Origin: a virus
Length of the DNA: 35,249 bases
Virus record (IMG/VR): IMGVR_UViG_3300012954_000029
Coordinates: 1-35,249 of that record
Direction: 5' to 3' (one strand)
In this document: one piece after another, positions 1 to 35,249 of the stretch
Layout of the letters: the number at the start of each line of letters is the position of its first letter
Position numbering within the stretch: the stretch's first letter is position 1
Made by a program: the position numbers and the translations under genes
Notes under the pieces: generated by a model
The model's database searches: none
What the model was told of the DNA's origin: nothing
Seen by the model: only the letters and a program-made list of their open reading frames with translations

Positions 1-81
1 ACCCAACCATATCTTAGTGCATTCATCCCAGGCAGCCGATAGGATAGGGTACTGCCGCATAAGTGTTTCAGTATCAGCCAT
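1..81 (-). CDS. Phage hypothetical protein, N-terminal fragment (3' end outside window)
   Basis: The first 27 codons of a leftward gene are visible, beginning MADTETLMRQYPILSAAWDE, and the frame runs open off the left edge. The start codon overlaps the end of the upstream gene by 8 bases, the same tight packing as the rest of this cluster. An AGGAG ribosome site lies at 94-98, a somewhat long 12 bases upstream. I do not recognise a function. The fragment has no motif beyond a probable amphipathic helix. Confidence 0.6.
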   Translation of the reverse strand, partial: MADTETLMRQYPILSAAWDECTKIWLG

Positions 82-427
82 TGTAACAATAGTCTCCTGT
101 GTTATAGTTTCTAATCCTCTGTAGCATAACGTGTACTTCACCGAAGTCAAGCCACCCGTGAACGTCAACACAGCCAAGGTCTTTATTGATCTGTGTGTCA
201 TAAATGATATTGCTGGTGATCTCTGGGTCTGTACCATGAGGATACTTTAGAATCGCCAACTCAAAATACCCTGCATGACCACCATAGCTACCATCATGAC
301 AGACGACACTAGCTCCAAGTCCGTTGCTGAAATAGTAGCGTTTAACATATCGACCTTCCTTATTGTGAACGTCTGCCAGGAATCGTACCTCATTTAGTCT
401 CAGTGTGTTTACTTTAGTTCTGGGCAT
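74..427 (-). CDS. Conserved phage protein of unknown function (117 aa)
   Basis: The start chosen is the ATG at 427, not the longer open frame to 463. A strong Shine-Dalgarno sequence (GAGGAGG) sits about 6 bases upstream of it, and the alternative start has none. The 117-residue product has no signal peptide or membrane segment. Its middle part (YYFSNGLGASVVCHDGSYGG) followed by FELAIL resembles a widespread family of small phage proteins of unknown role; this is from memory, not a search. It starts inside the end of the 44-residue gene upstream and overlaps the next gene by 8 bases, so the three are probably translated from one message. No function can be assigned. Confidence 0.8.
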   Translation of the reverse strand: MPRTKVNTLRLNEVRFLADVHNKEGRYVKRYYFSNGLGASVVCHDGSYGGHAGYFELAILKYPHGTDPEITSNIIYDTQINKDLGCVDVHGWLDFGEVHVMLQRIRNYNTGDYCYNG

Positions 428-548
428 TTGCGTCCTCCTCAAATATAGGGTCACCGTACTCATCGACTGCTATACCATCCCTCATGAATACATCACCATT
501 CTGTATTCCCTCGACAATCATTTCCATTTTTTCTTGCTCTGTAAACAT
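414..548 (-). CDS. Small acidic phage protein (44 aa)
   Basis: This 44-residue frame begins MFTEQEKMEMIVEGIQNGDV and ends EEDANAQN. It has an AAGGAG ribosome site about 6 bases before the ATG. Its last 14 bases overlap the start of the next leftward gene, and that gene's ribosome site (GAGGAGG) lies within this coding sequence, which suggests translational coupling. The protein is strongly acidic, with no cysteine cluster or membrane segment. The function is unknown. Confidence rests on the ribosome site and the gene packing, not on homology. Confidence 0.6.
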   Translation of the reverse strand: MFTEQEKMEMIVEGIQNGDVFMRDGIAVDEYGDPIFEEDANAQN

Positions 549-557
549 CTTGACTCC

Positions 558-650
558 TTAACAAATTGGTGTGTAGCTATAGAACACCGACACAACAATA
601 ACACAACATACGATAACAATCAACAACAATTCTTGATCTGACTCTTTCAT
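558..650 (-). CDS. Single-pass membrane micropeptide (30 aa)
   Basis: A very short frame starts at 650 with a near-perfect AGGAGG ribosome site four bases upstream and stops at 558, just before the ribosome site of the 44-residue gene. The product has a charged N-terminus (MKESDQE), then an unbroken hydrophobic run at residues 8-24 (LLLIVIVCCVIVVSVFY) and a short polar tail. That is a typical single transmembrane helix with N-terminal charges and two adjacent cysteines. Candidate roles are a membrane-acting small protein, such as a lysis accessory or superinfection exclusion factor. Nothing in the sequence separates these. It fits exactly between two well-supported genes in the same direction. 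Confidence 0.6.
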   Translation of the reverse strand: MKESDQELLLIVIVCCVIVVSVFYSYTPIC

Positions 651-659
651 GATGCCTCC

Positions 660-1100
660 TTATCGGCTTGCCTTTAGTATACCTTCTACCTTACGCTTGT
701 CAACCATTTTCTCCAGACGGTTACGGATGATGCAACCCCTGACGTTGGCCTGACGCCATGCCTTTACGATTGCTGTGAGCCTGACAATCTCCGACTGCCT
801 GACGTTGGCAAGTGTTTCTAAGAAGTCTGTTCTAGCCTGCATGATTTCGGCATAGTCACCGAATCCATCGACACTAGGACGGATTGTCAATTCGACTACG
901 GTATTTTGTTTGCGATTATTGCACACGCCGCACAGGGCTTGCAGATTGTCGAGACTTGTTTCGCCACCCTTCGACTCTGGCACAATGTGGTCGGCTTGCA
1001 GGGCGTCACGGTCACCGATACCACATGCACGGCAACGGCCATTGTCACGGTCGATCACTTGCAGTCGCAGACTTGCAGGAATTGGTTTTTTGCGTCTCAT
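660..1100 (-). CDS. HNH endonuclease
   Basis: This 146-residue protein carries a complete HNH nuclease domain in its N-terminal half. A zinc-knuckle pair C23/C26 (CRAC) is followed by the DH of DHIVPESKGG (D37, H38), the central asparagine N52, and a second pair C57/C60 (CGVC). HNH enzymes of this type make metal-dependent nicks or breaks in DNA. The C-terminal half (about residues 70-146) is helical and basic, with no recognisable domain, and may give DNA specificity. It sits in a leftward cluster of small genes away from the packaging genes, so a homing or host-DNA-directed role is as likely as a packaging role. The ribosome site is weak (AGGA, about 11 bases upstream). Confidence 0.9.
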   Translation of the reverse strand: MRRKKPIPASLRLQVIDRDNGRCRACGIGDRDALQADHIVPESKGGETSLDNLQALCGVCNNRKQNTVVELTIRPSVDGFGDYAEIMQARTDFLETLANVRQSEIVRLTAIVKAWRQANVRGCIIRNRLEKMVDKRKVEGILKASR

Positions 1101-1170
1101 AATGTGGTGTCCTAAGTGGTGGTGAATAATCCGAGTCTAATATAATTATCGACAGATCGCAAGGGGAGCA
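1101..1170 (-). other. Short gap between zinc-ribbon and HNH genes
   Basis: This 70-bp AT-rich gap separates two leftward genes. It contains a possible 19-codon frame that starts at 1171, overlapping the zinc-ribbon stop codon (TAATG), but no convincing ribosome site supports it. I see no clear terminator or promoter. Confidence 0.4.
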
Positions 1171-1350
1171 TTAGCCCGCCCCGTAAAAATCCAGACTAGC
1201 CTGAAAATGTACCGACTCCGAATCCTCATAATCGGTACGATCTTCGATAACCTCACAATGTTCGTAGCATGTGGGGCAAATATCGGCATCGGAGTGAACC
1301 GAAGCACCACAGCAGTCAGAACTGTAAACGATTTCAAAATTGTTACTCAT
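1171..1350 (-). CDS. Small zinc-ribbon protein (59 aa)
   Basis: Reading leftward from 1350, this 59-residue frame has an AAGGAA ribosome site about 8 bases upstream. Cysteines C13-C14, C25, C28 and C32 lie in the pattern DCCGAS then ICPTC-YEHC, the usual layout of a compact phage zinc ribbon. The C-terminal half is acidic (YEDSESVHFQ). Such proteins can bind nucleic acid or host proteins, but the role here is unknown. It is the first gene downstream of the sigma-54-type promoter at 1403-1419 and probably leads the leftward operon. The other minus-strand frame in this stretch (1146-1337) lacks the cysteine pattern and a ribosome site. Confidence 0.75.
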   Translation of the reverse strand: MSNNFEIVYSSDCCGASVHSDADICPTCYEHCEVIEDRTDYEDSESVHFQASLDFYGAG

Positions 1351-1402
1351 AATTGTAATTCCTTAAAGGGTTAAAAAGTTTTCTTTATTGGTAATATATA
1401 TA

Positions 1403-1419
1403 TGCAAGTAGCGTGCCAA
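1403..1419 (-). promoter_or_regulatory. Sigma-54 (RpoN) type -24/-12 promoter
   Basis: On the minus strand the sequence reads TTGGCACG, four bases, TTGCA, which matches the consensus YTGGCACG-N4-TTGCW at every defined position. The expected transcription start is near 1392, giving a leader of about 42 bases before the zinc-ribbon gene at 1350. Sigma-54 promoters need an enhancer-binding protein upstream, and the TGCA-TTT-TGCA repeats at 1481-1526 lie roughly 90-135 bp upstream, a normal distance. A weaker overlapping sigma-70 reading (TTGGCA, 17 bases, TATTAC) cannot be excluded. No gene in the window encodes sigma-54 or an enhancer-binding protein. Confidence 0.65.
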
Positions 1420-1480
1420 AACTAAAAAACTTTTTTATACTTATTTTATAGGTATATTGTGATTCTCATTTTAAGACATG

Positions 1481-1526
1481 ATTTGCATTTTGCAAATAGT
1501 GTAGCATTTTGCATTGCATTTTGCAA
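1481..1526. repeat. Three TGCATTTTGCA-type palindromic repeats
   Basis: The motif GCATTTTGC occurs three times, at 1485-1493, 1504-1512 and 1516-1524. The first copy extends to a 17-bp near-palindrome ATTTGCA-TTT-TGCAAAT (1481-1497) and the third to TTGCATTTTGCAA (1514-1526). Dyad symmetry points to a dimeric DNA-binding protein. Their distance upstream of the sigma-54-type promoter fits an enhancer (upstream activating) site, but an operator or origin iteron would look the same. Confidence 0.55.
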
Positions 1527-1584
1527 CACACCCCATATCGTGTATCATTTTGAGAATGGGTGGGGTTTTTTCATTTTGCTTTCG

Positions 1585-1607
1585 TTATTGAGATTCAGTC
1601 TCAATAA
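1585..1607. repeat. 9-bp perfect inverted repeat (hairpin)
   Basis: TTATTGAGA (1585-1593) and TCTCAATAA (1599-1607) form a perfect 9-bp stem with a 5-base loop. No T-run follows it on either strand, so it is not a standard intrinsic terminator. It could be an operator, for example for the HTH protein encoded just to the right, or an RNA structure in that gene's 3' region. Confidence 0.45.
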
Positions 1608-1664
1608 GCGGGGGTGGTATAGACACAATCCGACCCCCTATATTAAATTAACCGTTTTATATAA

Positions 1665-1868
1665 TTAGTTAATAGTATCCTTCTTCTTGGGTCTTCCTTT
1701 CTTTTTAATCACTTGCATCTTTCGTCTCTGTTGTCTTATCATATCCGACGTTATTTTCTCTCCACTAATTTCCCCCATCCTTATAGCTATTTCTTTATCA
1801 CTAGAAGTCCCGCAATTATCCCTAATGAATTCCTTCTCTGCATTACTCCATCTCTTATAGTTAGCCAT
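1665..1868 (-). CDS. Small HTH DNA-binding protein, probable regulator (67 aa)
   Basis: The 67-residue protein begins MANYKRWSNAEKEFIRDN. It continues with a helix-turn-helix-like segment (residues about 6-45, SDKEIAIRMGEISG), then a very basic tail (KKKGRPKKKDTIN) with an AT-hook-like GRPKKK core. The opening WSNAEKEFIRDN matches the style of SANT/Myb-like or GcrA-like HTH domains and closely resembles the N-terminus of the small terminase in this window (LDEEEYIRDN). A ribosome site AAGGA lies about 11 bases upstream. It is transcribed divergently from the sigma-like factor operon, a classic position for a regulator of both directions. The exact target is unknown. Confidence 0.75.
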   Translation of the reverse strand: MANYKRWSNAEKEFIRDNCGTSSDKEIAIRMGEISGEKITSDMIRQQRRKMQVIKKKGRPKKKDTIN

Positions 1869-1883
1869 TTTAGTAGATCCTTA

Positions 1884-1914
1884 TTGACAAATGTGTATAT
1901 CTTAATACTATAAT
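1884..1914 (+). promoter_or_regulatory. Sigma-70-like promoter for the packaging operon
   Basis: A perfect -35 hexamer TTGACA (1884-1889) is followed after 19 bases by a perfect -10 hexamer TATAAT (1909-1914). The spacer is two bases longer than ideal. It precedes the 50-residue gene at 1947 and the sigma-like factor, so host polymerase could start this operon before phage factors take over. It overlaps a GTGTAT motif at 1893-1898. Confidence 0.6.
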
Positions 1915-1925
1915 ACTAGATACAC
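1893..1925. promoter_or_regulatory. Divergent GTGTAT...ATACAC pair between opposing genes
   Basis: GTGTAT at 1893-1898 on the plus strand faces the gene at 1947, and the same hexamer on the minus strand (1925-1920) faces the HTH gene at 1868. Each is about 48-51 bases before its start codon. The two form a 6-bp inverted repeat with a 21-base centre. This hexamer recurs in the other large gaps before structural operons and is a candidate phage promoter element; alternatively it is an operator. Confidence 0.45.
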
Positions 1926-1946
1926 CGTTTTTTGCAAGGAGCAAAA

Positions 1947-2099
1947 ATGAGTAAACCAATTGACTCTACATTAAATGTAAAAGCTTGTGCCAGTTTGGAT
2001 GTTTCAGATGACCTGGAAAAATCTCAAGGAAAGTGCATCAACGAGCTACTAGATGAACAAAAAGAAGATCAGGAAGAAGAAAAACACACTACCGAATAA
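1947..2099 (+). CDS. Small acidic protein (50 aa) leading the packaging operon
   Basis: The 50-residue frame starts at an ATG preceded by AAGGAG with a 5-base spacer. It reads MSKPIDSTLNVKACASLDVS and ends in a highly charged Glu/Lys/Gln tail (DEQKEDQEEEKHTTE). No domain is recognised. The last 47 bases are shared with the start of the sigma-like factor gene in another frame. Its position directly behind the promoter suggests an early regulatory or accessory role, possibly linked to the sigma factor by translational coupling, but this is inference. Confidence 0.6.
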   Translation: MSKPIDSTLNVKACASLDVSDDLEKSQGKCINELLDEQKEDQEEEKHTTE

Positions 2100-2700
2100 T
2101 GTAAGCGAAACAGAATTTTTAGAAGTATTAGACAATATAAGCAGACGACTAGGTAATAAATTTAAATTTGGATATCATACTTTTGAAGATATGAAACAAC
2201 AAGCCGCTATATTTGCTATAGAAGGCTTAAAACGCTACGACTCCAGCAGACCATTAGAAAACTTCTTATGGACGCATGTAAGAAACAGATTATTTAATTA
2301 TAAAAGAGATCATTATCAGAGACCAGATGTTCCCTGCAATACCTGTCCTTTTTTCGATCAACATTGTAAAAAAAGCCAGAGCATGTGTACAGAGTTTAGT
2401 AATAGAAACGATTGTGAACTTTACAACACATGGTACATAAGGAACAATGCCAAGAAAAACATAATGAAACCTGTGGACATAGAGAACACTCCTAGTCATA
2501 GTAAATCCTTAGATGTAGAAGATATAGTTGACAATACTGAGGTTTTAAATATAATAGATATTAAAATGCCTACCCAATATCGTGACCTATATTTAAAATT
2601 ACGACATGGAGATAAAATTACCAAAAACGACCAGAAGAAAGTTATTAGTATAATCCAAACTATCCTAACACAACACTACGAAAATGAACAAGATACCTAA
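2053..2700 (+). CDS. Phage RNA polymerase sigma-like factor with Cys cluster
   Basis: This 215-residue protein has a sigma-70 region-2-like core at about residues 42-90: HTFEDMKQQAAIFAIEGL, then KRYDSSRPLENFLWTHVR and a basic RNRLFNYKRDH. This parallels the 'DLvQEG...FD...F..Y....IR' pattern of region 2, which binds the core enzyme and the -10 element. It is followed by four cysteines (C95, C98, C105, C112), probably a zinc site, a feature I recall in phage-encoded sigma factors of this type. The C-terminal part is helical and may stand in for region 4. Late-acting phage sigma factors such as T4 gp55 switch host polymerase to virion genes. The start lies inside the upstream 50-residue gene; no in-frame ATG lies between 2053 and residue 47. 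Confidence 0.75.
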   Translation: MNKKKIRKKKNTLPNNVSETEFLEVLDNISRRLGNKFKFGYHTFEDMKQQAAIFAIEGLKRYDSSRPLENFLWTHVRNRLFNYKRDHYQRPDVPCNTCPFFDQHCKKSQSMCTEFSNRNDCELYNTWYIRNNAKKNIMKPVDIENTPSHSKSLDVEDIVDNTEVLNIIDIKMPTQYRDLYLKLRHGDKITKNDQKKVISIIQTILTQHYENEQDT

Positions 2701-3490
2701 GAAGCGTGGACAGCTATCTCTAGATGAAGAAGAGTATATAAGAGATAATTTTAATAAATTAGATATTAAACAAATTGCCACCCACTTAAACCGTACTCCT
2801 GCACCAATCAAAAGATATATATCTGAATCTAAATTGGAGTATATGAATGATCCTGAAGGCTATGACACCCTTAAAAATAAACTACACAGTAAAAGCTTTT
2901 GGAATGAAATAACCAGACAATTTGATGCTGAAAGCGGAGAATTAGAATATTTTGAAAATACATGGATTAATTTAGTAAAACAATTTCGTGAGGACGTACT
3001 TCCTGCAGAAGAATTACAAATTAAACAGTTTATCACTATTGACATTTTAATCAATCGTTCAATGAAAGAACGTAAAAGACATATAGCAGATACAGAGAAG
3101 CTACAGAAGCAAGTAGACTTTGAATACAGCTTGGCAGAAGAAGATAGGGACACGGCGAAACTTACTAATTTAGAAACTCAATTAAGTTTTGCAAGAAATA
3201 GTATTAGCTCCTATACGAACGAGTATACCAAACTTTTAAATGAACAGCAGAAGATTAGCAAAGATTTAAAAGCGACCCGTGAACAGCGTATCAAACGTAT
3301 TGAAGACGGTAAATCATCGTGGGTAGGCCTTATCAGAATGTTGGAAGACGAAGAGATAAGAGAAAAAGAAGGTAGGCAGATGGAAATATTAAACATGGCT
3401 ACGAAAAAAAGCAGAGAAAAATTAACAGAATACCACACTTATGCAAATGATATTGTAGATAAACCCTTTTTAACACCAGATGATGTATAG
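2684..3490 (+). CDS. terS: Probable terminase small subunit
   Basis: The 268-residue protein starts with a basic segment and a helix-turn-helix (residues about 10-50: LSLDEEEYIRDNFNKLDIKQ, then IATHLNRTPAPIKRYI). This suits the DNA-recognition domain of a small terminase subunit. A long, highly charged central region (about 110-215), rich in Lys/Glu/Gln, is predicted coiled coil and would make the oligomeric ring. It lies four genes upstream of the large terminase on the same strand and overlaps the sigma-factor gene by 17 bases and the HNH gene by 11. Small terminases are poorly conserved, so the call rests on architecture and position. A DNA-binding regulator is the main alternative. Confidence 0.65.
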   Translation: MNKIPKKRGQLSLDEEEYIRDNFNKLDIKQIATHLNRTPAPIKRYISESKLEYMNDPEGYDTLKNKLHSKSFWNEITRQFDAESGELEYFENTWINLVKQFREDVLPAEELQIKQFITIDILINRSMKERKRHIADTEKLQKQVDFEYSLAEEDRDTAKLTNLETQLSFARNSISSYTNEYTKLLNEQQKISKDLKATREQRIKRIEDGKSSWVGLIRMLEDEEIREKEGRQMEILNMATKKSREKLTEYHTYANDIVDKPFLTPDDV

Positions 3491-3749
3491 AAATTATAAA
3501 GATCCACAATATAAACAATGGAGAAAACAGGTCAAAAAATTAGACAATCATACATGTCAGTGGCCAGGATGTAATATGAAGAAACAATTACAAGTACATC
3601 ATATAAAAAGGTGGAGTGATTTTCCAGGGTTACGTTTTCATCCCAATAACGGTATAACATTATGCAGAAAACATCATTCGTTTATTAAGGATAACGAAGA
3701 TGCGTATGCAGAAACTTTTTTTAAAATAGTTAGTAATAGGAGAAGATGA
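3480..3749 (+). CDS. HNH endonuclease in packaging cassette
   Basis: This compact 89-residue HNH protein has C26 and C31, the HH pair (H40, H41) of LQVHHIKRW, N57 of NNGITLC, C62, and the H65-H66 pair of RKHHSF. This is the layout of small phage HNH enzymes encoded beside terminases, such as HK97 gp74. Those cooperate with the large terminase in cutting DNA during packaging. It overlaps the end of the small terminase gene and shares an ATGA junction with the next gene, so it belongs to the packaging operon. Two adjacent ATGs (3480 and 3483) are possible starts and neither has a clear ribosome site, so translational coupling is likely. Confidence 0.88.
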   Translation: MMYRNYKDPQYKQWRKQVKKLDNHTCQWPGCNMKKQLQVHHIKRWSDFPGLRFHPNNGITLCRKHHSFIKDNEDAYAETFFKIVSNRRR

Positions 3750-4369
3750 TGCTTAATATGAAACAGCCATATATATGCAAGTTAAAAAATGCAGTAACAT
3801 TACATAGATACAGGAATATTAAGGTTCATCCAGTTACTAAAAAAGAGCTGATTGTCGAACCTGCTACCTTTCATTTAGATGAATTAGCTGTATTTTTTCA
3901 AGATTATGAACAAGGCAAAATAGTTTTTGCTATTATAAAAGAGGTAGACACTCCTATTTTATTGTACAAAGAAGACGATTATGTTAAGTGGAAAGCAGAT
4001 GGAGGCACACTAGAAGGATTGCAACAGAGATTTGAAGAAGTGCTTGGTAAACATCCAGAATTATTTTTACAAGCACATATGCCACGCACTTTAGATAGTG
4101 ATCCTCATGGTCCAGGAACCATTCTTTCAGGCATGTTAGAAGCTGTAGGAATTAAGAGTTCTCCTACGTGTAGTTGTAAAAAACGCGCCGTTCGAATGAA
4201 TGTTGAAGGAAACGATTGGTGTGAAAACAACATGGAAGAAATATTAACTTGGTTATCAGAAGAAGCATCAAAAAGAAAACTACCTTTTGTAAAGCCTGTT
4301 GCAAAGTTAATTGTCAAAAGAGCAATCAAAAAGTCCCGTAGATTATTAAAGAAATATGGATCAACTTAA
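3746..4369 (+). CDS. Conserved phage protein with C-terminal Cys/Trp domain, function unknown
   Basis: This 207-residue protein has two parts. Residues 1-120 are a mixed segment with no recognised fold. Residues about 122-200 form a distinctive domain: GPGTILSGMLEAVGI, then TCSCKKRA (C142, C144), a DWCENN segment (C159), and a helical, strongly basic end (KRAIKKSRRLLKKY). I recall similar 'CSC...WCE' domains in phage and planctomycete proteins, without a known function. The cysteines could bind metal. AGGAG at 3738-3742 is too close (3 bases) to the ATG at 3746 and better placed (6 bases) for the ATG at 3749, so M2 may be the true start. It sits between nuclease genes in the packaging operon. 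Confidence 0.75.
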   Translation: MMLNMKQPYICKLKNAVTLHRYRNIKVHPVTKKELIVEPATFHLDELAVFFQDYEQGKIVFAIIKEVDTPILLYKEDDYVKWKADGGTLEGLQQRFEEVLGKHPELFLQAHMPRTLDSDPHGPGTILSGMLEAVGIKSSPTCSCKKRAVRMNVEGNDWCENNMEEILTWLSEEASKRKLPFVKPVAKLIVKRAIKKSRRLLKKYGST

Positions 4370-4814
4370 GATTATCATAGATACTAGGGAACAAAAACCT
4401 TGGGAGTTTCCTGGTCACACCACAGCGGTACAAAAGCTAGACACAGGAGATTATTCTGTAGAGGGTCTAGAAGATATACTTTGTATTGAAAGGAAGCAGA
4501 ACACATCAGAGTTTGCCAAAAACATTGTGGAGAAAAGGTATGACGATTGGACAGAGAGAATGTCGAAGTTTAAATATAAGTTTCTTTTGTTAGAATTTTC
4601 TCTATCAGACGTTTATCTGTTTCCTAAAAACTCTGGGATCCCAAAACATATGCTGAACAAAACAAGAATAAGTCCTAAGTTTTTAATTAAGAAACTTATA
4701 GAGTTATCTATATTACATGATATTCATGTGCTGTTTTGTGAATCCTCCTATACAGCATCTAAGTTTGCTGAAACAATCATGTATAAGGTTTATTCGAATG
4801 AACGAAAACAATAA
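4356..4814 (+). CDS. ERCC4/XPF-type nuclease
   Basis: The 152-residue protein is almost entirely an ERCC4-type nuclease domain. The N-terminal IIDTREQKPW (D9, R11, E12) is followed by LDTGDYS (D29, D32) and IERKQ (E45, R46, K47), the standard acidic and basic active-site set of the XPF/Mus81 family (GDxnERKxxxD). These metal-dependent enzymes cut branched or flapped DNA. There is no helicase or helix-hairpin-helix domain, so it is a stand-alone nuclease. It overlaps the preceding gene by 14 bases and the large terminase gene by 17. The location suggests it clears branches from replicating DNA before packaging, the job done by endonuclease VII in T4. That role is inferred. Confidence 0.85.
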   Translation: MDQLKIIIDTREQKPWEFPGHTTAVQKLDTGDYSVEGLEDILCIERKQNTSEFAKNIVEKRYDDWTERMSKFKYKFLLLEFSLSDVYLFPKNSGIPKHMLNKTRISPKFLIKKLIELSILHDIHVLFCESSYTASKFAETIMYKVYSNERKQ

Positions 4815-6831
4815 TTTAGAAGATGCTTGGTTAGGCTTAGGTGACTTATCTAAAATAGCAACACCAAACAATCCCATGATTGGTAGGTCTAAATATGATA
4901 TAGAACATCCAGACTACCATTTACTAAAAATATTAAGAGACCCAAAGTATCTTGCTACCACCTGTAAACTTCTATTCAACATAGAGCTGCATCCGATACA
5001 GGTGGCAATACTGCAAGAGTTCTGGGTACGACCTTTTCCAATGTTCATAGCAAGTCGTGGTTTTGGAAAGTCTTTTCTTATGAGTCTTTATTGTATACTG
5101 AAATGCACCTTTGTGCCTGGAACCAAAATTGTTGTTGTGGGTGCTGCCTTTAGACAGAGTAAAATTCTTTTTGAATATATGGAAACTATTTGGCGCAATA
5201 GTCCTGTCTTAAGAAGTATTTTTAGTGGTAATGACGACGGACCCAGAAAAGATGTTGATCGATGTACACTCCGATTAGGCGACAGCTGGACTATTGCTAT
5301 CCCTATGGGAGATGGTTCTAAAATCAGAGGTCTAAGGGCACATATCATTATTGCTGATGAATTTGCTTCTATATCTCCTGAAATATATGAAACTGTTGTT
5401 GCTGGTTTTGCTGCTGTTAGTGCAAGCCCTATTGAGAATGTAAAAGAAGAAGCTAAAAAACAGGCTATGAAAGATCTTGGTGTTTGGACAGATGAATTAG
5501 AAGTACTTACTAAGAAAATGGGAAATCAAGCTATAATAAGTGGAACTGCTGACTATGCTTTCAAACACTTTGCACAATACTGGAAAAGATATAAAGGTAT
5601 TATAGAAAGTAAGGGTGACCACAATAAACTTCAGGATGTTTTTGGTGAAGAGGTTCCAGACAACTTTAACTGGAGAGATTATAGTGTTATCCGTATCCCC
5701 TATGAGTTAATACCTAAAGGCTTTATGGATGATAAACAAATCAGTAGAGCAAAAGCTACTATCCATAATGGCACATATCAAATGGAATATGCCGCAGTAT
5801 TTGTAGAAGATAGTGAAGGATTCTTTAAGAGAAGTCTAGTAGAAAGCTGTGTGGTTGATGACAAAAAGTCTATCCTGGATCAAGACGAGAATGTTATTAT
5901 ATTTGATCCTGTTACTAAAGGAAATCCTGGAGCAAAATATGTTTACGGCATTGACCCTGCTAGTGAAAAAGATAATTTTTGCATTGTTGTTATTGAGCTA
6001 AGACCAAATCATAATAGGGTTGTATATGTGTGGACTACCAACAGAACTAACTTTAAGGATAGACAGAAGACAGGTCTAATATCTGAGCATGATTTTTATG
6101 GCTTCTGCGCAAGAAAAATAAGAGACTTAATGAAAGTGTTTCCAGCAGAAAGAATAGGTATAGATGCTCAAGGAGGAGGTATCGCTATAGAAGAGGCTTT
6201 ACATGATCCTGTACGGCTACAGTCTGGAGAACACTTAATATGGCCACTTATAGATTATGATGGTAAAAGTAAAGAGACAGATGTTCAACAAGGATTACAT
6301 ATCTTAGAAATGGTACAGTTTGCTAATGCCAATTGGACAGCCCAGGCTAATCATGGTTTACGAAAAGATATGGAAGACAAAAGGTTATTATTCCCAAGGT
6401 TTGATAATTTTTCTTTGGGTCTAGCGATGGAAAGAGAAAATCAGGATATATTAGAGGGTGATCTTAATCCTATATATGATAATCTTAGTGAATGTATTTT
6501 AGAGATAGAGCAACTTAAAGACGAATTAACAACAATTGTCATGACTCAGACAAGCACCAGTGCTGGGGCTAGAGATAGATGGGATACTCCAGAAGTAAAG
6601 TTACACGGGGGTAAAAAGGGCAGATTGCGGAAAGATAGATATAGTTCTTTAGTAATCGCTAATATGCTTGCGCGACAAATGACAAATGTTCTCAAACCTC
6701 CTACTTATGATGTTATCGGTGGAAATGCCAGAAACCATAGAGGTAAAGATAGTGGAGATATGTATAAAGGTCCAGAATGGTTTACTGGTCCAGCTAATGA
6801 CGATATTTATACAGGTATTTACAGAGATTAG
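4798..6831 (+). CDS. terL: Terminase large subunit (packaging ATPase-nuclease)
   Basis: The start is set at 4798 (MNENNNLEDAW), with AAGG nine bases upstream. The longer open frame from 4717 only shadows the ERCC4 gene. The 677-residue protein has a Walker A motif ASRGFGKS (K91) and a Walker B motif IIIADE (D187, E188) in the N-terminal motor. The C-terminal RNase H-like nuclease has three acidic anchors: D386 (GIDPAS), D456 (GIDAQGGG) and D613 (RKDRYSSL). It pumps genomic DNA into the procapsid through the portal and cuts the concatemer. The length is normal to slightly long. The portal gene follows after a 45-bp gap. Confidence 0.95.
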   Translation: MNENNNLEDAWLGLGDLSKIATPNNPMIGRSKYDIEHPDYHLLKILRDPKYLATTCKLLFNIELHPIQVAILQEFWVRPFPMFIASRGFGKSFLMSLYCILKCTFVPGTKIVVVGAAFRQSKILFEYMETIWRNSPVLRSIFSGNDDGPRKDVDRCTLRLGDSWTIAIPMGDGSKIRGLRAHIIIADEFASISPEIYETVVAGFAAVSASPIENVKEEAKKQAMKDLGVWTDELEVLTKKMGNQAIISGTADYAFKHFAQYWKRYKGIIESKGDHNKLQDVFGEEVPDNFNWRDYSVIRIPYELIPKGFMDDKQISRAKATIHNGTYQMEYAAVFVEDSEGFFKRSLVESCVVDDKKSILDQDENVIIFDPVTKGNPGAKYVYGIDPASEKDNFCIVVIELRPNHNRVVYVWTTNRTNFKDRQKTGLISEHDFYGFCARKIRDLMKVFPAERIGIDAQGGGIAIEEALHDPVRLQSGEHLIWPLIDYDGKSKETDVQQGLHILEMVQFANANWTAQANHGLRKDMEDKRLLFPRFDNFSLGLAMERENQDILEGDLNPIYDNLSECILEIEQLKDELTTIVMTQTSTSAGARDRWDTPEVKLHGGKKGRLRKDRYSSLVIANMLARQMTNVLKPPTYDVIGGNARNHRGKDSGDMYKGPEWFTGPANDDIYTGIYRD

Positions 6832-6871
6832 GTGTATGAAACTTGTAATCCCATTACAATAGAATTATAAT
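6832..6871 (+). promoter_or_regulatory. Candidate promoter(s) for the head operon
   Basis: The 45-bp gap before the portal gene contains a GTGTAT hexamer (6832-6837), and downstream of it TTGTAA (6843-6848), exactly 17 bases, and TATAAT (6866-6871). The perfect -10 hexamer ends 5 bases before the portal ATG, so a transcript from it would be nearly leaderless. No ribosome site is visible. The two signals may serve different polymerase forms. Confidence 0.45.
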
Positions 6872-6876
6872 ATAAC

Positions 6877-9081
6877 ATGCCAAAAAAATATCCAAAAAGT
6901 GACGCCATTCAAAACGTAAGTCCCACACCTCCTGAAGAAGCATATATCTTCTATGGAGATGATGAAGCTAGTAAAAATGAAGCTATGAAAGCTTCTGCTG
7001 GAGCATTAGATGAATATACTCTGATAGACGGGTATAATAATAAAGCTACTGCTCATTCTAGATATCGTACTGATTTTTCTAATTTAGACACAAATACATC
7101 AGGAAGACCAGGATTAACTCGTGGCGATTATGACTATTTTAGGCCAGATGAAGCAGTACCTAGAAAAGTCAAAAATGTAATGTATAGAGCTGATGATATT
7201 TATCAGCGTGTAGGGTTAGTAAAAAATGTTGTAGACTTGATGGGAGATTTTGCTACTCAGGGGATTAGGATTGTACACAGAAACAAAAGAGTAGAAAGAT
7301 TCTACAAAAGATGGTTTGAAAAATGCAACGGAAAAGATCGTAGCGAAAGATTTGTCAACAATCTTTATAAAACAGGTAATGTTGTTGTAGATAGGCAGAC
7401 AGGAAAGCTCACAACCAAAGCCACCGAAAAAATGTTCAAAGCCTTAGCTAAAGCTGATTTTGACATTGGCCCAGAAGAAAAAGTTGAAAAAAGAGTCATT
7501 CCTTGGAAGTATACTTTTTTGAATCCCTTATATGTTGATGTGGCTGCTGGGCCTTTGTCATCTTTTGTGCAAGATAAACGTTATGAGCTTGTCTTACCAG
7601 CAAATTTGCGTAAGCTAATTAATGCTCCTAAGAATGATGCAGAAAAACAAGTTGTTGCACAGTTGCCAGATCAGATTATTGAAGCCGCTAAGTCAAAGAT
7701 GAAATATCCATTAGATGCAAACAGGACGTCTGTATATCATTATAAAAAAGACGATTGGCAAACTTGGGCCTATCCTATGATATATGCAATCATGGATGAT
7801 ATCACGGTTATTGAAAAATTAAAGCTTGCGGATATGTCTGCATTAGATGGTGCTATTTCTAATATTAGAATATTTAAGTTGGGTAATTTAGAACATAAGA
7901 TTGCTCCAACTAAAGCTGCTACATCTAAACTAGCACAAATTCTAGGCAACAATGTTGGTGGAGGTACAATGGATTTGGTTTGGGGTCCTGATATTGAGTT
8001 ATTGGAATCTAAAACCAATGTACATCAATTTTTAGGAGAAGGTAAATATACTCCTCATTTAAATGCTGTATATGCTGGACTAGGCATTCCTCCTACATTG
8101 ACAGGAACCTATGGTGCAGCTGGAACTACAAATAATTTTATTAGTTTAAAAACTTTAACACAAAGATTACAATACGGTAGAGATGTTCTTATTAGATTTT
8201 GGCAGCAAGAGATAGAGCTTGTTCAGAAAGCTATGGGCTTTAAATATCCTGCCAGAATAGAGTTTGATAGAATGGACCTCAGTAATGAAGAAGCTGAGAA
8301 GTCTTTATTAATACAGCTAGCAGATAGAAATATTGTTAGTGATGAGATGGTTCGATCTAGATTTGGTCTTGATCCAGATATGGAAAAACTAAGAGTTAAT
8401 CAAGAACATAAAGAACATAAGAGAAAAACTAGTCCTCCTAAAGTTAGTCCTTATCATGATGCTAATTTTGAAAGTGCTATTAAGAAATTAGGTGTTCAGC
8501 TAGGTATGTTAACTCCTAGTGAGGTTGGGGTAGAATTAAATAATAAAGATTCCGATCAGCAAAACTTACTTGAGCTTAAGGATAAGTTTGAGAAGCAGAA
8601 GCCTAAGAAGCCTGTTGTTACAGAAAAAACCCCTGGTCAGCCAGGAGAAGGAAGACCTATGAATTCAAAGGATGCAGAGAAAAGAAAAGAAAAAGAATTT
8701 GCTCCACAAACAGGGGCCAGTTTATCTATTTGGGCTATAAATGCTCAAGAAGCTATATCTGAAATTGTTAATCCTATTATGCTGGATTTTTACGGAAAGA
8801 AAAATCTTAGAAGCTTATCTCATCTTGAGGCCAGTGAGCTAGAAGAGGTTAAATCTAAGGTATTATTTAATATTAAGCCATATTCGATTATAGATAGGGA
8901 TGCTGTGGAGTTGGTATTTAATACCATAAATACTCAAGCAAATTTAGAACTAATGGGACACTATATAGATTGGCAAAAATCTGTTCAGCAAGATCTTCCG
9001 CATACGATGTCTTTAGATGATCAAAAACAAGCGAAAGCATCTTTTTATTCCATGGTGTATACAATTTTACACAAAACATAA
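6877..9081 (+). CDS. Portal protein
   Basis: The 734-residue protein lies directly after the large terminase and before the protease, the invariant portal position. Residues about 85-150 (MYRADDIYQRVGLVKNVVDL, then GDFATQGIRIV and RFYKRWFEKC) resemble the N-terminal region of large portal proteins. The middle carries a glycine-rich stretch (GNNVGGGTMDLVWGPDIE), a GLGIPPTLTG segment and an ITVIEKLKLAD helix region typical of the stem/crown area. The C-terminal third is Lys-rich (KEHKRKTSPPKVS, then EKQKPKKP), with a final helical domain. Portals form the dodecameric DNA channel at one capsid vertex. There is no Shine-Dalgarno sequence before the ATG. Confidence 0.85.
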   Translation: MPKKYPKSDAIQNVSPTPPEEAYIFYGDDEASKNEAMKASAGALDEYTLIDGYNNKATAHSRYRTDFSNLDTNTSGRPGLTRGDYDYFRPDEAVPRKVKNVMYRADDIYQRVGLVKNVVDLMGDFATQGIRIVHRNKRVERFYKRWFEKCNGKDRSERFVNNLYKTGNVVVDRQTGKLTTKATEKMFKALAKADFDIGPEEKVEKRVIPWKYTFLNPLYVDVAAGPLSSFVQDKRYELVLPANLRKLINAPKNDAEKQVVAQLPDQIIEAAKSKMKYPLDANRTSVYHYKKDDWQTWAYPMIYAIMDDITVIEKLKLADMSALDGAISNIRIFKLGNLEHKIAPTKAATSKLAQILGNNVGGGTMDLVWGPDIELLESKTNVHQFLGEGKYTPHLNAVYAGLGIPPTLTGTYGAAGTTNNFISLKTLTQRLQYGRDVLIRFWQQEIELVQKAMGFKYPARIEFDRMDLSNEEAEKSLLIQLADRNIVSDEMVRSRFGLDPDMEKLRVNQEHKEHKRKTSPPKVSPYHDANFESAIKKLGVQLGMLTPSEVGVELNNKDSDQQNLLELKDKFEKQKPKKPVVTEKTPGQPGEGRPMNSKDAEKRKEKEFAPQTGASLSIWAINAQEAISEIVNPIMLDFYGKKNLRSLSHLEASELEEVKSKVLFNIKPYSIIDRDAVELVFNTINTQANLELMGHYIDWQKSVQQDLPHTMSLDDQKQAKASFYSMVYTILHKT

Positions 9082-9090
9082 GGTAAAATT

Positions 9091-10683
9091 ATGAAAATAT
9101 ATAAACAAGAAATAGCTGATGGTATAGATGCATTAGTGGCTAGTCAAGCGTGTATTACCTATGCTTCTGTCGCTGAACCTTGCGAAGATACCAAAGCTTT
9201 TGCTTTTAATAATATTAAGAGTGTTGCAGCTATTGAGGATAAAGATTTATATTATGTTCAGTCTATTTTAGTTAGTAGTACTTGGAATAAAAACGACGAT
9301 GTGTTTGATAGGGGAGAAGTTTGGAAAGCCAAAAGTACACCAGAAGATAAGCCAACCAATCTGGAACATGATGAAAGTGTCGTTGTTGGACATATTACTT
9401 CTAATTATCCTATAGACGATAATGGTCAGGTTATTCCTGTAGAAACATTAGAAAACGATTTACCTGAAAAATATCATATCCTAACAGGCTCTGTAATATA
9501 TAGGGCTTATAGTGATCCTGAGCTTAAAGCTAGGGCAGAAAATTTAATTAGAGAAATTGAAGAAGGCAGTAAATATGTTAGTATGGAGTGTTATTTTAAG
9601 AATTTTGATTATGGTTTAATGAACCAAACTACTGGTGAATTTAAAGTTTTAGCCAGAAAAGAAGATACTGCCTATTTAACAAAACATCTAAGAGCTTATG
9701 GTGGCACTGGCCAACATGAGGGTTATTCTGTTGGTAGAGTATTAAGAGATATTACTTTTAGTGGTAAAGGCTTCGTTGACAAGCCTGCTAATAATGATAG
9801 TATAATTTTTAGTCGCACCATGTTGAATAAATTTTTAGAAGATAAAAACACTGATTTTGAAAAAAAGGGTGTAATAGACAATAAGCCGTTTTCTAAGCCG
9901 GAGAAAAAAACTATGAATCTAGAAGAGACCGTCGAAAAGATGAATAAGAAATTAGAATCGCTTCTAACGTCTGAAGCATTCGCATCAACATACAGTAAAG
10001 CTTCAGATCTTGAAGTCAAGGTTTCTGAGTTGGAAACTAAGGCGGAAGAATCTGCTGAGGCTTTGACCGAACAAACTGAAAAGTTCACTGCACTTGAAGC
10101 TTCAATTGCAGAGAAAGATGAACTTGTAAAGGCCCTTGAGGAAGAAAAAACTTCTTTGAAAGAACAGCTTGACTCAGTTAATGAAGTTCTTGCTGGCTAC
10201 AAAGAAAAAGAAGAAGAAATGGCCAAGAAAGAAAAAGCATTAAAAAGACGGGCATCTCTAGTAGAGGCCGGTTTAGATGATGAGGCAGCAGAAGCTGCAG
10301 TGGCTAAATTTGAGAATCTTGATGACGAATCTTTTGATTCTGTCGCTCTTGTTATCACCGAAGCAGCTAAAACAGCTGAGGCAAAGATGCCACCAGCTCT
10401 TAAAGAAGCTTTAGATAAGAAGAAAGACAAAGAAGAAGATGAAGAGGCAGTCATGAAGAAGAAGCCAAAGGCTTCTGAAGAAATTGTTGCTGAAGAAACA
10501 GAAGAGACTGAGGCAGCAGAAGAAGAGGCAGACGAGGTGATTGCAGAAGCATCTGATCTTGAAACAGTTGAGACTGACGAAGAAGTTAGCCTTTCTGTAG
10601 CAGGTGAAGAAGAAGTTTCCGCAGTTGAAACTACTCGTGCAGCTTTAGTTGATTTTGTTAAGTCTAGACTTCAAACCAAGTAA
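9091..10683 (+). CDS. Prohead protease fused to scaffold
   Basis: The 530-residue protein has an N-terminal protease-like domain (about 1-240). H93 in NLEHDESVVVGHI and S164 in KYVSMECYF match the His/Ser catalytic pair of prohead serine proteases (U35/S78 type, as in HK97). The segment ITFSGKGFVDKPANN is the typical domain end. From about residue 275 the chain becomes a long Glu/Lys/Ala coiled coil (MNLEETVEKMNKKLESLL onwards) ending in a very acidic tail (EEEADEVIAEA), the character of a scaffold. Scaffold drives procapsid assembly and the protease later digests it. The gene sits between portal and capsid genes. An in-frame start at 9913 may also make scaffold alone. Confidence 0.82.
   Translation: MKIYKQEIADGIDALVASQACITYASVAEPCEDTKAFAFNNIKSVAAIEDKDLYYVQSILVSSTWNKNDDVFDRGEVWKAKSTPEDKPTNLEHDESVVVGHITSNYPIDDNGQVIPVETLENDLPEKYHILTGSVIYRAYSDPELKARAENLIREIEEGSKYVSMECYFKNFDYGLMNQTTGEFKVLARKEDTAYLTKHLRAYGGTGQHEGYSVGRVLRDITFSGKGFVDKPANNDSIIFSRTMLNKFLEDKNTDFEKKGVIDNKPFSKPEKKTMNLEETVEKMNKKLESLLTSEAFASTYSKASDLEVKVSELETKAEESAEALTEQTEKFTALEASIAEKDELVKALEEEKTSLKEQLDSVNEVLAGYKEKEEEMAKKEKALKRRASLVEAGLDDEAAEAAVAKFENLDDESFDSVALVITEAAKTAEAKMPPALKEALDKKKDKEEDEEAVMKKKPKASEEIVAEETEETEAAEEEADEVIAEASDLETVETDEEVSLSVAGEEEVSAVETTRAALVDFVKSRLQTK
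9913..10683 (+). CDS. Nested in-frame scaffold protein (internal start)
   Basis: Inside the protease-scaffold gene an ATG at 9913 (codon 275) is preceded by GGAG at 9900-9903 with a 9-base spacer, exactly where the coiled-coil scaffold begins. Initiation here would give a 256-residue free scaffold protein sharing the C-terminus of the fusion. The same arrangement is known from lambda, where Nu3 is nested in gene C. The SD-like sequence could be chance in a purine-rich linker, so this is a proposal. Confidence 0.45.
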   Translation: MNLEETVEKMNKKLESLLTSEAFASTYSKASDLEVKVSELETKAEESAEALTEQTEKFTALEASIAEKDELVKALEEEKTSLKEQLDSVNEVLAGYKEKEEEMAKKEKALKRRASLVEAGLDDEAAEAAVAKFENLDDESFDSVALVITEAAKTAEAKMPPALKEALDKKKDKEEDEEAVMKKKPKASEEIVAEETEETEAAEEEADEVIAEASDLETVETDEEVSLSVAGEEEVSAVETTRAALVDFVKSRLQTK

Positions 10684-10703
10684 TTTTTAAGGGAGAATAA
10701 AAC

Positions 10704-11168
10704 ATGGCTCTTAAACCAGATCGTATCGAAACTCAAACAGACATCTCTTTTTTCTGCAATTCTGCAATTGATAGAGGTGGAGTAGTATCAATTGTTACAG
10801 GTGGCTCAGGCGTAGCTATGGATGATGGTAACGCAGTTGTAAACTACGAAACTAGTCCTAGTGGAGCAAAGCCAGCTGGCCTTTTGCTTAATGATGTTGT
10901 CAATAATGACCTTACTCGACAGCATATTAATTATCATCAGGATGAAGTACAGGTTGGCAGTAAGGTTGCTATCCTTAGAGTTGGTCAGGTAACTACCAAC
11001 ACTATCGCAACAGGTGTAGCGGACGCACCAGTAGCAGGCGCAGATGCTTATCTCGCAGCTAATGGTGAACTAAGTGCAGTTCAGGCTGCAGGAGCACCTA
11101 AGGTTGGTCAATGGCTAAGTGCCAAAGACGCCGAGTCTTATGCCAAAGTATCCATCAACATCACTTGA
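10704..11168 (+). CDS. Probable head decoration / capsid-stabilising protein
   Basis: This 154-residue protein is encoded directly before the major capsid gene, with a GGGAG ribosome site. It is rich in Gly, Val, Ala and Thr and begins ALKPDRIETQTDISFFCNSA, followed by GGVVSIVTGGSGVAM. It has a predicted beta-rich fold, no membrane segment and no enzymatic motif. In many tailed phages the slot between scaffold and major capsid protein holds a decoration protein (lambda gpD-like position), and short beta-rich composition fits. I infer the role from position and composition. A related minor head protein is possible. Confidence 0.65.
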   Translation: MALKPDRIETQTDISFFCNSAIDRGGVVSIVTGGSGVAMDDGNAVVNYETSPSGAKPAGLLLNDVVNNDLTRQHINYHQDEVQVGSKVAILRVGQVTTNTIATGVADAPVAGADAYLAANGELSAVQAAGAPKVGQWLSAKDAESYAKVSINIT

Positions 11169-11191
11169 GCTTAAAAAAGGGAGAAACAACT

Positions 11192-12208
11192 ATGTCAGAT
11201 ATGAGTAATAAAACTTTTCAACCGACTCCAGAGTTGACCGATCTTTTGGTCAGATCTGGTTCACAGCAAAAAGAGACTTCTCTTGCAGCTAATGCAGAAT
11301 TTGCAAAAGCTCTTGAGCAGCCTCTTCGTCAAGGTGTCCTCAGTGGCAATGTTCTTGATGGCATTTTTGAGCCAATTCAATTAGCTCCTGGTGCTAGCCC
11401 AGAATTTCCACTTGACTTCCTTGCTCCAGGCACCGAAAAAGATTTCGTTGCTTACACCATTCCTAATCATGGATATATTCCAGAGCGTCATGTTGAAGGC
11501 GACTATGTCATGGTTCCAACTTATGACATCGGCTCCAGCATTGACTATCTTTTAAAGTATGCTCGTGATGCTCGTTGGGATGTTGTCGGTCGTGCTATGG
11601 AAGTTATGGAAGCTTCATTCGTCAAAAAGATGAATGATGATGGCTGGCACACACTTCTCGCTGCTGGTGTTGACCGTAACATTGTTGTCTTTGACAGTGA
11701 TGCTGCTACTGGTCAATTCACAAAGCGTCTTGTGAGCCTTATGAAGACTGTTATGCGTCGTAACGGTGGTGGTAATAGCTCAAGTAATAACAGAGGTCAA
11801 CTTACAGACCTTTATGTTTCTCCTGAAGCTATGGAAGATCTTCGCAACTGGGGCATTGATCAGGTCGACGAAGTTACTCGTCGTGAAATCTATGTCGCTG
11901 ATGATGGTGGTGGAGCAGTAAACCGTGTCTTCGGTGTGAATCTCCATGATCTAGACGAACTTGGTGAAGGCCAAGAATATCAGCTGTTCTTCGAAAATGT
12001 ACTTGATGGTACACTTAGTGGAGATAGTGAACTTGTTGTAGGTCTTGACCTTCGCAAGAGAGACAGCTTCATCATGCCAGTTCGTGAAGGCGTTCAGATC
12101 TATGAAGACGATACACTTCATCGTCAGAAGAGAGCTGGATTCTATGGATGGGCTGAGCAAGGATTTGCTTGCTTAGATAATCGCAGAGTTATCCTTGGAT
12201 CTCTGTAA
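11192..12208 (+). CDS. Major capsid protein
   Basis: The start at 11192 (MSDMSNKTFQPTPELTDLL) has a GGGAG ribosome site 9 bases upstream. The open frame extends further 5' but only overlaps the decoration gene. The 338-residue product has the size and gene position of a HK97-fold capsid protein. A helical N-terminal segment rich in Gln/Ala/Glu (about 1-50) may be a cleavable delta-like region, followed by a mixed fold with a Gly/Asn/Ser loop (RRNGGGNSSSNNRGQ). Codon use is more C/T-balanced than in neighbours (many CTT, CGT, GTC codons), which fits high expression. A strong terminator follows. Confidence 0.85.
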   Translation: MSDMSNKTFQPTPELTDLLVRSGSQQKETSLAANAEFAKALEQPLRQGVLSGNVLDGIFEPIQLAPGASPEFPLDFLAPGTEKDFVAYTIPNHGYIPERHVEGDYVMVPTYDIGSSIDYLLKYARDARWDVVGRAMEVMEASFVKKMNDDGWHTLLAAGVDRNIVVFDSDAATGQFTKRLVSLMKTVMRRNGGGNSSSNNRGQLTDLYVSPEAMEDLRNWGIDQVDEVTRREIYVADDGGGAVNRVFGVNLHDLDELGEGQEYQLFFENVLDGTLSGDSELVVGLDLRKRDSFIMPVREGVQIYEDDTLHRQKRAGFYGWAEQGFACLDNRRVILGSL

Positions 12209-12235
12209 GCCTTAATCATTATTTGGTTGAAACTG

Positions 12236-12264
12236 GGGCTGGCGTAAAAACCAGCCCTTTTTTT
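12236..12264 (+). terminator. Intrinsic terminator after the capsid gene
   Basis: GGGCTGG (12236-12242), an 8-base loop, CCAGCCC (12251-12257) and seven T residues (12258-12264) form a textbook Rho-independent terminator. It closes the head operon 28 bases after the capsid stop codon. Confidence 0.93.
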
Positions 12265-12281
12265 ATATATTTATATATAAG

Positions 12282-12287
12282 GTGTAT
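12282..12287 (+). promoter_or_regulatory. GTGTAT motif, candidate promoter of the fibre operon
   Basis: AGGTGTATC follows the capsid terminator directly and lies 34 bases before the next start codon. Because the terminator ends the head transcript, a new promoter is expected here. The hexamer is the element shared with the other large gaps. An AT-rich run (12262-12280) lies just upstream; no classical -35/-10 pair is obvious. Confidence 0.4.
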
Positions 12288-12321
12288 CTTTAAGTATACC
12301 CATAATTTTGAGAGGTAAGCC

Positions 12322-12735
12322 ATGGCAGCTAGTCAATACGACTTCAAAATAGAGCAAGGTTCTTCATTTAGATTATCTATTGTCTATAAGGATTCTAATA
12401 ATAGTCCCATAGATTTAGCTAATTATTGTGCTAGGATTGTGTGGAAAACTAATACTAATATTACTCAGACTTTTACAACAGAAACTTCTGATTTTTCAAC
12501 ATATAAGCTATTCATTGAGACTCCTACAACAGATGGTAAAATAACATTTTTACTACCAGCTTCAACCACTAATGGATATACTTTTAGTAGTGCTAAATAC
12601 GATTTCGAACTACAAGACAAAAGTAGTGAATTATATTCAGGTGGTGGCAGCGAAACTTTCCGAATACTATACGGGAATATTAGTATAGATAAAAGATATA
12701 GTAAATCAGACGACCTATTGGCTTGTACATCATGA
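12322..12735 (+). CDS. Phage structural protein, probable beta-sandwich at head of fibre operon
   Basis: The 137-residue protein begins MAASQYDFKIEQGSSFRLSI and continues with a predicted all-beta segment: IVWKTNTNI, then ITFLLPA, KYDFELQDKSS and ILYGNISIDKRYS. The closing pattern (a YDfeL strand, then a strand leading to 'GnIsI') resembles small Ig-like or baseplate-upper-protein N-terminal domains found beside phage tail-fibre genes. I recognise the general type, not a named family. The stop codon overlaps the next start (ATGA). It is first in the fibre operon and may anchor fibres to the particle. Confidence 0.6.
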   Translation: MAASQYDFKIEQGSSFRLSIVYKDSNNSPIDLANYCARIVWKTNTNITQTFTTETSDFSTYKLFIETPTTDGKITFLLPASTTNGYTFSSAKYDFELQDKSSELYSGGGSETFRILYGNISIDKRYSKSDDLLACTS

Positions 12736-13094
12736 GTTTCACTATAGAAGTAGAGCCAGTAGTATCTAATTTTATAGGTATAGAAACATCGTTTTCAGAT
12801 ACCATAGAGACGATATTGGAAGACAGTATAACAGACAGTAAAACTTTAGATATAATAAACAATAATTACTCTGATACTGAAGATGTTAATTATAGTAAAA
12901 ACGTTATAGACATAGAGGCTACGAACACTAGTTCTACTACTAATTTTATAGACGTTGAGATTTATCAAACATTCGACCTTACTGTACAAACAGGGTCAAC
13001 GAGTGAATTTATTGGAAATATTCATCATAGTAGAGTTGATGGTTTAGAAGATTTTATAGAACATGGTAGAGAATTTGACTGCGGCACACCATAA
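12732..13094 (+). CDS. Acidic Thr/Ser/Asn-rich phage protein (120 aa)
   Basis: The start is placed at ATG 12732, in an ATGA overlap with the preceding stop; a TTG three codons earlier has no ribosome-site support. The 120-residue product is acidic and rich in Ile, Thr, Ser, Asp and Asn (IEVEPVVSNFIGIETSFSDT). A loosely repeated pattern of hydrophobic-acidic strands suggests a beta structure. No domain is recognised. Its place between the anchor-like protein and the first fibre gene suggests a minor component of the fibre apparatus. Confidence 0.6.
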   Translation: MSFTIEVEPVVSNFIGIETSFSDTIETILEDSITDSKTLDIINNNYSDTEDVNYSKNVIDIEATNTSSTTNFIDVEIYQTFDLTVQTGSTSEFIGNIHHSRVDGLEDFIEHGREFDCGTP

Positions 13095-13106
13095 AGGGAG
13101 ACAACA

Positions 13107-14393
13107 ATGCCAAGAGATACATTAATACAAGTAAGAAGAGGGACACTAGCTCAATGGTTGTCTACAAACCCCACTTTGGCTAATGGTGAGTTGGGTTTTA
13201 TTACAGATCAGTGTAGACTTGTTGTAGGTAAAGATGAAGTTAATTTTAGTGGCCTGTGGTATTCTGATTCTTGTGTAATCCCACAAACAGGCTTGACTAA
13301 CAGTGGTGGTACTGGTAGCGTTAATGATGTATTTAGATTTGTTAGCGTTAGTGGTTCACAGACTTTAATGGCTAGCGGAGAAGCTACTCTTAATTTAGTT
13401 GGTGGCAACAGGATTAATATAGTAGGTGTGTCTGGAACAGATACTATTACTTTTAACGTTTCTGGTTTAGTTGCTGCTGATATTAGTGATTTTACTCCTA
13501 CTGTTACAGGATTGGTGGCAAATCAGTTTGAGACAGATTTAGTTGCAGGAAATAATATCCAATTATCATATAATTCGGTTAGTGATGCTTTATCTATTAA
13601 TACAACTGGTGTGGTTACGCATGATGGTGATGAAAATGTTTTAATAGGGGGCAATCTATCGGTAGTAGGCGATTTAAATATTCAAGGATCTAGTTCTATA
13701 TTTAATAGTACTAATGTAAATATTGGTGATAACTTAATTACCTTAAATATTGTTGATGTCGTTCCTAGTGGCGGTATTAGGGTTGTTAGGTCTGGCGTTG
13801 TACCTACAGGCTTTGCTAATTTCTTATGGCAAGAACATAGAAGTAGATGGGAAGCAGATTTTGGACTATATTCCCCACAGCTTTTTGCTGATTCTATTAG
13901 TGCTACAACAATATCTGGAACATTGGTTGGCACGGCAGATTGTGCTACAAATATTTTTGTTGCTGATGTAAATCATACTGGTACGCAGAATTCTTTACTT
14001 TTAACCAATGTGAATGAAACAGGATGCAATCCTGTAATATCAGACACATCTTTGTATTATGATTCTAGTGGCAATATTTTAGTTGCTCCAACTTTTAGTG
14101 GTAATTTATCTGGTAGAGCTACTGTAGCTACTACCATAGATGTACCTCACACTAATGCAGATACTAATTATAATATTGTATTAGTTAATCCACCAGGCTC
14201 TGGTAGTTCTTTAGTTGCAGAGTCAGGTCTTAACCTTTATTATAATCCATCAGATAATAAACTATATGGTTCATATATAAACTCCCCATTTATTTCAGGT
14301 GCTTCAGTTGGTCCAGGCAATGCTGGTATTAATAGTTTTATATTAACAAATTATTATATTAGAAGTTCAAAAATAGATGGTGGATCTCCATAA
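13107..14393 (+). CDS. Tail fibre protein with Mtd-like N-terminal domain
   Basis: This 428-residue fibre protein has a GGGAG ribosome site. Its first 50 residues (DTLIQVRRGTLAQWLSTNPT, then LANGELGFITDQCRLVVGKD) match the short N-terminal domain seen in the Bordetella phage tropism determinant Mtd and many phage fibres. The next gene repeats that domain. The rest is rich in Gly, Ser, Asn, Thr and Val with regular beta-strand spacing, including INIVGVSGTDTITFNVSG and a NVLIGGNLSVVGDLNIQGSS stretch typical of triple beta-helix fibres. It probably trimerises and contributes to receptor binding or links to the longer fibre. No enzymatic motif is seen. Confidence 0.8.
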   Translation: MPRDTLIQVRRGTLAQWLSTNPTLANGELGFITDQCRLVVGKDEVNFSGLWYSDSCVIPQTGLTNSGGTGSVNDVFRFVSVSGSQTLMASGEATLNLVGGNRINIVGVSGTDTITFNVSGLVAADISDFTPTVTGLVANQFETDLVAGNNIQLSYNSVSDALSINTTGVVTHDGDENVLIGGNLSVVGDLNIQGSSSIFNSTNVNIGDNLITLNIVDVVPSGGIRVVRSGVVPTGFANFLWQEHRSRWEADFGLYSPQLFADSISATTISGTLVGTADCATNIFVADVNHTGTQNSLLLTNVNETGCNPVISDTSLYYDSSGNILVAPTFSGNLSGRATVATTIDVPHTNADTNYNIVLVNPPGSGSSLVAESGLNLYYNPSDNKLYGSYINSPFISGASVGPGNAGINSFILTNYYIRSSKIDGGSP

Positions 14394-14406
14394 GGACGAC
14401 CGCTAA

Positions 14407-17400
14407 ATGGCTAGGAATAATTTAATACAATTTAGAAAAGGTACATTAAGTCAATTTAATAGTGCTAACCCTACTCTTGCTAGTGGAGAGCCTGGATTTG
14501 CTATTGATGCAAATGTGTTGAAGGTAGGGGATGGTATTACTCCTTGGAGTGGTCTTTTAGGATTCAGTGTTGGTAGTGGGATATCTTCTCTTAATGGATT
14601 AACCTCTTCGTCTTTAGTTATAGACGGTGGGCACAATATACAGATTACCACTAGCGGTTCTGAGGTTATTAATGTTGCCTATACAGGCTTAGAGCATTTA
14701 TCTATACCCGCTATATCTGATGAGATCAATAGCAATAATACCTTTATTCAAAATTTACTTTTTGATCAGTATGGACATGTTACTGGAGTATCTAGCGTTG
14801 CTGTGACAGGAGTTGGGTCAAGTGTTCCCAGTAATGTTTTGGTCTCTGGGGATAACATTAGTCTTCTAACAAATGACATTGGCTATGATACTATTCCAAC
14901 ATACATTCTTGGGGCTAGTGGTTCAAGCCACTATTTATTTAGTGGTCCAGGACTGTCTCCGTCTACCCAAGACCCTACATTATATTTAGTTAGAGGTAGG
15001 ACATATAAGTTTGTAAACAATATGGGAGCACACCCATTTCAGTTTCAAACTAGTGCTGGCATAGGTGGTACTGCATATACTAGTGGTATTGACAATAGTC
15101 CTATAACTAATGCTACTATGACTTGGGAAGTCAGGCATGATACACCTAATATCCTATACTATCAGTGTACATCACACTCTAGTATGAATGGTTTGGTCTA
15201 TGTGTTAGACAAGGATTCTCATCCTGATATCTTGTCTGCATCAAATAGCAACAATAATGGTGATTTTTTTATTCAAAATCTATTATTTGACCAACATGGG
15301 CATGTTACCGGAGTGTTTTCTTCTGAAGCTGCCACTGGTATAGTAGACGCTGCTCTGAATACACAAATACAGTCTGGTGACAATATAGTATTAGTTTATG
15401 ACTCTGGTACCGGTGTCGATCCAACAGGAACCTTAACTATTAATGTCACTGGAGTAGTGGAGTTGGGTGACAATATTAGCTTCCTAACTAATGATGCTGG
15501 CTATGCGACCACAGGAGAGCTTGTTTCTGTCTCAGGTTATCTTCAAGGTAGAATAGATTCAATACCATCTGATACTAATACTTTTGTTAGTGGTATAGTT
15601 TATAATACTGGATTGAGAGATTTAGTTTTAACTAGAAATGATGGAGTACAGCTAACAGGAAATTTTGATATAGTTTTGCACAGTGGTGACAATATAAGTT
15701 TACTGACTAATGATTCTGCCTATGATTCGATACCTGAGTATACTTTAACTTCCCCTGGTCTGGGGAGTGTTAATTATAGATTTAATGGTCCAGGCTTATC
15801 TGGTGGTGTTGATGATCCAACATTATATTTATATAGAGGCAAAACATATAAGTTTGTTAATAACATGGGTGCCCATCCATTTCAATTTCAGACTACTGCA
15901 GGACTAGGAGGCACTGCTTATACAGATGGCATTACTGGTAGTCCTGTTAGTAATGGTACACTGACTTGGGAAATTGAACATGATACTCCCAATATTTTAT
16001 ATTATCAATGTACATCACATTCTAATATGCAGGGTGCAGTTTATATCTTAGACAAAGACTCCCATCCCGCAATATCTACTACATCAAGTGTTGATAATAG
16101 TAATAATACTTTTGTTCAAGACTTACTATTTGATCAATACGGCCATGTTACTGGCGTTGCTAGTGTTGCTGTTACTGGTATACCTACAGTACCTAATAAT
16201 GTATTGGTTTCTGGTGACAATATCAGTTTGTTAACAAATGATGCTGGTTATGCAACTACAGGGGAGCTTAGTTCTGTTTCTGGTTATCTACAAGGACAGA
16301 TAAATGCTTTACCTTCCGATACTAATACTTTCGTAAATAACATAGTATATAATACTGGTAATAGAGATATAGTATTATCTAGAAATGATGGGGTTGCATT
16401 AACAGGTGATCTTAGTGTTGTATTACATAGTGGAGACAACATAAGTCTACTAAACAATAATCTTGGTTACATCACAGGGTTTACAGAAACTATTAGTTCT
16501 GGGGACCCTATTAGTTTCTTAATTAATGATGTACCTTATGCAATTAGTGGAACTCATATAGCCATAACCAATGCTGCTTCTAATGTTAATAATACTGATG
16601 ATGATTTTGTCCAAGACCTTTTGTTTGATGAGTTTGGTCATATCACAGGAGTTGTCTCTGCAAAAGCTTCTAGCGGAGTAGTTAACTCAGCATTAAACAC
16701 ACAAGTACAGGCTGGAGAACATATACTTTTAATCTATGATTCTGGTACAGGTAGTGATCCTACAGGAACACTAACAATTAATGTTACTGGTATTATAGAT
16801 GGTGGAGCAACTGCTAATTATTTACCTGTGTTTAGTAATACTGTTACCCCTCTTGTTAATAGTATTATCCATCAAAATGGAGATCGTATTGGTATAGGTA
16901 CAACTAATCCGGCTACAGCAATTCATATTGTAGCTCCTAGTGGTAACGAAGGAACAGTGTTATCAAGAACTCTTGATCATACAAGTTTTGCTGGACATCT
17001 GATTCGTGATATTGATGATAGGAATGTTGCTAGTTTTCAGTATTGTAACAGCGGCGTTGCTGCAACAGGATTGCGAAATCATGTGTTGATAGGCTCCAGA
17101 GAATCAGGTATTCCTGTCAAATTTTATCAGGGTAGAGATTCTGGTCAAACAGCTTTCAAAGAGAATAACGAAAGAATAATTTTTGATATTTATGGTAATA
17201 CAATATTAACAGCTGCATCTGGTCAGAACGTTATGGTTAGTGGAAGCTTAGATGTTAGCGGGATTATAACTGCTACTAGTGGTAATTCCACGCAATGGAA
17301 TACTGCGTATGGATGGGGAGACCATTCACAAGCTGCGTATCTCACAGGACATCCTGTTATTAGTGCTGCTAACACGAGTGCAAATTCTGGTAATGTTTTT

Positions 17401-19818
17401 ATACAGAATTTAACCTTAGATTCCAATGGCCATATCACAGCTATAGATGTTGCCATACCTACTGGTGCTGGTGGTGGTGGTAGTGGTATATCTAGTTTAT
17501 TAGAAGATCAAAATCCTCAGCTGGGTGGTAATTTAAGTTTAAATAATAAAAATATAAATGGTGCAGGCAATATCGATATTGATGGAGATATTACTGCTGA
17601 AGAACTTACCATAAGCAGTTCAGATCCTTATATATACCAACGGAGTACAGACTCAACAGCGACAGTTAAAACATATCATTATGATACGGGGAGTCAGCTT
17701 GGAGGACTTCTTTCATATGGAAAATCTCCTAGTACATTTACAAGTTTCAATACTCTGCTGGGATTAGGTGCTGGTAGTTTTCATTTATTCTCTAGTTATG
17801 GACATTTGGGTATTAATACCTATGGCGTTGCTAAAGATATTGTACTTGGAACAGACAATACAGAAAGAGTTAGAATAACTTCTAGCGGCAATGTTGGTAT
17901 CGGAACATCTACTCCAGCATACAATTTAGATGTTACCGGTGTGGGTAGATTTGTACATTCAGATGGCGTGTGTGGATTGCTGGTAGAAGATACTGGTGGT
18001 TCTGGTGTTCATATTGGTGATTGCGCATATTCTGATGGCGACACATATACTGGTATGAAACACAGCAATCATACTCATGGACAGGAATATATGATTATTA
18101 GTGCTGGCCATTCTACTGTTGTTTCTAGTAAAGCTGGTACTAGTACATATATACGAGCCGGTGGTAATGCTACAACTTATCAAGGTGTTTTTGGAACTGG
18201 TTCTTTTGGGATTGGTCCTAATGCTAACAGATTAAGAGTTAATAGTCAGTCTGTTATTCTTAATAACGGTACGGGTAATTATGACTTTAAAGTTTATGGT
18301 CACAATAATGCAACGCAATTAATTCATGCTGATGCTGCATTGCACAGAGTTGGAATTGGTACAGCTACACCAGCAACAAAACTAGATGTTAATGGTGTTA
18401 TTACTGCTACCGGGGGAGATTCAACCACTTGGAACACTGGATACTCTCTTGCCTTTCAAGCCTACAGCTGGGGAGATCACTCACTTGCTGGCTATTTTTC
18501 TACAGACGAACAGATAGAAGATATTGTTGGCATCATGGTTAGTGGTAATACTGAAACAGGTATTACGGTTACTTATGACGACAATGGAACTGGAAACGGT
18601 AAATTAAATTTTGCCGTTGCGACTCAAAGCGATAATAATTTTACAACAGCTTTGTTAAATAAGTTGAATGCTATTGAATCTGGTGCAACAGCTGATCAAA
18701 CAGGATCAGAAATAAAATCGTTATATGAAGCTGAAAGTAACACTAATGCATTTACTGATACTTTGTTAGGTAAGTTAAACGGTATTGAATCTGGTGCTGA
18801 TGTCACCGATGCCACAAATGTAGACGATGCTGGCGCTGTAATGAATAGCGATAGTTCTACTAGTAGTATGAGTTTTGTTATAGATGAAGATGATATGGCA
18901 TCTGATTCTAATAGTAAAATACCTACACAACAATCTGTAAAAGCTTACGTTGATAATAATTCAGGAGGGGCTGGTGGTTCTGGTAATTTAGTAAGAGGAT
19001 CTGAGGTCGTAACTGCTACTACAGGAATTTTTGATGTTTCAGAAGGTTATAGTGTTGGTACCCTTGATGTTTATCAAAATGGTGTTAAGTTATTTGAAGG
19101 AGCTTCTTATGACTACACTGCTACAAATGGTACATCATTTAACTTAACCAACCCAGCTACTAGTGGAGATTTGATAGAATATTTAGGTCTTAACACTTCT
19201 ACAAATGCAGTGGGTAATACCTCTTTGGGTACTATAACTGTTACAAGCAATCAAGACGTATTTAACACAGTCGACACATTTACTAGTTCTAATTTAGCTG
19301 TATTTTTAAATGGTGTTAAGTTAATAGACGGCGAGGATTATGATGTTACTAGCACTTCTCAGTTCACCTTAGATTCTGTCGCAACCTCTGGAGACATTGT
19401 TGAGTATATAGCTTATGGAGCTACGGTAGCCAGCTCTAATCTGCAAAAAACTGGTGATACAATGACGGGGAACTTGACCGTTAATGCAGACCTTATAGTT
19501 AAGGGTTATAAAGAAACACATACAGATAATGGTAACACAGGTATTGCACAAACTATAGACATTAGTGATAGTACTTTACAAACATATACATTAACAGGTA
19601 ATTGTACGTTTACGATGCCCACAGCAGACGCTGGTAGAAGTTTTACCATGTTTCTTAAGACAGGAGCTGGAAGTTTCACCTCTACGTTTACTGGCGTTAA
19701 ATTCCCTAGTAATGTTGCGCCTACAATTACTACTGACGCTAACAGAATGGATATTCTTACATTTTACTCTGATGGAACAAATTGGTATGGTAGCACACAA
19801 CAGGAGTATCATGTATGA
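14407..19818 (+). CDS. Giant tail fibre with two cupredoxin-like domains (1803 aa)
   Basis: This is the largest complete gene here. Residues 1-55 are an Mtd-like N-terminal domain (LIQFRKGTLSQFNSANPTLA). Two cupredoxin-like domains follow at about 160-273 and 439-554. Each keeps a candidate type-1 copper set: H209, C254, H257 and M260 in the first; H490, C535, H538 and M541 in the second (AHPFQFQT, then YYQCTSHSxM). Between and after them are five copies of a fibre repeat (FIQNLLFDQYGHVTGV type), further 'GDNISLLTND' modules, 'GIGTxxPA' beta-helix repeats and 'WGDHS' segments. Two NGVKL...DY modules lie near residues 1530-1690, before a beta-rich C-terminus. The protein probably forms a long trimeric receptor-binding fibre. 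Its stop overlaps the glycine-rich gene. Confidence 0.88.
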   Translation: MARNNLIQFRKGTLSQFNSANPTLASGEPGFAIDANVLKVGDGITPWSGLLGFSVGSGISSLNGLTSSSLVIDGGHNIQITTSGSEVINVAYTGLEHLSIPAISDEINSNNTFIQNLLFDQYGHVTGVSSVAVTGVGSSVPSNVLVSGDNISLLTNDIGYDTIPTYILGASGSSHYLFSGPGLSPSTQDPTLYLVRGRTYKFVNNMGAHPFQFQTSAGIGGTAYTSGIDNSPITNATMTWEVRHDTPNILYYQCTSHSSMNGLVYVLDKDSHPDILSASNSNNNGDFFIQNLLFDQHGHVTGVFSSEAATGIVDAALNTQIQSGDNIVLVYDSGTGVDPTGTLTINVTGVVELGDNISFLTNDAGYATTGELVSVSGYLQGRIDSIPSDTNTFVSGIVYNTGLRDLVLTRNDGVQLTGNFDIVLHSGDNISLLTNDSAYDSIPEYTLTSPGLGSVNYRFNGPGLSGGVDDPTLYLYRGKTYKFVNNMGAHPFQFQTTAGLGGTAYTDGITGSPVSNGTLTWEIEHDTPNILYYQCTSHSNMQGAVYILDKDSHPAISTTSSVDNSNNTFVQDLLFDQYGHVTGVASVAVTGIPTVPNNVLVSGDNISLLTNDAGYATTGELSSVSGYLQGQINALPSDTNTFVNNIVYNTGNRDIVLSRNDGVALTGDLSVVLHSGDNISLLNNNLGYITGFTETISSGDPISFLINDVPYAISGTHIAITNAASNVNNTDDDFVQDLLFDEFGHITGVVSAKASSGVVNSALNTQVQAGEHILLIYDSGTGSDPTGTLTINVTGIIDGGATANYLPVFSNTVTPLVNSIIHQNGDRIGIGTTNPATAIHIVAPSGNEGTVLSRTLDHTSFAGHLIRDIDDRNVASFQYCNSGVAATGLRNHVLIGSRESGIPVKFYQGRDSGQTAFKENNERIIFDIYGNTILTAASGQNVMVSGSLDVSGIITATSGNSTQWNTAYGWGDHSQAAYLTGHPVISAANTSANSGNVFIQNLTLDSNGHITAIDVAIPTGAGGGGSGISSLLEDQNPQLGGNLSLNNKNINGAGNIDIDGDITAEELTISSSDPYIYQRSTDSTATVKTYHYDTGSQLGGLLSYGKSPSTFTSFNTLLGLGAGSFHLFSSYGHLGINTYGVAKDIVLGTDNTERVRITSSGNVGIGTSTPAYNLDVTGVGRFVHSDGVCGLLVEDTGGSGVHIGDCAYSDGDTYTGMKHSNHTHGQEYMIISAGHSTVVSSKAGTSTYIRAGGNATTYQGVFGTGSFGIGPNANRLRVNSQSVILNNGTGNYDFKVYGHNNATQLIHADAALHRVGIGTATPATKLDVNGVITATGGDSTTWNTGYSLAFQAYSWGDHSLAGYFSTDEQIEDIVGIMVSGNTETGITVTYDDNGTGNGKLNFAVATQSDNNFTTALLNKLNAIESGATADQTGSEIKSLYEAESNTNAFTDTLLGKLNGIESGADVTDATNVDDAGAVMNSDSSTSSMSFVIDEDDMASDSNSKIPTQQSVKAYVDNNSGGAGGSGNLVRGSEVVTATTGIFDVSEGYSVGTLDVYQNGVKLFEGASYDYTATNGTSFNLTNPATSGDLIEYLGLNTSTNAVGNTSLGTITVTSNQDVFNTVDTFTSSNLAVFLNGVKLIDGEDYDVTSTSQFTLDSVATSGDIVEYIAYGATVASSNLQKTGDTMTGNLTVNADLIVKGYKETHTDNGNTGIAQTIDISDSTLQTYTLTGNCTFTMPTADAGRSFTMFLKTGAGSFTSTFTGVKFPSNVAPTITTDANRMDILTFYSDGTNWYGSTQQEYHV
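14884..15225 (+). repeat. Cupredoxin-like module, copy 1
   Basis: Codons 160-273 of the giant fibre. TLYLVRGRTYKFVNNMGAHP leads to NILYYQCTSHSSMNG. The His, Cys-x2-His-x2-Met arrangement (H209, C254, H257, M260) is that of a blue-copper site. It is very similar to copy 2, which starts 279 codons later; the paired His and Cys ligands are 281 codons apart. Confidence 0.7.
15721..16068 (+). repeat. Cupredoxin-like module, copy 2
   Basis: Codons 439-554 of the giant fibre. TLYLYRGKTYKFVNNMGAHP leads to NILYYQCTSHSNMQG, with H490, C535, H538 and M541. The His-to-Cys spacing of 45 residues is identical to copy 1. Many synonymous differences from copy 1 show that the duplication is old and the protein sequence is under selection. 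Confidence 0.7.
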
Positions 19819-20705
19819 TTTTTATTCCTAAAAAAACATTAATTAGCAAAAAACAAGACTTTACAGCTACGGGAGGAACGTTAACTACTGATGGTAGTGA
19901 CAATATTCATACGTTTACGTCTAGTGGAACATTTACCGTTATTGGTACTAGAGGTATAGATATATTAGTTGTTGCTGGTGGTGGAGGTAGCGGTGAGAAT
20001 AGAGGAGGTGGCGGTGGTGGAGGTGGTGTTGTATATCAAACTAGCCAAACGATTAGTGGAGGAACATATAATGTTACAGTAGGAGCTGGAGGAGCAGGTG
20101 CTATAAATAATACTGCTAGCGCTACACAGGGAGGATCTTCTTCTTTCATAGGTCCATCTTTATCTATAACTGCTGTTGGTGGGGGTAAAGGAGGAACTGG
20201 TAGATTTACATCCTCCGGCGGTAGAAATGGTGGGTCTGGAGGATCAGGAGGAGGTACTGCTTACAATGATAATAGCAATCATCCAACTGCTGGTGCGGGA
20301 ACTGTAGGACAGGGTAATTCTGGAGGTAGAACTGCAAACGGTGGCAACGATCCTAGAAATACAGGTGGCGGTGGAGGCGCTGGTGGAGCTGGAACTGGAG
20401 GTTCAGGTTCTACTACTCGTCCAGATGGTGGCGATGGTGTTCAATATAGTATAAGCGGCACAGCTACATATTATGGTGGCGGTGGCGGTGGTGGTTCTGG
20501 TAGAGGTCCGGGTGAAGGTGGTTACACCACTGCTGGTAGAGGTCTAGGTGGTCAGGGCGGTGGTGGTAATGGTGGTGCTGATAATGTTTCTCCATATTTA
20601 GGTGCGGCTGGAACTGCTAACACTGGTGGTGGGGGTGGTGGATCTTCTGCCTACAGCGGTGCAGCTGGCGGTTCCGGTATAGTAATAGTGAGGTATACAA
20701 GATGA
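19815..20705 (+). CDS. Glycine-rich tail adhesin
   Basis: The 296-residue protein begins MIFIPKKTLISKKQDF. A beta segment follows (HTFTSSGTFTVIGTRGIDIL), then a long glycine-dominated region (about 55-280) with many GGGG runs (VVAGGGGSG, GGGGGGGGVV), and a final hydrophobic strand GSGIVIVRYTR. This matches glycine-rich phage tail-tip proteins, whose polyglycine helices pack into a sandwich, as in the gp38 adhesin of phage S16. Its start overlaps the giant fibre stop (ATGA), with AGGAG 8 bases upstream, so it is probably made with that fibre and sits at its tip as the receptor-contact protein. That position is inferred. Confidence 0.8.
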   Translation: MIFIPKKTLISKKQDFTATGGTLTTDGSDNIHTFTSSGTFTVIGTRGIDILVVAGGGGSGENRGGGGGGGGVVYQTSQTISGGTYNVTVGAGGAGAINNTASATQGGSSSFIGPSLSITAVGGGKGGTGRFTSSGGRNGGSGGSGGGTAYNDNSNHPTAGAGTVGQGNSGGRTANGGNDPRNTGGGGGAGGAGTGGSGSTTRPDGGDGVQYSISGTATYYGGGGGGGSGRGPGEGGYTTAGRGLGGQGGGGNGGADNVSPYLGAAGTANTGGGGGGSSAYSGAAGGSGIVIVRYTR

Positions 20706-21046
20706 CAAGAGCAAGAGAAACAAGTGAAAACCTAAGACTAGCAAAAGTTTTTGGAAGTGTTGATCTAAACGGAGGCGTTGGGGGAATTCCTATTGGAATT
20801 GGAGCAGATCTAAATATTAGTAGTTATGATGATGAACAGGCTGGCAGTTGTGGAGTTAATTTTGAAACTCCTATGTCAGATGCTAATTATACAGTTGTGT
20901 GTTCACCTAGAGAAATTGATGGGTTAACCAATACATGGACAGCCGTTACTAGAAGTCATACCTCTAGCTATTTTTACTTAGTTGTTAGCAAATATAATAA
21001 TGCAACAACTGATTTACAAGTAAGTTTTATAGTTTTCGGAGATTAA
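20702..21046 (+). CDS. Small tail-fibre-associated beta protein (114 aa)
   Basis: The 114-residue protein overlaps the glycine-rich gene by 4 bases (ATGA). It begins MTRARETSENLRLAKVFGSV. After a glycine-rich turn (GGVGGIPIGIGADLNISSY) it has a beta domain with 'VNFETPMSDANYTVVCSP' and a final SFIVFGD strand. The same theme (a 'RV.FAWV/VFGSV' entry, then 'T...ANY.V' strands) recurs in the C-terminal half of the protein encoded at 21909, so the two are probably related receptor-facing heads. No catalytic residues are evident. Confidence 0.65.
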   Translation: MTRARETSENLRLAKVFGSVDLNGGVGGIPIGIGADLNISSYDDEQAGSCGVNFETPMSDANYTVVCSPREIDGLTNTWTAVTRSHTSSYFYLVVSKYNNATTDLQVSFIVFGD

Positions 21047-21048
21047 AA

Positions 21049-21297
21049 ATGAAATTAATAATTTATCCAAATGATGATGACGGAGTGGCTGTAATCCATC
21101 CATCTCCAAATACAAAATATACAACAGAGGAAATTGCCCTTAAGGATGTTCCTAAAGGTAAACCTTATAGAATTATAGAACATACAGACGTTCCTACAGA
21201 TAGAACTTTTCGTGATGCTTGGGAAGCTGACTTTACTGAGCCTGAAGGTTTTGGTATAGGGGCTGACGAGTTCTTTAGATTAGGCTACGGAGGATAA
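21049..21297 (+). CDS. Conserved phage protein near tail fibres (82 aa)
   Basis: The 82-residue protein has a GGAG ribosome site. Its central segment VPKGKPYRIIEHTDVPTDRT, leading to FRDAWEADF, is a pattern I recall from many aquatic phages, where a similar small protein is encoded among tail-fibre genes ahead of an assembly protein. No enzymatic motif is evident. It may be a fibre chaperone or a connector. The next gene starts one base after its stop codon, so the pair is probably cotranslated. Confidence 0.7.
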   Translation: MKLIIYPNDDDGVAVIHPSPNTKYTTEEIALKDVPKGKPYRIIEHTDVPTDRTFRDAWEADFTEPEGFGIGADEFFRLGYGG

Positions 21298-21298
21298 T

Positions 21299-21907
21299 AT
21301 GAATATAAATGTTAATATGGACAAAGCAAAGAACATCTGGAAAGATAAAATTCGTGCAGACAGACAGCCTTATTTTGAATCTTTAGATGTGGACTACCTT
21401 AAAGCTACAGAGGCTCAGAATGTAACACTAAAAAGCCACATAGAAACAAAGAAGCAACAGCTTCGTGATGCTCCAGAAGATTCTAGGATTATAGATGCCA
21501 CAACGCCGGATGAATTAAAAGTTGTAGATCCTGTTTCTGAAATTATGTATATAACAGAACTAGATCAAGCTAAGTTAGATAAGCTTACAGAGATAGACGA
21601 GGATTGGAAAGCAATACTTAATACTGGTTTTGAAACACCAGAAGGGTGGAGTCTTGGCATTACCACAGATGATGTAGCATTGCTAAATGGAGCATATTCT
21701 CTCGCCAAAGAAGCTGCCGCCCTTGGTTCTACAGACCCTGTAACTATTTTAGATACTAATGGTGAACCTCACTCATTAAGCGTGGCTGAAATGACACCAA
21801 TAATGTTAGCGTATGGTGCTGCAAGAGCTTCGCTAAGTGGAGCAGATGCAGCTAGAAGAAAACTGGTTAAAGACGCAACAACCGTAGAAGAACTAGCGGA
21901 GATATAA
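21299..21907 (+). CDS. Probable tail-fibre assembly protein (202 aa)
   Basis: The protein has an excellent GGAGG ribosome site. Residues 1-65 (MDKAKNIWKDKIRADRQPYF, then KKQQLRDAP) form a helical, charged segment frequently found in phage genes just after fibres. Residues about 110-202 (ETPEGWSLGITTDDVALLNG, then VAEMTPIMLAYGAARASL) resemble a DUF4376-like tail-assembly domain with its Trp and Ala-rich helices. The high Ala/Glu/Asp content and lack of repeats suggest a soluble chaperone rather than a fibre. I am moderately sure of the chaperone role and less sure of the domain name. Confidence 0.6.
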   Translation: MNINVNMDKAKNIWKDKIRADRQPYFESLDVDYLKATEAQNVTLKSHIETKKQQLRDAPEDSRIIDATTPDELKVVDPVSEIMYITELDQAKLDKLTEIDEDWKAILNTGFETPEGWSLGITTDDVALLNGAYSLAKEAAALGSTDPVTILDTNGEPHSLSVAEMTPIMLAYGAARASLSGADAARRKLVKDATTVEELAEI

Positions 21908-21908
21908 C

Positions 21909-22574
21909 ATGAGTGTAGCCAGAGATATAAGTAGACAAACTTCAAGACAGACTTCAATCCTAACAGCAGACCAAACGTCGGTTACTGTTACTGGTGGATT
22001 TAGTGGCTCTAGCCTTGAGACTTATCTTAATGGAGTTAGGCTTATTCAGAGTTCAGATTATACCCTAAACGGAACTAGTGGCATAACATTAACGCAGGGC
22101 GCTAGCGCTGGTGACATCATTGAGTTCTCTATTCGCAACACTTCCAACTCTGGGCTTAGTGCGGTTAATACTAATGAAATTGTAGATGGCTCTATTACTT
22201 CAGCCAAGCTATCTACTAGTGCAACTGAATCTGAAAATTTAAAAAACAGAGTAGCTTTTGCTTGGGTTAAATTTGATGGAAATCAATCAGCAGCAAGTAT
22301 GATATTAGAGTCTTATAATATTGATAGTATTACAGACGATGGAACAGGTAACTATAAAGCTAATTTTACAGTTGCCCCACCCAATGCAAATTATTGTTCT
22401 GTTATTTCAAGTAATGGACAAGTAAATGGACAGCATGTCGTTCCTTTCGTTGGGGCAAATTCGTCTGTGGGTGGAGCAGTAAATAATGTCAACTATGTGG
22501 ATATAGTTTGTATTAATGTTACTAATTCTAACTACAGACAAAACTGCAAGATACACCTTGTTGTGTTTACTTAA
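21909..22574 (+). CDS. Tail fibre / receptor-binding protein with NGVRL module (221 aa)
   Basis: Residues about 12-75 carry a module (SVTVTGGFSGSSLETYLNGV, then DYTLNGTSGITLTQG and GDIIEF) that also occurs twice near the C-terminus of the giant fibre. It is a modular beta domain common in phage fibres. A helical linker (NLKNRVAFAWVKFDGNQ) leads to a C-terminal beta domain (about 115-221) containing FTVAPPNANYCSVISSNG and ending KIHLVVFT. That part resembles the 114-residue protein at 20702. A GGAG ribosome site is present. It probably forms a short fibre or an alternative head. Confidence 0.7.
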   Translation: MSVARDISRQTSRQTSILTADQTSVTVTGGFSGSSLETYLNGVRLIQSSDYTLNGTSGITLTQGASAGDIIEFSIRNTSNSGLSAVNTNEIVDGSITSAKLSTSATESENLKNRVAFAWVKFDGNQSAASMILESYNIDSITDDGTGNYKANFTVAPPNANYCSVISSNGQVNGQHVVPFVGANSSVGGAVNNVNYVDIVCINVTNSNYRQNCKIHLVVFT

Positions 22575-22592
22575 TATAGGCGGAGAAATACT

Positions 22593-23120
22593 ATGACAAA
22601 AACATACGACAACGCAATCCGCACAGGCAAAGAGTTCCTTGGACAAGTAGTAACCACTGTTTATACTGGTAAGACAACATATTCTGTTCTAGGTGGTGGG
22701 AATGTTGGAACATATATGACAGTTTTAGACACATCCATAACTCCTACCGCATCCAATAGTAAAATTAGAGTTGACTTAAATATTTCAGGTGAATTTCATA
22801 ACGATATGGTATTTAGAGTTTCTAGAAGTATTGATGGAGGTGCAGAGACTGAGGTTGTAAGAAATGATGATGCTAACTATTGGTCAGGGTGGGGACTTGT
22901 AAACTATGATGCCAATAACGCCTCTACTGGATGGACCAATCATTATATTTGTATTGACAGTCCAAATACTACCTCGACAGTAGAATATCATTTTATGATT
23001 CAATCAGCTGGTGTTGCAGCGACATCAATATCTTTAAATAGAACAAAAAATTCCACTGGAGCTGCAAACTATGAGAATGGAGTATCGCAAGCCATATTAA
23101 CGGAGATTTTAGTAGTATGA
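22593..23120 (+). CDS. Beta-rich tail / receptor-binding protein (175 aa)
   Basis: The 175-residue protein has a GGAG ribosome site and begins TKTYDNAIRTGKEFLGQVVT. A jelly-roll-like series of strands follows: YMTVLDTSITPTASNSKIRV, DMVFRVSRSIDG, STVEYHFMIQSAG and a final ILTEILVV. Proteins of this general pattern (a short linker then a compact beta head) are common at the ends of phage fibre operons. The role as a receptor-binding head or minor tail protein is inferred from position and composition. It overlaps the next gene by 4 bases. Confidence 0.65.
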   Translation: MTKTYDNAIRTGKEFLGQVVTTVYTGKTTYSVLGGGNVGTYMTVLDTSITPTASNSKIRVDLNISGEFHNDMVFRVSRSIDGGAETEVVRNDDANYWSGWGLVNYDANNASTGWTNHYICIDSPNTTSTVEYHFMIQSAGVAATSISLNRTKNSTGAANYENGVSQAILTEILVV

Positions 23121-23443
23121 AAAAAACTATAGAAATACATGATGCACTAATGTCGTTAATACCAAACGTCAGATTTTCTGTTGAAGACAATGACTTTGAC
23201 AAAATTGAAATCCAAGACGGAGGCGTAACTGTTCCGTCCAGACAAGACATTCAAAATGAAATAGAAAGACTACAATCTATAGAAGACGCTATAGAATACC
23301 AGCACAATAGAAGAGAACAATACCCAGAAATAGGAGATCAATTAGATATGCTATGGCACGCTATTGATACAGGATCTTTAGATAAAACATCAGACTTTTA
23401 TTTGTCTCTTAAATCAGTTAAAGATAATAACCATAAAACTTAA
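23117..23443 (+). CDS. Conserved small tail protein (108 aa), XkdW-like
   Basis: The first half (IHDALMSLIPNVRFSVEDND, then DKIEIQDGGVTVPSRQDIQ) and the end (YPEIGDQLDMLWHAIDTGS, then YLSLKSVKDN) match a small phage protein type found after fibre genes, similar in pattern to XkdW of PBSX-like elements. The C-terminal 'YP.IGDQLD.LWHA' motif is very characteristic. Its exact role is unknown; it is often taken to be a tail-fibre assembly helper. It ends the fibre cassette, and a 53-bp gap with a GTGTAT motif follows. Confidence 0.7.
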   Translation: MKKTIEIHDALMSLIPNVRFSVEDNDFDKIEIQDGGVTVPSRQDIQNEIERLQSIEDAIEYQHNRREQYPEIGDQLDMLWHAIDTGSLDKTSDFYLSLKSVKDNNHKT

Positions 23444-23462
23444 AGAAGAAACATGCTTAATA

Positions 23463-23468
23463 GTGTAT
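23463..23468 (+). promoter_or_regulatory. GTGTAT motif before the neck operon
   Basis: TAGTGTATATATAATTATAT lies in the 53-bp gap after the fibre cassette, 28 bases before the start at 23497. An overlapping TATAAT lies at 23468-23473. With the other large gaps it forms the recurring GTGTAT set. Confidence 0.4.
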
Positions 23469-23496
23469 ATATAATTATATAGATTACGGAGATACC

Positions 23497-24042
23497 ATGG
23501 CAGATTTTTACTTTCCATCACCTAGCGGTAACACTACTGATATCAGAGAGTCTGGTACTATAGTGAAGATTATCAAAAAAAATAGTAAGTTTAAGGTTAT
23601 AAAAACCAATAAGCCTACTATTGGTGATACAATATCATTAACGGCCACCCCTTTAGGTTCTCCAAATAGTGTTACTTCGTGGTCATTATCATACGACAAT
23701 AGCCAAACTACTACAGACGATAATTTAGACAGATCAGATACAGCTTTACCAGACACAAATCCTACAATAAATATTTATGATACGGACTTATTATCTATTT
23801 TAGTTCTGCCAAAAACATTTAGTAATGCTGGTGAAGTCGCAAATTTAATTTTAACTTCTAATGCTAGTTCGCATCCTTATCAAAGTCTTAGTGTTGGTAG
23901 TGTTGTTAATAATCCAGAAAATAGCGGTGTAATTAAATGGAATCCAGGAGTAGGTAATACTGGAACATTTTTTTATCGATGGAAAGATTCGCTAGGAGTA
24001 TCTTCTGCTGGCGGCACGATTACTGTTACTTCCACTCCTTAA
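23497..24042 (+). CDS. Structural protein with possible degenerate cupredoxin-like fold (181 aa)
   Basis: The 181-residue protein has a GGAG ribosome site and a predicted all-beta chain. Its C-terminal half (SNASSHPYQSLSVGS, then GVIKWNPGVGNTGTFFYRW and GGTITVTS) parallels the two cupredoxin modules of the giant fibre (AHPFQFQT, WEVRHDTPNILYYQC, GLVYV). H126 may match the first copper ligand, but the Cys-x2-His-x2-Met loop is missing, so copper binding is unlikely. The similarity is judged by eye and is weak. The gene opens the neck group and could be a neck whisker or minor tail protein. Confidence 0.6.
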   Translation: MADFYFPSPSGNTTDIRESGTIVKIIKKNSKFKVIKTNKPTIGDTISLTATPLGSPNSVTSWSLSYDNSQTTTDDNLDRSDTALPDTNPTINIYDTDLLSILVLPKTFSNAGEVANLILTSNASSHPYQSLSVGSVVNNPENSGVIKWNPGVGNTGTFFYRWKDSLGVSSAGGTITVTSTP

Positions 24043-24059
24043 ACACGAGAAATTATATT

Positions 24060-24584
24060 ATGTCTACACAATGGATATTAGAAATACCCCTTATCGTAAG
24101 AACTTGGATAAACGATTTATCTGATAATCCTACCTACAGTGACGATAGGTTGCAGCAGGTTATTATTGTTGCTGGACAATATGTAACTAGAGAAATAAAT
24201 TTAAACATTAAGTATAATTGCGATATTGTAAATCTTGACATTAGCCCAGATCCTTCTGCGCCTAATAGAGATGAAACATTTATTGCTTTTGTAGCTCTAA
24301 AGGCAGCATGCATTTTAGATCAAAGCACATTTAGAACCAAAGCTGCTGGAGAGGGTATTAGAGCAGGTGTGGGTGCTGCTAGTGTTGCTGTCGCAGGGAA
24401 CCTAAAAGGCTATAAAGAAATTCTTGATGTCGGCCCTTGCGCCATGTATGAAAAACTAAGAATGGAATATGAAATAGGTAATGCTAATGGTATCAAGGCT
24501 GTTCTTGGACCATTTGTAGGCAACAATTTTGATGCCAGATATTTAAATAGAGAACACGGAAGATCTAGAGACTTCTTTTCATGA
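24060..24584 (+). CDS. Head-tail connector (adaptor) protein
   Basis: The start at 24060 (MSTQWILEIPLIVRTWINDL) is chosen over an upstream extension that only overlaps the preceding gene. The 174-residue protein is mostly helical. Its patterns DRLQQVIIVAGQYVTREIN and ETFIAFVALKAACILDQSTF, then AGEGIRAGVGAASVAV, recall small helical adaptor proteins that dock beneath the portal (gp6/gp15-like position). A Gly/Ala-rich loop follows the helices. It leads a row of four overlapping neck genes. The assignment is by predicted fold and order. Confidence 0.65.
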   Translation: MSTQWILEIPLIVRTWINDLSDNPTYSDDRLQQVIIVAGQYVTREINLNIKYNCDIVNLDISPDPSAPNRDETFIAFVALKAACILDQSTFRTKAAGEGIRAGVGAASVAVAGNLKGYKEILDVGPCAMYEKLRMEYEIGNANGIKAVLGPFVGNNFDARYLNREHGRSRDFFS

Positions 24585-25780
24585 TAGACCTAACTGCTGT
24601 TAAAAATTTATATAATAATGCTATAGATGACTTACTGTCTTCTAAAGGATTGGCTGTGCCTTGTAATGTTGTACACGAAGATCCTAGTGGGTCAGGATGT
24701 CCAAACTGTGTAGTAAATCCTATTACGGGAAGATCTACCAGCAGGTATTCTCAGCCTACATTAGCTCCTGACCTTGAGATCAAAGCTTCTGGAGGTGTAC
24801 CAGAAGACATGTTTATATTTTATATAGACGAAAACAGTAATTATTACAGCAGTGGAAATCAAGAAATTCAGATGAGTGGGATGACTCTCTTTAGGGAAGC
24901 ATTTCCTAGTAGCTTGGTGTTCTTTTTAGATGTAGAACATCCTTTAGGCTTTCAAACCTTATATCCTAGCGGTTTTTTTGACGACGGTCTCACTTTTTCT
25001 TCAAGAGAAAGTATTGGTAAGCTTTTAGTCAGAGATAGTGGTAACCCAGCTTCTGCTGAAAACTCTTATCAGATATTACAGAACATTATTAGTAGTGGAG
25101 TAAGTTCTACTGCTAGTGGCATTTTTTATAATAGTAATACCGCACATATACTTAGAGATAGCTCTAATAGCCTGGTGCCTAATGACGTAGCCGCTACATT
25201 TAGTGGTTTAGTGTCTAGTTTTAATGGTTTAAATGTTAGTGTAAGAAACACTGACTCTATTTGGCAGCACGAGGAGCTGTTATGCGGTTTTGCTCATGAT
25301 ACGTGTTTCAATAGAACGGATGCTATAGACGCTTTTATTGATACTCATTGCGACGGTCGTGTGCTCAGTTCGTTTAGAGAAACATACAATACACACTGTT
25401 CTGGAGAAGATTACTTTCCTGCTCCAGTTTCAGAAGAAGTTGCTTCCGGAGAATATATTTGGTTTCCTGAAGGCCATATATGTCCTGTTTGTAATGGAGT
25501 AGGTTCTTTTCCGGTTACTACTACCGAGTCACAAGACATAGTGGTAATTTTTGATAATAAAAAATTTATTAATTTTGGTAATGTTAATGTGCCTCAAGGA
25601 GATATGCAGACTATAACTCCTATCACTATGTATACAACATTAAGTACAGCAGATTACATACTTGTAGACACATCGGTTACTCCCTACACACAAAACAAGT
25701 TTACTAGAGTTTCAGAACCACAACCAGTGGGATTAGGAGAAAATAAATATATTTTTACTAATTGGCAAAGGAGTGCTTAG
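24581..25780 (+). CDS. Neck protein with zinc-ribbon halves split by a large insertion (399 aa)
   Basis: The N-terminus (LTAVKNLYNNAIDDLLSSKG, then SGCPNCVVNPITGRSTSRYS) and the C-terminal part (HICPVCNGVGSFPVTTTESQ) each carry a CxxC pair: C40/C43 and C301/C304. In the small phage neck proteins I recall, these two knuckles lie close together and form one zinc ribbon. Here about 255 residues intervene, containing an Ala/Ser/Phe-rich domain and several extra cysteines. The last 80 residues return to the expected beta domain. Such proteins act at the head-tail joint. It overlaps both neighbours. Confidence 0.65.
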   Translation: MIDLTAVKNLYNNAIDDLLSSKGLAVPCNVVHEDPSGSGCPNCVVNPITGRSTSRYSQPTLAPDLEIKASGGVPEDMFIFYIDENSNYYSSGNQEIQMSGMTLFREAFPSSLVFFLDVEHPLGFQTLYPSGFFDDGLTFSSRESIGKLLVRDSGNPASAENSYQILQNIISSGVSSTASGIFYNSNTAHILRDSSNSLVPNDVAATFSGLVSSFNGLNVSVRNTDSIWQHEELLCGFAHDTCFNRTDAIDAFIDTHCDGRVLSSFRETYNTHCSGEDYFPAPVSEEVASGEYIWFPEGHICPVCNGVGSFPVTTTESQDIVVIFDNKKFINFGNVNVPQGDMQTITPITMYTTLSTADYILVDTSVTPYTQNKFTRVSEPQPVGLGENKYIFTNWQRSA

Positions 25781-26415
25781 TGCAATTTACAGTAAACTTA
25801 TTGGAGTCAGACAACAAGATAACTACAGCTATATTAAAAAGCTTGCTATCAGACACTAAAAATTATATGGGTCAAGTTTCTAAAAAACTGGAACCTAAAA
25901 TTAGAGATATAGTTAAACAGGCATTTTTAAATAGTCCAGAATATAGATCTCTTTTGTCTGGGCAGCTAAGATATGAGTTTGGATTAGTTGATCCTGCAGC
26001 TAAAGTTAATCAAATATTAGCAGTTTGGGATAATGTGGTAGTTAGTTTTGATTCTCCAAAAATTAAAGCAAATCAGATTCACGGGAAATTAGTTATAGCT
26101 ATGATTAATAGTAATTATAGTGATGTTCTTGCATTAGACGCCAGTAGACAAGAGACAAAAAAGGGGCAGTCCTTAGCTTGGTTAGAGTGGTTATTGCTTA
26201 TGGGTGACAAAACTATAATCAAAGACTATGAGATATTTTTGGGTTCTGGTCGCAATTCTAGAACCGGTGGAGCTGTTATGAAGAAGGTTGTAGGAGGTAA
26301 ATGGAAAGTCCCTAGTCAATTTTCTGGTAGTTCTAAAAATAATTGGGTAACTCGTGTATTAGATAGTGTTGAAACAAAAATAGATGATGCTATTAAAAAA
26401 GCGGTTAAATTATGA
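25780..26415 (+). CDS. Neck / tail completion protein (211 aa, GTG start)
   Basis: Translation probably starts at the GTG at 25780: AAGGAG at 25768-25773 lies six bases upstream, and the GTG shares one base with the preceding TAG stop. A TTG at 25762 extends the frame but overlaps the ribosome site. The 211-residue protein has helices (TAILKSLLSDTKNYMGQVSK, then KIRDIVKQAFLNSPEYRSLL), then an YEFGLVDPAAKVNQILAVWD segment and a Lys-rich end. The 'YEFGL.DP...' turn is a feature I recall in phage neck proteins. Placement between two neck genes supports a head-to-tail joining or tail completion role. Confidence 0.6.
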   Translation: MQFTVNLLESDNKITTAILKSLLSDTKNYMGQVSKKLEPKIRDIVKQAFLNSPEYRSLLSGQLRYEFGLVDPAAKVNQILAVWDNVVVSFDSPKIKANQIHGKLVIAMINSNYSDVLALDASRQETKKGQSLAWLEWLLLMGDKTIIKDYEIFLGSGRNSRTGGAVMKKVVGGKWKVPSQFSGSSKNNWVTRVLDSVETKIDDAIKKAVKL

Positions 26416-27362
26416 GTACATTTTACGGCGTAGATAATATAGGAAATAATCTCCTAATCAATCAGCTAGAAACAAACATGAAGTCTTTTCTAGATTGGGG
26501 ATTTCTTAATACTGGAGGTTTTGTAAATATACACAGACCTGTTAAAAATATTCACGAGAATGGTTTATATAAATTATATACAGTCAAAGATGCTAATTTT
26601 AAAGATGGTAGGGTTTGGCAACCAGCAAGAAAAGATTGGGTGTATGAAACAGGTTTGGATGTAAATAAACATCAACCTATTCCTATTAGCGGAATATATA
26701 TCAATAATACTTTTTACGACACCACCACCTCAGGAACTTACGCTTATACTATAGATTATAAAAATAGTAGAATTATATTTAATAACAGACAGTCTTCCAA
26801 TCTAAATATAGAAATGAGTCATTCTTATAGGTGGGTTCAGATATACAACTTTGCAGACGCAAAATGGTGGCAAGAATTACAGTATAACCCAAATAATAAT
26901 GAAGCTCATCAAAAAACTAAAGATAAGGGTGATTTTACTATTCCTGCACATCAAAGAGTACAGATGCCAGCTGTAGTCATAGAGACTGTTGCTAGAGGTA
27001 CATCGGATCCATTTCAAATGGGAGATAAATCTCAAAGGATTTCTCAAGACTTTTTGTTCCATATTATAGCTAATAATTATACGGATAGAAACAATATTAT
27101 CGATATCCTAAGATTGCAAGAAGATAAAGTACTATCTTTTTACGATATGGATAAAGTGGTTAAAGATGGCAAATACTGGTTAAATTTTGATGGGACACTT
27201 AATCCCAATAGACTTCAATATGATGCTTTATGTAAGCTTTCTAGCACATATCATTGGAATACATGTAGATTAAAAAATATGGTTATTTCAGAAGTAGAAT
27301 CGTTTAATGTTGATCTTTATGAGGCAAATATCAGAGTAACTGCTGAAATTATAATAGTTTAA
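26412..27362 (+). CDS. Virion neck or tail-terminator-like protein (316 aa)
   Basis: The 316-residue protein overlaps the previous gene by an ATGA. It begins MSTFYGVDNIGNNLLINQLE and is rich in Asn, Tyr and Trp, with beta segments such as GTYAYTIDYKNSRIIFNN, SYRWVQIYNF and ANIRVTAEIIIV. It has no catalytic motif or membrane segment. Its place directly before the tail-tube genes suggests a tail terminator or head-tail joining component. I do not recognise a family. The size is well below that of a contractile sheath, and no other sheath candidate exists. Confidence 0.6.
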   Translation: MSTFYGVDNIGNNLLINQLETNMKSFLDWGFLNTGGFVNIHRPVKNIHENGLYKLYTVKDANFKDGRVWQPARKDWVYETGLDVNKHQPIPISGIYINNTFYDTTTSGTYAYTIDYKNSRIIFNNRQSSNLNIEMSHSYRWVQIYNFADAKWWQELQYNPNNNEAHQKTKDKGDFTIPAHQRVQMPAVVIETVARGTSDPFQMGDKSQRISQDFLFHIIANNYTDRNNIIDILRLQEDKVLSFYDMDKVVKDGKYWLNFDGTLNPNRLQYDALCKLSSTYHWNTCRLKNMVISEVESFNVDLYEANIRVTAEIIIV

Positions 27363-27369
27363 AAAAAAT

Positions 27370-27375
27370 GGTGTA
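27370..27375 (+). promoter_or_regulatory. GTGTAT motif before the tail-tube operon
   Basis: ATGGTGTATAATAG in the 60-bp gap before the tail-tube gene contains GTGTAT fused to TATAAT (27373-27378). It lies 47 bases before the start codon at 27423, which has its own GGAG ribosome site. Tail tube is made in many copies, so its own promoter is plausible. Confidence 0.45.
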
Positions 27376-27422
27376 TAATAGTTCAAGTCTACCGTCCAAC
27401 AACAGAATAATCGGAGAATATT

Positions 27423-28370
27423 ATGGCAAATAAAAGAGTGTTTTACGCTTCTCAAGGCGTGGCCGTTGCTCAGTCTGGGGTTACAAGCCCGACAACAGTT
27501 ACTGGCGCCCAAAGCGTAACAATGAATACAAATTTTAATCTAGAACAGGTTTTCCAACTGGGTCAGCTTGCAATTTATGATAATGTTGTTGGTGATCCTA
27601 GTGTAGAAGTATCTATTAGTAAGTCTTTGGATGGAAATCCTACTATCTACAACCTAGCTTGTGGTAGTGGTAGTCTTATAGCTACATCTTCTAATGTTAG
27701 TAAAGTAGAATTTTGTGTTGGTTCTGATACGGTAAATAAGGTTGGTGACAATCTTACTAGTATTCCTAAAATTACTTGTGACCCTATATATTTACAGAGC
27801 TTAAGTTACAACTTTGCTGTTGACGGAGACTTTTCAGAAGAAGTAACATTTGTTGGTTTGAGTAAAACCATTGGAACTGGTACTGTTACCACTCCTGGTG
27901 ATGGAAATGCGGAAAGACAAACTGTTCTTAGAAGACAGAACTTTAATCAAAGTACAAGCACACTTCCAAGTCAGGTAACTGGAAAAAATATTCAAAGTAT
28001 TAGCATCAGTGCTGACCTTGGTCGTGAATCTATGTACAAACTGGGTAAATTCAAAGAGTTCCATAGATATGTTAATTTCCCTCTTGAAATTAGCTTAGAT
28101 ATTGAAGTTATTGCTGATGGTCTTGATACTATTGGTGTTGATGTACCTGATGCAAGTTGCTCAGGTCTTAATCTTCCTAAAGAAGATTGCACTTTGCAAT
28201 TTTGCGACTCTGAAGGAAGCGGAACTTACACATTCACTTTGGGTGATGCTACTTTAACTAGCGTTGCATTCGGTGGTGGCGATACTGGTGGTGGAAATGC
28301 CAATCTGACATTTTCATACGTTGTATACAACAGCTTTACAGTTGCTAGTAGTGCTAGTCATGCTGGCTAG
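27423..28370 (+). CDS. Major tail tube protein (paralogue 1)
   Basis: The 315-residue protein begins MANKRVFYASQGVAVAQSGV, with a GGAG ribosome site. It is dominated by beta strands with a conserved pattern of GAQSVTMNTNFN, CDPIYLQSLSYNFAVDGDFS and a C-terminal LTSVAFGGGDTGGGNANLTF. The adjacent gene at 28398 has the same start (NKRVFYA-QG) and end (GGGDAGGGHATLTYDF), so the pair is a tandem duplication. Position between neck and tape measure, copy-number-style codon use and strong upstream signals support the main tube subunit, which polymerises around the tape measure. Confidence 0.75.
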   Translation: MANKRVFYASQGVAVAQSGVTSPTTVTGAQSVTMNTNFNLEQVFQLGQLAIYDNVVGDPSVEVSISKSLDGNPTIYNLACGSGSLIATSSNVSKVEFCVGSDTVNKVGDNLTSIPKITCDPIYLQSLSYNFAVDGDFSEEVTFVGLSKTIGTGTVTTPGDGNAERQTVLRRQNFNQSTSTLPSQVTGKNIQSISISADLGRESMYKLGKFKEFHRYVNFPLEISLDIEVIADGLDTIGVDVPDASCSGLNLPKEDCTLQFCDSEGSGTYTFTLGDATLTSVAFGGGDTGGGNANLTFSYVVYNSFTVASSASHAG

Positions 28371-28397
28371 TGTTTAAATAATTAATAGGATTTTTTG

Positions 28398-29384
28398 ATG
28401 GGAAACAAAAGAGTGTTTTATGCCTGTCAGGGGCTAATGCTTGATGGCAAGCCCCTGTATGGCGTACAAAGTGTTTCTGTAAGAACAGAACAAAATACTA
28501 ATGTTGTAGAAAACTGGGGCTCTCTCCATATCAGCGGAGTAGCTGTTGATACACCTCGTACTACTATTACTATTAGCAGGATTATAGCAAGTCCCGGTAC
28601 TGGTGTGCCGCAAGGCACTGGTATATATGGAGGTATTGATAGCGGGGATTTAGGGTCAATATCTGAGAATCACAGTAGGCGGTTGTGTTTATTTGTTTCA
28701 GACGACACACAACCAGGAGTAAGTGAACGTACAACTGATGGAGTATCACAACTTAGCGACAATACAAGAGTTATTTCTTTTAAAGACTCTAGTATAAATA
28801 GTTTGTCTTACAATATTAGTGTAGATGGATTTCTTACAGAAAATACTGAAATCATAGCGTACAACAAAGAATTTAATCCTGCCAGTGGATGTCCATCAAA
28901 AAACATGGATTTCAATAAGAATATTAAGGGTAATCCAATACAAAGGCAGGACATATCTTCTTTTAATTTTTCAAATAAAGTTCCTTCTGGCGCTATACAA
29001 GACTTAACCATTTCTATTCCGTTTAATATACAAACTGTTGATGAATTTGGGACTGCTCTTAGTAGGCATTCTAAAACGTATCGATATGCTACTTTTCCAA
29101 TAGCTTCCACAGTCTCCGTTACTGCGATATATCAGAACACAAACAGGTTTGATAATTATATGTTTGCAGAACCAACTGGGACTAATACCACCACATGCGA
29201 TGAGATGCCGCCAGATTTTCCTCAAATGACCGGACTTAATATTTCTACGTGCAGTAACTTTGGTGTTAGTTTAAGTAATTGTATATTGCAAAGTATAGAT
29301 TATGGGGGTGGTGATGCTGGTGGCGGACATGCCACACTAACATACGATTTTGTGTGTTATAATTCAGGAATTATACATGGATAA
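28398..29384 (+). CDS. Second tail tube-like protein (paralogue 2)
   Basis: The start at ATG 28398, with AGGA seven bases upstream, is preferred to the TTG one codon earlier. The 328-residue protein is a clear paralogue of its left neighbour: NKRVFYACQGL at the start, LSYNISVDGFLTENTEII in the middle, and a final NCILQSIDYGGGDAGGGHAT segment. The middle has diverged, with a proline-rich loop (DEMPPDFPQMTG) and extra cysteines. It may be a minor tube subunit at the tip or neck end, or a tube decoration protein. Its start follows a 27-bp gap with no clear promoter. It overlaps the next gene by 8 bases. Confidence 0.7.
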   Translation: MGNKRVFYACQGLMLDGKPLYGVQSVSVRTEQNTNVVENWGSLHISGVAVDTPRTTITISRIIASPGTGVPQGTGIYGGIDSGDLGSISENHSRRLCLFVSDDTQPGVSERTTDGVSQLSDNTRVISFKDSSINSLSYNISVDGFLTENTEIIAYNKEFNPASGCPSKNMDFNKNIKGNPIQRQDISSFNFSNKVPSGAIQDLTISIPFNIQTVDEFGTALSRHSKTYRYATFPIASTVSVTAIYQNTNRFDNYMFAEPTGTNTTTCDEMPPDFPQMTGLNISTCSNFGVSLSNCILQSIDYGGGDAGGGHATLTYDFVCYNSGIIHG

Positions 29385-30390
29385 AAATAGACTTCTGTCG
29401 AGACTGCTCAAAGGCTACTATTTTGTTAAGGTTAAAGATTTTAAACTCAAGATTAAGCCACCAACAGTATATGTAGAAAACAAAGCAGAACTATACCATA
29501 ATAGAGTTATAGAAGATCTAAAATTTGACGATACTCAAGATTGGCTAGATGAAGATAAGCGTATGTTTATTTTGTCTATAAATAAAATATGGTATAACGA
29601 TCTACAAAAAGAACTTGATGTATTGCTTTTAGACATGGGTGTATTGAAAACAGAGTTATTTAAAAACTTTAATTTGATTGATACTAGAAAATTAATTAAA
29701 GAAAAGATCAAAGAGACTGAATCCAGAATAAGTATACTGCATAATAAAAGATATACATATTTTGATCATACAAAGCAGTCATATGCAAATGTGTTAAAAA
29801 ATCATTATATTATTAAAAATACGGTGTATTTAAAAGATAAGCTGTTTTTTAAGACTCACAAAGAACAACATTTGTATTATTTACAAAGGCTTTCAAATCT
29901 TATAACAGAATTAAATATTCAGGATATTAGAAGTATAACTCATGATGATTCTTGGAAAAGCTTATGGGAAAGTGCTAAGACTAGTGTTTTCGATAAACCT
30001 ATAAAAGATTGTAATATTGAACAAAGAATGGTTATCGGTGCTAGTATGATGTTGGACAATATTAGACAGCACCCTGAATGTCCAAGCGAGGAGATATTGC
30101 AAGATTCCGATGCTCTAGACGGTTGGGTACTATTTCAAAATGATAAATTCGAAAAACAACAAAAGCAGAAGGCTGTAGAAAACAATATTAAAGATAAAAA
30201 TGCTGGAGAGATTTTCGTTATGGCTAGTAGTGCAGAGGAGATAAAATCTGTAATGGACTTAAACGATCCATTAACTAAGACACAAATCAGAAAAACCATA
30301 GAGCATGCAGAAAATACAAAAGGTGAGACTAAATGGCAGGATATTCCTGGAATGAAAGACGTTATAGTAAGAGAGAATACACGTGAATAA
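29377..30390 (+). CDS. Probable tail assembly chaperone-like protein (337 aa)
   Basis: The start ATG at 29377 overlaps the preceding stop. The protein is helical and highly charged: DWLDEDKRMFILSINKIWYN, then long Lys/Glu helices. A segment (SWKSLWESAKTSVFDKPI, then RMVIGASMMLDNIRQHPECP and SDALDGWVLF) is a pattern I recall in phage proteins encoded between tail tube and tape measure. Such proteins usually assist tape measure folding and tube assembly. No classic -1 frameshift site was found at the junction with the next gene, so the two appear to be separate proteins. Function is by position and partial pattern. Confidence 0.65.
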   Translation: MDKNRLLSRLLKGYYFVKVKDFKLKIKPPTVYVENKAELYHNRVIEDLKFDDTQDWLDEDKRMFILSINKIWYNDLQKELDVLLLDMGVLKTELFKNFNLIDTRKLIKEKIKETESRISILHNKRYTYFDHTKQSYANVLKNHYIIKNTVYLKDKLFFKTHKEQHLYYLQRLSNLITELNIQDIRSITHDDSWKSLWESAKTSVFDKPIKDCNIEQRMVIGASMMLDNIRQHPECPSEEILQDSDALDGWVLFQNDKFEKQQKQKAVENNIKDKNAGEIFVMASSAEEIKSVMDLNDPLTKTQIRKTIEHAENTKGETKWQDIPGMKDVIVRENTRE

Positions 30391-30691
30391 AAAATATCAG
30401 AGAGACCTGCTTCGTAAAGCAGAAACTAGATTTAAGACTATTATGATAGGTAGTATAGCTAGGGTAGAAGAATATTTTGGCTATTTGTGGGCACACGGTA
30501 AAGAAAATCCTACGGAAAGAGAAGAAGAGTTTAGAGTTTTGTGGGATGAGCTAAGGAATGAAATGCTTAATCATGGTAATTATAACATTAGGAAAGGATT
30601 GGACGAGATATACGAAATACTTGATATTAGTGAAACTAAGTACGAATATAATTTTATTATGAAAGACAAAAGGAGCGACCAAGATGGATGA
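30383..30691 (+). CDS. Small tail assembly protein (102 aa, GTG start)
   Basis: A GTG start at 30383 overlaps the preceding gene by 8 bases, with a purine-rich AGAGAG ribosome site about 7 bases upstream. The next in-frame ATG would remove 20 residues. The protein is helical (QRDLLRKAETRFKTIMIGSI, then WDELRNEMLNHGNYNIRKGL). The 'W..LR.E.LNHGN...R' pattern is typical of small phage proteins near the tape measure gene. It probably works with its neighbours in tail assembly. The exact role is unknown. Confidence 0.65.
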   Translation: MNKKYQRDLLRKAETRFKTIMIGSIARVEEYFGYLWAHGKENPTEREEEFRVLWDELRNEMLNHGNYNIRKGLDEIYEILDISETKYEYNFIMKDKRSDQDG

Positions 30692-31556
30692 TAATGATTT
30701 TAAGATAACTAAAGGCAAGGAAGAGATTGAATTAACAGTCAAATCACCTTCACCTAAAAATCAAAGAGAAAGCCAAAAAATTTATAATAGAGCTTTTTCT
30801 GATGCACTAAACTCTGGCTCTATAGTTAGAGCTAGGTTAGATGACGTAATGAAAGAGCAAAAGTTATGGGATGATAAGAAAGAACAAGAGTATCAAGATA
30901 TACAAAAAGGTGTGCTAGAAAATGAAAGAATACTGGCAAAAGGCGGTATTTCTTTGCAAAAAGCTAAAGAATGCGCACTTAAGATGCAGCAATTAAGAGA
31001 GGATTTAAAAAATTTAATATCTGAAAGGACAACACTAGACTCACATACTGCAGAAGGTCAGGCTGATAACGCTAAATTTAATTTCTTAGTATCTTGTTGT
31101 GTGGTGTATAAAGATACTAATAAGCCTTATTTTGAAGGATATGAGGATTACAACAAAAGGGCTATTGAACCAGCAGGTATTATTGGCGCTCAAAAGTTAG
31201 CCAATATGCTTTATGGTTTAGATGATGATTTTGAGAAAAATTTACCAGAAAATCAATTTTTACATAAATATAAGTTTGTAGATGAAAACCTCCGACCTAT
31301 CAATAGTGACGGTAAGCTTGTTGATAATGAAGGTAGACTTATTGATGAGTATGGTAGATTCATTGATGATAAGGGTAATCGTGTAGATATTGAGGGCAAT
31401 CCATTAGATGATGACGAAAATTATAAATTTGAGTTCTCTCCATTTTTAGACGATAGTGGAAAACCCATTATAGAAGATGAAGACAAAGATGAAGAAAAAC
31501 CTAAACCTAAACCGAAGACCAGAGCAAAAGCAAAAAAAGATATTGAGTCTTCATAG
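30684..31556 (+). CDS. Tail assembly protein with acidic heptapeptide repeats (290 aa)
   Basis: The protein has an AGGAG ribosome site and overlaps the previous gene by 8 bases. Residues 1-190 are mostly helical, with coiled-coil character (QEYQDIQKGVLENERILAK). Residues 210-244 are five exact heptads with the pattern G-x-x-aliphatic-D-x-x (GKLVDNE, GRLIDEY, GRFIDDK, GNRVDIE, GNPLDDD). The tail is acidic, then Lys/Pro-rich (DEEKPKPKPKTRAKAKK). The heptads could form a small beta-roll and may bind calcium through the aspartates. The gene directly precedes the tape measure and ends at a terminator, so a role in tail assembly or tip is likely. Confidence 0.65.
   Translation: MDDNDFKITKGKEEIELTVKSPSPKNQRESQKIYNRAFSDALNSGSIVRARLDDVMKEQKLWDDKKEQEYQDIQKGVLENERILAKGGISLQKAKECALKMQQLREDLKNLISERTTLDSHTAEGQADNAKFNFLVSCCVVYKDTNKPYFEGYEDYNKRAIEPAGIIGAQKLANMLYGLDDDFEKNLPENQFLHKYKFVDENLRPINSDGKLVDNEGRLIDEYGRFIDDKGNRVDIEGNPLDDDENYKFEFSPFLDDSGKPIIEDEDKDEEKPKPKPKTRAKAKKDIESS
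31311..31415 (+). repeat. Five 21-bp units encoding heptapeptides
   Basis: Five consecutive seven-codon units, each starting with a glycine codon (GGT or GGC) and carrying an aspartate at position 5, run without any gap. A preceding unit (LRPINSD) is a degenerate sixth. DNA identity between units is moderate, so the repeat is conserved at the protein level. Confidence 0.75.
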
Positions 31557-31584
31557 TCGATTTTTATCTATTCATAACTTTAAC

Positions 31585-31621
31585 ATAGCCCTTTGTGTAA
31601 TATCATTGGGCTATTTTTTTG
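31585..31621 (+). terminator. Intrinsic terminator before the tape measure gene
   Basis: ATAGCCC (31585-31591) pairs perfectly with GGGCTAT (31608-31614) across a 16-base loop, followed by a run of about seven T residues. The ribosome site (GGAG, 31621-31624) of the tape measure gene begins directly after the T-run. The loop contains GTGTAA, one base away from the recurring GTGTAT motif. Confidence 0.85.
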
Positions 31622-31632
31622 GAGTTTAAAAT

Positions 31633-34600
31633 ATGGCACAGCCTTTTAATCTTACAGCACAGCTTAACTTGCAAGGCCCTTCTAATGTAAAAAAAGTAGT
31701 TGCAGATATTAGAAGACAGCTTGGAACCATTAAAGCAAATGTAGACCTTAACATTAAAGGGACTACAGCCAAGAATATTGCTGGAATTAACAAACAGCTG
31801 AACTCTTTAGCTGCTGCCGCTAAAAATGCTCAAGGTAATGTTACCACTCTAGGTGCTGCTCTGAAAAGCTTAAATAGCGGATTTAATAGTGCTAATTCTA
31901 CAGCTAAAACTTTTAATAAGACAGCAGCATCTACAGGCAAAAATATACAGAATAGTGCTCAAAGTGTTCAACAAGCCACTACTGCTGTAGAAGAGTTTGG
32001 TAAACAGTCCGCATTGGCCGTTAAACGTTTTGCTGCTTTTAGTGTTGTTACTTCTGTTATAAATAGATTTAGTAGTGCTGTTAGTGATAGTTTTAAAACC
32101 TTTATTGCTTTTGATAGACAGCTAGTAAGAGTTGCTCAAGTTACTGGTGGTACTGCTGCGGACATAAAAGCATTGTCAAACGAGATAGGAAGTTTAGCCG
32201 CTAAGTTTGGTGTTGCTTCTACTGATTTGGCTGAAGTTTCTGTTACTTTAGCACAAGCAGGCTTAAGTGCAAATCAGGCGAAGGTTGCTTTAGAAGCATT
32301 GGCCAAAACATCATTAGCTGCTACATTTACCAATATAAACAATACAACAGAGGGCAGTATTGCTCTTATGCGTCAGTTCAAAGTTAGTGTGCAAGATTTA
32401 GAGGGTGCTCTTGGATCTATCAATGCTGTAGCTGGTGAATTTGCTGTTGAATCTAGCGATATTATTACGGCCATATCTAGGGCTGGTGGTGTGTTTGCTG
32501 CTGCTAGCAAAGGGGTTAGTACTGGTACAGAAGCATTGCAAGAATTTGTTGCTGTTTTTACTAGTGTTAGGGCTACTAGTCGTGAAAGTGCAGAAACTAT
32601 TGCTACTGGTTTGCGAACTATTTTTACTAGAATTCAACGTGGCAGCACAATAAAGTTCTTAAAAGAGTTCGGTGTGGAGCTGCAAGATGTAGAGGGTAAG
32701 TTTGTTGGTCCATTTGAAGCCGTTAGAAGACTTAGTGATGCTTTGCAGGGGCTTGATCCTAGAGATGTTCGGTTTACAAAAATTGTAGAAGAACTTGGTG
32801 GCTTTAGACAAATTGGTAAAGTTATTCCTTTGATTCAAGAGTTCGCAACTGCACAAGAAGCATTGGCCGTCGCACAAAGAGGTTCAGGATCATTAACCAA
32901 AGATGCTGTAACGGCACAGGCAGCTCTTGCAGTACAATTTCAAAAAACTCGTGAAGAATTCAACAATCTAATTAGAGATATTGGACAGAGTGCTACTTTT
33001 CAAACCATCACTAAACTTGTACTGGGATTAGCCAATTCCTTTATTAGTGTAGCCGGAGCTTTAAAGCCAATACTGCCTTTGATTACCGCACTTACTGCAG
33101 CAAAAGGTTTTAAGTTTATTACTGAATTTATGAGTGGGTTTAAGGGAGGTCTTGGGGGTGGTGGTGGACTAGCTGGTGCTCTTGGTGGTGGTGGCGGAGG
33201 TGCTCCATCTGGTGGTGGAGGTGGCGCTGGTGGTGCAGTACAGGCAAACACTACAGCTTTAACCTCAAGCACTTCAGCAATACAGCAATTAACTACAGCT
33301 ATAAATAATTTAGTGGGTAAGAGTAGTAGTGGTGGATTGCCTAGTAACCTAACTGGGTTAAAGTTTGCTAGGGGTGGAGATGTTCCCGGCACAGGCAATA
33401 GAGATACTGTTCCGGCAATGTTACAGCCAGGAGAGTTTGTAATTCGTAAAAGCGCTGTACAAGCATTCGGTAGAGACAATCTTGCTAAGATCAATAAATA
33501 TGGTAAGGGTGGTAATGTTGTAGATGTAGAGTATGAAAAGACTATTGATGGTGATAGTTTAGGAGTTAACTTCACTCCAGCTTCGAAACCTTACTACACT
33601 AGCAGTAGGCTCATGGGTGGTGATACTTATGAAATGAACTCTAGAAAAGCAAGCGAAAAAAAGAAAGCTCAAGCAGCTCAAGCCATTACTGAAGATTGGG
33701 CTGAAGACAATAGGGATAATCTTGAAGATAGCTTTAGGGGTGCTAACAAGTATGATAAATATGGCAGACCTATGTTCGTTGCTCCTAGTCTTTTAAAAGA
33801 ATTAGGTGAAGCAGGACTACTAACTGGTAAACATGAAAATTATGCTAAAGGAGGATCGGTATCTGATACTGTTCCTGCTATGCTTACTCCCGGCGAATAC
33901 GTCATAAACAAGAAGTCTGCCCAAGCATTTGGTTATGGAAATCTTAAGAAAATTAATGGTTATGCTCAGGGTGGTGTTGTTAAAAATGGAGTTCAGCATT
34001 TTAGTAATGGAGGTATGGCTGATAGACTTAGCGAGGCATTTTCTGATCAAAATATAGCTAAACAGCTTAAAGCTACTTCTATACAAGTAAGAAGATTTGG
34101 CTTAAGTTTACAAAGAGGAGTATCTAAAACTAGCAAAAAAGTATCTGATAACCTTAGAGTTGCTAGTATACAAACTCAAAGATTCGGTCTTCGTATTGAT
34201 GAAGCAAGTAAGTTTACAGGAAGTTTTGTTGGTACTTTTAGTGCTGGTCTTGCTGCTTTGACTCCGCAAATAGACAACATGGTAGCTAGTTTTGATCAGC
34301 TAAACGGTACAACTTTAGCAACTAGCGAAGAGTTTATGGGCTTTCGGAAAGGTTTGGAAGGAGCTACATCAAAAGGTTTAAGTGCTTCTATTGCAGCCCA
34401 GCAAGCTGGCTTTGGACGAAAGAGTACTGCACTAATAGCTGGTGGAGCCGCTGTATCTGGCGCAGTGTCAGGATTTATTGCAGGAGGATCGCAAGCACGA
34501 GAAAGAGAGTTTAGAGCAGAGGGTGGCAAAGCTGATGTTAGACGTTCACAGGCTCGTGAAGATTTTAATTCAGCCGGAACAGAGAAGCAGCAACTCCAAG

Positions 34601-35249
34601 CATTGGCAGACTTTACGGATGCTACTGTAGACTATAATGCTAGTATAGCAGCGGCAAATAAAGAATACATGAGTGAGACTGCTAGACTTGGTAGAGCTAT
34701 TGGATCGGTTACTGATGGTATCCTTGGTGGACTGCAGTTACTTGGTGGTATTAGGGGTGCTAGGGGTGCTATGCGGAGATCTGCAGGTGGTCCTGTTTAT
34801 GCTAGTAAAGGACAATATGTTAATTATGAGCCTAAAGGTACAGATACCATACCGGCTATGCTGAGTCCTGGTGAATTTGTTGTTAATGCTAGATCTACTA
34901 AACAAAACAAAGGATTGCTACAAGCTATTAATAAAAGCGGTGGTGGAATAATAAGTCCTACATATCTTGCTAGTGGAGGTATGAGTGATTTTGACAAATA
35001 TCTAAAACAAGGATTAAGTCCTTCCGAAGCAAGAAAAAAGATGGAGGCTGACAGTAAAACTATAGGAGGTCGACTTAGTGGTGGCCTATCGTCTGTTGGT
35101 AATTTCTTTGGTGGTGTTGGACGGAATATTTATGGCTATGGAAGAAATCTGAGTCAGTTCTACAACCCTTTTGATAACAGTAAAAGAGAAATGAAAGAAG
35201 GCGATGAGGGAATTAGAAATTTTGGTAGAGCTGCAATGGCTACAGCAGC
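31633..35249 (+). CDS. Tail tape measure protein (C-terminus outside window)
   Basis: The frame is open from ATG 31633 to the right edge (1205 complete codons). It begins AQPFNLTAQLNLQGPSNVKK. Residues about 110-420 form a TP901-type tape measure domain (FIAFDRQLVRVAQVTGGTAA, then GVSTGTEALQEFVAVFTSVR and LRTIFTRIQRG). A glycine-rich linker follows (GLGGGGGLAGALGGGGG). Then come three copies of a DTVPAML-PGEFVI motif at residues 591, 745 and 1071, each with nearby KxG(Y/K)G or ING repeats. This protein sets tail length and is ejected with DNA. Its length fits a tail of substantial size. It has its own GGAG ribosome site just after a terminator. Confidence 0.9.
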   Translation, partial: MAQPFNLTAQLNLQGPSNVKKVVADIRRQLGTIKANVDLNIKGTTAKNIAGINKQLNSLAAAAKNAQGNVTTLGAALKSLNSGFNSANSTAKTFNKTAASTGKNIQNSAQSVQQATTAVEEFGKQSALAVKRFAAFSVVTSVINRFSSAVSDSFKTFIAFDRQLVRVAQVTGGTAADIKALSNEIGSLAAKFGVASTDLAEVSVTLAQAGLSANQAKVALEALAKTSLAATFTNINNTTEGSIALMRQFKVSVQDLEGALGSINAVAGEFAVESSDIITAISRAGGVFAAASKGVSTGTEALQEFVAVFTSVRATSRESAETIATGLRTIFTRIQRGSTIKFLKEFGVELQDVEGKFVGPFEAVRRLSDALQGLDPRDVRFTKIVEELGGFRQIGKVIPLIQEFATAQEALAVAQRGSGSLTKDAVTAQAALAVQFQKTREEFNNLIRDIGQSATFQTITKLVLGLANSFISVAGALKPILPLITALTAAKGFKFITEFMSGFKGGLGGGGGLAGALGGGGGGAPSGGGGGAGGAVQANTTALTSSTSAIQQLTTAINNLVGKSSSGGLPSNLTGLKFARGGDVPGTGNRDTVPAMLQPGEFVIRKSAVQAFGRDNLAKINKYGKGGNVVDVEYEKTIDGDSLGVNFTPASKPYYTSSRLMGGDTYEMNSRKASEKKKAQAAQAITEDWAEDNRDNLEDSFRGANKYDKYGRPMFVAPSLLKELGEAGLLTGKHENYAKGGSVSDTVPAMLTPGEYVINKKSAQAFGYGNLKKINGYAQGGVVKNGVQHFSNGGMADRLSEAFSDQNIAKQLKATSIQVRRFGLSLQRGVSKTSKKVSDNLRVASIQTQRFGLRIDEASKFTGSFVGTFSAGLAALTPQIDNMVASFDQLNGTTLATSEEFMGFRKGLEGATSKGLSASIAAQQAGFGRKSTALIAGGAAVSGAVSGFIAGGSQAREREFRAEGGKADVRRSQAREDFNSAGTEKQQLQALADFTDATVDYNASIAAANKEYMSETARLGRAIGSVTDGILGGLQLLGGIRGARGAMRRSAGGPVYASKGQYVNYEPKGTDTIPAMLSPGEFVVNARSTKQNKGLLQAINKSGGGIISPTYLASGGMSDFDKYLKQGLSPSEARKKMEADSKTIGGRLSGGLSSVGNFFGGVGRNIYGYGRNLSQFYNPFDNSKREMKEGDEGIRNFGRAAMATA
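33403..34884 (+). repeat. Three DTVPAML-x-PGEFVI motifs in the tape measure
   Basis: The 14-residue motif is encoded at 33403-33444 (DTVPAMLQPGEFVI), 33865-33906 (DTVPAMLTPGEYVI) and 34843-34884 (DTIPAMLSPGEFVV). Each is preceded by a glycine-rich 'GG.V' segment and followed by 'SA..G..NL..IN' or its remnant. The motif is widespread in tape measure proteins. The uneven spacing (154 and 326 residues) excludes a simple helical repeat. Confidence 0.75.

Follow-up and report, generated by a model that had tools for sequence, protein, structure and literature searches.

The question raised by this locus is whether the hexamer GTGTAT, which recurs ahead of start codons in a viral DNA fragment, acts as a promoter element and which sigma factor would read it. 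The window, that is, the whole stretch of DNA analysed here, is an IMG/VR virus fragment of 35,249 bp with a G+C content of 37%. An initial annotation had reported GTGTAT in nearly every large intergenic gap of this fragment and had proposed a sigma-like factor encoded at position 2053 as the candidate reader. The features of the window that enter the argument are the following.

1540–1545, plus strand: GTGTAT without a facing gene, in a terminator-like stretch, probably a chance occurrence
1884–1914, plus strand: overlapping promoters before the sigma operon (TTGACA 1884–1889, GTGTAT in the spacer 1893–1898, TATAAT-like box 1906–1914)
1920–1925, minus strand: GTGTAT before a leftward HTH gene, probably non-functional
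2053–2700, plus strand: gene of sigma A, a probable region-2 sigma factor and the candidate reader of GTGTAT
6832–6837, plus strand: predicted GTGTAT late promoter box before the portal gene (ATG at 6877)
9055–9060, plus strand: GTGTAT within the portal coding sequence, at its 3' end; the start codon at 9091 follows after 36 nt
12235–12258, plus strand: intrinsic terminator (8 pairs, 6 of them G-C, and a T-run) immediately ahead of a GTGTAT box
12282–12287, plus strand: predicted GTGTAT late promoter box before gene 12322
23463–23468, plus strand: predicted GTGTAT late promoter box before gene 23497, also present in contig G001
27371–27376, plus strand: predicted GTGTAT late promoter box before gene 27423, whose assignment as a tail-tube gene is tentative
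31595–31600, plus strand: GTGTAA in the loop of a terminator-like hairpin, probably no site

Placement of the Hexamer in the Window

The two strands of the whole window together contain 22 copies of GTGTAT, where 22.15 are expected; the hexamer is not enriched overall but in the gaps, and the claim therefore rests on placement. Our recount agrees with the initial annotation in that the hexamer lies at 1893, 6832, 12282 and 23463 (the fifth copy begins at 27371 rather than at 27370), that 28–49 nt separate its last base from the start codon, and that five of the six gaps longer than 40 bp preceding plus-strand genes contain it. The chance expectation of 0.1–0.2 copies given there is close to what we obtained from dinucleotide shuffles of the six gaps, in which a mean of 0.16 gaps carried a copy. 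As 19 of 1000 shuffles (1.9%) have some hexamer in five of the six gaps, the window by itself is only suggestive. The proposed count of gaps versus genes, made in five large contigs, gave 1.6–5.6 copies per kb in gaps and 0.1–0.3 per kb in genes, on either strand. The statement that nearly every large gap carries the hexamer holds for the late module only; other gaps of these phage genomes have a TTGACA/TATAAT promoter or neither motif.

The minus-strand copy at 1925–1920, which had been annotated before the leftward HTH gene, is present but not conserved: sense GTGTA was found in only 3 of 74 relatives of this gene, which rules out a conserved divergent promoter. For the sixth gap (31557–31632), GTGTAA at 31595–31600 does lie in a terminator-like hairpin as described, but it is probably no functional variant of the hexamer, since GTGTAA occurs 27 times in sense and 21 times in antisense orientation, with no strand asymmetry. 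The plus-strand GTGTAT at 1540, given as a counter-example, indeed faces no gene and is probably due to chance. In the stretch 1526–1566 it has a C-rich arm on one side and a G-rich arm on the other, imperfectly matched and with a T-run behind them, an arrangement that resembles a terminator loop and is comparable to that of GTGTAA at 31595.

Conservation in Related Phages

A search with the terminase gave 80 related IMG/VR loci with 70–98% identity, on contigs of up to 230 kb. In the gap between the terminase and portal genes, GTGTA is present in all 80 loci and the full hexamer in 75, right behind the terminase stop codon and 43–67 nt ahead of the portal ATG. Among the 62 distinct contexts of this gap, GTGTA is the only conserved column, and the flanks have diverged; all 61 distinct gaps contain it, versus a mean of 5.6 and a maximum of 14 in shuffles.

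When counted by homologous gene, GTGTA lies upstream of the portal gene in 93 of 93 cases, upstream of relatives of gene 12322 in 32 of 39 (with one antisense), of gene 24057, which is the gene next after 23497 with its box at 23463, in 14 of 15, and of gene 27423 in 6 of 8. By the same count it was found before none of 97 terminase and none of 68 capsid genes, and only 2 of 72 relatives of gene 10704 have it upstream.

The portal gap has a further peculiarity. Between GTGTAT and the portal ATG, the window (6838–6876) and the homologous gaps contain ATTACAATNNN repeats phased at about 10–11 bp, which stand in place of a clear ribosome-binding site; ATTACA occurs in 41 of 61 gaps. Contig G002 (159.7 kb, the contig of locus L005) carries two portals, two sigma A genes and two copies of gene 12322, and its two structural modules stem either from a genuine duplication or from an assembly that fused two phages.

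Strand Asymmetry and Motif Profile

Upstream k-mers were compared with their own reverse complements, in five large contigs first and then in all loci, with approximate gene calls from our own script. In the five large contigs GTGTAT was the most asymmetric hexamer (58 versus 4), with the ribosome-binding word GGAGAA (39 versus 0) and TTGACA (41 versus 9) behind it. It was also the most strand-asymmetric hexamer in the 990 distinct upstream regions (taken from 3.1 Mb of sequence) of the relatives, where the annotation had suggested a motif search, with 193 sense and 20 antisense copies. The position of the hexamer in these regions peaks at 40–59 nt ahead of the start codon, and within 26–66 nt there are 179 sense versus 13 antisense copies.

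The consensus profile is rGTGTATAww. The 151 nonredundant sites show neither conservation at the −35 distance nor a downstream box in a fixed place. Downstream of GTGTAT, TATAAT occurs 61 times in sense versus 54 times in antisense orientation with no fixed spacing, and a sigma-70 −10 box there was rejected. Over half of the upstream regions have neither GTGTAT nor a TTGACA-type motif, and some have both.

As a control, the same ranking was applied to 50 kb of phage T4, where ATAAAT and TAAATA, the core of the known late box of this phage, rank second and third among hexamers, although from only 26 regions. The enrichment of GTGTAT is absent in the control runs with T4 and with Microcystis phage MaeS.

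Selection on Nucleotides at the Portal 3' End

The initial annotation had missed a conserved GTGTAT at 9055–9060, inside the end of the portal gene. In 56 of 82 relatives GTGTA precedes gene 9091, with the site within the end of the portal coding sequence. The Val-Tyr pair of the portal tail at this site is encoded as GTG-TAT/TAC in 61 of 61 cases, whereas in the rest of the portal gene GTG makes up 6% of Val codons and GTG-TAT/TAC is used for 4 of 222 Val-Tyr pairs; this codon choice is not explained by the protein sequence and indicates selection on the nucleotides. Conservation among relatives, strand bias and codon choice thus confirm the observation on GTGTAT beyond the modest statistics of the window.

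Gene Classes, Terminators and Early Promoters

Where GTGTAT stands in front, the leading gene has matches to portal, protease, tail, fibre, head-closure, baseplate and PhoH families; where TTGACA does, the matches are to SSB, DNA ligase, RIIA/RIIB, dCMP deaminase and sigma factors. The two classes tend to exclude one another (odds ratio 0.36, p = 3e-7). A T-run lies at most 25 nt upstream of 36 of the 151 nonredundant GTGTAT sites, versus 6 at the downstream control place; in the window, the stretch 12235–12287, a terminator and then GTGTAT, is an example. The gene classes and the placement behind terminators are more in line with a promoter than with a signal for RNA processing or translation. 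Judged from sequence, the reading of GTGTAT as a promoter-like regulatory element is strongly supported by its conservation, orientation, position, post-terminator placement and codon-level selection.

In the early TTGACA/TATAAT promoters of contigs G001, G002 and G003 (for example, at loci L090 and L105–L107) the spacer contains a conserved CCGATAA or, alternatively, GTCGATATAACACTT is found behind the −10 box. The related word GCCGATA occurs 55 times in sense and never in antisense orientation among the 990 upstream regions.

The region before the sigma operon is represented by 16 relatives of the small gene at 1947, of which 15 have GTGTA and 14 have TTGACA upstream, and in most of these 16 relatives GTGTA sits in the spacer of the TTGACA/TATAAT promoter. 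This position suggests that the host polymerase sets expression going and that feedback, or autoregulation, follows.

The Candidate Reader

Region 2 of sigma-70 factors binds the core polymerase and reads the −10 element. Sigma A consists of a probable region 2, an insert with four cysteines and C-terminal helices without a recognisable HTH; its AF2 model has one long terminal helix where the HTH would sit, and no PF04545 match was found at its gene. The match to Pfam region 2 (Sigma70_r2, E = 2.7e-4) is below the cut-off, and the sigma family phrog_1740 matches 39 of 41 sigma A members with a best E of 8e-7. Its fold matches are mostly sigma factors, T4 gp55 among them, all with E > 0.001; for gp55 (7d7c_F) the values are E = 0.84 and a target TM of 0.43 over 128 columns. 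A PDB sequence search with the sigma A profile gave no match, gp55 included, tblastn found no sigma A among the cultured phages in the collection, and a profile comparison of sigma A with the second sigma factor of these genomes, sigma B, gave no meaningful alignment.

At residues of about 95–121, just past region 2, sigma A has four invariant cysteines in a zinc-like arrangement, followed by an invariant RN..K.N. In contig G013 (that of locus L127) the sigma A frame at 44381–45013 contains one internal TAA, which marks either a pseudogene or an assembly error.

The sigma A gene opens the late module and was found in all 53 loci with enough upstream DNA and in all nine searched contigs of 200–238 kb. 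The proposal that the factor encoded at 2053 reads GTGTAT gains from the missing −35 helix, from the single-box motif and from the presence of the gene in every testable relative; these genomes also encode, outside the window, another sigma factor whose region 4 is intact. Because sigma A has no −35-reading helix and the motif has no second box, sigma A is the best-fitting reader, and a plausible one.

That sigma B instead reads GTGTAT as the late promoter box is, in our estimate, unlikely. Sigma B, with region 2 and an intact region 4, the −35-reading domain, is found outside the window in 11 of 12 large contigs, its homologs in G001, G003 and G006 being 47–55% identical, and its gene in G002 lies behind a TTGACA promoter, which would suit a late regulator that is made early. 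However, a working region 4 ordinarily recognises a −35 box, and no such box goes with GTGTAT at the 151 nonredundant sites; its competitor sigma A heads the late module and suits a one-box promoter, and no sigma B was found in G007, which is a partial contig. A third motif class for sigma B was sought in the regions without either motif and gave nothing convincing; the top gapped pairs there resemble the reversed sigma-operon promoter.

Proposed Model and Alternatives

Taken together, these data indicate that GTGTAT is probably the single-box late promoter of a clade of aquatic phages and that its most likely reader is sigma A. In the proposed model, GTGTAT (rGTGTATAww) would be the sole promoter box of the late genes in this clade, with genomes of roughly 200–240 kb. 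The main sigma factor of the host would read the ordinary TTGACA/TATAAT promoters of early and middle genes, and promoters of this type would also drive the sigma A operon. Sigma A would then join the host core RNA polymerase and open the DNA at GTGTAT, as T4 gp55 does at TATAAATA, and there the portal, head, tail and fibre operons would begin their transcripts, which would have short leaders. GTGTA in the spacer of its own promoter would allow sigma A to regulate its own synthesis. The role in transcription start, the choice of sigma A over sigma B, the timing and the autoregulation are what we infer from the motif and its surroundings.

A further-reaching version, in which sigma A is a self-sufficient late sigma factor whose four-Cys insert and C-terminal domain replace the −35 reader and gp33/clamp, with a novel box and a self-boosting operon, is conceivable, and we put it forward tentatively. 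A search for the host through genome contigs led only to two MAG contigs; their labels are unrelated, and both are probably phage contigs caught up in binning.

The position of GTGTA in the TTGACA/TATAAT spacer before the sigma operon, a place known for regulator sites, could be taken to mean that GTGTAT binds an activator or another DNA-binding regulator that aids the host RNA polymerase at weak late promoters. We consider this quite improbable, as the late genes have no −10 box at a fixed distance, TATAAT is not strand-biased, and GTGTAT is strictly directional and not palindromic.

Even less credible is a function at the RNA level, in which GTGTAT would mark the 5' end of late messages for processing or translation. 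The restriction of GTGTAT to the sense strand, always upstream of start codons, would agree with such a signal, but it stands anywhere from about 26 to 67 nt ahead of the start codon, it often lies just past an intrinsic terminator, a place that calls for a fresh start of transcription, and early genes avoid it. Chance selection of a hexamer from the many gaps of one AT-rich phage, to which the shuffle rate of the window and the lack of a global excess might point, is refuted by the relatives (80/80 loci, 193:20 strand bias, 61/61 codon choice) and has a negligible probability.

GTGTAT as sole late box with sigma A as its reader would provide a regulatory code for widespread uncultured giant aquatic phages, whose late operons could be drawn from sequence alone, and promoters hidden inside coding sequence would also become readable. 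Sigma A and GTGTAT form a testable pair for the question of how region-2-only sigma factors acquire new −10 specificities, for which T4 and related phages have so far been the main objects of study. In the open-access papers searched, GTGTAT was not found described as a phage promoter.

Comparison with Known Systems

Jumbo phages of the phiKZ/AR9 type carry out late transcription with their own multisubunit RNA polymerases (PMC5312081, PMC4666361). The phages with GTGTAT share with them large genomes and a late promoter class of their own, but a cellular-type RNA polymerase subunit was not found in seven contigs, in a search whose positive control matched. The profile of the T7-type polymerase, PF00940, gave no match and was silent on its control too. 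Host main-sigma promoters with TTGACA-N16/17-TATAAT serve the early genes of the same phages and overlap GTGTA before the sigma operon, whereas the late GTGTAT sites have neither box at a fixed position.

The closest parallel is provided by the late promoters of T4, which consist of one box (TATAAATA) with no −35 conservation and are read by gp55 with the host core RNA polymerase, activated by the gp45 clamp and by gp33, a protein of low sequence conservation (PMC2988020, PMC7892883; for the conservation of gp33, PMC2988020). For the T4-like phages KVP40, 44RR, S-PM2 and Aeh1, family-specific single-box late motifs have been found in silico (PMC2988020); these are near copies of the T4 box, and GTGTAT differs from them.

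The clamp of the T4 system was not detected in the GTGTAT phages: the T4-type profile PF02916 gave no match, with a weak control and possibly incomplete contigs, and the DnaN-type profile PF00712, whose positive control matched, was absent from 10 contigs, also possibly incomplete. Unlike in T4, the box is rGTGTATA and not TATAAATA or a close variant, and sigma A differs from gp55 by its invariant four-Cys insert and by the greater length of its C-terminal helical domain. With a different box and sigma architecture and no clamp detected in these contigs, we do not file the GTGTAT system as a member of the T4 gp55 type. It nevertheless looks as if it works in a T4-like manner, with a single box at a −10-like place, an AT-rich stretch just downstream, no −35 conservation, late and virion genes behind it, and a phage sigma factor of the probable region-2 type without a region 4 HTH.
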